This document shows positions 1 to 64,000 of a stretch of 64,000 nt of DNA, piece after piece. Made by a program: the position numbers and the translations under genes. Within the stretch, counting starts at the first letter, position 1; the number at the start of each line of letters is the position of its first letter. Under the pieces are notes generated by a model. The model did no database searches and was not told the origin of the DNA. It saw nothing but the letters and a program-made list of their open reading frames with translations. This DNA comes from Tridacna crocea (lineage: Eukaryota; Mollusca; Bivalvia; Cardiida; Cardiidae). The stretch lies in contig OX031069.1 in NCBI GenBank assembly GCA_943736015.1, positions 24,309,235-24,373,234 of the forward strand, given 5' to 3'.

Positions 1-371
1 TACACTTGAATAAATTATACGCTGTCACCATTAAATGATTGAAATAGTGTTTAAAGCGACGTAAAACACCATAATGAAACGCCTAATCGATATCGCATTA
101 CGGGGTCCTTCGTGGGTCAATGGTAGCTTATGCATTGGATTTGTAATGAGAAAAAAAATGGTGGAAGATTCTGATCAGTAAAGAAGCTTGAAAAATAGTA
201 TACAGGTTTATTCATCGGTTTGAATGCACCTCTAATGTATCTGGAACCATATTTCCTTTCTCTCCTTATTATGTTACACATGAAACAGTTAAACGGTATC
301 AAGACATGTTTTCCTCGGTTTGACAAGATTCTTGTCATTTAGCCCGTTGTAGAGATGTATGGTAAGAAAAA
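1..371. other. No recognisable feature
   Basis: AT-rich sequence without a credible coding region. Short ORFs here show no family resemblance or codon pattern. Confidence 0.5.
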
Positions 372-1180
372 CGAACGACAACTTTGCTCGGAGATTGGGA
401 AATATGATGTAATTTACCCTACCATACATTTCTCCCACTCCACGTAAGGTGTCGCACCACCGCGAGACTGCTTCAGATTCGTAGTAGGTCAAAAGTAGTC
501 CCATGTGAAAATTTGTAGTAGCACTTTTGTTACACTGTTGTATGGAGCTAAGTTCGAAGGGCTTGGTGGTATATAATTTAGATTTGCTTCAAATTTAAGC
601 ATTGGGGGCCACTTAAATATGTCTTTATTGTATATTGAGTGGACTATTTTATGTCACTGGACGAACAAATATTTGGGGTCGTGGCGGTGAAAAAGTGTTT
701 CTGTGAGGTGAAATTCTAGGCTACCCGTTTTTTTGAGCGTTTGACATGTTGTTTTAAATGCATTTTTAAGGTCTATGTACGTACTTTAGACGGCAAGAGA
801 CGGAAAAGCAAAAATAAATTTCCATTAATTAAGCGATCTATGAGGCTTCAAATACAGCCAATTTCACTCTATTTTCAATATGGCCCAAAACCAGTGGTGT
901 GACACCGTAATCTTGTAATGCATTGTTATGTGGAAGAGGTACGCCACGGTTAATTACCGAAAATAATTGTACTGAATTTTCATGTAAGTCCCCCCAAAAA
1001 AGGGTTAGATGCAACAAATAACTAGACTTTGTCGATTTCCGTGAAAGATTGAAATTTATTTCATCGAATGAATGCACCACTCGTGAAAATATAACCGATG
1101 ATGTTCACTCGATAAAATATAGTTCGACCTTTGACTAGAAACGCCAGATATCCTCTTTATCTTTACCAAAAAGAACAAAG
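372..1180. repeat. Decayed dispersed repeat, homologous to 4530-4870
   Basis: Several blocks match 4530-4870: GGGAAATATGA plus CATTTCTC..C near 395-450, GGTACGCCACGG near 938, and GAAATTTATTTCATC..GTGAAAATAT..ACCGAT at about 1045-1115. The second copy keeps a near-perfect foldback, whereas this one has lost pairing, so this is the older or more damaged copy. Confidence 0.6.
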
Positions 1181-1382
1181 TAAGAGGAAAGTATGATTAG
1201 CCATCAAAGTTGTAATCTGGTATTGACATCGTGTTCAAAGATCAACAACAGTTAACCGGATGCTGTGGACACGTCGGAAGTCAGATGGAAGTGGTTTACA
1301 AGGGCCTGGAATCTGAAACGGTTAAATATGAAAGTTGTAATGGCATCACTAGCGATGAAAAGCCGCGCTCTGCAAAAGGAAA

Positions 1383-1561
1383 GTTTAAACTTTTACCAAA
1401 CGACAAAATTTAAGCCTTGTCCAAATTTAAAGCATTAGCAGACGATAAATTCAACGCCACTCAAAATTTAAGACTTGTTTTTCACAAATTAAAGACTATT
1501 GTTGAAAAAGGAGAAAATGGTGGTTACCAGCATTTTCCCCTTTTTCCACAAGGTTTTCAAG
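1383..1561 (+). repeat. TTAA-palindrome element, type 1, 3'-truncated
   Basis: The A end and imperfect core (GGTGGTTACCAGC) are present. The B end is replaced by the unrelated repeat that begins near 1560. Confidence 0.75.
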
Positions 1562-1795
1562 TGAATGGGCCTCATTCGGGTGCATTTTGAATATTTTTGC
1601 ACCATCTGATCTATATTTTGTGAAATATCGTCATGTGATAAAAAGAATCTGACATTTTTGGGCGTTTGAAAAAAGATTTTATTAAACTCGTCAAGGAAAA
1701 TGTTACTAAGCTCGCCAAAGGTGAGCTTAATAAAGTTTCCCTAGACTTATTTTAATAAAATCTTATCTCAAAAGCCAACTCATGTCAGATCATAT
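1560..1795. repeat. Dispersed repeat R2, copy 1
   Basis: About 235 bp shared with 51953-52200: GTGAATGGGYCTCATT, GTGATAAAAAGAATCTGA, AAATCTTATTAAACT and TCAAAAGCCNACT..TGTCAGATC occur in the same order. No coding sequence. The nature of the element is unknown. Confidence 0.7.
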
Positions 1796-1992
1796 ATATA
1801 TATATCACAATCCATGTTGTCTGACGAAGGACACAATCATAAGGTTGAATGTTCCTTTGACACGCAAAAAAATTACATATAGCAAAATATCTCGACCACT
1901 ATTAGCCTGCCCAATGACTATACATAGCCTGAGAAAGTTCATTACTTTCTGCAGGTGTGTTCAACTCTTTTTTTCACAAACCAATACCCATT

Positions 1993-2220
1993 TTAACTCT
2001 TTACCAGACGACAAATTTAAACAGTGGTCCCAATTGAAAGCAATTACAGACGAAAAAATAAATGTGACTGAATAAGCGAAATGTGATTTGGGAAGGGTAG
2101 AAAACATTGTGGGAAAAGGAGAAAATGCTGGTTACCAGCATTTTCTCCTTTTCCCACAATGTTTTCAAAGGTTTCTAACTCGGGATCGTCAAAAATCGTA
2201 ATTTTGCGGTAAAGGGTTAA
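1993..2220 (+). repeat. TTAA-palindrome element, type 1, complete
   Basis: TTAA at both ends, A end left, B end right (GCGGTAAAGGGTTAA). The core from 2099 to 2167 is a perfect inverted repeat with arms of about 33 bp around GGTTACC. A typical full-length copy of 228 bp. Confidence 0.92.
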
Positions 2221-2634
2221 AGTGACATCTCACTGTATTTTGTTCCGTAAATTTTGCTCTGAAAATCTGGACAAACACTGTTAATTTTCGTTCACAATCG
2301 AAAATGGCAATAAAACTGATACAGATAAAAATACCAAAATAAAACACACGAAGAATAAGCAAGGGTTTTTTTTCTATCTTTTTTTCAACAATTTTCTATT
2401 CCGTTAGTAACGGGATTTCTGCTCAGGAAGCTCATATGGTAAAGTTGCAAAATTAAAGTGAAGAATGCATTTTTTTTTTTTTAATTATTTGTACACATAT
2501 CTTTTATTACTGTGGTATGTGCAAGGGTAAACTTTAATACTAAATTCAGTTCTATAACATTTTTAGAGGTTTCGTGCGATATGTTGAAAATAATCTAACC
2601 CCCCCCCACCCCTCTTTTAATAAGGCATGCCATT

Positions 2635-2835
2635 TTGGAAGTATCCAAATTGAAATTTTTGCAGACGATAAGTTAAATGTCTTTACAATGATCCAGTGTG
2701 TTATTTGAAGGGTATAAACATTGTGGGGAAAGGAGGGAATTCTTATTATCAGAATGTTCTCATTATTCCATCACAATAGTGTCAAAAATCTTTGCTCGTG
2801 GGGTCGTCAAAACACGAAATTATTATTTAAAGGGC
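2635..2835 (+). repeat. TTAA-palindrome element, degenerate
   Basis: A-end remnants (TCCAAATTGAAA, GCAGACGATAA), a scrambled core and a B-end remnant (GGGTCGTCAAAA). No flanking TTAA pair remains. Confidence 0.6.
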
Positions 2836-3056
2836 CAAGTCGATTTTTTTTTTATGAAAAAGAAAAAAAAACACTTACGAATGACATATAAGGGGACAAC
2901 CCGTGTCGAAAAGATCATGTGTAATTAAGGTGTGACATTCGTTTTCACAAGCTAGCTCCGTCGGGTCAGATCCGAGAGTATCAAGAAGAAACTGTACATC
3001 CTTCTGGAGTTGATCAAGACTTAGTAGTTTGGCTGTTTAAAAAAAAAACCTCAACG

Positions 3057-3287
3057 TTAACCCTTTACCTGAAATGCCAATTTGAGACTCTTCCATTTCA
3101 GAAGCGAATAAAGATATAATGTCAAAAATAGGGACAAATTAGGATAAAAATATCTGATTGAGTGGAAAACAATGAGGGAAAAGGAGAAATTGCTCGTTAC
3201 GAGCAATTTCTCCTTTTTCCCACAATGTTTTCAAAAGCTGTCTGTTGCTGATACGTCAAAATGAGTATCTATGGAGTAAACGGTTAA
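3057..3287. repeat. TTAA-palindrome element, type 2/3 hybrid, complete
   Basis: TTAA on both sides. The core reads GAAATTGCTCGTTACGAGC. The right end (GTATCTATGGAGTAAA) is type 3 while the left end resembles type 2, so modules have been exchanged. Confidence 0.88.
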
Positions 3288-3327
3288 CAAAACAGGGACA
3301 TGTTTAAACGACCCATGAGGGTAAAAG

Positions 3328-3405
3328 GTTTTGAAAACAGGATGGGGAAAGGAGATCTTGCTGGTAACTAACAGTAACTCCTTTTCAACGATGTTTTTTC
3401 TACTG
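3328..3405. repeat. TTAA-palindrome core remnant
   Basis: Only a degenerate hairpin region remains (GGGGAAAGGAGATCTTGCTGG); ends are absent. Confidence 0.5.
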
Positions 3406-3531
3406 ATTCAAATACGAATTTAAGAGCTGCAGTCTTTAGTCTGCATGTTTTTTTTTTTTAATTGAACAATGTAAGAGTGTGTGTTGTTTAGTAAAACGTT
3501 GTTCAAAAGAAAATTGTCTATTTTTTCTGCT

Positions 3532-3699
3532 TTAACCCTTTATTCCATAGATGCTCGAGACAAGCAATTCCACCTTTTGTCACAATGTTTTCTATGCTAT
3601 CGAAAGGTGTCATATACAGGTAAGAAACGGCTTTATCCGTGTTGTTATTTAGGATCAATTAAAAATAGCATAGAAATGCCTTATGGGGTAAAGGGTTAA
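3532..3699 (-). repeat. TTAA-palindrome element, type 3, one arm deleted
   Basis: TTAA on both sides and type 3 ends (ATGCCTTATGGGGTAAAG on the right). The left palindrome arm and subterminal part are deleted, leaving a half hairpin. It shares its right TTAA with the next element. Confidence 0.85.
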
Positions 3700-3992
3700 C
3701 CGTTACCACAAAACAAAATTTTGGGCATGTCCAAGACAAAGTTAAATGTGAGATATCGTCGATTTACTTCAAAAACCTCGTACCTACAGCTTGTTTCAAG
3801 CTGTAGTTAGGAGTTTTTTTTAAAGTAAACCGATAGTATGATAAGATTTTGTCTTGACAGAGTAGAAAACATTTTGGGAAAAGAAGAAAAAGCTCATTAA
3901 CGCCATTTTCTCCTTTTCCCAAAATGTTTTTTTCAAGCGCATTCTTTTTCAGAGTCGTTACCTGAACTTTGGAATGTATAGTAACGGGTTAA
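3696..3992 (+). repeat. TTAA-palindrome element with a nested hairpin
   Basis: A end left, TTAA at both ends. A foreign inverted repeat of about 75 bp (arms CTACAGCTTG/CAAGCTGTAG) sits in the left half at about 3757-3835. Core arms read TTTTGGGAAAAG and CTTTTCCCAAAA, a paired change from the usual TTGTGGG/CCCACAA. Confidence 0.82.
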
Positions 3993-3999
3993 ACTAACA

Positions 4000-4529
4000 G
4001 ATCTGACCTTTTCTTGAAAATCCCGATAAATAAAATTAGTTTAGCTTATACACGTTTTATTCAATATAATATATACACACATGTTAATATTCTGAAAATT
4101 TAAGTTAAGTGAAAAGGGTTGGAACGAAAGCTGCTAGGTTATAAATCTGTGAGTCAGGTCAATATCAGCTAGGCGTAAAAATAATAAAAGAAATCAAAGG
4201 ACTGATAGTCATGAGAGTCGCCTGGTGTCCATAAAAAGGGATTGTTCATTTATGCAGCGCTCTAAGGTTTATGGGGAAAAATGCTTAGTCATAATTTTTG
4301 AAAAAGCGCGTTTTTTTTTTCATGTCTTGGTATGAAAATCGCCCGCGCTAATAAAGATATAAAGACGGAATGAATCAAAATAATATATACAGATTGGCTC
4401 AATTTATTTCATGCTTTCCGGTAGGATATCGAGAAATAGCAGTGAAAATATTTTTCGATCTTACACTGGTACCACCAGTGAAAATACTCATTTTCACGTT
4501 CTTGTTGCCTAGGTAAATTGCGCGTGCCT
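4000..4529. other. No recognisable feature
   Basis: AT-rich spacer. A short inverted repeat (CACTGGTACCACCAGTG, 4465-4481) is the only structure seen. Confidence 0.5.
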
Positions 4530-4870
4530 AACAACCAGATGGGAAATATGACGTCATATACCTTACATTTCTCGCGCTTGACGTAACGTTGCTATGCGGG
4601 AGGGGTACGCCACGGGGAAAAAGGGAAAAGAAATGTGCTGAATTTTGATTAAGCTCCTCCCAGAAAGGGTTAAAAGCATGAAATAAATAGAATTTTTTTT
4701 TTTTTTTTTTTTCGGTGAAAGATCGAAATTTATTTCATCTCGTGAACACCATCGGTAATATTTTCACTCGTGGCTGCGCCACTCGTGAAAATATTACCGA
4801 TGGTGTCCACTCGATGAAATAAATTTCGATCTTTCACCGAAAAAAACAAATATCCTCTATATATTGATTA
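4530..4870. repeat. Dispersed repeat, homologous to 372-1180
   Basis: The same ordered blocks as the copy at 372-1180, including GGGGTACGCCACGG. It contains a run of about 24 T and the foldback listed separately. Confidence 0.65.
4713..4839. repeat. Foldback palindrome, arms about 62 bp
   Basis: The left arm begins CGGTGAAAGATCG and the right arm ends CGATCTTTCACCG. The arms match almost throughout, with a three-base centre (CTG) at about 4776. It would fold into a long hairpin; related to sequence at 1032-1135. Confidence 0.88.
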
Positions 4871-6115
4871 ATCAAAACTATGCAAGCCATTACAGTTTCA
4901 TAAAGAAATTTCCTTACTTATATCGTCTAAAACAAATTTCTTTACTGGTGAAGCCACTGCAACTGACAGCATGCAAAAGAAAAGGATCGCCTTCATGGTC
5001 GTTGTTTAAGTCGCTGAAATTTGATCAAGATCATACAATGTTAATAAACTACGCCTGAAGACAAACTATTTCGCGTCCGGCAGCAGACAACATTAAATCA
5101 AAGTTCTGGTTCTACCGACAGACTGGTGAATTAGAAAAAGGTGGCTCTGATAATCTGAGGAAATTTTGTTGATCGATACAAGATTAAAGGTAAATGCTCA
5201 AAGGTTTCATATATTAAGTATTTTCCAATTCCACATGTCCATTCCGGTTGTTTAGTCTAGTACAGTCAGTTCAGTGTGGTCCAATTCGGTTGCTAAGTCC
5301 GAGCCAGTTCAGTCAATTTACTTGACCCACTTCTCTTACCCATTTACTTGTCAAAATGGGAAATATTATGAAAAAAAAATTGTTTGTTGATCTTTGGTTT
5401 ATAAAAAAGGCAAATAAGGACCATATCAATTTGATGATTTGGCATTTGAATACTTACTAGAGTTAACTTTTGGTTGAATTTCCTTTTGTAGTCAGTTTTA
5501 TGCAACTGACAAATGAGTCAAATCTTTTCTTATGTAGAACTCATATCTTTCAAATATCTGATCTATTGTTATGGAATCTAGTGTAAGGTGTGTCCAATTT
5601 TTTTTTTTTTTTTTTTTTTCATCAGAAATGTTCGTCCGGATTTATTTGGACGTTATTTTGTCAACAATCTTTTTTGTCAAGGTAACGTCCGAATACAAAA
5701 AAAAAATGGTAAAACGATGGGCCTGGAACCCAGGCCAGTCCGAGTGTGGCGAATGTCCAGATCTCTTTCACCAGTCCATGCCAAGAACTGAGACACTTTC
5801 TGTTGTTCCTTATATTCATTTAGAGTTCTAGTAAAATAAATTAACAATTTCTTTTCTAGCTGTTCTGTAAGATTACTATCGTTCCAGTTCACACATGGGG
5901 GATGAATGCCTTCTATTTCACAATTAGTTTAGAATAATCCATAAGTAAACATGTAAGTCCAAAGCCATTATTTAGTTCTGACACCATGTAATATTAAAGA
6001 GCGTTTATAATCTAATTTATAGAATTTCATTAAACCAGATTATAGTTAAGCCTTGAATCGCAGTATAATCCCAACAGACATTTTCGGTCGATCTGGAATT
6101 AAGACAAAAAAAAAT
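4871..6115. other. No recognisable gene
   Basis: AT-rich, with a run of about 23 T near 5599. Overlapping ORFs at 5571-5892 arise from this run and show no family resemblance. Confidence 0.5.
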
Positions 6116-6215
6116 GAAATTTAAAGTTCTTTCTGCCTTAAATGTTTCAAAGAGGAGCCCTAACATTTGGACTACATTTAATTTGTCGTCTGCCAATGCT
6201 TTCAATATGCACCTG
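6115..6215 (-). repeat. TTAA-palindrome A-end remnant
   Basis: Contains TTTGTCGTCTGCCAATGC, the A end in reverse orientation, without core or terminus. Confidence 0.5.
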
Positions 6216-6639
6216 TTTCAATTAATGTCATGTGAAAAAAAAAGGTTTAAACAACGGTGGGGACTTACCGCTTATATGCCTGTTTGAAGAAATGACAAAA
6301 ATTTTAAGCGCTTCATTTTTATAACCAATTCAGCCCAGACATGCAGTTGACGTCAAGTGTCTCACATACTTTCAAGGGGTTCTGATTACGCGAGTCAAAG
6401 GTTATCAATAGCATGATGTTTGCACATAATTGTGAACAAAAAGAAATGGGCCTGTATTTGCAAACTATTCTACACACAGTTGGTATACCTGATCTTAATC
6501 CACATTAAGAAAGCAACTCAATCTATCACTGGCTAAACTAATGGTTAAATAAATGAAGAAATCCATCACTTTAAATTTTAGATTTTTTTTAAGAATCAAA
6601 ATCAAAATGCAATGTAAAACCGTTGGTGAATACGTACCC

Positions 6640-7077
6640 TTTTTGACAAAGCATGTTGGAGCATATTACACGATGTATGGCACAGACCTATTGTAAACCA
6701 ATGTTGCATGACACATATCGTAAAACCCTAGGCAAACAAACGTTTCGAGAAAAATATCGCAAAGACCGCCAAATACTCGAACTTTACATGACATATATTG
6801 TGAAATCCTAACTATTCTTAATTTTCATGTATCAACTTCACATGTCTACATCGTTGAACTCAATTATACCGCTGTTACATGACGCAATCTAAATTGTTAC
6901 ACTCCAAGTATACTTAAACACTAAATGACTTACAACGTTAAACCTTCATTCAACATGGTATCATTACGTATACAAACTTTACACGACGTTTAAACCAAAG
7001 TCAACCAACTTACCATGACGTGCACTATACCACCTCACGAAAAATAAACGTTAAATGACGTATATTTAAACCCTAAG
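6640..7077. repeat. Decayed edge of the 40-bp satellite
   Basis: Spaced fragments such as ACTTTACATGACATATATTG and TTACATGACG recur at irregular intervals, becoming more regular towards 7078. Confidence 0.6.
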
Positions 7078-9964
7078 GTATTCCAACTTGACATCGCGTT
7101 CATTGTTTAACATCAAAAATTGACTTGACGTATGGTGTTTTACCCCAAAAGTAATCCAGCTTGACATGACGTATATTGTTTAACCCCAAAATACACCAGC
7201 TGGACATGACGTATGTTGTTTAACCCCAAAAAATACCAACTTTACATGACGTATGTTGTTTAACCCTAAATATACCAACTTTACTTGACATATTTTGTTT
7301 AACCCCAAAATATACCAGCTGTACATGACGTATGTTGTTTAACCCCAAAATATACCAACTTTACATAACGTATGTTGTTTAACCCCAAAATGTACCAACT
7401 TTACATGAAGTATGTTGTTGAACCCCCAAAATATACCAGCTTGACATGAGGTATTTTGTTTAACTCCCAAAATATACCAACTTTACATGAAGTATGTTGT
7501 TTAACCCCCAAAATATACCAGCTTGACATGACGTATGTTGTTTAACCCCCAAAATATACCAACTTTACATGACGTATGTTGTTCTACCCCAAAATATACC
7601 AGCTTGACATGACGTATGTTGTATAACCCCAAAATATACAAGCTGGACATCACAAATTTTGTTTAACCCCAAAATATACCAACTTTACATGACGTATGTT
7701 GTTTTAACCCCAAAATATACAAGCTGGACATGACTTATGTTGTTTAACCCTAAATATACCAACTTTACATGACGTATGTTGTATAACCCCAAATATACCA
7801 ACTTTACATGACGTATGTTGTATAACCCCAAAATATACAAGCTGGACATCACAAATTTTGTTTAACCCGAAAATATACCAACTTTACATGACGTATATTG
7901 TTTAACCCCAAAATATACCAGCTGGACATGACGTATGTTGTTTAACCCTAAATATACCAACTTTACATAACGTATATTGTTTAACCCAAAACTATACCAG
8001 CTGGACATGACGTATGTTGTTTAACCCCAAAATATACTAACTTTACATGACGTATGTTGTTTAACCCCAAAATATACCAACTGGACATGACGCATGTTCT
8101 TTAAGCCCAAAATATACCAATTTTACATGACGCATGTTGTTTAACCCCTAAATATATCAACTTTACATAACGTATGTTGTTTAACCCCGAAATATACCAA
8201 CTGGACATGACGTATATTGTTTAACCCCAAACTATACCAGCTGGACATGACGTATGTTGTTTAACCCCAAAATATACTAACTTTACATGACGTATATTGT
8301 ATAACCCCAGAATATACCAGCTGGACATGACGTATGTTGTTTAACCCTAAAATATACCAACTTTACATAACGTATATTGTTTAACCCCAAGATATACAAG
8401 CTGGACATGACATATGTTGTTTAACCCCAAGATATACCAACTTTACATAACGTATGTTGTTTAACCCCGAAATATACCAACTGGACATGACGTATATTGT
8501 TTAACCCCAAACTATACCAGCTGGACATGACATATGTTGTTTAACCAACTTTACATAACGTATATTGTTTAACCCCAAGATATACAAGCTGGACATGACG
8601 CATGTTGTTTAACCCCTAAATATACCAACTTTACATAACGTATGTTGTTTAACCCCGAAATATACCAACTGGACATGACGTATATTGTTTAACCCCAAAC
8701 TGTACCAGCTGGACATGACATATGTTGTTTAACCCCAAGATATACCAACTTTACATAACGTATATTGTATAACCCCAGAATATACCAGCTGGACATGACG
8801 TATGTTGTTTAACCCTAAAATATACCAACTTTACATAACGTATATTGTTTAACCCCAAGATATACAAGCTGGACATGACATATGTTGTTTAACCCCAAGA
8901 TATACCAACTTTACATAACGTATATTGTAAAACCCCAGAATATACCAGCTGGACATGACGTATGTTGTTTAACCCTAAAATATACCAACTTTACATGACG
9001 TATGTTGTTTAATCCCAAGATATACCAGCTGGACATGACGTATGTTGTTTAACCCCAAAAAATACCAACTTTACATGACGTTTGTTGTTTAACCCTAAAT
9101 ATACCAACTTTACATAACGTATATTGTTTAACCCCAAAATATACAAGTTGGACCTGACATATGTTGTTTAACCCCAAAATATACCAATTTTACATAACGT
9201 ATATTGTATAACCCCAGAATATACCAGCTGGACATGACGTATGTTGTTTAACCCCAAAATGTACCAACTTTACATGACGTATGTTGTTTAACCCCAAAAT
9301 GTACCAATTTTACATGACGTATGTTGTTTAACCCCAAACTATACCAACTGGACATGACGTATGTTGTTTAACCCCAAAATATACCAACTTTACATGACGC
9401 ATGTTGTTTAACCCCAAAATATACCAACTTTACATGAATCATGTTGTTTTACCCCAAAATATACCAACTTTACATGAATCATGTTGTTTTACCCCAAAAT
9501 ATACCAACTGGACATGACGTATGTTGTTTAACCCCTAAATATACCAACTTTACATGACGTATGTTGTTTAACCCCAAACTATACCAACTGGACATGACGT
9601 ATGTTCTTTAAGCCCAAAATATACCAACTTTACATGACGCATGTTGTTTAACCCATAAATATACCAACTTTACATGACGTATGTTGTTTAACCCCAAACT
9701 ATACCAATTTTACATGACGTATGTTCTTTAAGCCCAAAATATACCAACTTTACATGACGTATGTTGTTTAACCCCTAAATATACCAATTTTACATGACGT
9801 ATATTGTTTAACCCCAAACTATACCAACTGGACATGACGTTTGTTCTTTAAGCCCAAAATATACCAATTTTACATGACGTATGTTGTTTAATCCCAAAAT
9901 ATACCAGCTGGACATGACGTATTTTGTTTAACCCTAAATATACCAACTTTACATGACATATGTT
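7078..9964. repeat. 40-bp tandem satellite array, about 72 copies
   Basis: The period is 40 bp (for example ATGTTGTTTAACCCCAAAAT at 9241, 9281 and 9321). Two monomer variants, one with ACCAACTTTACATGACG and one with ACCAGCTGGACATGACG, often alternate and give an 80-bp higher-order period. Variants are also duplicated in larger blocks (8160-8270 resembles 8440-8560). No ORF survives. The right edge at about 9965 is sharp; the left edge decays gradually. Confidence 0.95.
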
Positions 9965-9989
9965 GAGATATGTCCAGTAATTAAAGAGA

Positions 9990-10922
9990 TACTGGTGAAA
10001 AATGAAATTGTAACATGAAGCCCTTTATTCCATGATGCAGCTACAAATCCCAAAACCTTGACAATATGCCGTAGGTAACATGATCATAAGAAAATTCCAT
10101 CTAAATCTGTCGAGAAATGTGGGAGGCGTTGCGTTAGGTCACGTGATAATGTAAAAATTCCATCCAAATCTGCCAAGAAATGTGGGAGGAGTTGCCTTCA
10201 CAAGAAATAGATTGAAATAAATTATGAAGCCCCCTTTTTTCACGACGCAGCTACAAATCCCAAAACCTTGAGAATATGTGAATATGCGATAGGTCAGATG
10301 ATGAGAAACATTCTGTGAAAATTATATTCAATTCTGTTAAGAAATATGGGAAAAGTTGCGTTCATAAGAAATAAAATGAAATAAAACATGAAGCCCCCTT
10401 TTTTCATGACGCAGCTATAAATCACAAAATGTTGACAATATGTAATAGGTCACATGACAAGAAATATTCTGTGAAAATTCTATTCAATTCTGTCAAGAAA
10501 TGTGGGGGGAGTTGCCTTCCCAAGAAATGGAATGAAATATAACATGAAGCCCCCTTTTTCCATGACACCTTATCACAAAAACAAGGGCATGTAACTATGG
10601 TGTTGTACGGTCAATCTAGGTGAAACTTTTTTCCTGCATATCCTAATGGAGGTTGACAGATGTGACAAGTTTAATGTAAAAACTTTATATAGTTTTGAAG
10701 ACAAGACTCCAAACACCAAAAGTGTACTTAAGTGAAACTTAAAATCGCTCTCAGTCGGCCATTTTGCATCTTATAAGAAAAAAAGTGTCTCGGCAGAATG
10801 GGTTATTGTACACACGGATAAAGTTTCACGAAATTCCGTCCTATGGCATTAGATATTTGCCGGAATGGACACACGGACGGATATCGCTAAAACTATATCC
10901 CTCCGCCTTCGGCGGGGGATAA
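9990..10922. mobile_element. Non-autonomous element with tandem core and GC hairpin end
   Basis: Three full tandem units of about 155-205 bp (starting near 10016, 10223 and 10389) plus a partial fourth (10544) share GAAGCCCCCTTTTT, CATGACGCAGCTA and GTCAAGAAATGTGGG. They are followed by unique sequence and a hairpin, CCTCCGCCTTCGGCGGGGG, near 10900-10918. Tandem cores plus a terminal hairpin resemble the bivalve pearl/Helitron-like elements; that class is an inference. It interrupts the reverse transcriptase fragment next to it. Confidence 0.6.
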
Positions 10923-11403
10923 TGAAAATTGTCTAACTTTGGAAACCCAATTAACCTTTCCGCTATCATCATCTTTTTTTAGCATTATGATGCAATTTTT
11001 GGGATTCCTATTTTGTTCCATTTCTTACAGTTTTATCCAATATTTGATATATTTCGTATTATAATGAATGGATAGCGGATAGCGTCCACACTCTCCTAGT
11101 GCCATCAGATTATTTTGTAAAAGTATTTAGACCTAAAAAATCTTTACAATATTTAACATGTATTTGCTCAATTAATTCAGAAAACTCGAACCCCCAGATC
11201 TCAGATTCATATGTTAAAATAGGAGTTACCATAGAATCAAAGATTTTGAAATATTCATTGTATGGAAATTTTCCAAATGGTCTCTGAAACAAGTAAATAT
11301 TAAAAAATTGCTTTTCTGGCTTGTGCTGCAAGTTTCTGTTTAGCTGAATACCAAGATAGTTGTAAAAAGTAGACCCATATAGAGAAATGACCCCATAAGT
11401 CAT
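10923..11403 (-). pseudogene. Non-LTR retrotransposon reverse transcriptase fragment
   Basis: The minus strand encodes YLGIQLNRN, then KIFDSMVTPILTYESEIWGF, then QIHVKYCKDFLGLN, the region after the catalytic core of LINE reverse transcriptases. After a frameshift near 11108 it continues as GECGRYPLSIHYNTKYIKYW. A stop occurs at 11025-11027, and it then reads on as NPKNCIIMLKK..NWVSKVRQF. No endonuclease, catalytic YxDD or 3' tail is present. Both sides are cut by other repeats, so this is a dead, nested fragment. Confidence 0.85.
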
Positions 11404-11505
11404 TTCCCTACGTAGAGAAATGACTCATGGGTCACTCCTCTACGTAGAGAAATGACACATGGGTCGTTTTATAATGGGGGTCATTTCTCTGCATGACACC
11501 GGAAC
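11380..11505. repeat. Foldback element F1, copy 1
   Basis: Repeated palindromic blocks of GAGAAATGACCCATGGGTC type joined by CTACGTAGAG. The right terminus CTCTGCATGACACC matches the terminus of the copy at 15569-15835. The left terminus is not clear. Confidence 0.75.
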
Positions 11506-11952
11506 TACTTTTGCGGGTCCTTCACACTGCTTTGCTCATTTACTTTCATTCTATTGCTTAACTTTCAGTATTGGGGATCTGAAAACTGCTTCCCTATTGT
11601 ATTCTTGTGCCATACAAATGTGAGTGGAAGGGGCTTTAGAAACTCAAACGTTAGATTTAATACATACGTAGATCTAAATGAATGCAGTTTGAATTATTTT
11701 TGTGGGTATATGATGTAATATTAAATTATACGGTATGAAGAGAATTTTCTTTTTTACATGGAGGTAAAAAAAAACCTCTAATCACACTTTTGGGTAATGG
11801 GTTGAGAATGAAATACGTTTTCTGTACAACCTTGCAACCATCAGGGCAACAACTGATATGAAGATACAAGATTTATTGATAGTTTTATGAAACGATGATA
11901 TAAAATTGATTAAAATCTGGATGAAAACGAGTAGATGCATCTTAAACGGAAC
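11506..11952. other. No recognisable feature
   Basis: AT-rich spacer with no supported ORF, repeat or RNA gene. Confidence 0.5.
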
Positions 11953-12176
11953 TTAACTCTTTACCAAACGACAAATTTATAGATTGGTCCAAATTGGAAG
12001 CATTTGCAGACGACATAATAAATGTGACTGAAGAATCGAAATTTGGGAAGGGTTGAAAACACTGTAGGAAAAGGAGATAATGTTGGTTACCAGCATTTTC
12101 TCCTTTACCCTCAATGTTTTCTAAAGGCTTCTTTCTCAGGGTTGCCAAAAGTAGGAATTGTGTGGTAATGGGTTAA
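11953..12176 (+). repeat. TTAA-palindrome element, type 1, complete
   Basis: TTAA both ends, A end left. The core has one damaged arm (ACTGTAGGAAAAGGAGATAA). Confidence 0.9.
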
Positions 12177-12836
12177 ACGGAACTTCAATTGTTGGTAATT
12201 TTCAGTTAAACGTCGCATTCACCGAAACGTTGCTTCGGCAAATCGCATCTGAAAATTGACGTGCAGAGAAACTTGCCATCTGTTGTTGAGACCGAAAAAC
12301 TGGAAAAAAAAAACCCGATCTCTTTTTGGAATCGTTTCGTGACTAAATTTTTCTCAACGTCTTATCTAAACTGTCTTTTGGGCTTGACCGCAATGCGATG
12401 AAACCATTACCTTTTTGTAGACGCCTTTTCGTATCTTACAGAGGACCACCTTGGAAAACATTGTGATAGGAAAAGAAATTGCTCGTAATGAGAGAGAGGA
12501 ATGCCCTTTGAAAAGGGGGACTAATACATCTGTAAAAAATCATCAGCTTCCGCAATACGTGCAGGCTGACATGAGTCGATTACTTTTTGCTATTTGTGAA
12601 TTTTCTGTTAAGGCTGTTGTATAGCACGATTAAATCGGTTGTATTACGGAATGAATTATGTGATGAACTGCATGGTACAGGCTGAATACATCACAGAAAT
12701 GCGTTAAACCCTCTTTTTCCAGAGCATTGATCCAATGTATTAGGGCCTGAATTAAGGTAGTGGACCTGTAATACTTCTAGTGCAGCATGGCATAGAATTT
12801 CTAGACAGTTGATAAAGACAGATTTATACAAATATA
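12177..12836. other. Spacer with repeat remnants
   Basis: Holds a weak TTAA-palindrome core remnant (about 12450-12520) and a fragment of a dispersed repeat (ATGCGTTAAACCCTCTTTTTC near 12700). No gene seen. Confidence 0.45.
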
Positions 12837-14174
12837 CGTAGCGTCAAAATTAAGGGAACCTAGACTCTGGTTAGTTTTTGGTTTAGTTTGAAATGTTGAT
12901 ATTACGTTTCAGCAGTTGGTAAAAATGAATGCAAAACACGGAGAAATGAAAGACACTCACTACCTGTCTTCAATCATACATTCATTACATGTATTGCACA
13001 TGTTCTGCATTAACCGAAGAATACTTAAGGAATGGAACAAAGTTGAGTGTCTCACGACAGAAAAATGCCACCAAGACAATACCTTACAACAGCACAGAAA
13101 TGGCAATGTATAGACATGTTGCAAGCTGGGAAATCTCAGAACCATATTGGTAGGTTCTTTGGGAAGTCGAAAAGCGTAATTTCACGACTCGCAGCTCTAT
13201 ACCGCCAAACTGGTGACGTCAAAATGAGGACAGGGCGTGGACGCCATAGGAAGACCAACGTCCGACAAGAACACCTCATACGGGTTACTGCTTTTCGCAA
13301 CCGGTTTGTTACTGCACCGGAACTAAAGCAGAAACTCCATACTGCAACTGGACTACGAATTGCCACCAGTACTGTGCGTCGGAGACTCTGTGAGGTTGGA
13401 CTTGAAGCCAGGCGTCCTTTCCGCGGTGTCATCATGACACAGTCGGACTCGTTTACAATGGTGCCAGCAGCATCAGGGATGGACCATCCGCCGATGGCGT
13501 CATGTTATGTTTTCGGACGAATCGAGGTTCTGTTTGCGGTTTACTCACGGTCGTAAACGTGTATGGCGGCAACGTGGGGAGCGATACAGCCGTAACACTA
13601 TCCTGGAGCACGTTTCCTTTGGTGGAGGGAGCCTTATGGTGTGGGGAGGTGTTTCCTACTGTAACAGATCTGATCTTGTTCTTGTTCTCGGTAATCTGAC
13701 AGAGCAGGGATACGTCAATGAAATCCTACGCCCCGTGGTTGTTCCTATGGCTCGCAGGATTGGTCGCAACTTCATCTTCTAAGATGATAATGCCAGACAG
13801 CACAGAGCTCGTGTGGCAGTTGACTTTCTCAGGCAACAAGGCATTGTGACACTTCAGTGGCCAGCCAAATCTCTAGACCTCTCTCCCATCGAACACTTAT
13901 GGGATGTCTTGGTTCGAAGGGTTCGAGCACGACGCCCAGGTCCAGCCAGTCTCCAGGAAATTGGTGTTGCACTGCAGGAGGAATGGCGGCAGTTACCAAG
14001 GACAATGATACTTCGTATCACCTTCAGCATGCCCGCCAGGTGTCGTGCAGGTGTTGCTGCACATGGGGGACACACCAAATATTGACTTGCTGCCGTACCT
14101 GTTATGTGTTCCAGGTAAAAGTAATGAATATATTAATATGAAATGCAAGGGTTCCCTTATTTTTTTATTGTGCG
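12837..14174 (+). mobile_element. Tc1/mariner-type transposon, complete but inactivated
   Basis: The element is 1338 bp between TA dinucleotides (12835-12836 and 14175-14176). Imperfect terminal inverted repeats of about 25 bp share AATTAAGGGAACC on the left with GGTTCCCTTATTT on the right, and both ends begin CG(T/C) after the TA. It carries one transposase reading region with a frameshift and a stop. Size and arrangement are typical of Tc1-like elements. Confidence 0.88.
13065..14085 (+). pseudogene. Tc1-like DDE transposase, broken
   Basis: Starts at MPPRQYLTTAQKWQCIDMLQ (start chosen over an upstream in-frame ATG at 13047). Residues 1-110 form the paired helix-turn-helix DNA-binding region. 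The reading frame shifts by one base near 13437 (frame 3 to frame 1) and continues to FSDESRFCLRF, the first catalytic Asp. A TAA stop at 13780-13782 lies just before DDNARQHRA, the second catalytic Asp. The third acidic residue is in LSPIEHLWDVL, and the protein ends GGHTKY. All three catalytic residues remain, so decay is recent to moderate. Confidence 0.92.
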
Positions 14175-14618
14175 TATATAATATTTTAGCACATTTTTAA
14201 CCGACAAGGAATTCCTTTGATGTCTATCTTGAGATTATTTGTTGTTACTTTTGTTAATTTTCCAGAAAAGGGAGGTAATTATCATATCCCTTTGTAAGGA
14301 GAATATATTGGCTTTAGATTTACAAATGATAATTCTAGGAAGAGCTAAAAGGGGAAAAAAGCTCGGTGAAAGTAGTACAATACTCATTTTTAATCTTAGC
14401 AAATTTTGTAGGATAATATTACTGTGGAAATAGCTGTTTTCTATTACGGGTCCACTACGTTAAAGCGAAACAAGTTGAAAAAATAATAAGATTATGAAGC
14501 TGTCCTTTCCGACTTGATTGTAAGAAAAAGGGGCCGTAGCTCGAAGCGATCAATTTCTTTCTTCTTCTTATACAATGTTTTTCATGTTATCACGTCTTCA
14601 ATATCTTACGTTGATTAT
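14175..14618. other. No recognisable feature
   Basis: AT-rich spacer between the transposon and the foldback element; nothing supported. Confidence 0.5.
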
Positions 14619-14877
14619 CATCCTCGGATACCCCGGGGTCTATTTGCTACGCTACATCGACCCCTGGGACAATTAATTGAATTTCCCTCGCTTTACCGCT
14701 GACCGAATGCTGGCTTTTCATTGGTTCAATCATCATTTTGTGATGGTCGAGTGGACTGTACGCTATATATGACGTTTTGTATCGATTTTCGGCGGCTGAT
14801 TCAAAGTTTTATTAGTCAATTGTCCCAGGGGTCGATGTAGCGTAGCAAATAGGGAGACCCCGGGGTATCCGAGGATG
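14619..14877. mobile_element. Foldback MITE with inverted repeats of about 58 bp
   Basis: The left arm begins CATCCTCGGATACCCCGGGG and the right arm ends with its exact complement. The arms also share CTACGCTACATCGACCCCTG; the right arm has one extra CCC. The unique centre of about 140 bp has no ORF. Near-perfect arms suggest recent activity or arm correction. Confidence 0.9.
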
Positions 14878-14929
14878 GTTGAATATGTACATGTATATCT
14901 TTCCAACAAGGACATTTCCAAATCGGCCA

Positions 14930-15165
14930 AGTCACAGTTGTTTGCAGAGGTACTAAGTTTTATGAGCCGAGCACATGGATCGGTCGGTAACGTGCAGGCT
15001 CGCAGCCAAGGGTTGCTGGTTCGTATCTTAACCTCTTGGCTGAAAAGCGCGTCTCACCGACCTTTTGCGGACAATGTAGATCAAGATCAGACTGCACAGA
15101 ACGTGCAGTCTGATCTTGGATCTACACTGTCCGATAAGGAGATATTATTCGCCAAAACATAAGTT
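14930..15165. repeat. Dispersed repeat with a perfect hairpin
   Basis: Centred on GATCAGACTGCACAGAACGT; arms pair over about 25 bp (15073-15097 with 15103-15128). Related sequence occurs near 36995-37075, 48870-48915 and 61890-62090. Confidence 0.7.
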
Positions 15166-15568
15166 TGAAATGGTAACATTTGGGTTTTATCTATCGAATC
15201 AAAAATTCAATTTTGGTTATTTAGCAGGATTAGGGCTCATCTCGGCCGATTACTTTCCGAGAAGTAATGATAGCCATTGCGATCATAAGGTCATACTTCT
15301 CTCGCCAGTGTTAACTATTTCGACGGTGTTTGTGCGGAAAGCATCCTGGGACTTGGGAAGTACTGCTGAAAGAAACTCCTTGAAAGAATATGAGCCATCC
15401 TCTGGCAAAAGGGTGACTTACTGCATTTAATTATCCAAAGCAAGATTGTAGAATTTTGGATCCCTAAAATCCCATTACGTCTAACAACCGACCAAATCAA
15501 TAGGTACGATAGTCCTTGGACATGCAAAAATTTTACACATAGCAAAAAGTTTCGATTCAAGTCAGCCG

Positions 15569-15835
15569 GTGTAATGCAGAGAAATGACCCTCCCCTACAA
15601 AATGACCCGGGTCATTATTCTACGTAGAGAAATGACCCCAGAAGTCATTTTACTATGTAGAGGAATGATCCGGGTCATTGTTCTATGTAGAGAAATTACC
15701 CCAGAGGGTCATTTCTTAATGGGGTCATTTCTCTACATAGAGGAATGACCCGGGTCATTTCTCTATGTATTCCTCTACGTAGAGAAATGACCCATGGGTC
15801 ATTTTGTAGGGGAGGGTCATTTTTCTGCATTACAC
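15569..15835. mobile_element. Foldback element F1, copy 2, complete
   Basis: Terminal inverted repeats of about 38 bp start GTGTAATGCAG and continue AATGACCCTCCCCTACAAAA (one mismatch between ends). The interior is a chain of palindromic GAAATGACCC/GGGTCATTTC modules joined by CTACGTAGAG-like links, so it could fold in many ways. Confidence 0.88.
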
Positions 15836-16643
15836 AGGCACCAGAGGCCACATTTTCAGTCAAATAATCCTAAAAGTTGGTCAGAATTTTTATGTTGACA
15901 TAACTTGAACGAGATGGATCAGTTCTATAATTGGAAAATGGACCATTCTTTGCTGAAAGGTAGGTTCCTGAGAGAAATTCTAGAAAAGCTAGAGGGAGGC
16001 CAAATTTTCAGTTCATTAATTTTAGAGGCTTGGTAGAATGTTTGTGCCTCGAATGTTAATACCTCAAAAGAGACTGAAAATTGGTCATGGCTGGTCAAAG
16101 ACTCTGGTGAGCAATTTCAGGGCCATCATAGCCCTTTTGTATTCATGGAAAGTTCTCAATATATCAGTCATGTTTATGACTTGAAATACAAAACAATACT
16201 TTTCATATCACCAATTTAATAATTTTCAACCTCTTACTCTCTCATTTCAATATGCAAAATTTCATTTAGAATGGAACACATTTATCAGAGTACAAAAATG
16301 GCAGGGAATTACACGTAATAAGGAAAACCAAACGGACGTGCACGCCACAAAACATAAAAATAGTTTGCTACACTAATATGCCAATATAAGGGAAAAAAGT
16401 ATTTTACACTGTTCAGTAACATTTCAATTTTACAAATACATGTAATATTTTATACACTATTGCTTTCTAATGCCATCTTTATAGGTATTTTTGAAATCAA
16501 ACAGGGACAACCTTTTTAACAATTTTGATAACTGCAAGAGGGGGAGCAACTTTGACAGCTTTCTTTGGTAATGATCTGACCTCTAACTAGGTGAAAAAAA
16601 AAATCTAACTTTTGCGAATTGAAAGCACTTACAGATGACATAT
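15836..16643. other. No recognisable feature
   Basis: AT-rich spacer. No coding potential or repeat identified. Confidence 0.5.
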
Positions 16644-16735
16644 TCAACTCTTTACCAAACAACAAAATTTTAGAAATGTCCAAATTGGAAGCATTTGCAG
16701 ACGACAAAATAAACGTGACTCAAAAGTTGACTACT
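16644..16735 (+). repeat. TTAA-palindrome type 1 A-end fragment
   Basis: Only the A end is present, cut off where the next element begins at TTAA 16741. Confidence 0.7.
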
Positions 16736-16740
16736 TTTAC

Positions 16741-16950
16741 TTAACCCTTTCCCAAACGACCAACTTTTGGACTAGACCAAACTGAAAGCATTTGCAGACG
16801 ACAATTCAACTCTTGCTGAAAAGATAATTTCTGTCTATGATAGGGTAGAAAACATTGAGGGAAAAGGAGAAAATGCTGGTTACCAGACCATGTTTTCAGA
16901 ATGCTTCTTTTCCTATGTCGTTAAAAGTAGGGATTGTTTGGCATCTTTAC
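16741..16950 (+). repeat. TTAA-palindrome element, type 1b, right arm deleted
   Basis: Left TTAA and CCCTTTCCCAAACGAC end. The hairpin is cut just after GGTTACCAG, and the B end is truncated at GATTGTTTGG. Confidence 0.8.
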
Positions 16951-17067
16951 AAGACAAAGTTCAATCTCGGAGTCACTTATTTTGTCACCTGCCAATGCTT
17001 TAAATTTGTACTTGTCTAAAATATTGTCATTTGGTGAAGAATTTCACAGTCAAAATTACTAGAAATC

Positions 17068-17292
17068 TTTACCCTTTCCCAAATAAGCCCTTGTTTTTAC
17101 AAGTCTGCAGTACAAGTCTTTTGGAAACACTGGGAAAAGGAGAAATTGCTTGTATTGAGCAATTTTGCCATTTCCCACAGTATTTTCTACCCATTTGGAG
17201 AACTTATTGCCACTTTTATTGAATTTGAAATTGTTGTCCGCAAACTCTTTGAGTTTGGAAGAGTCTAAAATTTGTTGTTTGGGAAAGGGTTC
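17068..17292 (-). repeat. TTAA-palindrome element, type 2
   Basis: CCCTTTCCCAAA ends with core GAAATTGCTTGTATTGAGC. Terminal TTAA is mutated to TTTA and TTCA. Confidence 0.85.
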
Positions 17293-17445
17293 AGCTGCAT
17301 GAATGTCAAATAAGGACAAACTTTCTACTGACAAAACACTTTCCTTGACCTAACATGATAAAACAAAGAAATGTCGTCTGCTATCTTGGTCAGAATACAG
17401 ACACATGATCAGCCGACATTTGGTCTAGCAGTCATGCAATTTACT

Positions 17446-17674
17446 TTAACCCTTTACCCCATAAGGCATTTCTATGGTATCTCTAATTGACCCTAAATAA
17501 CAGCAAGCATGAAGCCATTTTTTATGCGTATATGACACCTTTTGATAGTGTAGAAAAAATTGTGGCAAAAGGTGAAATTGCTCGTCACAAGCAATTTCAC
17601 CTTTTGCCACAATGTTTTCCAAAGGCTCCTACAAGCTATGCGTAGAAATGAATATCTATGGAGTAAAGAGTTAA
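17446..17674 (+). repeat. TTAA-palindrome element, type 3, complete
   Basis: TTAA at both ends; starts CCCTTTACCCCATAAGGC; core arms GGCAAAAGGTGAAATTGCTC and their complement are long and almost perfect. Shares its right TTAA with the next element. Confidence 0.92.
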
Positions 17675-17897
17675 AAAATGACAAAATCTTACATGTATCC
17701 AAAACTGAAAGCATTTGCAGGCAGCAAATTATATGTGACTCAAAAATTGATATTTGTTTTGGGAATGATAGAAAATATGCATATAGTAGGAATAGGAGAA
17801 AAGGCGGATTATCAGCATTTTCTCCTCTTTCCTCTATGTTTTTAATAGCTTTCTTTTTTAGGGTCGTTAAAAGTCAAGATTGTGCGATAAAGAGTTA
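17671..17897 (+). repeat. TTAA-palindrome element, type 1, diverged
   Basis: A end left, B end right (GCGATAAAGAGTTA); the core has many mismatches (GGCGGATTATCAGC). Confidence 0.82.
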
Positions 17898-18161
17898 CTC
17901 TTCACCACAAAATAAAATTTTGGACAGGTCCCCTATGACAGAATTTGCAGGGGACATACTGTATACGAGTCAAATAGAATTATCTTTTTTACAAACTGTG
18001 AAGAATATAGATTATGATTTTAAACTTTAAAAAGAGGGCAGAAAACAGCATGAGAAAAGGAGAATATGCTGGTCATTAGCATTTTCTCCCTTTCCATAAA
18101 CTTTTTCTTCAAAAGGCTACTTCCTCTTGGTCGTGGAATTGTTTGTTTTGTAGAGGGTTGA
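17894..18161 (+). repeat. TTAA-palindrome element, type 1, diverged
   Basis: A third element abutting the previous two; A end CACAAAATAAAATTTTGGAC, core GCTGGTCATTAGC, B end degraded. Confidence 0.75.
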
Positions 18162-18417
18162 AAAAGCATATCACTGAATTTGCAAGGCACAGTACAGACC
18201 ACCATTCCTAAGTGACATTCCCCCCCTTTTTAATTCAGTTTCTTCTTTTACACTTTCAGTTTCTTCTTTTACACAAATTCACCTGGTTTGAAATATGTGG
18301 AAGACCTTTAAATATAAAACATAATACAACCCTTGACATAAAAACATTTGACAACAAAAACTTTCAGTTTTTACAAATTATAAACATAATGCATGTACAA
18401 AACTTCTATATTGAATT

Positions 18418-18528
18418 TTAATTCTTTACAACAGAACAAAACTTTAGACCCATGCAAATTGAAAACATCTACAAAGACAACAATTGTTCTGCTCAGTGAC
18501 CACTTTAATGACCCTGGGAAAGAAACCT
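18418..18528. repeat. TTAA-palindrome fragments
   Basis: An A-end fragment (ACAAAACTTTAGACCCATGC) joined to a B-end fragment (ACCCTGGGAAAGAAACC), without a core. Confidence 0.6.
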
Positions 18529-18529
18529 T

Positions 18530-18761
18530 TTAAACCCATTACCACACAATCCCAACTTTTAACCACCCTGAGAGAGAAACCTTCTGAAAACATTGTGGGA
18601 AAAGGAGAAAATGCTGGTCACCAGCATTTTCTCCTTTTCCCACAATGTTTTCTACCCTAGAAAAAAGACAGAAACTGTGATTTGCAGCATTTTTTTTTTG
18701 TCGTCTGCAAATGCTTTCAATTTGACCAAGTCCAAATTTCTGTCGTTTGGTAAAGAGTTAA
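18530..18761 (-). repeat. TTAA-palindrome element, type 1, complete
   Basis: TTAA both ends; B end left. Core centre is GGTCACC, arms otherwise perfect. Confidence 0.9.
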
Positions 18762-18842
18762 TACATAAAGGGAAAAAGAAGAAAATGCTGGTAACCAGAA
18801 TTTTCTTTTTTTCCCAAAATATTTTCCACCCTATCAATTATA
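18762..18842. repeat. TTAA-palindrome core fragment
   Basis: A hairpin core without ends, abutting the TTAA of the previous copy. Confidence 0.65.
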
Positions 18843-18879
18843 AGTGGTTCAAATGATGGACTTCATCAGTGTAAAAAAA

Positions 18880-19007
18880 AAAGTAGAAAACATTGTGGGA
18901 AAAGGAGAAAATGTTGGTTACCAGCATTTTCTCCTGTTCTCACAGTGTTTTCAAATGCCTCCTTTTTGAGGCTGGCTACATCTCTGGATAATGTGGTGTA
19001 GGGTTAA
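18880..19007 (+). repeat. TTAA-palindrome element, 5'-truncated
   Basis: Core and B end with right TTAA remain; the A end is missing. Confidence 0.78.
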
Positions 19008-20029
19008 TGCACCATTGCATGTAAATCACTAGAATGATCAAGTAATGATTCCTATGAAGATAATTGAAAGCTTTCTTTTTTTTTTAAAGACTGAAGATAA
19101 TTCTTTTTCTCAAATTCTAGAAACAACAATTATTCAATAGCTAACTAAACCTTTTATTTTTTATTATGAATAAAATTAAATGTAATTTAACTCTAGCTTT
19201 TTTCCCCTAATTAACAGATGCTATTTATCTCTTGTCTATTATTGCAACTATTCTTTTCCATATAAACGCCCATGATCCTCAATTCACATCCTATTTTACT
19301 TTTCTAAGAGCAGGCCTTCGGGCAACTTCACAAGCCAAGGCTGACGATTCACTATGCTACTCTACCCTTGGCAGATCGAGCGTGATTTTTACATTCCCCG
19401 ATACTTTTTCATTGGATGCAGCCAGCTCTGCCTGCAACGAATGAAATCGCTCGTAGCATTTCATCTTTGATAAAAATAGAATAAGGTCATGACCTTTTTG
19501 AATAGTAGGTAAACATGGAAACCCACGTGGACATCTGCTTACTGCTTCATGTTGAATAACTGTATTCATAAGCGGTTTGTAAATTGATATTTCATTGGCT
19601 TTCAGAAATACGATGTAAAGGGGGGTAATAACCAGCATCCAATAGAGGACTCATCTGAGGAATCTCAAAATCAGGCTCAATCAGCGAAGGTAAGATCCAT
19701 GTAGTGATTGTAACCTTGGCTCTCAAAGATGGCCTTCGGGGAACAAACCCTCACTTACACAGGTTTCAATACATAATATCTACATAACTTGTAACTTGTT
19801 ATTGTCAAATGGGCCATAACTTGTAAGCGTCAAACAGACCAAAGAGACATTTTCAGTCTAGAAATTGGACATAAATAACTGCAATGCCATAGATACCTAT
19901 AGCAGAAAGCGTTTCAGTCAAGCAAACAGTTTAGATCGGAGATACGGCTGCAAGGAAAGTTGTTTTTAGGGTAAGCTTTTATTCTCATTTTTTCCCATTA
20001 TACTATTCAACAATCACATCTTGGTGTGG
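19008..20029. other. Spacer with one unrecognised minus-strand ORF
   Basis: No repeat is recognised. The minus-strand ORF at 19357-19638 (93 codons, ending ELAASNEKVSGNVKITLDLP plus a few residues) has a protein-like composition but matches no family I know. It could be a fragment of a mobile element or chance. Confidence 0.3.
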
Positions 20030-20046
20030 GGGGGGGGGGGGGGGGG
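20029..20046. repeat. Poly-G tract
   Basis: A run of about 17-18 G on the plus strand, just before a palindrome element; prone to length error in assembly and to quadruplex formation. Confidence 0.9.
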
Positions 20047-20050
20047 AATA

Positions 20051-20267
20051 AGATTTATCCTTTACCACAAAATTCTGCCTGGGAAAAAGTCATTTGAAAA
20101 TATTGTGGGAAGGAGAAAATGCTGGTAACCAGCATTTTCTGCTTTTCCAACCATATTTTCTAACCTATCAAAGAAAAGTTGCACCATTTGCACCACATTG
20201 AAATTGCTGTCTGCATTTGCTTTTAATATGGACAAGGCTAAAGTTGCATTGTCTGGTAAAGGGTTAA
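20051..20267 (-). repeat. TTAA-palindrome element, type 1
   Basis: A end right with TTAA; core centre GGTAACC; most of the left B end is deleted. Confidence 0.85.
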
Positions 20268-20800
20268 GAATAGATACTATTAATGCAAAAAAGATACCAC
20301 GAATAAACAGAAGTAAAACAACACACACTTGTTACTTTGATGAAACTTAGTATGATTATAACAGAAGAAAATAGCACAAAACCAAGTTGCTTGGCAAAGG
20401 TCACAAAAAAAAACACAGAATACAAGAGCATCGAATGCCGGTGCCAATTACATAGCTGCCAGTTGCTTTTTCAGTGAAAGTTTGTCATCAAAATAGGGGG
20501 CACAATTGTGTCAAAAATATCCTCACAGATACCTGATATATCTTCCTGGTATGGGCTCCCCCTTTTTTGGTTGACAACCAGTGTAAAGAAAGTAATTATC
20601 TTCCATAACGAAGATTGAGTAAAAATGAGAAAATGTCTAATTTTCAAATGATGACGACATAGATGTACTCAGTGATAGCGCTATGACAAAGTCTTGATGT
20701 TTTCTTTGAAAACTGCCAAGCCAATAAAACAACTGTTCCCCTGGTTCTAAAATTTGTTCCAAAAATCATCTATAAATATTCTGTACGATATTTTTTATCT

Positions 20801-21029
20801 TTAACCCATTACCACACTAGAAAATTTTAGACTGGTCCAAATTGAAAGCATTTGCAGATGACATAATAAATATGACAGAAAAATTGAAATTTGGTTTGGG
20901 AAGGGTAGAAAACATTGTGGGAAAAGGAGAAAATGCTGGTTACCAGCATTTTCTCCTTTCCCCACAATGTTTTCAAAAGGCTTTTTTCTCAGGGTTGTTG
21001 AAAGTCAGGATTGTGTGGTAAAGAGTTAA
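20801..21029 (+). repeat. TTAA-palindrome element, type 1, complete
   Basis: Near-consensus 229-bp copy, TTAA at both ends, core almost perfect. Confidence 0.93.
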
Positions 21030-21309
21030 ACAAAAATTTAAAACAAACACAGATCTGAGTAAAAAAATGTAAAAATAAAAAATGGACTATTTTCGCAAAA
21101 GACAATGAATCAATAGGACACATACACGGACAAATTTAGTCACAGAAATTCAACTGATAAACACTTTTCACAAGAAATATAAATGTACCTGATAATATAC
21201 AGTGCATGATGTGTCTTAAAATTTTTACTTTACCAAGATAAAATCTTGTACTTCTTTAACAAAGAAGCATACATGTCAATGACAAATCAAAATGCGGCAA
21301 TGTTAATAA

Positions 21310-21560
21310 GAACAGTCTTGGTAGAACAGAAAACAATTTGGGAAAAGGAGAAAACCCTGGTTAACAAGCATTTTCTCCTTTTCCAACAATGTTTCCCAAA
21401 CATTCATGAGGCAGAAAACTTTTGAAAACATTATGGGAAGAATAAGAAATGCTGGTAAACTGCATTTTTATTTTTTCATTTCCCCATGTTTTCTATCCTT
21501 CGAAAGATAGAGAGGACCATTTCTGCTACCTTTAACTTGTCTGCTAATGTTTTTAACCCA
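21310..21560. repeat. Two truncated TTAA-palindrome cores
   Basis: Cores at about 21329-21395 (GGTTAACAAGC) and 21417-21490, the second followed by a reversed A-end remnant (ACTTGTCTGCTAATG). Confidence 0.65.
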
Positions 21561-22024
21561 GTCAGAACATGTCTAGCAGTTTCCAGTCTACAGTCGATCC
21601 AATAATGTATGTGCTTCTTTGAACCTACAAAAAAACCTTCAGATTTACCTACAAGAAAAAGAATGATGGAAAAGCATTCTTTCATCTACAAAAATTTTTT
21701 AAAACCCTGCCAACTAGGAGAAGGAGGGGACAAAAAGTTATACTTGTGAAGTAACTTGCCAATTTTTTATCATTATATATACATATTTTTTATTCTTTTG
21801 AAAGAAAGAGAGGATTGCTTTATCTAGTTAGTAAGATCAAAACAAATAATCTATCGAGTGAACACCTAAATTGATATTTTCATGAGTGATAAAGTCACAA
21901 ATGAATTCAAATTCATTATTAAACATCTTTGTTCTGAATCTAAACAGAGTTTTCCTCTTTCCAACATGCTAAAATCTAACAAAAATCATCTGCTCAAAAT
22001 TCCACTAAACTTTTTCCCACAAAT
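21561..22024. other. No recognisable feature
   Basis: AT-rich spacer; a short resemblance near 21855-21885 to the foldback at 4713 (ATCGAGTGAACACC) is the only structure. Confidence 0.4.
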
Positions 22025-22228
22025 CCAGTGTTTTAACAACCCTGAGAAAGAAAGTGTTAAAAACATTGTAGGAAAAGAAGAAAATGCTGGTAACCAGCAT
22101 TTTCTCCTTTTTCCTACAATGTTTTCTACTACTTTCTTTCCAAAATGTATGATTTCAGCCACTTTTAAATTATCACCTGCAAATGCTTTGAATCTGGATG
22201 GCTCCGTATTTTTGTAGTTGGGTAAAGA
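22025..22228 (-). repeat. TTAA-palindrome element, type 1, ends eroded
   Basis: Core arms carry a paired change: TTGTAGGAAAAG with CTTTTTCCTACAA in place of TTGTGGG/CCCACAA. Confidence 0.82.
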
Positions 22229-22260
22229 CTTTGTATTTCTATTGTGGGAAAAACTCCACA

Positions 22261-22489
22261 TTAACCCATTATCACACAATCCCTACTTTTGACGCCCCTG
22301 AGAAAGAAGCCTTTAGAAAACATTGTGGGAAAAGGAGAAAATGCTGGTAACCAGCATTTTCTCCTTTTCCCACAATGTTTTCTACCCTTCACTAAACAAA
22401 TTTCAAATTTTTAGTCACTTTTATTTTGTCGTCTGCAAATGCTTTCAATTTGAACCGGTCTAAAATATTGCCGTTTGGTAATGGGTTAA
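22261..22489 (-). repeat. TTAA-palindrome element, type 1, complete
   Basis: TTAA both ends, B end left, perfect core around GGTAACC. Confidence 0.93.
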
Positions 22490-22523
22490 TGCATATTATG
22501 TGTATGTGACTTATCAATATATC

Positions 22524-22752
22524 TTAACCCTTTCCCAAACGACAAACTTTTGGACTAGACCAAATTGAAAGCATTTGCAGACGACAATTCAACTCTTGCT
22601 GAAAAGATGATTTCTATCTATGATAGGGTAGAAAACATTGTGGGAAAAGGAGAAAATGCTGGTTACCAGCATTTTCACCTTTTCCCACAATGTTTTCAAA
22701 AGGCTACCATTCTAGACCCGTAAAAACCAGGGATTGTTTGGGAAAGGGTTAA
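22524..22752 (+). repeat. TTAA-palindrome element, type 1b, complete
   Basis: CCCTTTCCCAAACGACAAAC end and matching GTTTGGGAAAGGGTTAA end, but with a type 1 GGTTACC core: a hybrid of type 2 termini and a type 1 hairpin. Confidence 0.93.
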
Positions 22753-22866
22753 CCAGCGTCAAAACAGCCTAAACAGACTACATCACGACAAAGACATATA
22801 AAACTGCACAAGCAGTAACAATACATCAGCAGAATTATCACATTATAGTCCACTCATATTTCTCTT

Positions 22867-23047
22867 GAACACTTTACCAAACAACAAAATTTTAGACTAG
22901 TCCAAATCAAAAGCATCAATTAGTGAACATTGTATTTGAAAGGGTAGAAAGCGTGTGGGATAAGAATATTTTATCCTTCTTCCAAAATTGTTTTTGTAAA
23001 CTTTTTTTTCTCAAGGTCATTAAAACTGGGGTTTTTGTTGTAAATGG
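22867..23047 (+). repeat. TTAA-palindrome element, degenerate
   Basis: A end recognisable (TTTTAGACTAGTCC); core reduced to short GATAAGAATATTTTATCC. Confidence 0.65.
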
Positions 23048-23333
23048 ACAATACATGGAATAACAAGTAAGAGAAGATCTTTTTCACATTAATTTTATAC
23101 AAATATATTACATTTATACATGTAATCAGATGGAAAAAAAAAACACTTCCGCAAATGATTATCACCAGCTAAAGATCAGTAGCTTATACTGAATGTCTAC
23201 AACCTCTGAAACATTTTTATATGCACCAATATTTGTTTGGAATAAATATTCAGATAATCAATAGACCAGTTTTGTCACACTAACATTAAACCACTGCTAT
23301 CTCTCTTTCAACTATTGGCAACAATAGGAATAA

Positions 23334-23548
23334 TTCACTCTTTACTAAACTATAAAATTTTTGGACTGGACCAAATTCAAAGCATCTGCAGACAACAAAT
23401 CAAATCTGGGTAATATAATAATTTCTGACTTAAGTATGGTAGACAATATTGTGGGAAAAGGAGAAAATGTCCTCCTTTTTTTACAGTGTTTTCCATAGGC
23501 TTCTTTCTCAGGGTCGTTTAAAGTTGGAAATGTGTGGGAAAGAATTAA
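23334..23548 (+). repeat. TTAA-palindrome element, core centre deleted
   Basis: Ends present; the hairpin centre is lost, with GGAGAAAATG joined to TCCTCC. Confidence 0.82.
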
Positions 23549-23685
23549 CTGTATAGTGTTTTATGCCAGTCGCATCGCTACAAACAGCTCCCATATTCAA
23601 ATTCACCAGTACTAGGCTACGTCTCTGAAGGGCAATTAAGGGTAGATTCTTTAACAGCTGGCCTATTTCAATTTATATGAGCCAA

Positions 23686-23890
23686 GCTCTGTTAAAACGA
23701 GGCTTAATGCATCTGCCAAAAGTACCGACCTAGGTCTGCCTGCGCAGTCCGCACAGGCTGACCTGGGCTGAAATTTTTCGCAATTGGCTAATTTTCTGTA
23801 TGTTAAAGGACCATTCTACCTCATGATCAAGTCAGTAGTTCAAAAAGTGACTATCATGGTTCCATAATTATGTAATGACTTGGACTGGTA
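23686..23890. repeat. Dispersed mollusc-type repeat R3
   Basis: Contains GCTTAATGCATCTGCC, the palindrome GCCTGCGCAGTCCGCACAGG and AAATTTTTCGCAATTGG. Parts recur near 40910-41060, 45230-45440, 52795-53005, 56155-56285 and 58425-58735. I recall similar sequence from dreissenid and other clam genomes. Confidence 0.65.
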
Positions 23891-23910
23891 TCGTGCATTG
23901 TGAAGAAGCA

Positions 23911-24140
23911 TTTACTCTTTACCATAACGACAAAATGTTAGACTGGTCCAAATTGAAAGCACTTGCAGACGACAAAATTAACATACCTCATAAATTGAAA
24001 TTTGTTTCAAGCATGGTAGAAAACATTGTGGGAAAAGGAGAAAATGCTGGTTACCAGCATTTTCTCCTTTTCCCACAATGTTTTCAAAAAGCTTCTATCT
24101 TAGGGTCGTAAAAACCAGGGATTGTTTGGTTAAGACTTAA
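23911..24140 (+). repeat. TTAA-palindrome element, type 1, complete
   Basis: Left flank TTTA, right TTAA; perfect core around GGTTACC. Confidence 0.9.
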
Positions 24141-24463
24141 GCCCCCTTTTTAGGGCATGGCTCAGTTATACATTTAGCTCAAATCTAAGAAAATAATCAT
24201 AAATGAACAACATGAAATATCTAGTTTGACTAGAATGTATGACGCCAGTTTTGAATACATGTATACAGTACATGTAAAGCTTCATTGGTTACTGTAACAT
24301 GTCATATCATGACGGACAAAATTAAATTGGTTAAGTTATGAAAGTTTTAGATAATGAAATAAGTGAACTTAAACCAAAAAAAATATTGTAAGTTTTCAAA
24401 CATGTTAATCCGATGAGGGAAAAAATAGAGAGTAAGTTTTTAGCAATTTGTAAGGCAACATGT

Positions 24464-24652
24464 CAGCCCCTTTACCACACAACCCCGACTTTCAACAAAC
24501 ATTAGAAAGCATGTTCAAAACATTGTGGGAAAAGGAGAAAATGCTGCCAACCAGCAAATACAACTTTAAAACTTTCAGTAACTTTCATTTTGTCATCTGC
24601 AAATGCTTTCACTTTGGAAAGTGTACAATTTTGTTGTTTGGAAAAGTGTTAA
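24464..24652 (-). repeat. TTAA-palindrome element, right arm deleted
   Basis: B end left, A end right with TTAA; the hairpin stops at CCAACCAGC. Confidence 0.8.
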
Positions 24653-24998
24653 TAACCAAGTGATAGACAGAAATTTCTTGTAGATTGAACAAGATAAAAT
24701 GACTGGATTCAGGTTTACTATGGTTATACAAAATAATAAAATAACAGGTCCTAGTCAAAGAACACTAAAATTAGCTGAATGTGATTTATTCCGATTCCAT
24801 CTGAGTTTCAGTCAACAGTTTGACCTTTGGCCTTGACCTTTCACCCTGAGATATAAACCATGACACTTTCTAGCAGTCTTAAAAAGCATAAGATAAAGGT
24901 ATGACAACTTGGTAATGACATTGATTTTTGACTTATTATGTCAAAAATCAGGGTCATAACCTAGCTGTCGAAGTTATGAAACACGAGAGGGACACTGT

Positions 24999-25226
24999 TT
25001 GACCCTTTACCAGACTACAAATTTTTGCCTAGTCCAAATCGAAAGCATTTGCAGATGGCAGTTTCAGAGTGGCTTAAATGGTGCAATGTTTCTTAGACAT
25101 GGTAGAAAACATTGTGGGAAAAGGAGAAAATGCTGGTTACCAGCATTTTCTCCTTTTACCACAATGTTTTCAAAAGCCTTTTTTTAAAGCAATGTTGAAA
25201 AGTCAGCACTGTGTGGTAAAGGGTTA
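24999..25226 (+). repeat. TTAA-palindrome element, type 1, complete
   Basis: Left end CCCTTTACCAGAC after TTTGA, right GGTAAAGGGTTAA; core nearly perfect. Confidence 0.9.
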
Positions 25227-25599
25227 AAATGGGAGACAAAAACATGCATACAGACTATACAAAATGGCCAAAGACATGCAATAAACTTGATCTTTAGTTT
25301 AACAAAATAATATTCCCATTACTATTGAAGTTTTTTTAAGTCGGAGCAGCACACAGACGTGAAAAATAATGAGGGAAAATGGAGCAACTTTTGTTGCAAG
25401 CAGTAACTTCTTTTCCAGTGACTGTTGTTCACATGATTTTATTACAAGAATATTCCTCAGTTTCAAACTAATTCCCCTTTGCTATATCCACTATATCTCG
25501 GATGATATAAATTTTGCTTGTACAGTACTGAGTTATACATATAGGATCCTATAGTGGGCAGGAAAGAAATAAAATGCACCAAAATATTTCAGGATGGCA

Positions 25600-25820
25600 T
25601 TAACCCAATCCTGACTTTTGACGACCCTGAGAAAGAAGCCCTTCGAAAACAATTTGGGAAAAGGAGAAAAATGCTAGTAACCAGCACTTTCTCCTTTTCC
25701 TGCATCGTTTTCTCCACTTTCAAAGGAAAGTTTCATTTTTTCAGTCACCTTTCTGCTGTCATCTGCAAAGGCTTTCATTTTGGACGAGTCTAAAACTTTT
25801 GTCATCTGGTAAAGAGTTAA
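25600..25820 (-). repeat. TTAA-palindrome element, type 1
   Basis: B end left. Its right TTAA (25817-25820) is also the left TTAA of the next copy. Confidence 0.88.
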
Positions 25821-26045
25821 CCCATTACCACACAATCCCTACTTTTGACAACTCTGAGAAAGAAGCCTCTGGAAAACATTGTGGGAAAAGGAGAAAATGC
25901 TGGTAACCAGCATTTTCTCCTTCTCCCATGAAGTTTTCTACCCTTCACAAAACAAATTTCAAATTTTCAGTTACTTTTATTTTGTCGTCTGCAAATGCTT
26001 TCAATTTGGACAAACATAAAATATTGTCTTTTGGTAACGAGTTAA
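25817..26045 (-). repeat. TTAA-palindrome element, type 1, complete
   Basis: Abuts the previous copy in the same orientation with a single shared TTAA; core around GGTAACC. Confidence 0.92.
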
Positions 26046-26069
26046 CCATTTGGAGAGTATTTAGACTGC

Positions 26070-26293
26070 TTAACCTTTTACCACACCATCTTGACTTTTA
26101 AAAAGCCTGAGGCAGAAGTCTTTTGAAAACATTGTTGGAAAAGGAGAAAATGCTGGTAACCAGCATTTTCCCCTTTACCTACAATGTCTTCCATCCTATC
26201 AGGGACAAATTTTGTCATTTGATCCACCTTTGTCATCTGCAAATACTTTCAGTTTGGACCCGTCTAAAATTCTGTCGTTTGGTAATGAGTTAA
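26070..26293 (-). repeat. TTAA-palindrome element, type 1
   Basis: TTAA both ends; core mismatched in the right arm (TTCCCCTTTACCTACAATG). Confidence 0.88.
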
Positions 26294-26318
26294 AATCTTT
26301 TACCACACAATTCTATGT

Positions 26319-26769
26319 TTAACTCTTTACCAAATGACAGAATTATAGACTGGTCCATACTGAAAGGATTTGCAGTCGACAAAATAAATGTTACTGAAAA
26401 AATGAAATCACGTTTGGGGAGAATGAAAAATGTGGGAAAAGAGGAAATTTTGGTCACCAGCATTTTCTCCTTTTCCAACAATGTTTTCGAAAGACTTCTT
26501 TCTCAGGGTCCTTAACCCTTTCCCAAACAAGCCCTGGTTTTTACGTGTCTGCAGTAAAAGTCTTTTGAAAACACTGTGGGAAAAGGAGAAATTGCTCATA
26601 ACGAGCAATTTCTTCTTTTCCCACAGTGTTTTCTACCCTTTTTTTAAGAACATTCTGGCATTTTCTCCAAATCTAAAATTGTCGTCTGCAAACTCTTTTG
26701 GTTTGGAGGAGTCCAAAATTTGTCGTTTGGGAAAGGGTTAAAAGTCGGGATGGTGGGGTAAAGGGTTAA
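26319..26769 (+). repeat. TTAA-palindrome element, type 1, interrupted by a type 2 copy
   Basis: The left part (26319-26515) runs to CTCAGGGTCC and the right part (26738-26769) resumes with TTAAAAGTCGGGATGG. Together they make a standard 229-bp element. The intervening DNA is a type 2 element bounded by TTAA. Confidence 0.93.
26512..26741 (-). repeat. TTAA-palindrome element, type 2, nested
   Basis: Bounded by TTAA at 26512-26515 and 26738-26741; core GAAATTGCTCATAACGAGC. Removing it with one TTAA restores the host element, which shows target-site duplication of TTAA. Confidence 0.94.
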
Positions 26770-26974
26770 CAATCAGAAAGAAGGCTCTGCAAACTATTGT
26801 AAGCACAGGAGAAAATGTTGGTGAACTGCCTTATTTCCCTTACTAGTGCTATCGTTTCAAATACAAAAGTCATATACAGTGGTATACTGGGTTGTTGTGA
26901 GCGAGAACATTCATTTCTGGTGTCTGCAAAAGCTAGTCATTTTGCAAAAAGTTTGCACTTTCCAACATGACATT

Positions 26975-27201
26975 TTCAACTCTATCAAATGACACAGTTT
27001 CAGATTTATTTATCATCAAAGCTTCTGCGGACAACACCTGTAATGATGCTCAAAGAAAAAAATTGTCACTGCATAAGGTTATTATAAATATTGTGGGAAA
27101 AGAACAAAATGCTGGTGACCAGCATTTTCCAAGTGTTTTCGAAAGTCATCTTGGTAACGGCCAAAACGTTAAAAGTCACGACTGTGCAGATTAAAAGTTA
27201 A
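26975..27201 (+). repeat. TTAA-palindrome element, diverged
   Basis: A end CTCTATCAAATGACAC, core GGTGACCAGC with a shortened right arm, right TTAA shared with the next copy. Confidence 0.75.
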
Positions 27202-27397
27202 GACTTTACTAAATCATAAGCCTCTACTGAGGACAATTTTGAAATTGATACAAATGAGCTGAATTTTCTGATATAGTAGAAAACATAGTGGTAAATGGAG
27301 AAAATGCCGGTTACCGGAATTTTCTCCATTTCCCACAATGTTTTTCACATGCTATCTCAGGGTCAGTTAAAAATACAACTATGTTATAAATGGTTAA
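27198..27397 (+). repeat. TTAA-palindrome element, diverged
   Basis: Core reads AATGCCGGTTACCGG, a paired change from GCTGG/CCAGC. TTAA both ends. Confidence 0.82.
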
Positions 27398-27484
27398 TTA
27401 AAAGGCAATGTAAATAGACAATTACAGCTCAATATGAGCAAAATTTAACCCTTTTCTACAGTATCACGCTTCTTGATTTTTTTT

Positions 27485-27706
27485 TTAACCCTTTCCAAAA
27501 CGACAAATTTTGGACTCTTTCAAACCAAAAGTATTTGCAGAAGACAATTTTAGATTTGGAGCAAATGGCAGAAAGTTCTCAAAAAGGGTAGTAAACATTG
27601 TGGGAAAAGGAGAAATTGCTCAGTATGAACAATTTCTCCTTTTCCCACAGTGTTTTCAAAAGACTTTTACTGCAGACATGTAAAAACCAGGACTTGTTTG
27701 AGAATT
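27485..27706 (+). repeat. TTAA-palindrome element, type 2
   Basis: Left TTAA with CCCTTTCC; core GAAATTGCTCAGTATGAACA; the right end lacks TTAA. Confidence 0.88.
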
Positions 27707-29340
27707 GTAATGAAATTATTGGAATATACAAGTACAAAGTACAAGAATTTGTTTACAATCCTCACTGAACTCATTTTTATTCCTATTCATCCAGTTTTGG
27801 AACTAATTTTATCAGTTTTTACTGTGGCTAGCCACAAAAGCTTCTTGTATCGTCTATGAGATGGAAAGAGTTCATTGAAGTGGCCAGTGTGACAGATTCT
27901 GTTGTACAATATAGTTAATCTATTCACTTGAACTCAGTGTTGCATCCAGAAATTCTGCCAAGAGGGGGAGATCCCCCATGAATTTTGAAAAAGGGGGTAG
28001 TAAAAATTTTCAGGGGTGGGTGAAAGAAAATTAAGTATACACAGATTTCCTTTTTTGAGTGGAAATGAATACTGTCTTTCAAGGGCTGATAGGATATTTG
28101 CTAGGTCTATATTTTTACGGCCGACAGGGGAGGGTTGATGCTTATTGGCCTTTGATCTTACCTTATTTCTAACACAAAACATTATAGATTCTCATTCTTG
28201 ATCGATAATGTGCATCTATAGATGTACACATCAATTTTTGTTCACGATTATGATGCATCCTCGGTAGTAAGTCAGAATCTGGGGCCGAACAAACTTCTGT
28301 TTATTCCTCGCTGTTTTCAATCAATACTTTCCATAATATCATCCAATGAACCATCGACGTTTCCTTTCGGTTGAATACATGACAAATCGCAAGTTTAAAA
28401 TCGCTGGGTTCTTCAATTCGTCAGCATTATGAAAGTAAACATTCAATGCGAATTCAATGCGCATGCGTAAATATATTGTTTACCCGCTTCAAAAGAAACT
28501 TCACTGCAAAATCGGAAACCACCTGGAACATTCTACATTAGACTGGTTACTGCTCCTGATACTAATATGTGTATAGGTACACGGTATACAACAGTGGCCA
28601 GTTCTAGTCTACATGTAAGGAGGCATTGTCGGACTTCCGATTATTTTATTGAAATGACTTGAAACCTGACCCGACTTTTTTCTCTTTTATACACACAGCT
28701 GTGTCTTCTTTTTGTGGGAGTTACACCGATATTGCGCAATTGTTCCGCCATCACATTCACCGAATTGCACGACAGCAAAAAATAAAGCGTTAATCCCGCA
28801 ATCACGCGGCCTGGATGCAACACTGGAACTGTGTATCATGCTGCTATATGCAGTTACTGTACTTCTATCACATCTTGGCAATAGCATTCTCGTTCATGTC
28901 TTTTGCATATTTCCCCACTGATGGTCTTGCCCTCTGCAGTACCTTACCAAGAGATTTTTGTGCTTAACCACTTATTAATTAACTTATAATCTCTAAGAAG
29001 AGGAACTTGTGTGGATTCCTCAATATTCGAATACTGCAAATCCCACTAAGCTTTGGTGGTGTTGTGAACCACACACCTTTACCCTTTTCCCCTGCTGAGA
29101 TGTGTTCGAAAAATTAATAGTGGGTGAATTTCGTAAGATCAAAATATTTTCAACTATAATATGTCTGTATACACAAGTAACAAAATATTCTTGGGATATC
29201 GCTTTGAAAATACAAATAACAAAGTCTAAGCTGGGATTAATAATATCATCTGCCTGATCCATGTAGTGAATCTTCCAAAGCAAAATGAAAATGTCTTTCC
29301 TGCAAATTTTCATGTTTAAAAGTCCAATTTGTTGCACAAA
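27707..29340. other. Intergenic sequence, repeat-poor
   Basis: The only long stretch after 16.6 kb without palindrome elements. Contains GCGCATGCGTAA at about 28459, a near match to the NRF-1 motif common in animal promoters. No first exon or gene could be identified, and ORFs at 27934-28182 and 28641-28921 show no family features. Confidence 0.35.
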
Positions 29341-29591
29341 TTTATTTGTATGAAAATACCTTTTTCCTGAAAGACCTGCTCAACATATTAGGCTACTTTA
29401 CCAGTATAGACAAAAAGCCATAGCGCGAAATTCAGGTCCCACTAAAAGGTTTAGTACAATCCCTTCAACATCACTGGAACAGCTTAAACTCTGGACAATT
29501 TCCAAAAGAACCAAAGAATTTCTTGAGCTCCTGTTTACTGACCAGTTTACACCAGACAAGATAAATAGAACAGTAAGGAAAATGTTCCAGA
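29341..29591 (-). promoter_or_regulatory. FMNL 3' UTR with candidate poly(A) signal
   Basis: Downstream of the stop codon the minus strand reads AATAAA at 29346-29341, about 245 nt after the stop. This is the first canonical signal, so a short 3' UTR is plausible. Cleavage would fall roughly at 29310-29330. Other signals further down cannot be excluded. Confidence 0.5.
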
Positions 29592-29695
29592 TCAGAAGAT
29601 ATCGTTGCTGCGTCCCAGCGGAACCAGATTCTCCACTCTCCTCCTTTGACTCCGCCTGACGGCATCTGCTCTTCTGTAGGGTTCATTCTTCAGGT
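29592..29695 (-). CDS. FMNL: FMNL terminal exon 25 (DAD, basic tail, stop)
   Basis: Encodes [34 protein letters not shown] and TGA. The [16 protein letters not shown]-type sequence is the known FMNL C terminus; the Arg cluster follows the DAD and is expected to contact the FH3 region in the autoinhibited form. Confidence 0.95.
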
Positions 29696-32600
29696 CTGTA
29701 AAATATACATTGTTGACCTATTAGCATATAATTTAACTCTTTACCAAAATACAAAAACGGCAATTACCTACATTTTCTCCTTTATCCACAATGTTTTCTA
29801 CCCTATCAAGGAAAAATTGCACCATCTGAGCCACACTGAAATTGTTGTCTGCAAATGCTTTCAATTTGGACAAGGCTAAATTGTTTTTGTTTGGTAGAGG
29901 GTTGAGTATGTGTGACCTTAGATCCTCTGCTGTGACCTTGCCTGCAGCACCTGGCAAATGAAACCTCTGCTATGCTCCTTGTCTAATCAACCTAGTATAA
30001 GAAACCTATGCTCTGCACCTCATCTGATCAAGGTGCACATATAATTTCATTTTTTTTAAAATCTAACAAGAGGCTCATGAAATGGAGCAAACAAAATTCA
30101 GTTACAAACATTAGTGATATTACACACCCCCTCAAGGGAAAATAAGTGTCTGAATATAATTTTTTGCGTATTGCAATACTTATAAACTTTGCTTGTACAA
30201 TACTGGGGTTATACACATATATCCCTATAGTGGGCTAGAAAGAACTAGACCTGTCACTGAATGTGACTTAATTACCCCGCCAGCTCTTTCAAAGAAAAAA
30301 GTTTCAAATTCAAGAGGAGATAATTCCTCAACCAGAAGGAGTTGACATTTGAAAATTGCATCTTGCTAATCTTCAATATATGATCAGTATGTGTGCAAAG
30401 TTTCAATACAATTGAAGGAAAACTATAGGAGTAGTAGGAGGTATACAGACGGACACGCTGACAGACACACGGACGGTCGGTGAGATAATTCCTCAACCAG
30501 GAAGAGTTGACACTTGTAAATTGCATCTTGCTTCAATATATGATCAGTATGTGTGCATAGTTTCAATACAATTGAAGAAAAGCTATAGGAGGAGTAGGGG
30601 AGTATACAGACGGACACACTGAAGGACACACGGATGGTCGGACACACAGGCTGATTCTAGTGTACTCCTGAAAACATTCGTATTGTGGGGGTATAATAAA
30701 ATGCACCACAATGACACAAGCTATATTTACCTAGTAGAATGTCTTCTAATGCACCATGGTAGACCTCATCTTTGTTCAAAAGTTTCTTCTCTTTGATCTG
30801 TCGGTTTCTCTGTTTGAGTTCTGACACCATAGCCTCCTGCAAAATTGTAAATCAACACCATTGTTAACTCTTTACCAAACAACAAAATTTTAGACTGGTC
30901 CAAATTGAAAGCACTTCCAGACAACAAAATAAACATAACTCAAAAATTGTAATTTGTTTCCAGCAGGGTAGAAAACATTGTGGGAAAAGGAGAAAATGCT
31001 GGTAACCAGCATTTTCTCCTTTTCCAACAATGTTTTCTAAAGGCTTCTTTCTCAGGGTCGTGAAAACCAGAAACTGTTTGGTAAATGGTTACACTATAAA
31101 TAGTAACACCCACTGACAAGCTTTTGGTCTTTTTGAAAGCATAGTTTATGTTAATCCATTGCCACACAATCCCTACTTTTGAAGACCAAAGACAAATCCA
31201 AATTGAAAGCATTTGCAGACAACAAAACAAACTGGAATCAAAAATAGAAATTTGATTTAGTAAGGGGAGAAAACATTGGGGGGGAAAGGAGAAAATGCTG
31301 GTTACCAGCATTTTCTCTTTTTCCCACAATGTTTTCAAAAGACTTCTTTCTCAGGGTCGTCAAAGGGTGTGATTGTGTGGTAAAGGGTTGTACAATAATG
31401 CTTAAAACGTGTTTGACTTTCACCTGCGCCATCTTCTTGTTCTGTTTGTTGTTGACCATCGGCATTTCATCATGTCCGTAAGCAGCACTCTCGAGCTTCC
31501 TCCGTCTGTCATTGTCCAAGAGTGCTTGCTGAAAAATAAAAAGATATATTTATATATGATTTAATATCAGTTGTTTAAAGGAACATTGGCAAGTTCTGAT
31601 TCTGATTCAAAACACTCATTACTTGTTGGTATACTTATGGTATAATATGCGAACATAAAATTTTGCCAATTTTTCAAAATCGCAAAATTGCGAAATCGCA
31701 TAGATTTTCACATCGAAAAATGTCCACTTATACAGCAGTTTGCATTCTGTATAGTAATGGGTGAACTTTTTCCCAAATAGCGTAACCTTTTGACATTATT
31801 GCAAGCAATTGCACATAACCTGAATATGGCCCATCAGGAGGGACTGTTCCTTGAAAGATAGAAAATATTGAGTGAAAAGGGGGAAAAAATGCTTGTTACC
31901 AGCATTCTACTCTTTTTCCTTGATTTCTTCGATAGCTCTCTTTCTCAGTCAAGTATAAATACTGAATTATTTGGTAAAGAGATTGAATAATATTACCAAT
32001 AACAACTCAAGACAGATGTGCTACTTACCTTGAATGAATTGACAAATCTCACAAACTGGGCAAAGAATGTAGAGGGAGACACTGATCTTGGGCTTTCACC
32101 AAAATACTCCACCACTCTTTTGTACGCATCCTGAAGTAAACAAGAATACAGGTCTAATCTTTGATCTCTTGTTCATAAAACCTGTTAGAGATGATGATAA
32201 CCTATCATCTCACTGTGACCTTCAGCTTTAGCAATTTGACCCCAATGGGAAAAATTTAATGAATGAATGTTGTTTTAAGGTGCATCGACAGCTTTGGTCA
32301 TTTAGCACGGATATCTGTGATAAAAGATAATAAAAAATTGTATTATGAAACTCAGCCACTGGCTCTTGTAATAATTAAGAATCTATATAATTATAATTGT
32401 TTATAATCAATATAACCCACTACCACACTGCAAAATTTCAGACCTATCCAAATTGAAAATATTTGCAGATGACAATTTCAATATAGCTCAAATGGTGCAA
32501 CTGTTTATTGAAAGGAAAGAAAACATAGTGGGAAAAGAAGAAAATGCTGGTGACCAGCATTTTCTCCTTTTTCCCACAATGTTTTCAAAAGGCTTGTTTC

Positions 32601-35600
32601 CAAGGGTCGTCAAAGGTCGTCATTGTGTGATAAAAGGTAAATCAATATCAGACTGAGATACTGTTTCACTGAGTGGAAAAAAAAGTTGATAATTTTCATG
32701 TATACCTGCGCAGTTCTCACATCACTCAACAGTTTGCGTAGTTTATCATCTGAGTTGGCCAAGAAGTCTTTCAGCACCATAGGTTGATCTCTGGAGTTCT
32801 TACGTAGGTCATATTCTCGTTTGGTTAACTCCATACCTCGTTCTAGCTCGTGTATATCTGTGGTGATGTTCTCCATAGATACTGTAAACAATGACAACCA
32901 CAGTAAAATTACATATTTTAAACATTAAAAACTACAAAGTTTTGCATCTTGCAGTTTAAAACCCTCTTAGCAACCATTTAAAGATCTAAGCTATCTTTGC
33001 TATCTTCTACAAACTCATTTACTCTGGCATTCATATCAAAACCCCTTATTTCACAACTTCCACCCTTTAACACATGACCCTGAGAAAGAAGCCTTTTGAA
33101 AACTTTGTAGGAAAAGGAGAAAATGCTGGTAACCAGCATTTTCTCCTTTTCCTACAATGTTTTCAACACCAATAGCATTTTATCCTTTTCCTTTCAAAGT
33201 TTTCGATGCTAACAGAAATCTAAAGCTCAATTTTACCTATTCTGATATTTGCCATCTGTAGATGCTCTCAGTTTTGGAAGAGTCTGAAATTTGTTGTTTT
33301 GGAAAGGGTCAACTAGAAGCTCATTAAACCAACTAACTTTTAGAATCTTATGGAAACCCACTTATTTTCACAATCTATCACAAGGTATAGCCCGGCTCCG
33401 AGATATTGAGATTAGGATTTGTAATCTGGAGATCCCAGGCTTGATTCTCATTATGAAGCACTTGGACTGTCCTGGGGCAGTATACTTCAAAACCCTAGCC
33501 GAGTACTGGTGAAACTCAGGATGTACATATATATGTGACCTATTGTGGTGATCTAGTTAACCCATTACCAGACAACAAAATTTTAGTCTTGTCTAAATTG
33601 AAAGCATTTGCAGATAGCTATTTCATTGTTGCTCAAATGGTGCAAATTTTCTTTGATAGGGTAGAATACATTGTGGGAAAAGGAGAAAATGCTGTTTACC
33701 AGCATTTTCTCTTCTACCAATAATGCTTTCAAAAGGCTTCTTCCCAAGGGTTGTTAAAAGTTGTCACTGTGCAGTAAAGGGTTAAAGCAAAATTGAAAGC
33801 AGCATTTGGGAAACAAAAAATCAATCATCCATCTTATTAAAACTAACTTATTTCTACAATCTCATTAACCCTTTACCCCATAAGGCATTCCTATGGTATC
33901 TCTAATTGACCCTAAATAACAGCAAGGATGAAGCCGTTTCTTATGTACAAATGACACCTTTTGATTGCATAGAAAACCTTGTGACAAAAGGTGAAATTGC
34001 TCGTCACGAGCAATTTCACCTTTTGCCACAGTGTTTTCCAAAGGCTCCTACAAGCAATGTGTAGAAATGGGTATCTATGGAGCAAAGGGTTAAAACCAGT
34101 TTTGTTTTCAAACCAACTTACTTTTCAGATCATACCCACTTTTTAATCACTACAATCTTACTACACACACCTTTTATCAAAATGCTCATTTCATGGCACA
34201 TAACATACCTAAAGCTGCTTTCTCAATAAACCTCAGTTCAGCATCAAAGTTAAGTATCTCTGGGAATTTCTCCTGAACTGTATCCACTAGGAAATGCATC
34301 AGAGTTAATTTCTTATCAGCCGTTTTTGTATCCATCAACTGAAATATATTTGTTTGGATTAAAACCCGCCACCAATAAAAAAGAAAATTTATCCAGTATT
34401 TTTCTTTTCCTTCTTCCACTAAGTTTTCTATACTTTTAAGGACAAGTTCCATCATGTGAGCAACATTTTTTTTTCATTTTGTCAAGTCTTAAATGTTTTA
34501 TCACATAGATAGTTCAATGATAATTTACACCATTTTACTATAGTAATTTACTTGTTCCTGTCTTCCTAAATTCAACAGATATTGCACTACCATCACATTC
34601 TTTGCTCATCATGTAACATGACACTGTTATAAAATGAAATAGTGCCCAAGTCAGAATATGTCTTTTCAACCTTTTCAGCCCTGTTGATGAAAAATAAGAT
34701 CTTTTAAAAATGGCACAACTCAAGATCAGAGTGCACAGAGCCTGCAGCCTGGGTTCGTATTCACCAACCATCCTTGAGAAAATTCTGGTATTATTGTCCA
34801 GTACTTTCTAAATTTGAAAGTAACATAACATCTGATTGGCTAAACCATTTGGTTTAGCCAATCAGAAGTTGTGTTACTTTCAAATCTAGGAAATCTTGAA
34901 AAATAAAACTAATACTGTTTTTATGAATGATATGTAAATACAGACCCTGATCTTTGTTGTGAGCTATTTTACTCAAGCCTTTATAATAAATTATCTTTTA
35001 TGATTTTCGGTGGTGTGTATTTTAGTATGTTCTAGAAGACAGAAGGCTTTGAATACAGCTCTACACTTCTTTAAACGATAGAAAACAGAAAAAAATTACC
35101 ATATCTAAACTTTGCAGTTTAAAGCCGTACACAGCACCTCGTTTAGAACTATTCATGTAGTTTCCAAAAGCAAGAATAATCTGAAAGAACAAAAAAATAC
35201 AGTAAGTGGAAAGATAAATCTTCTGGTCAACAATAAAATGTTTCTGCTAAACTCTTCACCTGTGCCAGCAGACAAATTTCAGAACATTAGAGCTAAATAT
35301 AGATAATCATCAACAATAGAGGTCAGGTTATCAGAATACACATAAAACATTGTGGAAAAGGGATAAATTACCTGTTGCAAAGAAAATTTCGCTTTATTAC
35401 AATGTTTACAAAAGTTATACTATGTAGTGGTTTGACAGTTTGTTACTGAAAACGTATCTGCATACGGTTGTTAAAAACAGCATTATTTAGTACAGGTTTA
35501 TAAACGGATTCATAGTGCCCTAAGCTCTTGAACCAAACTACAAAGTTTTAGACTGGTCCAAACTGAAAGCACTTGCAGACTACAAAATAAACGAAAGTCA

Positions 35601-38600
35601 AAAATTGAATTTTGTTCTAGCACTGTAAAAAACATTGTGGGGAAAGGAGAAAATGCTGGTTACCAGCATTTTCTCCTTTTCCCACAATGTTTTAAAAAGC
35701 CTTCTATCTCGGGGTCGTAAACCCAGGCATTAGACTGGTTACCAGCATTTTCTCCTTTTCTCACAATGTTTTCAAAAGCCTTCTATCTCAGGGTCATAAA
35801 ACCCCGGCATGGGTTGGTAGAGTTAAGTCTTACAGTCAGTTGTTTCAGTAAATGTAGAAAGCATCTGCTAATGAAGCTTGTAAACTGAGAATACAATTAG
35901 CATTTCATTCTAACAAACACATTTGAATTTCATCTTTTCACCCATAAATGTGAGAATATTTTTTTTTTTTTTGGCCGCCCACAATCTGGTATACATAACA
36001 CTATAGAAAAACACTGATTCAAAAACAGTGCCTTTCTTAGATTTATGTGGAACAAAAAAGAAAAGCTGGAATTTTTCTTTTCGAAAGTCTCAAAACAATA
36101 CATGTACCAAGTTGCAAACCAAATTTAGGAAGTAGAATATCAAAAACCTTCAGTCCCTGAAAGTTATGAAAATCATACAAGATGGAAAAATCAAGTTTTA
36201 CAAAGTTTGAACAATGAATTTTGAGATACTGAAATTTACAAAGACTACTCTGAAACTATAATTCCTTACCAAAGTTCATGAAAAAATTCTTACCTCAAGT
36301 AATTTTTTCACTTTCTGAGAATTTTTCAGTGACATTGAAGCTGCTATACATGCATTGATTTGCTGCAAAGTAAAAAAGCATGTGCAAAAGTATAATTCAA
36401 AACAAAATCAAACAGAAGAAAAAATCTTTACAATATTAACCCTTTCCCAAACAATCCCTGGTTTTTATGAGTCTGGAATAGTAGCTTTTTGCAAACATTG
36501 TGGGAAAAGGAGATAATGCTGGTAACCAGCATTTTCTCCTTTTACCACAATGTTTTCTACCCTATAATAGACAAATCATCTTTTCAGCAAGAGTTGAATT
36601 GTTGTCTGCAAATGCTTTCAATTTAGTCTAGTCCAAAAGTTTGTCATTTGGGAAAGGGTTAAAATAGTTCATTTATCAAAGCTGTCAGATATTTATTCTT
36701 CTCTAAAAATTTTCTGATGTGTCTTTCTTTTAGAAAGTTCTTTAGCCCTTTACCAAACACAAAAAATTTAGACTTGTCCAAATTGAAGGCATTTGCAGAC
36801 AATAAATGTAACTCAAAAATTGAAATTTGTTTCCAGCAGGGTAGAAAACATTGTGGGAAAAGGAGAAAATGCTGGTTACCAGCATTTTCTCCTTTTCCTA
36901 CAATGTTTTCAAAAGGCTTCTGTCTTAGGATCGTAAAAACCAGGGATTGCTTGGTAAAGGGTTTAATCCTTCTATACCATAGACACCAGAAGCTATTGTG
37001 GACAATGTAGATCAGGATCAGCAGGCAAAACAGGTGTAGTCTGATCTCTGATCTGACAGTGTAGATTATGACCAAACTGTCTTTTTATCTTGCAGAGGGA
37101 ATGTATTTTTAGTTTTTGAGAAAATGCAATTTATCCATTCAGTAGCGAAGAAGTTAAAAACTATTAAAGTAGCCCTTACTGTTGAATAATGACTTTCTAT
37201 CATTTCACTCCATTTTCAATTATAAAATGGCCTCTACGGTAATTATTGGCAGTCTCTTGCTTAATAAAGACTATTTTTGCAAGCACAAAGGTGACAATCA
37301 CTAAATTGCTTACTTCACTTTTGGCTGATGGCCAAGATTAACCCTTAAAAAGCTGATATTTATAAATTATTTCATCACATAGATCCAGGATCAGACTGTG
37401 TATCCTTGGAAGCCTGATCTTATCTATGCTGACCTCAAAAAGAAAATAAAATTGCCATTTCTATGGTAAAAGAACTATTTCAGTGTATGTTGCAATGTAA
37501 TCTTGTTTATTCATCTGTTCTGTGACACAGTTCCCATGCGATCAGAAACCTAGATTCAAATATCATTTCAGTTACGGTATATTTCAGTGGCCAGAGCACC
37601 TATCTATGCTTTCCCAGTTTCTTATACCAGTGTTATGCAGAACGTTCCCTCAAGCAACCAAATGACTTCCAACATAAACATTGTTAACCCATTACCACAC
37701 AATCCCTACTTTTGACGCCCCTAAGAAAGAATCCTTTAGAAATAATTGTGGGAAAAGGAGAAAATGCTGGTAACCAGCATTTACTTCTTTTCCCACAGTG
37801 TTTTCTACTCTTCCCAGAACAAATTTCAATTTTTCAGTCACCTTTATTTTGTCATCTGCAAATGCTTTCAATTTGAACCAGTCTAAAATTTTGTTGTGTG
37901 GTAATGAGTTAAGACAATGTTCAGCTGTGAGAAAGGTATGAATCCTTCTGCAATGACTATTATCAACTGTTGGAAAGAAATTTTTGGAGCTGGAAAGTGG
38001 AACAGCGACCCCTTATTACTGATTGAGTGACTATGCTAAATGAGTTTTCTTTGGTCAGGTAGAAAATATTGTGGGAAAAAGGAGAAAATGCTGGTTACCA
38101 GCATTTTCTCCTTTTCCAACAATGTTTTCAAAAGGCTTCTTATACAGGGGTGTTAAAAGTTGTGATTGTTTGGTAAAGTGTTAAGGCTTTATATGAGCCA
38201 CACTGAAACTGTAATCAGCAATTGCTTTCAATTCTGACAAGTCTAAAATCTTGCTGTGTGGTAAAAGCCTAAGTAATCGGAGCTACTGGGCCCAGCTAAG
38301 GTAGTTGGTATGTCTACTTACTGGTTGTAGATGGTGAATATCATCGTGAAAATTGGAAATAAAGCTCATAATCTGTAATCTCTGTGATAGTCTGTCCACC
38401 TTGCATAGCTAGAGAGAAAACAAGGATAGAAAAGTAAGAAGCCCTGCATCGTTTTTTCCTAATTTTCCCTAAAAAAGTTGAAGCATGAACTTCATTGACT
38501 TATAAATTTTTTTGGCAATGCTTATCTATATCATGTTTCATTCCTCGCTTAGGAGGGTCACCATTATAACTATGAAGTCTTTGATAACAAACCAATTCCC

Positions 38601-41600
38601 AAAGGTACACACATGAGTGATGACTGCTCAATGAATGAAAACTGTTTTATAGCCAAACAGCAACTACTATCTTTCAGGGCTTATAACCAATAATGCAGTG
38701 ATGAAATGATAAGGACTTTGTACAGGTCTGACAAGGTTTTGCACTGAATTACGAGATAATACTAAGCCTCTTAAAATGGCTATTATTTTTAGAAAGACCT
38801 CATTAAATGATGTTAATAAAATATCTGTCCAATTACAGTATATGTAATATCTGTCCCACTATTGTATATGAAACATCTGTTAAGCAACTGTTTACGAAAT
38901 ATCTGTTCAAATGATGTTTGTGAAATATCTATTGAACTACTGTATGTGAAATATCTGTGCAAAAAAAGTTTGTGAAATATCTGTTTGATTACTGTGTATA
39001 AAATATCTGTCCAACTTCTGTTTAGGAAATATCTGTACAAATGATGTTTGTAAAATATTCTGTTCAACTACTGTTTATGAAATATTTGTGCAACTACTGT
39101 TTATGAAATATCTATCAATCTACTGTTTATTAAATATCTGTGCAAATGATGTTTGTGCAAATGATGTTTGTGAAATATGTGTACAACTACTGTATATGAA
39201 ATATATGCAAAAAATAATTGTATTTATGAAATATCTGTCCAAGTAATATTTATGAAATATCTGTACAAATGATGTTTGTAAAATATTCTGTTCAACTACT
39301 GTTTATGAAATATCTGTGCTAATGATGTTGGTGAAATATGTGTTAAACTACTGTTTATGAAATATCTGTGCAAATGATGTTTAAGAAATATTTATTCAAC
39401 TACTGTATATGGAATATCTGTCCAACGACTGTTTATGAAATATCTGTCCAACGACTGTTAATGAAATATCTGTACAAATAATATTTGTGAAATATCTGTT
39501 AAACCACTATATACAAAATACTATTGTTTATGAAATATCTAACTAACAATAACAAACAAATCAATATCAAAAACAAATTCCAACAGTTGAGCCACATTTC
39601 ATTTCTCCCCTTCAAATGAATTAATTAAAGTTATTACAGTTAAAATCTCAAATTCTGACGCATACTACAGGATGTATACAAAGCCTTACCTGCCACATAA
39701 ATTTGTCCTCATCAGATAACATATCAATTGGTCTTTTATCCCGCTCATAATTCTTGAATGCTTTAATCTGCAATAGAAATAGAAACTTATTTAACTCTTT
39801 CTGCATACTCCTGAGTCTTAAAAACTGTTCGGGGAAAGGCCTGTGAAAATATATTGGGAAAAACTGGGAATATATGAGAAAATACTCATAAATCCTGTTT
39901 GAATAGTGTTTTCGTCCCTTACAAAGGAAAATTTCAATTTTTGAGTCAAGTTTGTCATCTGCAAATACTTTAATTTAGATTGGTCTTAAATTTTGTTGTT
40001 TAGTAAACATTACAGTTTTTCCAAAATGAAATTTTAGACACTTCCAAAGTCAATACATTTGCTGACGAAAAATTCAAAAATTGATACAAATGAACCAAAA
40101 CTTTTCTGCCCCGATGGAAAACATAATCGGCAAAGGAGAAAATGTTGGTTACCAACATTTTCTCCTTTTCCAATAATGTTTCCAAAATCCCTTTTCCTCA
40201 AAAATGTTACAAGTTGAGGATTGTGAGGTAAATAGTAAACAACATTTGAATTTAGCATGCTCTGGATCAGAATAGAGTACAGTTTTACTAACAGTTCGCA
40301 AGTTTTGTGTATGGAAGTTTTTTTTGCATGTTCTAGTAAGAGTTGAGAAGAGTTTTACAACAGTTTGTAACCTTTTGTGCATGAAATACTACTTACATAT
40401 ACATATGCGTAACAGATTATTACAACAATCTGATTTTATGCCTTAGGAGTTGAATACCACTCTCAAATTTGGGTGCTCTGTAGTTTATATGTTTCAGATA
40501 ACACAACATGGAAATCTTTGCCTTGGCAAAATAGGTCATTAAATCATAAAGAAAATATACTCAAGGTGTATATATAATTTCAGAACTTACTTCAGCATCA
40601 TTTGGAAGCACTGTTTGGAGAATATCCACAATTTCAATAGACAACACCGTTAAATCAATGCTGAAAGAAAAGAAACAATAGAAAAAATAGTTTTATGTTG
40701 TTAATGATGATAATATCAATAATTATAATAATGATTTCAATTTGACTTAAGCCCCCTTATCACTTCTTTAGGTTGGAGTAACAGCAAACAGGCTGAAGTA
40801 AGTAATGGATTAATTCTTTACCTAACACAAAAAATTTAGACATACAAAATCAGAGCACTTGTAGATGACAAACTAAAGGTGGCTAAAATGATGGGATTTG
40901 TCTGAGAAGACATGTGACCTGTTGCGCAAAAAGGGACCATCTGAGAACTGTGACAGGTGTCTTCCCCAGTCAGGTTGCGTAGATTGTGCAGGCAGACCAG
41001 GGTCGACACTTTTCGCTTTTAAGCTATTTACTGTATGAAAAGTGGTCACTCTATCTTATCACACAATCGATTTTGAACCATCAACTTAATTTTACCTGCA
41101 CTATCTTTGTTTTCATTTAATTGATGTTTGCAGATGAAATATAAAAGATGGCTCAGATGGTAAAACTTGTCCTTGACAGAGTGGAAAATAATGTAGGAAA
41201 AGGAGAAAATGCTGGTTACCAGCATTTTCTCCTTTTCTCACAATATTTTCAAAGGTTTCTCTCTAAGGGTCATGAAAACCCATGATTGTTTGGTTAAGGG
41301 TTAAGACTGGTCGGTGAATATTTATTCCTGTTGTTAAAATCTAACCAAATATCAAGAATAACCAATTATCTGGACAGCTGGAATCTGTTATAACAATTAC
41401 ACTTACTTGGCAATGGCTCGAACAATTGCATCATTAGTCATTTCAATCTTCCGTCTCGTGATAGCTAAAAGAGAAAAGAATTTTCTCTTTTTCACAATCT
41501 AAATTGTTTATTCTTTTTTTTTTTTTATTTCTAACCTAAACTCAAGAATGATTGATTGATTGTACGGTGTTAAATGGCGTTTTCAACATTATTTCAATTA

Positions 41601-44600
41601 AATCGTGGCAGCCAGTGCACCTCTCCATGCGTTCCTGGAGTTTCTGTTACCAGTACTTCGAACAATATTCTTTCCAAGTCACTGGCTGCTTTCCAACATA
41701 ACCATCGCCAAAACAACAGTCAGCGGTGAGAGAGGAATGAATCTTGTCACAATGACTATCATCAATCCTCTGAAAGAAATTGGCCAAGCCAGGGATCAAA
41801 CTCACAACCCCGTTCTCTACCTGTACGCTACCAAGTGAGCTAACGGGACTCAGCACCTAAACTATAGGCAACAATTCATTTACAATAAGCTAAGAGTATA
41901 GCTTCAATCACGGCGGGGAATCATGTGACACAACAACAAAAAGAATGACCGACATTTTAAGAAATTCCCCCACTTCAGGTAAGAAAATCTTTAATAATTC
42001 CGTTAATATGTGACCGATTGGAATTTGGTTTGAAGCAGAGAAGGTGGAAGGACTCCGGGGATTTGCTTGATGTGCTAGATTTTTTAAACAACACCTGATA
42101 AAACAGTTATTGACGAGCAAACAAATTATCCAGGGTAAAAAGTTGTTTGCTCGTCAGTAACTTTTTACCAGATGACAAAATTTTAGACTGGTTCAAATTG
42201 AAAGCATTTGCAGACAACAAAATAAAGGTGACTGAAAACTTGAAATTTGTTCTGGGAAGGGTAGAAAACACTGTGGGAAAAGGAGAAAATGCTGGTTACC
42301 TGCATTTTCTCCCTTTCCTGCAGTGTTTTCAAAAGGCTTCTTTCTCAGGGGCGTCAAAAATAGGGATTGAGTGGTAATGGGTTGAAAGACAGGATTGTGA
42401 AGTATGGGTTAACTCTTCAGTAGAATACAAAATTATGACTTGCTCAAACAGCAACCATTTGGAAACAAATCAAATGTGGTTCAAATGATAAGGTTAGTCT
42501 GTGAAAAGACAGAAAATATGGAAAAAGAGGGAAATGCTGAAGATCACGTTCTCTATGGTATCCTTAGGCACAACATACATACCAACATTTCTGACTCTAT
42601 TTGGTTCCAGTAATGTAATGGTCTCAGGTTTCTTTCTCTTCAAAGTCTTCGGAGTAGAATCCCCTCCTTTCAGGCCCAGCACACCCAGCTTGAATGTTTC
42701 TTCAAACTCGTCGAAATTAATTTTCTGTGAACATTGATATAATCTTTTCACGTCCATGATGAGGCAAACATGTGTAAAGAATATTTTATTACAATTATAG
42801 AAAAAGATATCACGGTATTTCTTATTTATGCAACTGATGAAAAAATTCTTGACAACAGTGCTATCTTTGTATAACTATGGTGGTCAGTTGTAACTTTAAC
42901 ACTTTCAACAGAGTTTTCATTTTCTCAAGGCCATCAAAAGATTTCTAAAACTACTGTTATCATACAAAATAGCTTCAGAAAATAGACTTGAGTCATACAA
43001 GTGAAATATAGTAATGAAATAACACTTAGTCATAGAAGTGAAATGTAGAAATGAAATAACACTCGAGTCATAGAAGTGAAATGTAGTAATGAAATAACAC
43101 TCGAGTCATAGAAGTGAAATGTAGTAATGAAACAACACTCACGTCATAGAAGTGAAATGTAGTAATGAAACAATACTCGTGTCATACAAGTGAAATGTAG
43201 TAATGAAATGTACTAAACATACTGCATATAATTTTTCATCATCTAAGTCTGCAAAGATGGTTCCCTTGACTTGCTGGGGTTTCATTGGTGTCCAGTTTAA
43301 GACAGGTAACCTGTATTTTGTCTGTATCTTCTTCTTGATGGTCATAGCTAAAAATGATAAATGTAGTCCAGATTAAAGGGAGTATTCACAAGAGCATTCC
43401 ATCTCTAAAACCTCTAATTCTTTGATACAAAAACCTATCCGGTCACTAGCAAACCACTTCCATCTAGTAGTAAGTAGATGATCAACTTGTGTTGAAAGTC
43501 CACTAGCTTTGGCTTTTGATAGTAGCAATTGTTCCAGAGACCTTGATCAACTAAAGTCCATCTCAGGGATACCAATGGGGCATAAAACTTGCAACAATGC
43601 AACCGGCTTTCAATGGCATGTCAGAGGGGAAGTGTTATTTTTTTCATAATTGCAAGCATCTAATGACAAAAAATTTGAAAATAGGACAGACTTTACTGTT
43701 TTGATAGCATAGAAAACATTGTGGAAAATGGAAAAAATGATGGCTAAACCAATCATTCCGTGAACTTGGCTCTGTATTCACCAACAGTTCTTAACACCAT
43801 TCCCTGTCTTACTCTCAAGAATTTTCTAATAGATTCAAAAGTAACACAACTTCTGATTGGCTAAACCATTAAACCAAATGGTTTAGCCAGTAAGAAGTTA
43901 TGTGACTTTCAAATTTGGAAAATCCAGGGTAATAAGGCCACTAACGTTCTTAATAATGGTTGGAGAATACGGACCCTGATGTCTTATGTACCACATCATC
44001 GAAAAACAATTACCACAGAACATGATACAAGTATATATTTTTCATATCAGCTAGATAAAAAGATATGTGAAAACTTGTGCATATGACTGGTATATGGTTT
44101 GGTAGATTCAGCAGTAGGATACAGTGTATTATATATTATGATATATGCGGCAAAGGGGCTTTTAACACCACCGACACAAAAAATGAAGAAAACCAACCTG
44201 CAGCACTACTGGAAGAGCTGCCACCTGGAGGTGGGGGAGGAGGTGGTGGGGCTCCTATTCCTGGTCCTGGAGGAGGAGGTGGCGGAGGTGGTGGTGGAAC
44301 TGCAACTGGGGGTGGAGGAGGTGGTGGTGCTCCTGCAGAAGCTGCCCCAGATGGTCCTGCTGCTCCAATACCTACAATGCAATGAAAATTTGGTGAGAGA
44401 GAAAAAAATCTTTCAAACATCACAACAGAAATGCTTCAACTATTCAACAAGACTTAGTAATCTTCAATTTTAACAACCTTGGGGAAGTAGGCTTTTGAAA
44501 ACATTTTGCCAAAAGGAGAACATCCTGAATACCTGCATTTTCTTCATTTCTCATTTTTTTTTCTGCCCTTTTAAAAACCAAATTAAATATCAAATTACAT

Positions 44601-47600
44601 CCTTTTAGCTCAGTAAACTTTTTTGCCTACAAACACTTCCAAATTAGATGAGTCTGAAATTTTTGTTGGAGTTAACATCCCTGCCACAGGATTTGCAAGT
44701 TCTTCATTTCAGTAGAAGAAAAGCTTAGAGATTTATGCTATATCAGAAATGCCTCAAGTCTAATGTTTCTCAACTCTTTACCAAACAATCATGGGTTTCA
44801 ACAACTCTGTAGGAAAACTCTTTTGAAAACATTGTGGGAAGGGGAGAAAATGCTGTTAACCAGCATTTTCTCCTTTTCCCACAATATTTTCCACTCCATC
44901 AAAGATAAATCTCATCATTTTAAATTGTCATCTGCAAATGCTCAGTTTGGACAAGATTAAATTTTTGTCGTGTGGTAAAGAGTAAATGATTGTAGGGAAA
45001 CAGCTTAAAACTAGAGCTGACACTGAATGTGACTTAATACCCCCGCCTGCAATTATTTGTACGCGGATGGACACATTGACAGACAGGCTGATTCCAGTAT
45101 ACTATAGAAAACATTTGTAAAATAAGCCTTTTTTGATGACTAAAACCATTCTATCTCAACCAACTACAGAACAAGTCAAGGAATTTAGAATAAGAGCTAT
45201 AATGCACAAGTCAAGCTCTGCGAAAAGAGGGTTTGATGCATTCCCAAAAAAGTATCTACACAGGCAAGACTTTGCAGCTGGCAAAATATTTTGCTTTCTG
45301 TTAATTTTCTGCATGTCAAAGGACAACTCTACCTCAAGATTCACCTGGTTATTAAACAAGATGGATTTTATAGCTCAATAATTATATGATGACTGGCTTG
45401 GTAAAATGCATCCTAGCCCATTTTGCCAGAGCATGGCCTACCGTATATGCTCGACTATAAGACGCCTTCGCTTATAAGACGCTCCCCCAACTTTGTGATT
45501 CAAAATCAGGGATTTTGTTGATGACCTCCTATAAGACGCATGTAGACTTCACACGAACCATAACAGTCCTAAAATTGTGATTATTCAGCTGGATATATAC
45601 ACCAAGCAAATATATCGTCGGGTGTCAAAGTTGCATCACTCCAAAAATGAATAGCCTGTATCTTAGCCGATCATAAATTGATTCAACTCTTAATTTCTTT
45701 TAAATTTAAAATGGGAAAAAGAAAAGGGTGAAAAAAGTGTAAGGCATAGACCAAACCACTCACATTTTTTGTTAAAATAATCCTTTCGGGGAAATTAGGC
45801 CTTCGACGGTTTGCTCTAACTGTTAATTATCAATGGGTGCACAGACTATTTATCTCGCCGACAGGAGGAGTTAAATCAAAGAACTAAAGTATTCAAGTGT
45901 ATTACGCTTGAAGTAGGCTGTAATTTAAACTCTACCAAAAGAAAGGAATTTGGACCGGTCCAAATTCAAAGGATTTGAATATTATAAAAGTACCAGACTC
46001 AAAAACAGGATTTTGCTTCATCAGCATTTCCAATTTTCCAACACATTGTGTTGTATCAGTCTTTTTCTTCCTGGTTGTAAGTACCACGAATTATATGGTA
46101 AGCTATTAAATATCTTTATGGCCAGGATACTTTCTAGCCATAATTGATGAGTTATCACAAAAGAGACTGTAATGCTTGCTAATTCAAACCTAAATTATAT
46201 AATCGGCAAAACCTTAACGGTAACTTTAGGCTATGTTTAACTCTTCACCAAACAATCTGAAGTTTTCAGGGCTGTGAGAAAAAAAGCCTCCTGAAATCAA
46301 TGTGGAAAAAAGAGAAATGATGGTCGCCAGCATTTCCCCTTTTCCTACAATGTTTTCTACCCGCCAAGAGCAAGTTTTAATCTTTGAACCGCATTAACTT
46401 TTCTTTTTTTGTCTGCAAATCCTTCAGTTTGGACCAGTCCAAGTTTATGTCGTTCGGTAAAGAGTTAATCAAAGTGATGTAAACTGCACTAATTTATCGA
46501 TCGATGGCCTGGGTAGTGTAACCTATAAAATTTTGACATCTGGCTGTAAACTTCTAAAAATAGGCGTGTACTGTCTTGTAAATCACAGAGTCTGACTGCA
46601 GTCACAACCCTTTACCTCCTTACCTCCACGATCAACTAATAAATGCTTCATAATCTTTATTTAGATCTGAATTGCACCGTGGAAATTTTTTAACTCAGTT
46701 AGGTTACTTATTACATCATTCTGATTCTTCACAATGCCAAAACTTATCAATTAGAATGCATTTGATTTTGAAAAAAGTAATGATTCATCTTTGAATTTTA
46801 CAATCGTCGAAAGGGTCAATCAGTAGATCGTACTTTTATCTGTACTACACTGAACTAGTGGGCCATAAATGAACTGGCTGAAACTGACACAGTAAGAGGA
46901 ATAACTGCTCAGTCGAGTAATTTTTAATCTAAACTAACTAGTATTACGTGATAACTGTGTTTTAAACTTAAATTGCTTTACACAATGGGTGATAAAAACA
47001 ACTACATGTATTACTTAGTCACTTATAGCTTTAGATCAGCGTAACTCGTTTGTGAGATGTTTTTTTCCTTCGCGCTGATCAGCAGGTAAGTACGTTCTTC
47101 AGATGAAATTTTGCAAAGTCCTTTGATTATGCGCTTATAAGACGCTCCCCCAACTTCAAGCTCAAAATTCCAGGGAAAAAAATGCGTCTTATAGTCGAGC
47201 ATATACGGTATATAGAATGATAACAAAATATGCTTGATATCATATTTAGTCTTACTCTCAATAACTTTCTAAAATAGTATATAGCACAATTTCTGATTGA
47301 CGGAACCAAATGGTTTAGCTGATCAAAAATTGCTTTACTTTCTCCATTTAGAATATGACTAGGAATGTGCTATATATCCCTTTACAAGACGACAAAATCT
47401 TTAGCCGTGTCCAAAAAAGAAATTCTAAAGCATTTGCATACAACAATTTCAATGAGGCTCAAATGGTGCAAATTTTCTTTGATAGGGTAGAAAACATTGT
47501 GGGAAAAGGAGAAAATGCTGGTAACCAGCATTTTCTCCTTTTCCCGCAATGTTTTCTACCCTATCAAAAAGATTTCTTTCCCACAATTGTTAAAAGTCAA

Positions 47601-50600
47601 TATGTGTGGTATAGGGTTAATTTGATCTTAAATCTGTCCTCAGATCATCTTACCAGCATTCCCTATATTCTTTTTCAGGCTTTCCAACTCTTCCAGTTTG
47701 GCATCCAAGATAGACAGGTGTTTTTGGGACTCGGCATCTTTTTCTGATATTGCATCTCGTAATGAAGTCATTTCCGATTCCTGATGCAGTATTTGTTCCT
47801 AACAACAATATAACAACATCAGTTATTTTAATCACAAGTAGTAATACTACATGTCTGACAAAGATTTAGTAATGATTTCAATCATAGATGGAAGATTTTG
47901 GAAAGTATATAGATATCTATTACAGAGGATGTTACAAGAATGCTTACAATTTCAAGGGTTAAGCATAGGTTGCCACAAGTCCATTATTTTGTCATGTCAT
48001 TACTTTGTTTATATAAAACAACTATTTCTTTTCTCAGGAAAACAAATAAATTCATAATGCATGTTCTTAAGAACAAAGTCCACAACAAAGGAACAAATGA
48101 ACAAATGCATTGGTCTAACACAAATCACATCTTGAGGGATTCGAACCCATGCTGACAAATATCCTTGTTTTTCAAGGTTTAACCCATTACCAAACGACAA
48201 TATTTTAGACTGGTCCAAATTGAAAGCATTTGCAGACAACAAAATAAAAGTGATTGAAAATTTGAAATTTGTTTTGTGAAGGGTAGAAAACATTGTGGGA
48301 AAAGGAGAAAATGCTGGTAGAAAACATTGTGGGAAAAGGAGAAAATGCTGGTTACCAGCATTTTCTCCTTTTCCCACAATGTTTTCTAAAGGCTTCTTTC
48401 TCAGGGGCGTCAAAGGTAGGGATTGTGTGGTAATGGGTTAACTCTTTACCAAACGACAAAATTTTGGACTAGTCCAAATTGAAAGCATTTGCAGATGACA
48501 AAATAAATGTGTATCAAAATTTGAAATTTGATTTGGAAAGGGTAGAAACATTGTGGGAAAAGGAGAAAATGCTGGTTACCAGCATTTTCTCCTTTTCCTA
48601 CAATGTTTTCAAAAGCTTTCTTTCTCAGGGTCATTAAAAGTCGGGATTGTGTGGCAAAGAGTTACGAGACCAATACCATAACCACTGCACCAATCTCCCT
48701 GACGCAGTTAACAGGTATTGTATTTAAATCGGGACGAAGCCATGCATAAAGAGTGGTCTCCCGTAACAATGTATAACACTAAAATCATATAAAGTTATCT
48801 AGTAACATCTGAAAGCAACTTAGTCCTTACAGAGACTTTCACAACTTCAATTACTTTTGCAGCCAGTGCTAATCAAGGTCAGACTGCACATAATGTAGAC
48901 TCTAATCTTTGATGTGCTATGTCTGCCTTGCTGAAAAATTCTTAACAGAAGTAACATTAAAATTGCTCTATTTGGGTTTTATTTCTCGACTGAAAATGAC
49001 TGGTGGGTTGAGTCAGCGCTCTGAGGGTATTAACTCTTTACCAAACGACAAAATTATAGACCAGTCCAAATTGAAAGCATTTGCAGACGACAAAATGAAC
49101 GCGACTGAAAATTTGAAATTCCGGTTTAAGAAGGGTAGAAAACCTTGTGGGAAAAGGACAAAATGCTGGTTACCAGCATTTTCTCCTTTTCTCACAATGT
49201 TTTCAATGTTTTCGAAAGGCTTCTTTGTTAGAGTCATTAAAAGTCAGGATTGTGTGGCAAAGAGTTAAAGTTTTAGGTGCAATATTGTCCAGCTTTATAC
49301 AAGCTATGCAGAGAAGGAAATGCATGATAGAGGCTGCATGTGACTATCTACTGAACTCCACAAAAAAAAAAAAATGAAAACTGGCCAGTACTTTATCACA
49401 CTTAAATGAAACTTTGGCTATCTGTCATTAACCCAGTACCACAATCCCTACTTTTGATGACCCTGAGAAAGAAGCCTTTGGAAAACATTTTAGGAACAGG
49501 AGAAAATGCTGGTAATCACCATTTTCTCCTTTTACCACAATGTTTTCTACCCTTCACAAAACAATTTCAAATTTTCAGTTATCTGTCCTCTGCAAATGCT
49601 TTAGATTTGGACAAACCTAACATTTTGCCGTCTGGTAATGAGTTAAATGTTATGTATACCAATAAACAAAATATTGAAACAAACATCTATCATGTTTGCA
49701 TATAAATTGTCTATTCTACACTTCATGTTCAATTCAGTCTACATATTCAAGTCCTTGTATCCCAAGTAAAGTGTGAAAATCCAATGGATCTCCCACAGTA
49801 CAAATCTTTACACAATCCTCACCTTTAGGTCTTCAATTAAAGTGTTGGAATCTGACAGCTGTTTCTCTAACTCTACTGTCTTAGCCATAGCCTCTTCTTC
49901 CACTTCCTGCAGTCTTTCATTGGTCTAGAAGCACATGAAAAAAAGTTCAATTAGATATTAATTTAAAATCCCACAACAACCTGACAATGCTATTCTTTGT
50001 CTTTCTTTGTCTTCCTGCATAATTCTTTGAAAACCTTGCAACAAAACGAAAAATTGCTTGATACGAGAAATATCTTTTTACGTAATATTTTCATGTCAAT
50101 TTTCAAAACCTGACTTTTTTACTTATCTGTATTAGGAGTATTTGAATGCAATAAACTCATTGGGGCACAAGTGATGGAAAGGTCTTTAAAAGTAAAAACA
50201 AGGATTTTTCCTGACACTCCACTTGTGTGAATTTGAACCCCCAAATTTTCTAAATGACCCCCAAAATGTACCTTCTCTTATTCATTTCAAAAGGGTCAAA
50301 TGACCTCCAAAAAGGCGAGTGGATTGAAATAATTGGAACACTGTGGGAAAAGGAGAATACGCATTGAACCAGAATTTTCTACCTTTTTTTTCAATGATGA
50401 GCGGGAAAAAAGATAATTTTGTAAATGGCTAACCATCTCAATAAATTAGCTTTTCAATTTTTTTTGTTATATTAATTTTGTGTCAAAAGAGATTCAAACA
50501 ACAAAAAGTTGACTTTTTACCTGTGATAGTTCATCTTCTAGTTCAGCAGCTTTCTCGAGGGCTTCCGTCTTTGTTTCTGAATCTTCTAACAATGCTGCGA

Positions 50601-53600
50601 CATCAATCATGTTATCAAGGTAGGCATGGACTTGTACTGACAATCTGTCACTTTCTGTGTGCCGCAATTTCTGTTAAAAAAAAAAAAAATGTTTAACTCT
50701 ATACCACACAAAGAAATTTTAGACCAATAAAAATTGAAAAGCATTTGCAAAAGGTGAATCAAGAACTGAAAGTTGGTTTTGGTAGTGTATGTAGCATTGT
50801 AGAAAAATGAGAAAATGCTGGTTATGAGCATTTCCTCATTTTCCCACTATGTTTCTAACAGCCTTCTTTGTTAGAGTCTTTAAATTTCAGAATTGTATGG
50901 TAAATGGTAAACATAAAGATTATTTTGGCAAGAAAATTTTATAAATTTAATGGCAGACCACCTTAGAAAAAATTTAGCACTTGAATACACAATCAATTTC
51001 TCCTTCACAACTATACCTGTAGTTCCACGTTTTCTATTTTGAGAAAAAATTACAATGAAATTATGCTCAGCTGGTTACCAGCATTTTCTCCTTTTCCCAC
51101 AATGTTTTCTACCCTTTCCAAATCAAGTTTCAATTTCTTATTCACAATTTTTTTGTCATCTGCAAACGCTTTGAATTTGGACTGGTCCAAATCAAGTTTC
51201 AAATTTTCAATTCACACTTATTTTGTCAACTGCAAACGCTTTGAATTTGGACTAGTCCAAATCAAGTTTCAAATTTTCGAATCACACTTGTTTTGTCGTC
51301 TGCAAACACTTTGAATTTGGACCAGTCCAAAATTTTGTTGTTTGGTAAAGAGTTAAGTGATTTTGACTCATTTCAGATTAGACCAATACTTAAATCTTCA
51401 TTAGACGAAAGAATTTAAGACTAGACATTGGCCAATGCCCTGTTTTCATTTGCTTTTCATCGGAAACTACACTGACCCAGATTGCCTTTTAACTCACAAC
51501 CAAACTACAAAATTTTAGACCGGCCCAAATGAAAGCATTTGCAGACGACAATTCTAATGTGGTTCAAATAATGGATTGTCTTCAAAAGGGTAGAAAACAT
51601 TGTGGTTACCAGCATTTTCTCCTTTTCCCACAATGTTTTCTAAAAGGTTTCTGTCTCAGGGTCATTAAAAATCAGGATTGAGTGGTTAAAGATCAAGAGA
51701 ATTGTCAAATTGTGACCATCACTAAGCTTTCATTTGTTTTAACTTTAAACTCTGCATGAAGTTGTGGTATGCAAGGTTCCTTAGGGCAATTTTTAATCCT
51801 AAACAAAATTCCTGTCAGAAATGTGAATTTATCACGTAACCTCCCTTGTTTTCAGTGTAATATATCCATTACGAATTTTCTTATCTTATACATGTTTGAT
51901 ATCACATTTGTGTGACATCATTTTTGACATCATTTTGTACGTGTTTCATACAAGTGAATGGGTCTCATTGAAAATACTGTGGGTGCATCTATGAGTGTTT
52001 TTATACCATTTGACCTATATTTTGTGGAATATCGCTATGTGATAAAAAGAATCTGATATCCGAGGGGGAATTTGAGACAAAATCTTATTAAACTTGTCAA
52101 GGAAAATGTTATTAAGCTTGCCAAAGGCTCGCTTAATAGCATTTCCAGACCCGTTTAATAAAAACTTATTTCAAAAGCCCACTTATGTCAGATCCTATAT
52201 ATCTCTCTTTCATGTGATAAAGATTTGCCAATTAAGATTCAAAACTCATGAGACAGTTGTGTGTTAAAAAAGAATCTGACAGTCAATGGCTCCTTATGTA
52301 AAACCTAATTATACTCATCCAGAAAAATCTTATTTAACTTATTAGAGGCTTTCTTAACTTTTTCCTACAGTTGTTTAATGTAAACTTTATTTTCAAGTCT
52401 TCACCACACAATGATGACTTTTAACGCCCCTGAAAGTGAAGGCTTTCAAAAACATTGTGGGAAAAGGAGAAAATGCTGGATACCAGCATTTTCTCCTCTT
52501 CCAACAATGTTTCCTACCCTATCAAAGAAAAGTAATTTCATGTGAGCCACATGGAAACTGTCATATATAAATGCTTTCAATTCGGACAAGTCAAAAAATT
52601 TTGCCCATTTTTCTATCAGATTTCATTTTTTCCTTACCTCGAGATAATCGTCCAGACCTATGATTGAGAACTCATGTTGTAAATGGACTCGAAAGTTCAT
52701 GTTTTCTACTGAATGGACGACTATATTGATGAACTGCATACATGCAACCTGAAACAAAATATAAAATATAGGTTATACATTCCAGCCATGCTCTGTGAAC
52801 AGGGGGCTTAAGACATCACCAAAGGTATCAACCCAGGACAGCTTACCCCTAGGCCAAAAGTTTTTTGCTTTTGGTCAGTTGTCTATATGTCCAAAGACAC
52901 ATATACAATAAGATTAGATTAGTTCTTTAAAAAAGAAAAAAAAAAGATAATTATGCTTCCATAATTATGTGATGGATGGCTGGTATAATGCATCACAGAG
53001 ATACATTAACTCATTACCAAACAACAAAATTTAAGGCTTGTCCAAATCACAAGCATTTGGATACAATATAAATGTGACTGAAAATTTGACACTTGTATTG
53101 TGAAGGGTAGAAAATATTGTGGGAAAAGGACCAGCATTTTTTCCTTTTCCCACAATGTTTTCTAAAGGCTTTTTTCTAAGGGTTGTCAAAAGTAGGGATT
53201 GTGTGGTAATGAATTAAGTCCCCTTTTGCCAAAAAATGGCTCATTTGATTCTGGCTTATAGACAAAAACAGCTTGCAGTCATGATCAATTCAAGATCGAA
53301 ATTTTCAATAATGTGCCTTGATCTTATCACCGAAAGGGATCTGGACCAATGCTGATCTGAACTAGGACAAGAAATTTTAGAGCAAAAGACAAAAAATTTT
53401 AGAGTAATTTCGTTCTGATAAAAACTTAGAATGCAGTAAAGTCAACAATTTACCAAACAATTTTGAGTTCTAACATCCATGAAGAAAATGGCTTTTGAAT
53501 TTTTATGCGGGAAACACAATATCCTCAATTCAAAATTTTCTTACTGTCCCTGAACTGCCACTGAAAGCTAGGTATGAAGATGAAATTTCTTGCAATAGAC

Positions 53601-56600
53601 ATCCAAGTCATAGTCCATTCTGTATTTATTATGAACATCAAATATTATCTTTAAAATATGAAATATTTCTTACCATAAAGTCTATATGGAATTCTTCATA
53701 ATTCTTAAAATAATCCATCAGTGTTTCAAATCTGTGTCTTTCAGCACAAACCTACAAAATTAAAAATCTACATATTGCAGGCAAAGTTAGAGCACCACAG
53801 TTATTATAAGCATTCAGTACAAACCTATGAAATAAGAATGTCAATATTTTACACAACCCATAAGGAGTAAAACAAAAAACTTTATATTTTGGCTGCTTAC
53901 TGACAGCCTATCTACTCCGTCCTTTTGTTGGGGGTGCAGGGGATGTGGATGATGTTGAACAACAGTATTTGTGTGTTTTGCAACATTCTGGGCATTCCTC
54001 AGGCCAAAAAGATTTTTAAAAAATCTGTTTATGTTTCCCGAGTCATCTTCTAGAATTGTTGCATGTACAAAATCTTTGCTACAAAAGGATTTTCGATTTT
54101 TACAGGCTAAACCTGAGACATCTAACTTAAAATCCATAAGTCATAAGCTTTTAAATATAGTCTTTTACAACAAAAAAAATTACACAATTTTATATTATAT
54201 TAGATAAAGGTATAGTAAGTACAAAAGTCCTAAAACATGTAAGATAGGACCTACCTCTTTAAAATTGTCGAAAGCAGATAGGATTATTTCATGTCCGCCA
54301 CTTACTAAACAAACAGCTGCCAGCAGCTCTAAAACAAGTGCCTTAGTCCTGTGAGAAGAAAATGATGTGTCAACCCTCTACCAAAGAAACCCATGTTTCA
54401 TAAAACCCCATGAAAAATGGGGCTTTATAAAATATTTTATAAAACAGATATAAAAGCATTTTCTCCTTTTCAAACGATGTTTTCTATTCTTTATAAGAGA
54501 ATTCCAACCATTTGAGCAACCTTTACCCTTTACCACACCGCAAAAAAAAGTTTAGACCTAACCAAATTGAGAGCATCAGTAGACGACAATTTCAAAGTGG
54601 CTCAAATGATGGAATTTTGCTTTCATGGGGTAGAAAACATTGTGGGAAAACGAGAAAATGCTGGTTACCAGCATTTTCTCCTTTTCCCACAATGTTTTCA
54701 TAAGGCTTCTTCTTCAGGGATGTCAAAAGTCGTCAGTGTGTGGTAATGGGTTAATGGATCATCTGAAACTGCTATCAAAATGAATGAGTGTAAATTTAGA
54801 AGTACATGCACTCATTGTAGCATGAAATTCTTTCCAAGTTAATGGCTACTTTCCCACAAAAATATCAGCAAAACAAAGTTCAGTGGAGGAAGATGATTCC
54901 GTCCTGCCCTAATGCATGTATACTATCATATCTAGGAATGAAGTTGGCCAAGCCAGGAATCAAACTTGCAACAACTGAATAAGCCGTAAATGTTGCTTAA
55001 CTCTTTATCGAAAGACACAATTTTGGACTTGTCCACATTGAAAGCATTTGCAGACGACAAATCAAATGTGAATCAAAAATTGAAATTTGATTTTGGAAAG
55101 ACAGAAAACAATGAAGAGAAAATGCTGGTTACCAGCATTTTCTCCTGCACCCACAATGTTTTCAAAAGGCTTCTTTTTCAGAGTGGTCAAAAGTCGGGAT
55201 TGTACATGTGGTAATAGGTTAATGCTGTTTTCAGCATTAGTTTAGGTACATAACAGCAGCTAGTGCACAAATCCATCCTTTCCTAGAGTTTCTATTATCA
55301 CCACAGCACACTATCCTTCCCAAGCCAATGGCTGCTTTCCCACATAATCATTGTCTAAACAATCATCAGTAATGCTGAATATATGCCAATCAAAACAGCA
55401 TAAGAGAATAAAAATCCAAGCAAGTGCAGGAAACATTAAGGACACTGTGGCTAAAGGAGCCACTGCTTGCTAAAGGCAATTAGTCCTTTTTTAACAAATG
55501 TTTTCAGTTGCCAGTCATAAAGCAAGAGCTTCTTTGTCAGAAATGCTTTAGATGGCAGTCTACAGACCAAGACAAAGAAAGTCACAGTGAGATGGTAAAA
55601 CTAAGCAAAAAGTTGGCTGGTTGGTTGGTTGTATTGGGGTTTAACGCCACTTTAACAGCTAAGGTCATATCATGGCGGTCAGTGGGACACGTATTTCCTG
55701 TCTTTCTCATACCAGTCCTAACACAACTTTCTGTCCAAAGCCACAAACTACTTTTCTCACATGCCTCAGCAGAGGTGAGAGGCGAAAATACGCCGGAAAG
55801 AAAGTTCACCTCAACCAGGTATCGAACTCACAACCATCAGGTCATAAGTCCGACACACACACCACTGAGCCACCCGGGCGGGCTAAGCAAAACGAAAGAG
55901 CCATGCTCTTTGACATGGGTCTTGAATTCATCTGCAAAAAGTATCAACCCAGGTCTGCCAGTACAAAAAGTGCAAGTTGTTCATGGGTTAATCCTTTACA
56001 AAATAATCCCTGGTTTTTATAATCCTAAGATGGAAACCTTTTGAAAACATTGTGGGAAAAGGAGAAAATGCTGGTAACCAGCATTTTCTCCTTTTCCCAC
56101 AATGTTTTTTACCCTGCTGAAAACAGATTTTTAAATTTTGAACTATGTTTATATCCACACAGGCTGACCTGGGCTGAAACTTTTCGCTATTGGTCAATTT
56201 TCTGTTTGACAAAGGACCAGTCTCTCTTATGATTGAGTCGGTTATTTAAAAAAGTGGTTTTTATGAATCCATACTTGTGTGATTGGTTGTATTCACTATT
56301 AGGGTTTAATGCCACTTTAACAGCTAAGGTCATATCATGGCAGTCAGTGACGCACATGTGTTTCCTGGCTTGGTCATACCAGTACTAACATAACTTTCTT
56401 TCCAAAGCCACCAACTAATTTTCTCACATGCTTTAGCAGAGGTGATAGGCGAAAATACACCGGAAAGAAAGTACGCCTCAACCAGGGTGTGATGACTTGG
56501 ACTGGTATATTTAAGAAATAATCTTCTTTCTATCGTGGTAAATCGTTCAATAAACCACAGTTGTGAGTTATGATGCACAATAAATAATCCACGAGTGGGT

Positions 56601-59600
56601 TATTCATTGTGCCTCATAACTCACAACGTGGTTTATTGAACGATATACCACGGTAGAAAGAAGATTATTTTGATTCTAACTTGGCCAATTCTTAATGAAA
56701 GGAAAACAAGTTCAAACTAAGAGTAAAAAAGCGGATGAAGATTATGTTCCATTGAATAACTCACTCATTGAATGACGTCACTCTACATGGATTGTCGCAG
56801 ATTTTACGTTTTCCTTGCACTGTGTCTATAGAGCCAAAGTCGCCTGTCATGTTAGAATATATAACAAATATGAATTAAGCCCCCCTTTTTGCCAGAGGAA
56901 AGATCATTAGTATATCAGCTAAAAATGAAAAAGAAAATCTTACCTCATACTTCTATGGTTTAGACTAAGGCCTATACAATTAATGGCATGGGTGTGAGCT
57001 ATAACTAGGTTAAAACCATACTGAAAAAGTACGAAAAAAAAAACATCTAAACTTTTTCAAATATTTCTCTTGGTATCTATCAAAATCTGGATAACAGCCT
57101 AAGCCAATCAGATGGTGTGTATTGTAATTCAGCATAGGAATAACATTTATCCAGGACTGTGAATACCAACTATAAAACTATCACTCCTTTTGGATAAAGC
57201 CTGTCTGAAACTGCAGATTAAAAGCCTCTGACACCGACAAAGGAAAGTCTCTATTAGGCTGTTTTCATTAACACTAGCTGTTCCTTTAACTCTTGATCAA
57301 ACAACAAATCTATAGACTGGTCCAAATTGAAAGCATTGCAGACAACAAAATATATGTGACTGAAAAAAATCAAAATTTGATTTGGGATGGTTAGAAAACA
57401 TTGTTGGAAAAGGAGAAAATGCTGGTTTCCGGCATTTTCTCCTTTTCCCACAATGTTTTCAAAAGGCTTCTACCTCAGGGTGGTCTAATGTCATCATTGT
57501 GTGGTAAAGAGTTGAAAAGCTTTGTATACTGTAACTTGTTCATTTTGACTAACATTTTGCAATAAATCATTTGATTTATGTGTTGTTTGCTTGCTCAAGT
57601 GGGTGGCATCATTCTGTGCTGAAGAGGGCTCTGTTAAGAAATTGAAGGTATTTTTCTTACTTGTAACTGTAAATCTACAGTGTCATATTTTCTTGCCCAA
57701 TACCAAATATTACAACATAATGGTAAAACTTTGTAAAACTCCTAGGTGCAATATGTTTCCACTCAATTGTATGATTGGGTAACCATCATTTTCTTCTTTT
57801 CCAACCATGTTTTCTAACCTTTCAAAGAATAAAATCCAATCATTTGATGCCCACTTTCATTGATGTCTGCAAACAGTTCTACAGCAGGCAAGTCTTATAT
57901 TCTGTTTTTTGGTAAAGGTTTAAACATGCAAGAGATACTTTAAGTGTACTTGCATCAGACAGGTTTGCTAAGAATAGACACATTCAAATATATATCTGAG
58001 ACAAGCTCTTGCAAAAGGGGGCTTAACTCTTTACCACGCAATCCCGACTTTTAACGACCCTGAGAAAGAGGCCTTTAGAAATCATTGTGGTAAAAGGAGA
58101 AAATGCTGGTATCCAGCATTTTCTCCTTTACCACAGTTTTTTCTACCCTTCGCAAAACAAATTTCCATTATTTAGTCACTTTTGTTTTATAGTCTGCAAA
58201 TGCTTTAAATTTCAACCAATGTAAAGCAGAGCATGATACTATTTAAGTCATCATAGTATTAAGGATCCATAGAATTCAATTTTTTTCTAACAATGTACCA
58301 AATAATAAACTTGCAGACAACTGACCGACAGAAAAACTTTCCACTGAGGTCAGTCTGTGCTGGCTGAACAGTCTGACTTGAGTCAATACTTTCTGCAGAT
58401 GTATTAAACCCCCTTTTCACAGAGCATGGCTGACATGTATATTCCTCATTAGATCCTCAACACAATTTGGCCTGCAACAAAAGGGGCATTCAAACGTTTG
58501 TGTGAAGTGTAGTCTCGGATCAGCCTGTGCAGTTCATGCAGGTTTATCCGAAATGACACATTTCGCTTTTATGTAATTTTCTGTTTTGCACAAGTCTACT
58601 GAAGATTAAAATCCAATGTAGTGGTACAGTGCCATCTCAAATTAGCCTGCGCAGACTGCGCAGGCTGATCCAGTCCGCAACGGCTGATCCCAGATGACAC
58701 TTTAAGCAAATGTCTGAGTGCCCCTTTTTGCATGTTGCAATCCATATTATGCTTGCTGTAAGAGGAGGTAACTCAAGATAGGCTTTACTGTAGATAGGCT
58801 TTACTGCACTGCACCTTTCTACTGGAAAACCATTGCAAAGTTTCCGTTCCTACCTGATGATTCATAATTGCACGTAAACACATGATACAGACATGGACAT
58901 CATCCCGGGCCTCGCCCATGTTAAGTTTCTGGGTGTAGCGTGAAATGCCTCTCGAAGAACTAATGGTATTGGAACGTTTTAAGGATCGGAAGGAGCCCCG
59001 AGCTAACCCTGTGTCCAGACTTGAACTCTTCTCTCTGTTTAGCAGCTGTTCTCGTCTAAAAAAAATACATGTAGTACAGTATGTGCTTCTGATAAAAAGC
59101 AGATGTCTAAAGCTTAATTTCTTTGCTTTTGCAGACATTGGAGAGCAAGGTAAGACTGAATTGGACATGCAATCTTAACTTCCTTCTAAACTGTCCTCTC
59201 TGACAAAATTCTGACAAAATAAGCTTCAAACTTTACAACACAATCCGACTGTTAACAACCCTGAGAATAAAGCGCTTTGAAAACATTGTGGGAAACCAAA
59301 CCAGCATTTTCTCCTCTTCCAACAATGTTTTCTAACCTTCCCAAATCAAATTTCCATTTTTGATTCACATTTAAATAAAATGCTGTCTGCAAATGCTTTC
59401 AATTTGGACTAATCCAAAATTTTGTCATCTGGTAAAGAGTTAAAGTTGCAATGTGTTATATAAGTATCCATACATTCCGTAACAGCCACTGGCTGATTTT
59501 CTATCAAAGTCAAAGTAAAAACAGTATTTAACAGTAAGAGCAAAATGAATTGTTTCATATAGGCCACCAATTAACATTGGCTGAGATAAGGATATAAATT

Positions 59601-61123
59601 TGAACTTCTGTATTATTAGCCTTTTACTATACCACTAAGCTACCAGGACTTCTGCAATGATTAGAGAAAATGAGTCTTTTTTCATGCAAAAATACAGCCG
59701 CTGTCCATTCTCACAGGGCATGGTTCATCTTTATTCTCCAATAACTGTAAACATCATTAAAATTCTAAATTTCATGACTAGCCATCAGATTGGTTCCACC
59801 AATTATATGGCTGGTATTGAAATTAACAAATGTACCAAATGCAAGTGCCAATGCCAATGCCAGTGACTGTTGCTTTAATTTCAATGAAATTTTAACTCTT
59901 TACCACACGACAAAATTTTAGACTGGTTCAAATTTAAAGCATTTGCAAACAACAAAATAAAGGTGACTGAAAAATTGAAATTTGTTCTAGGAAGGGTAGA
60001 AAACACTGTGGGAAAAGGAGAAAATGCTGGTTACCAGCATTTTCTCCTTTTCCCACAGTGTTTTCCAAAGGCTTCTTTCTCAGGGGTGTCAAAAGTAGGG
60101 ATTGTGTGGTAATTGGTTAACCAATTATATGGCTGGTATTGGAATCAACAAATGGCTACATGTAACTGCCAATGCTTGGTAACTGTTGCTTTATTTACAA
60201 TGAAATTTTTAAGATGGCAAAGGGGCATAGCTGTGCCAAAAATACTTCATTGGTTACCGGTCCTTATGAAGATTCCCCCTTTTGATGGTCCAAGTTTGAA
60301 GGAAATATCGTCAGTCATAACAGAGACTTTATAAAATGTCAAAGTTTTTCAAGATAAAAAACAATGACACAGATGGTTACACCAGTACCAGGTCAATACC
60401 TGGTCATTTTCCTTGAAAACTTCAGAGCTAACAATTAGAACTGAAATAAAAATGGTAGGGGACCATGGTCCCCATTTTGTCCAGGTACTTACCTCATGAC
60501 CACTTGGGTGAAGGAGAGATAGTCCACTAACACGTCCAAGCCTTGATTTTCTTCACTGAGAAATTCTCTAACCCATCTGTGAATGAATGAAGAAATAATT
60601 TGTCGTAATAAATTGATGTATACAATGATGAATAAACAGTGTATACTCCACACAAAAAGTCAACCAGCAAAATCATTTATTATTCTTATTATCCTATGAA
60701 ATATCTGATAAGTTAACCTTAAATGTGAAGAAAAAAAGATGGCTTTTCAAAGCAATGCTGGAAAAAGAGAAAATGCTGGTAACCAGATGCATGTAAGCAG
60801 CATTTTCTCCTTTTCCGGCAATGTTTTCTAGAGGTTTCTTTCTCAGGGTCGTCGAAAGTAGGGACTGTGTAGTAATAGATTAATATTATCAACCTACAGG
60901 AAGAAACTAGAGCACTGAATCTGACTTTAAAATGGGGATTTGTACCAGCAATCCCCCGTCTTCAAGTCTTGTACACCTGTACAAAAAATTTAGTCAAAGA
61001 TACAAAGATACCATGAAAGGAAGCAGCTTTCTAATTTACTTACTCTATGTGATTTGTTCGTAAAGAAATCTCCAAGTCTCGCAAAACTTGTGTAGAACTT
61101 GCATCACCAAGCATTTTTCTTTT
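29592..61123 (-). CDS. FMNL: Formin-like protein (FMNL/FRL family), 25 exons, 5' partial
   Basis: Formins of this family nucleate and elongate unbranched actin filaments under Rho-family GTPase control at the cell cortex, filopodia and lamellipodia. The 25 exons listed separately add up to 2730 nt, one open frame of 909 residues plus stop, with GT donors, AG acceptors and matching phases throughout. Visible residues 1-245 are the GTPase-binding/FH3 (armadillo-like) region with [17 protein letters not shown] and [17 protein letters not shown]. Residues 246-375 are charged coiled coil. Residues 375-433 hold FH1 with three proline runs. Residues 434 to about 830 are FH2, with the lasso LPVLNW and the signature [21 protein letters not shown]. 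The C terminus has a DAD ([19 protein letters not shown]) and a basic tail. FMNL rather than DIAPH or DAAM is indicated by the FH3 and lasso sequences. The start codon and roughly the first 100-180 residues lie beyond the window. The introns are packed with TTAA-palindrome elements, none of which touches an exon. Confidence 0.96.
29733..29904 (-). repeat. TTAA-palindrome element, left arm deleted
   Basis: Lies in the last FMNL intron. Left TTAA and A end right; the B subterminal part and left arm are missing. Confidence 0.82.
30246..30680. repeat. Dispersed repeat R4 with a tandem duplication of about 170 bp
   Basis: Begins CACTGAATGTGACTTAAT; contains two copies (about 30310-30480 and 30481-30655) of GAGATAATTCCTCAACCAG, ATATATGATCAGTATGTGTG and ACGGACACAC-type runs; ends CAGGCTGATTCTAGTGTAC. 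A shortened relative with the same ends lies at 45008-45118. Confidence 0.75.
30731..30836 (-). CDS. FMNL: FMNL exon 24 (start of DAD)
   Basis: Encodes [20 protein letters not shown], then [15 protein letters not shown], the acidic first half of the diaphanous autoregulatory domain. Donor GTAAAT, phase 1 out. Read-through into the intron would give about 20 other residues and a stop. Confidence 0.94.
30864..31091 (+). repeat. TTAA-palindrome element, type 1, core flipped
   Basis: A end left, but the centre reads GGTAACC instead of the GGTTACC usual for this orientation. Confidence 0.88.
31151..31390 (+). repeat. TTAA-palindrome element, chimeric left end
   Basis: The left terminus is B type (CACACAATCCCTACTTTTGA) and then switches to A-type subterminal sequence (TCCAAATTGAAAGC). 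The right end is B type. Confidence 0.82.
31424..31528 (-). CDS. FMNL: FMNL exon 23 (post-FH2 helix)
   Basis: Encodes [20 protein letters not shown] and [15 protein letters not shown], a long charged helix linking FH2 to the DAD. It aligns only loosely with vertebrate FMNLs. Phase 0; donor GTGAAA is weaker than average. Confidence 0.92.
31765..31987 (+). repeat. TTAA-palindrome element, degenerate
   Basis: Weak ends; core AATGCTTGTTACCAGC. Confidence 0.6.
32029..32130 (-). CDS. FMNL: FMNL exon 22 (end of FH2)
   Basis: Encodes [20 protein letters not shown] and [14 protein letters not shown], matching the conserved VxYFGESP...FFxxFVRF end of FH2. Thirty-four codons, phase 0, donor GTAAGT. 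Confidence 0.96.
32411..32639 (+). repeat. TTAA-palindrome element, type 1
   Basis: Ends ATAACCCACTACC and GTGATAAAAGGTAA; core centre GGTGACC. Confidence 0.85.
32706..32881 (-). CDS. FMNL: FMNL exon 21 (FH2)
   Basis: Encodes [20 protein letters not shown], then [39 protein letters not shown]. ELxRGMEL is typical of FMNL. 176 nt, phase 1 in, phase 0 out, donor GTATAC. Confidence 0.95.
33062..33309 (-). repeat. TTAA-palindrome element, type 1 with altered right half
   Basis: Paired change in the arms: TTTGTAGGAAAAGG with CCTTTTCCTACAA. The right half carries extra sequence and a type 2-like A end. Confidence 0.8.
33388..33500 (+). repeat. Possible tRNA-derived SINE head
   Basis: TAGCCCGGCTCCGAGA..GGATTTGTAATC..CAGGCTTGATTCTC has the spacing of A-box and B-box promoter elements. 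Weak; no tail seen. Confidence 0.35.
33557..33785 (+). repeat. TTAA-palindrome element, type 1
   Basis: TTAA both ends; right arm damaged (TTCTCTTCTACCAATAATG). Confidence 0.9.
33865..34093 (+). repeat. TTAA-palindrome element, type 3, complete
   Basis: TTAA both ends; perfect inner palindrome TTGCTCGTCACGAGCAA; about 229 bp and closely similar to 17446-17674. Confidence 0.93.
34209..34338 (-). CDS. FMNL: FMNL exon 20 (FH2 post)
   Basis: Encodes [20 protein letters not shown], then [20 protein letters not shown] and AAL. This matches the formin LLDTKSTDRKMTLLHF consensus. Phase 1 out, donor GTATGT. Confidence 0.96.
34749..34949. mobile_element. Palindromic MITE M2, copy 1
   Basis: Ends GGGTTCGTATTCACCAAC and its approximate complement. 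The centre is a perfect palindrome of about 36 bp, GATTGGCTAAACC..GGTTTAGCCAATC. Related copies at 43768-43978 and 47245-47355. Confidence 0.82.
35100..35180 (-). CDS. FMNL: FMNL exon 19 (FH2 post, GNYMN signature)
   Basis: Encodes [20 protein letters not shown] and KLQSLDM. GNYMN is the most conserved FH2 signature and forms part of the post that receives the lasso. Twenty-seven codons, phase 0, donor GTAATT. Confidence 0.97.
35340..35415. repeat. TTAA-palindrome core remnant
   Basis: Degenerate hairpin (AAACATTGTGGAAAAGGG..TTACAATGTTTAC) without ends. Confidence 0.5.
35521..35826 (+). repeat. TTAA-palindrome element with duplicated right half
   Basis: After a normal core and B subterminal part, the right arm and B part are repeated (about 35737-35806), starting again at CTGGTTACCAGC. 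Right TTAA present. Confidence 0.87.
36294..36362 (-). CDS. FMNL: FMNL exon 18 (FH2)
   Basis: Encodes [20 protein letters not shown] and LLE, 23 codons, phase 0. Acceptor TTTGCAG, donor GTAAGA. Confidence 0.95.
36436..36662 (-). repeat. TTAA-palindrome element, type 1b, complete
   Basis: CCCTTTCCCAAAC ends with TTAA; GGTAACC core as expected for this orientation. Confidence 0.92.
36740..36966 (+). repeat. TTAA-palindrome element, type 1
   Basis: Left flank TTTAG, right GGGTTTAA; core around GGTTACC. Confidence 0.9.
36995..37075. repeat. Remnant of the GATCAGACTGCAC hairpin repeat
   Basis: GGACAATGTAGATCAGGATC..GTCTGATCTCTGATCTGACA, a degraded relative of 14930-15165. Confidence 0.55.
37590..37999 (-). 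mobile_element. SINE fragment split by a TTAA-palindrome element
   Basis: The parts 37590-37683 and 37913-37999 align in order with the SINE body at 41600-41790 (ACCAGT.TT..., then GAGAAAGGTATGAATCCTTC). The inserted element occupies 37684-37912 with TTAA on both sides. Confidence 0.75.
37684..37912 (-). repeat. TTAA-palindrome element, type 1, inserted in a SINE
   Basis: TTAA both ends, B end left, core centre GGTAACC. Confidence 0.92.
38030..38184 (+). repeat. TTAA-palindrome element, 5'-truncated
   Basis: Core and B end with TTAA remain. A reversed A-end fragment follows at 38185-38272. Confidence 0.8.
38322..38408 (-). CDS. FMNL: FMNL exon 17 (FH2)
   Basis: Encodes [20 protein letters not shown] and HDDIHHLQP, equivalent to the vertebrate KVERLTQRMAGMAFLGNF helix. 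Twenty-nine codons, phase 0, donor GTAAGT. A 26-bp AT-rich minisatellite fills part of the upstream intron. Confidence 0.95.
38817..39543. repeat. AT-rich minisatellite, unit about 26 bp
   Basis: About 28 irregular copies of TATGAAATATCTGT followed by CCAACTACTG or GCAAATGATG variants; lies in the intron between FMNL exons 16 and 17. Confidence 0.9.
39690..39767 (-). CDS. FMNL: FMNL exon 16 (FH2)
   Basis: Encodes [20 protein letters not shown] and DKFMWQ, the FH2 coiled-coil helix with the family Y-E-R pattern. Twenty-six codons, phase 0, donor GTAAGG. Confidence 0.95.
39791..40010 (-). repeat. TTAA-palindrome element, degenerate
   Basis: Left TTAA with CTCTTTCTGC, right A end (TTGTTGTTTAGTAAAC); core almost unrecognisable. 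Confidence 0.7.
40010..40240 (+). repeat. TTAA-palindrome element, type 1, diverged
   Basis: Core reads AAATGTTGGTTACCAACATT: both arms changed together from GCTGG/CCAGC. Ends lack TTAA. Confidence 0.8.
40591..40660 (-). CDS. FMNL: FMNL exon 15 (FH2)
   Basis: Encodes [20 protein letters not shown] followed by NDAE, matching the FH2 helix ending LPTEAE in vertebrate FMNLs. Seventy nt, phase 2 in, phase 0 out, donor GTAAGT. Confidence 0.94.
40811..40915 (+). repeat. TTAA-palindrome A-end fragment
   Basis: A end only, cut by a dispersed R3-type repeat (40910-41060). Confidence 0.65.
41130..41304 (+). repeat. TTAA-palindrome element, 5'-truncated
   Basis: Partial A part, complete core and B end with TTAA. 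With 40811-40915 it may be one copy split by the R3 insertion. Confidence 0.8.
41407..41464 (-). CDS. FMNL: FMNL exon 14 (FH2 knob)
   Basis: Short 58-nt exon encoding [19 protein letters not shown]. The first residue is the Ile-containing AIT element of the actin-contacting knob region. Phase 1 in, phase 2 out; donor GTAAGT. Confidence 0.93.
41545..41852 (-). mobile_element. tRNA-derived SINE
   Basis: Reading the minus strand from about 41850: an A-box-like TAGCTCACTTGGTAG (41828-41842), then a B-box-like GGTTGTGAGTTTGATCCC (41792-41809), then a body of about 200 bp. Near 41555-41580 it ends with CATTTAACACCGTACAATC, a conserved tail segment. Copies at 55613 and 56283 share the body. Confidence 0.8.
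42158..42384 (+). repeat. TTAA-palindrome element, type 1
   Basis: Arms read AAACACTGTGGG and CTGCAGTGTTTTC, a partly paired change. Just upstream an inverted repeat (TTGACGAGCAAACAA / TTGTTTGCTCGTCA, 42110-42155) has disturbed the left terminus. Confidence 0.85.
42408..42545 (+). repeat. TTAA-palindrome element, 3'-truncated
   Basis: Left TTAA and diverged A end; ends within the core about 35 bp from FMNL exon 13. Confidence 0.65.
42583..42724 (-). CDS. FMNL: FMNL exon 13 (FH2 lasso/linker)
   Basis: Encodes [20 protein letters not shown], a linker, and [12 protein letters not shown], the FH2 segment before the knob. Acceptor TTCACAG, donor GTATGT, phase 1 out. A truncated palindrome element lies just past the donor (42408-42545). 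Confidence 0.95.
42989..43210. repeat. 38-bp intronic minisatellite, about 6 copies
   Basis: The unit contains GTCATAGAAGTGAAATGTAG and TAATGAAATAACACTC. It ends about 12 bp from the FMNL exon 12 donor site, so copy-number change could affect splicing. Confidence 0.92.
43223..43347 (-). CDS. FMNL: FMNL exon 12 (start of FH2, lasso)
   Basis: Encodes [18 protein letters not shown], then [20 protein letters not shown]. The LPVLNW Trp is the lasso residue that docks the partner FH2 subunit. Donor GTATGT, phase 0 out. A 38-bp minisatellite begins about 12 bp past the donor. Confidence 0.96.
43768..43978. mobile_element. Palindromic MITE M2, copy 2
   Basis: Ends GGCTCTGTATTCACCAAC and GAATACGGACCCTG; centre GGCTAAACCATTAAACC and complement. 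Confidence 0.82.
44198..44371 (-). CDS. FMNL: FMNL exon 11 (FH1, polyproline)
   Basis: The 58-residue FH1 segment has proline runs of 7, 10 and 8 separated by Val/Ala/Gly and followed by a Ser-rich end. FH1 recruits profilin-actin and feeds it to FH2. The whole FH1 sits in one exon. The donor reads CAG then GTTGGT, weaker than its neighbours, but it restores the exact phase (1) needed by the FH2 exon. Confidence 0.92.
44463..44676 (-). repeat. TTAA-palindrome element, degenerate
   Basis: B end left, eroded core (GCCAAAAGGAGAACATCC), A end right. Confidence 0.65.
44771..44988 (-). repeat. TTAA-palindrome element, type 1
   Basis: Core AATGCTGTTAACCAGC, TTAA ends mutated (TCAA, GTAAA). Confidence 0.85.
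45008..45118. repeat. Dispersed repeat R4, internally deleted copy
   Basis: Starts CTGACACTGAATGTGACTTA and ends CAGGCTGATTCCAGTATAC, the two ends of 30246-30680 with the duplicated middle missing. Confidence 0.7.
45230..45440. repeat. Dispersed repeat R3 copy
   Basis: Shares TTAATTTTCTGCATGTCAAA, ATAATTATATGATGACTGG and GCCAGAGCATGG with the other R3 copies. Confidence 0.6.
45921..46065 (+). repeat. TTAA-palindrome element remnant
   Basis: A end (GGACCGGTCCAAATTCAAAG) with a broken core. Confidence 0.6.
46237..46468 (-). repeat. TTAA-palindrome element, type 1
   Basis: TTAA both ends; core GATGGTCGCCAGC; nested in the 45441-47208 transposon. Confidence 0.9.
47245..47355. repeat. Palindromic MITE M2, partial copy 3
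   Basis: CTTACTCTCAATAACTTTCT and GATTGACGGAACCAAATGG..GCTGATCAAAAATTG match the middle of M2; ends missing. Confidence 0.6.
47377..47620 (+). repeat. TTAA-palindrome element, type 1, extended palindrome
   Basis: A end left but centre GGTAACC. Pairing extends outward to TTTGATAGGGTAG/CTACCCTATCAAA, so arms are about 46 bp, the longest intact hairpin seen in the family. Confidence 0.9.
47654..47798 (-). CDS. FMNL: FMNL exon 10 (coiled coil to FH1 linker)
   Basis: Encodes a further charged helical segment ([17 protein letters not shown]) and leaves in phase 1, matching the FH1 exon. Donor GTAAGA, acceptor TTAG. Confidence 0.9.
48179..48441 (+). repeat. TTAA-palindrome element with duplicated left arm
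   Basis: The left arm segment GGTAGAAAACATTGTGGG..AATGCT occurs twice in tandem (unit about 35 bp, 48282-48351). TTAA both ends, right one shared with the next copy. Confidence 0.92.
48438..48664 (+). repeat. TTAA-palindrome element, type 1
   Basis: Abuts the previous copy with one shared TTAA; right end GGCAAAGAGTTA; perfect core centre. Confidence 0.92.
49030..49268 (+). repeat. TTAA-palindrome element, type 1
   Basis: TTAA both ends; a short duplication of CAATGTTTTC follows the right arm. Confidence 0.92.
49428..49646 (-). repeat. TTAA-palindrome element, type 1
   Basis: TTAA both ends, B end left; core mismatched (GGTAATCACC). Confidence 0.88.
49823..49924 (-). CDS. FMNL: FMNL exon 9 (coiled coil)
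   Basis: Encodes 34 residues of heptad-like, Glu-rich sequence ([20 protein letters not shown]). Donor GTGAGG, phase 0 on both sides. The sequence is less conserved; assignment rests on frame, splice sites and position. Confidence 0.9.
50336..50400. repeat. TTAA-palindrome core remnant
   Basis: CACTGTGGGAAAAGGAGAAT followed by a degraded right arm; ends absent. Confidence 0.55.
50521..50670 (-). CDS. FMNL: FMNL exon 8 (end of FH3, start of coiled coil)
   Basis: Encodes [19 protein letters not shown] followed by a Glu/Lys/Leu-rich helix ending ELEDELSQ, which begins the dimerisation/coiled-coil region. Fifty codons, phase 0. The acceptor CAG sits next to a run of T on the coding strand (plus-strand A run, 50676-50689). 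Confidence 0.94.
50693..50911 (+). repeat. TTAA-palindrome element, diverged
   Basis: TTAA left; core GCTGGTTATGAGC; right end GTATGGTAAATGGTAA. It lies 22 bp from the FMNL exon 8 acceptor. Confidence 0.82.
51060..51356 (-). repeat. TTAA-palindrome element with triplicated A subterminal block
   Basis: After the core, a block of about 66 bp (CAAATCAAGTTTCAA..CTGCAAACGCTTTG..TTTGGACTGGTC) occurs three times in tandem (about 51118-51330) before the terminal GGTAAAGAGTTAA. Confidence 0.9.
51489..51692 (+). repeat. TTAA-palindrome element, left arm deleted
   Basis: A end followed by ACATTGTGGTTACCAGC: the left arm was removed between GTGG and GGTTACC. Confidence 0.85.
51953..52200. repeat. Dispersed repeat R2, copy 2
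   Basis: Same ordered blocks as 1560-1795; a more decayed tandem copy may follow to about 52395 (AAAAAGAATCTGACAGTCAA). Confidence 0.7.
52399..52602 (-). repeat. TTAA-palindrome element, right end eroded
   Basis: B end left, core GCTGGATACCAGC; lacks terminal TTAA on both sides. Confidence 0.82.
52638..52748 (-). CDS. FMNL: FMNL exon 7 (FH3)
   Basis: Encodes [20 protein letters not shown] and [17 protein letters not shown], the end of the FH3 core. Phase 0 on both sides; donor GTAAGG. A palindrome element (52399-52602) ends only about 35 bp past the donor. Confidence 0.96.
52795..53005. repeat. Dispersed repeat R3 copy
   Basis: Shares GGTATCAACCCAGG, TTTTTTGCTTTTGGTCAG and CCATAATTATGTGATGG with other R3 copies. 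Confidence 0.6.
53006..53217 (+). repeat. TTAA-palindrome element, core centre deleted
   Basis: TTAA both ends; GGGAAAAGGA joins directly to CCAGCATTTT. Confidence 0.88.
53448..53530. repeat. TTAA-palindrome remnant
   Basis: B-like end (TTTACCAAACAATTTTGAG) and ATGGCTTTTGAA; no core. Confidence 0.45.
53674..53751 (-). CDS. FMNL: FMNL exon 6 (FH3)
   Basis: Encodes [20 protein letters not shown] and FHIDFM, 26 codons, phase 0 on both sides. Acceptor TTTTGTAG, donor GTAAGA. Confidence 0.95.
54255..54348 (-). CDS. FMNL: FMNL exon 5 (FH3)
   Basis: Encodes [20 protein letters not shown] and then [11 protein letters not shown], nearly identical to vertebrate FMNL proteins. Acceptor CACAG, donor GTAGGT, leaving in phase 0. 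Confidence 0.96.
54371..54520. repeat. TTAA-palindrome remnant
   Basis: Right arm (AAAGCATTTTCTCCTTTTCA) and part of a B end. Confidence 0.55.
54522..54754 (+). repeat. TTAA-palindrome element, type 1
   Basis: Left TTTA, right TTAA; core with one mismatch (AACGAG). Confidence 0.9.
54800..54985 (-). repeat. SINE remnant
   Basis: TTGGCCAAGCCAGGAATCAA and upstream body match the tRNA-related half of the SINE at 41545-41852. Confidence 0.6.
54997..55222 (+). repeat. TTAA-palindrome element, type 1
   Basis: TTAA both ends; outer arms shortened (AACAATGAAGAGAAAATGC). Confidence 0.9.
55235..55395 (-). repeat. SINE remnant
   Basis: CAGCTAGTGCACAAATCCAT..CCTAGAGTTTCT matches the body of the SINE at 41545-41852. 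Confidence 0.6.
55429..55507. repeat. TTAA-palindrome core remnant
   Basis: CACTGTGGCTAAAGGAGCCA..AACAAATGTTTTC, decayed. Confidence 0.45.
55613..55884 (-). mobile_element. tRNA-derived SINE
   Basis: Minus strand starts with CCCGGGTGGCTCAGTGGTGT (A box) and GGTTGTGAGTTCGATACC (B box). The body ends with AGTGGCGTTAAACCCCAATA near 55630-55650. Better preserved promoter boxes than the copy at 41545. Confidence 0.85.
55988..56152 (-). repeat. TTAA-palindrome element, A end truncated
   Basis: Left TTAA, perfect core around GGTAACC; cut at 56152 by an R3-type repeat. Confidence 0.85.
56155..56285. repeat. Dispersed repeat R3 copy
   Basis: CACAGGCTGACCTGGGCTGA, TTTTCGCTATTGGTCAATTT and GACAAAGGACCAGTC match other copies. 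Confidence 0.6.
56283..56487 (-). mobile_element. SINE, head truncated
   Basis: Body matches 55613-55830 closely (GCCACTTTAACAGCTAAGGT); the tRNA head is missing at ACCAGGGTGTGATG. Confidence 0.8.
56516..56670. repeat. Foldback palindrome, arms about 72 bp
   Basis: Left AAATAATCTTCTTTCTATCG and right end its complement; the middle CACGAGTG is the loop. Arms differ at a few positions. Confidence 0.88.
56944..57020 (-). CDS. FMNL: FMNL exon 4 (FH3)
   Basis: Encodes [20 protein letters not shown] and NHRSM, an armadillo-type helix of FH3. Acceptor TTTTTCAG, donor GTAAGA, leaving in phase 2. Confidence 0.95.
57286..57514 (+). repeat. TTAA-palindrome element, type 1
   Basis: Left TTAA, right GAGTTGA; core centre GGTTTCCGGC. 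Confidence 0.88.
57776..57922 (-). repeat. TTAA-palindrome element, left half missing
   Basis: Starts inside the core (GGTAACCATC) and ends with an eroded A end. Confidence 0.7.
58023..58228 (-). repeat. TTAA-palindrome element, type 1, A end truncated
   Basis: Paired change in the arms: TGTGGTAAAAGG with CCTTTACCACA. Left TTAA present. Confidence 0.85.
58425..58735. repeat. Dispersed repeat R3, two adjoining copies
   Basis: Contains CAGCCTGTGCAGTTCATGCA and TAGCCTGCGCAGACTGCGCA with flanking GATGACACATTTCGCTTTTA and GATGACACTTTAAGC, the best preserved R3 in the window. Confidence 0.75.
58854..59055 (-). CDS. FMNL: FMNL exon 3 (GBD linker and start of FH3)
   Basis: At 202 nt this is the longest exon. 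It starts with a Ser/Arg-rich linker ([20 protein letters not shown]), a likely phosphorylation-type segment by composition only, and ends with [17 protein letters not shown], the diagnostic FMNL FH3 sequence. Donor GTAGGA, leaving in phase 0. Confidence 0.95.
59228..59443 (-). repeat. TTAA-palindrome element, core centre deleted
   Basis: B end left, A end right with TTAA; CATTGTGGGAAACC joins to AAACCAGC. Confidence 0.85.
59800..59893 (+). repeat. Direct repeat flanking a palindrome element, left copy
   Basis: CCAATTATATGGCTGGTATT..CTGTTGCTTTAATTTCAATG recurs at 60118-60212, one copy on each side of the element at 59892-60120. Confidence 0.85.
59892..60120 (+). repeat. TTAA-palindrome element, type 1, complete
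   Basis: TTAA both ends. Paired change in the arms: AACACTGTGGG with CCCACAGTGTT. Confidence 0.93.
60118..60212 (+). repeat. Direct repeat flanking a palindrome element, right copy
   Basis: Second copy of the repeat at 59800-59893 (CCAATTATATGGCTGGTATT..AACTGTTGCTTTATTTACAA). Confidence 0.85.
60493..60576 (-). CDS. FMNL: FMNL exon 2 (GBD)
   Basis: Encodes [20 protein letters not shown] and SFTQVVMR, the most conserved stretch of the FMNL GTPase-binding region. Acceptor ACAG, donor GTAAGT. It completes the Glu codon of exon 1 and leaves in phase 2. Confidence 0.95.
60713..60883 (+). repeat. TTAA-palindrome element with an insert at the hairpin centre
   Basis: Arms are normal but the centre reads GGTAACCAGATGCATGTAAG (loop of about 13 nt); A end mostly deleted; TTAA both ends. 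Confidence 0.85.
61044..61123 (-). CDS. FMNL: FMNL exon 1 of the visible part (GBD)
   Basis: Encodes visible residues 1-27, including [18 protein letters not shown]. The acceptor reads TTTCAG and the donor GTAAGT. The exon enters in phase 0 and leaves after 2 nt of a Glu codon. The previous exon, expected to encode a YIQKLR-type segment, is not found between 61124 and 64000. Confidence 0.93.
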
Positions 61124-61294
61124 CTGAAAGGAAAAAAAAAGCCTGCTTTGTAAACTTTGAAAATAAATATTGTTTTATAACAAGTTTAAAAAATAAAAAA
61201 ACATGGTTTTAAGATTATTAACATTATTCATTACAAAAACCCGTTGCAATATTTTAAAAAATCTTCAGCTCCTACATATAAATAAAGAAGTGTT

Positions 61295-61538
61295 TTAAGC
61301 CATTACCTGACAACAGAATTCGAACTTCACCAATGTGAAAGCATTTAAAGATGACATAGTATTACTAGTATACCGTAAGATGTTGCTAACATCAATGCAT
61401 TTTATCTTCAAAAAACTTGAAACATTGTAGAAAAGAAGAAAATGCTGGTTACCAGCACTTCCTCCTTTATCTAAAATGTTATCAAAACCTTCGTTCTTTA
61501 GGATCTTTAAAATTCACAATTGTGTGGTAACAGGTTAA
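61295..61538 (+). repeat. TTAA-palindrome element, diverged
   Basis: TTAA both ends; arms weakened (ACATTGTAGAAAAGAAG..CCTCCTTTATCTAAAATG). Confidence 0.82.
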
Positions 61539-61889
61539 AATTTTCAAAAAAAAAAAAATTTTTTTATAAATCTTTGAAATTTACTCTGACAGATGGAAAA
61601 TGACAAAACACAAAATCAATTGGTAGATGGCATGCATACAAAACACTTATATATCTATTTAAAGCATTTGACAAAATAATTTCCTCAAAATAATTTTTCA
61701 CATAAACAAACCTGACCAGTACACAGCAACAGAAAGGAAAGAAACAAAATAAGGCAGGCAGGTAAGTTTCCTTAACAACCATAAGAAACAGAGGGCACTG
61801 ATATTTTCAATTTAAAGAAAAACTTAAAATTTTCAACTTCAAGGCAATTTTCAGCAAGAAAATCTAATTAAATGTCAGCCAGTCTTGAT

Positions 61890-62090
61890 CCAAGATTAAA
61901 CTGCACGGAATGTGCTGTCTGTTCTAATTTTAACTGCAAACCACTAATAGTTTTCTTGTTGTCTCTGTTAACAACTGAAACAAATCTGCAGGATACAATT
62001 CCAATCCACACAGCAGCTTTCAAAACTTTGACTTTGCAGCTAGTGTAAAGATCAGACTGCACAACTGTGTTGCCTGATCTTTAGTCTGCT
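61890..62090. repeat. GATCAGACTGCAC repeat copy
   Basis: CTTGATCCAAGATTAAACTGCAC and AAGATCAGACTGCACAAC in opposite orientation, related to 14930-15165. Confidence 0.5.
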
Positions 62091-62188
62091 CTGCTGAGAC
62101 ATTCTGGAAAAGAAAAACTTTGAAATTGCAATTAATAAGGTCTTGTTACTAGAGTGAAAGTGTTCATTAGATTTATTCCCCCTCAGTA

Positions 62189-62474
62189 TAACTTGTTACC
62201 AAACAACAAAAGTTTTAGACCGGTCCAAATTGAAAGCATTAATTTTGCAGATGACAAAATAAATGTAAATAGAAACTTTTTGTTGGAAGAGTAGAAAACA
62301 TTGTGGGAAAAGCAGAAAATGCTGGTCACCAGCATTTTCTTCTTTTCCCACAATGTTTTCTTCACTTCCTAAGACAAATTTTAATTCTTTTATCACAATT
62401 ATTTGTCATCTGCAAAATTTTTAATGCTTTCAATTTGGATCAGTCTAAAATTTTGTTGTTTGGTAAAGGGTTAA
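62189..62474. repeat. TTAA-palindrome element with two A ends
   Basis: Both ends are A type (left TTACCAAACAACAAAAG.., right ..CAATTTGGATCAGTCTAAAA), so the inverted repeat spans nearly the whole 286-bp element. Both carry the same small insertion (AATTTTGCAGATGAC). Confidence 0.9.
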
Positions 62475-62505
62475 ATTCATAATGCTTTTTTTATCTGTAT
62501 TTAAC
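62472..62505 (+). repeat. Direct repeat flanking a palindrome element, left copy
   Basis: AAATTCATAATGCTTT..TTTATCTGTATTTAAC; second copy at 62726-62760, enclosing the element at 62508-62729. Confidence 0.82.
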
Positions 62506-62507
62506 TG

Positions 62508-62729
62508 TTTGAACCACACAATCCCGACTTTTAACGACCCTGAGAAATAAGCCTTTTGAAAACATTTTGGGAAAAGGAGAAAATGTTGGTAACCAGCATT
62601 TTCTCCTTTTCCAACGTTTTCTACCCTTCCAAAACCAAACTTCAATTTTTCAGTCACACTTATTTTGTCGTCTGCAAATGCTTTCAATTTGGACCAGTCC
62701 ACAACTTTGTTCTATGGTAAAGAAATAAA
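62508..62729 (-). repeat. TTAA-palindrome element, type 1
   Basis: B end left with eroded terminus; right end GGTAAAGAAATAA; right arm shortened (TTTTCCAACGTTTTC). Confidence 0.85.
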
Positions 62730-62938
62730 TTCATAATGCTTTCTTTATCTGTATTTAACATTCAAGGTCAAATAAATATGTCTGTATGACTCAGCCCGGA
62801 AATAAAAGGAGGGAACTGCTTTGATCATGCTTAAAATGTGTTTTTAATTATAGTTTGCTGAAAACAAAGAAAAATCAATGGTGGACCCTTTCTTCAGGTC
62901 CTTTAGTCATGTGACACCCAATGTTTACACTCTAACCC

Positions 62939-63167
62939 TTAACTCTTTACCAAACGACAAAATTTTGGACTGGTCCAAATTGAAAGCATTTGCAGAGGAC
63001 AAAATAAATGTGAATCAAAATTGAATTTTGACTTTGGAAAGGTAGAAAACATCGTGGGAAAAGGAGAAAATGCTGGTTACCAGCATTTTCTCCTTTTCCC
63101 ACAATGTTTTCAAAAAGGCTTCTTTTTCAGGGTCGTTAAAAGTCTGGATTGTTTGGTAAAGGGTTAA
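62939..63167 (+). repeat. TTAA-palindrome element, type 1, complete
   Basis: First of a chain of abutting copies to the window end; TTAA both ends, near-consensus. Confidence 0.93.
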
Positions 63168-63383
63168 CCACACAATCCCAAAGTTCTTCAGACCCTGATG
63201 AAGATACCTTTTGAAGATGTTGTGGGAAAAGGAGAAAATGCTGGTTCTCCTTGTCCCACAATGTTTTCTATCCTTTCAAAATATAAAACAGATCATAATT
63301 TCATGTGTATTTGGTCCATTTCAAATGCTTTCAATTTGGACCTGACTGAATTCTTTTTAGGATGTTGTTTGGTAAAAACTTAA
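63164..63383 (-). repeat. TTAA-palindrome element, core centre deleted
   Basis: Shares TTAA on both sides with its neighbours; GCTGG joins to TTCTCCTTG. Confidence 0.88.
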
Positions 63384-63612
63384 CTGACTTTACCAAATGA
63401 AAAAATTTTAGACTGGTACAAATTCAAAGTACTTGCAGACGACAAAATAAACTTAATTCAAAAATTGAAGATTGTTTCCATCAGGGTAGAAAACATAGTG
63501 GGAAAAGGAGAAAATGCTGGTTACCAGCATTTTCTCCTTTTCCCACAATGTTTTCAACAGGCTCCTTTCTCACTGGGTCATTAAAAGTCGGGATTGTGTG
63601 GTAAAGAGTTAA
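63380..63612 (+). repeat. TTAA-palindrome element, type 1, complete
   Basis: Shares TTAA with both neighbours; perfect core centre; B end GGTAAAGAGTTAA. Confidence 0.92.
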
Positions 63613-63798
63613 AGGACAAAATTTTAGACACCTTATAATTCAAAGCATTTTGCTACAGACTAATTGGATGTTACTCAAACGACAAGATTTGTGTTTGAAA
63701 TTACTGAGAAAACATTTCCAAAAAATTAATAAATGCTGGTTATCACAATTTTTCTTCATTTCCCATGGTGTTTTCAAAAGGCTTCATCCTCAGGGTCA
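63609..63798 (+). repeat. TTAA-palindrome element, interrupted near its B end
   Basis: Runs from the shared TTAA to CTCAGGGTCA, where the type 2 copy begins; the rest presumably lies beyond the window. Confidence 0.8.
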
Positions 63799-64000
63799 TT
63801 TACCCTTTCCCAAACAACAAATTTTGGGCCCTTCCAAACTGAAAGGGTTTGCAGATGACAATTTCAGATTTGGAAAAAATTGCAGAAAGTTCTCAAAAAG
63901 GGTAGAAAACACTAGGGGAAAAGGAGAAATTGCTCATTACGAGCAATTTCTCCTTTTCCCACAGTGTTTTCAAAGACTTTTACTGCAGACTTGTAAAAGC
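63796..64000 (+). repeat. TTAA-palindrome element, type 2, cut by the window end
   Basis: Starts TTTACCCTTTCCCAAAC; core GAAATTGCTCATTACGAGC. It sits at the same position of its host as the nested copy at 26512. Confidence 0.9.

Follow-up and report, generated by a model that had tools for sequence, protein, structure and literature searches.

Why do hairpins of one repeated family in the window (the whole 64,000-nucleotide stretch of Tridacna crocea DNA analyzed here) carry substitutions that match one another across both arms? The sequence-only reading of this DNA had proposed that paired substitutions preserve the hairpin in independent copies, either because pairing is selected or because one arm is copied onto the other. 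Our analyses partly confirmed this observation: the paired arm changes are real, and the description of their carriers as independent copies was mostly wrong.

The repeated element in the window was identified as a 229-bp, TTAA-flanked, piggyBac-like MITE with a hairpin at its centre, the hairpin being a 67-nt palindrome of two 33-nt arms and one central base. The terminal repeats of the MITE are imperfect (TTAACTCTTTACC... on the left, ...GGTAAAGGGTTAA on the right). The consensus right end is TTAACCCT, and the left end is TTAACTCT in the overall consensus and TTAACCCT in four of the eight clusters described below, with the CC[C/T]T terminal-repeat motif taken as defined in the accessible text of PMC2872659. 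TTAA was found at both ends in 104 of the 154 end-complete copies, at one end in 41 and at neither in 9. The element is smaller than 500 bp and non-coding, as TTAA MITEs are, based on the 229-position model and the lengths of the window ORFs (nine of at least 120 aa, the longest 178 aa). The structure of the element fits the piggyBac/TTAA MITEs as they are described in the accessible text of PMC2872659. The window spans positions 24309235-24373234 of its contig; its G+C content is 35%, and ARAGORN found no tRNA in it. Chance palindromes were ruled out by a count of 61 palindromes in the window, some of which belong to other repeats, against 0 and 0 in two mononucleotide shuffles. The similarity of the hairpin arm to the terminal repeat reached a shuffle p of only 0.036. 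Twelve couples of end-complete copies abut one another (loci L031, L020, L029, L023, L026, L018, L011 and L032), and most of these couples share or overlap in TTAA, as if the end of one copy had been the target of the next.

The 229-position profile identified 105 non-overlapping loci in the window, 58 of them near full length, which together covered 19.4 kb; a later model identified 100. The genome comprises 1.05 Gb in 31 contigs, and a blind sample of 20 stretches of 10 kb, taken at round-number positions on 17 contigs, contained 233 MITE copies occupying 43.5 of 200 kb (21.8%), with no stretch empty. Extrapolation from this blind sample gives approximately 1.2 million MITE copies genome-wide, and the exact 31-nt palindrome core occurs 191,599 times. 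The density is patchy, with no copies 10-20 kb before the window and 23 in the 10 kb just after it (L012 and L010, respectively). The exact core was absent from collections of viral and genome contigs, and the copy at 59893-60120 had no match in plasmids, phages or E. coli genomes, searches in which the species' own or a very near genome may be omitted.

The copies on which the argument draws are as follows, those cited by the sequence-only reading being marked as examples.

59892..60121, forward strand: near-consensus MITE copy, example 59892; hairpin 59999-60065, pair 7 changed T:A>C:G on both arms, otherwise perfect
42157..42386, forward strand: MITE copy of the same pair-7 sub-lineage as 59892; hairpin 42264-42330, with further one-arm changes
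22261..22489, reverse strand: near-consensus MITE copy with a perfect hairpin, 22314-22384
3696..3993, forward strand: diverged MITE copy, example 3696; hairpin 3866-3930, double at pair 9 (G:C>T:A)
22005..22233, reverse strand: MITE copy, example 22025; hairpin core 22073-22111, double at pair 11 (G:C>A:T)
33037..33174, reverse strand: partial MITE copy, example 33062; hairpin 33096-33166, double at pair 11 (G:C>A:T)
27187..27398, forward strand: MITE copy, example 27198; hairpin 27280-27344, doubles at pairs 17 and 29 (29 being T:A>C:G)
40009..40240, forward strand: MITE copy, example 40010; hairpin 40119-40181, doubles at pairs 9 and 28 (28 being C:G>T:A)
58022..58243, reverse strand: MITE copy, example 58023; hairpin core 58093-58129, arms unequal, double dependent on gap placement
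47374..47621, forward strand: MITE copy with a palindrome, 47478-47568, lengthened by its left flank repeated in inverted orientation
3057..3288, forward strand: MITE copy of the TTGCTCG/CGAGCAA hairpin group; hairpin core 3179-3217
17447..17675, forward strand: MITE copy of the TTGCTCG group; hairpin 17553-17619, doubles at pairs 13, 20 and 25
26511..26741, reverse strand: MITE copy of the TTGCTCG group; hairpin 26567-26633, doubles at pairs 7, 25 and 30
33866..34094, forward strand: MITE copy of the TTGCTCG group; hairpin 33972-34038, doubles at pairs 13, 20, 25 and 30
63799..64000, forward strand: TTGCTCG-group MITE copy truncated where the window ends; hairpin 63905-63971, with doubles at pairs 7, 25 and 30

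Six of the seven cited copies showed a Watson-Crick double when aligned to the family. The exception was 58023, which had six single changes and no double in the alignment used; its arms differ in length, so a double there hangs on gap placement. The positions by which these copies had been named lie near the element starts, with the hairpins further in.

Other repeats occur in and around these copies. A second, different palindromic repeat (TTTACTTCAAAAACCTCGTA...) lies inside copy 3696 at 3743-3830 and was also found at L008 1508-1592 and elsewhere. It sits in or beside MITE copies, and a genome search returned 2,878 first-look candidates, of which 40 were scored. A near-perfect palindrome of approximately 149 nt at 4702-4850 belongs to another repeat family, also present in L014, L019 and L026. 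At 48282-48352, a 34-nt stretch containing most of the hairpin left arm is exactly duplicated in tandem. The window also contains a tandem array of approximately 71 copies of a 40-bp unit (7126-9965) and a minisatellite of approximately 27 copies of a 26-bp unit (38805-39508; longer-period readings 52 and 78).

Paired changes were counted in 89 window hairpins with 2,537 gap-free paired cells, a further 400 cells being lost to gaps. These cells contained 338 single changes, which the sequence-only reading had left out, together with 48 complementary doubles and 25 other doubles. A null that keeps the load of each copy and the rate and spectrum of each column gave 18.7±3.8 complementary doubles, so the claim that both arms change together more often than expected stood when doubles and singles were scored in this way. 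Without the eight copies of the TTGCTCG subfamily, there were 28 complementary doubles in the window against a null of 15.3±3.5.

To which level of relatedness these doubles belong was apparent from 220 copies clustered on flank columns alone, so that the hairpin could not shape the groups. The consensus of every one of the eight flank clusters had a perfect 33/33 palindrome. Flank distances between clusters ranged from 0.07 to 0.52, the hairpins differed at 0-4 of the 33 pairs, and in all 28 cluster comparisons every differing pair was changed on both arms. There were five such pairs (7 T:A>C:G, 13 G:C>C:G, 20 A:T>T:A, 25 A:T>T:A and 30 G:C>C:G), with 25 and 30, and 13 and 20, travelling together. 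Before the finer clustering and the within-cluster, divergence, end, extension, tree and core-count analyses, 12 rows that nearly duplicated others were removed. When 282 copies were clustered more finely, 11 of 14 clusters had a 33/33 palindrome; the other three (10, 11 and 12) had 32/33, with flank divergence of at least 28% and weak support.

Copies compared with the consensus of their own cluster gave a different picture. In clusters 1-8, which we call resolved (9-14 being old, labels assigned after the divergence was seen), and with pair 7 set aside, there were 559 singles, 23 complementary doubles (null 14.3±3.4, p 0.013) and 26 other doubles (null 17.5). Both kinds of double were approximately 1.3-1.6 times the null, and because other doubles were also enriched, the excess in resolved clusters is not specific to pairing. 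The founding changes were doubles in 5/5 cases, as against 23/608 changed pairs in copies (Fisher 1.4e-7, a post hoc value that treats linked pairs as independent). In the flank tree, the branches leading to at least five copies carried 30 changes (9 complementary doubles, 20 singles and 1 other double) and the tips 1,224 (45, 1,122 and 57, respectively); several of the deep singles look like forward-and-back artefacts of a poorly resolved backbone and were kept in the counts. Symmetry is maintained among lineages; in settled copies pairing is not.

Within cluster 1 the 59892 double identifies a sub-lineage: flank allele 97 T>G was present in 12/12 carriers and 3/31 non-carriers; five cluster-1 copies had the pair-7 change on one arm only. 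As this type shares flank markers, and as the TTGCTCG/CGAGCAA doubles are subfamily markers, the strongest cases could not be upheld as independent copies.

Mean divergence was lower in the hairpin than in the flanks in all seven clusters tested (e.g., 0.043 against 0.096 in cluster 1 and 0.056 against 0.087 in cluster 7), as would be expected of a module on which amplification depends; the same pattern could also come from exchange between copies, from the hairpin being easier to align, or from detection bias. The divergence of the terminal repeats lay between those of hairpin and flanks in four of the seven clusters and below that of the hairpin in three.

One MITE copy has been multiplied together with its surroundings in arrays with periods of approximately 1.6 kb (L022) and 1.7 kb (L025) on two contigs. 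In the consensus of its 12 rows, 8 of the 33 pairs no longer match: the right arm is altered in seven of them and the left arm in the eighth. Only L025 shows the left-arm change and one of the right-arm changes. An apparent subfamily with right-arm single changes proved to be these tandem arrays. Multiplication without transposition of its own appears to have kept the mismatches, which would make this copy a natural control.

Based on the contrast between lineages and settled copies, we consider it probable that the hairpin is a constrained cis-acting module whose symmetry is kept by selection in the amplifying lineages of a piggyBac-like MITE. A dimeric protein, such as a piggyBac-type transposase, or a cruciform would probably read the symmetrical site, elements with a broken dyad would amplify poorly, and selection in active lineages would thereby filter for symmetry. 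A symmetrical allele may enter in one step, via template switching between the arms. The whole lineage would then inherit the double, after which settled copies would decay mostly on one arm. As all copies of a lineage inherit the founding double, a reader of the sequence sees many paired substitutions.

The genome has 118 piggyBac transposase matches, many of them open over the whole domain without stops, and mobile piggyBac partners may, judged by these reading frames, still be active. At two of six piggyBac loci inspected we identified matching ends (TTAACCCATTTATGCC and TTAACCCTTTATATAC), which begin TTAACCC[A/T]TT and are similar to, and not identical with, those of the MITE. An autonomous partner with the MITE's own ends was not found among these six loci.

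Several observations count against the selection reading. Three of the 14 finer clusters are 32/33, 20 singles lie on branches to at least five copies, and the terminal repeats are more conserved than the hairpin in three of seven clusters. In addition, private doubles are in excess in the old clusters, and the independent pair-28 doubles described below are above the estimated chance number.

These last observations bear on arm-to-arm copying, by template switching or cruciform repair, as the sole cause, without selection and in all copies or only on mobilisation. The old clusters had 58 complementary doubles against a null of 35.4±5.3 and 53 other doubles against 51.6, and as the other doubles were at the null, the complementary excess there is specific to pairing. 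A nearest-neighbour test of these private doubles found 1/58 shared, with 2.3 expected, and has little power at such divergence. Genome-wide, the 40010-type double at pair 28 (C:G>T:A) was present in 114 exact cores, against 4,461 one-arm cores and 191,599 intact ones. Independence predicts 26 such doubles, a value above which coincident changes are inflated because copies differ in age. As an unpaired control, the change at pair 28 in one arm combined with that at pair 31 in the opposite arm occurred 208 times genome-wide and gave an expectation of 53 (29-92), so that 114 is 2.1 times (1.2-4.0) the estimated chance number. For this calculation the pair-31 single count was itself estimated, from sampled singles in the proportion 37 to 19. 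A second expectation, from changes per core, was 46 (22-97). Mirrored changes made up 5 of 28 two-change cores.

We fetched 20 of the 114 pair-28 carriers. The double was visible in 19 (L056 had aligned to a neighbour), and 18 had comparable flanks, with nearest clusters 3 (seven carriers), 8 (six), 1 (three), 2 (one) and 12 (one). None of the 153 carrier pairs was closer than 0.10, as against 3.1% of pairs among 62 reference copies. As the carriers are spread over clusters and none are close, the pair-28 doubles are not one lineage, and for the 40010 type the description as independent copies was borne out in the carriers fetched.

The copy at 47374-47621 had a palindrome extension score of 14, the best of 3,000 mismatched flank pairs scoring 10. 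We interpret this extension as a footprint of arm copying, which on this reading does happen and leaves few traces of the sort. The mechanism itself is known from rDNA and yeast: in the accessible text of PMC8794818, a single template-switching event can create or restore changes that match across both arms, and the same applies to the quasi-palindrome mutations of yeast in the accessible text of PMC3820800. Four of the five founding doubles are transversions and so have no passage through G.U, which makes one-step copying attractive, although five is a small number.

As the sole cause, however, arm-to-arm copying seems unlikely. The pair-28 excess amounts to approximately 1.4% (0.5-1.9%) of one-arm changes, too small for 33/33 perfection unless copying is tied to mobilisation, and extension above the chance range was found in only 1 of 254 hairpins. 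Under copying alone the arms should also drift like the flanks, yet they differ at no more than four pairs across the whole range of flank distances. Copying between the arms, rare as it is in settled copies, may still be how new symmetrical alleles arise. A version in which symmetry is renewed at mobilisation, when the palindrome would fold on excision or gap repair and one arm would template the other, with settled copies then diverging, appears to us rather doubtful; if true, arm copying would be a transposition-coupled proofreading of a transposase site.

We regard it as similarly doubtful that shared ancestry and chance, as subfamily markers plus coincidences at mutation hot spots, account for everything. 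Counts over the 246 oriented copies of the window and samples, which like the column-linkage test and the flank-allele association still include the near-identical tandem-array rows, were 1,054 singles, 141 complementary doubles (null 51.4±6.4) and 70 other doubles (null 67.5). The five pair types that distinguish the clusters made up 70 of the 141 and act as lineage markers, as ancestry would predict; they were associated with flank alleles, and only in them was the double commoner than either single. With the five marker pairs removed, there were 54 complementary doubles against 35.0±5.2 and 49 other doubles against 46.9. The linkage of unpaired regions points the same way: it is present too, and the strongest co-change of all was between unpaired flank columns, arising from subfamily structure. 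Some terminal-repeat positions also co-change (columns 6 and 220, z 9.5). In the resolved clusters, as noted above, complementary doubles were hardly more enriched than other doubles.

The hairpin pairs as a set nevertheless had a mean z of 1.59, whereas shifting the pairing by 1-5 columns gave values between -0.19 and 0.46. Ancestry and chance also give no account of founding changes that are always two-armed, of the independence and excess of the pair-28 doubles, or of the excess in the old clusters. Allowing for shared ancestry removed about half of the signal, and the last two excesses are what was left of it. Types 2 and 3 of the sequence-only reading came without a definition. In six other hairpin families picked from the sampled DNA, complementary doubles were always above the mean of a permutation null that ignores relatedness. 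The excess was clear in two, which may overlap (T4, 34 against 13.6±2.8; T5, 36 against 20.5±3.7), and weak in the remaining four, with 3-10 doubles each.

Selection on an RNA hairpin transcribed from the MITE is highly improbable, for although MITE-derived microRNA hairpins reportedly exist and singles leaving G.U outnumbered those leaving A.C on the element strand (180 against 142, p 0.039), this asymmetry is weak, the flanks show strand-biased substitution too, the four transversions among the founding doubles cannot pass through G.U, and Rfam had no match at gathering score anywhere in the window.

The selection reading, with rare arm copying as a possible source of new alleles, can be compared with known systems. 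The CMITEs of Acropora are likewise small TTAA-flanked piggyBac-like elements with tandem arrays of copies, and their internal region is more conserved between families than their ends, as the hairpin is relative to the flanks here; the authors suggested that the conserved internal region helps transposition (PMC2872659, accessible text). CMITEs are approximately 100 bp, as against 229 bp for the present MITE, which is also far more numerous. Neither "palindrome" nor "hairpin" is used in that paper, and no paired-change analysis was noticed there. According to the accessible text of PMC11707139, the transposase dimer uses two C-terminal domains to bind palindromes close to the ends of piggyBac and piggyBat. 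These systems share with ours a TTAA element with a palindromic motif, but the piggyBac palindrome is 19 bp, that of piggyBat is imperfect and both are near the ends, whereas the MITE has a single, central, 67-nt putative site. The 3' stem-loop of DINE-1 in Drosophila is another case in which a non-autonomous element has a stem that stays paired although its sequence has changed, there ascribed to compensatory mutations; its stem is 7-11 nt, the element is Helitron-like and the comparison was between species, not between lineages within one genome (PMC2374699, accessible text). Unlike template-switch hairpins, the hairpins studied here look to have had few such events in settled copies, and their symmetry is tied to amplified lineages. 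In the literature searched, mostly outside subscription journals, we came across no description of this palindrome, nor of paired change at the level of lineages in a piggyBac-like MITE.

Together, these data partly support the interpretation in the sequence-only reading, provided that amplified lineages take the place of its independent copies; a small independent component is left over. In RNA genes, where independent replicates are few, it is difficult to separate one-step copying from step-wise compensation. Here, about a million copies (by extrapolation) of one palindrome, in amplified lineages and decaying copies, make single, matched and mismatched changes directly countable, and the difference between these two groups suggests that an element must be symmetrical in order to amplify.
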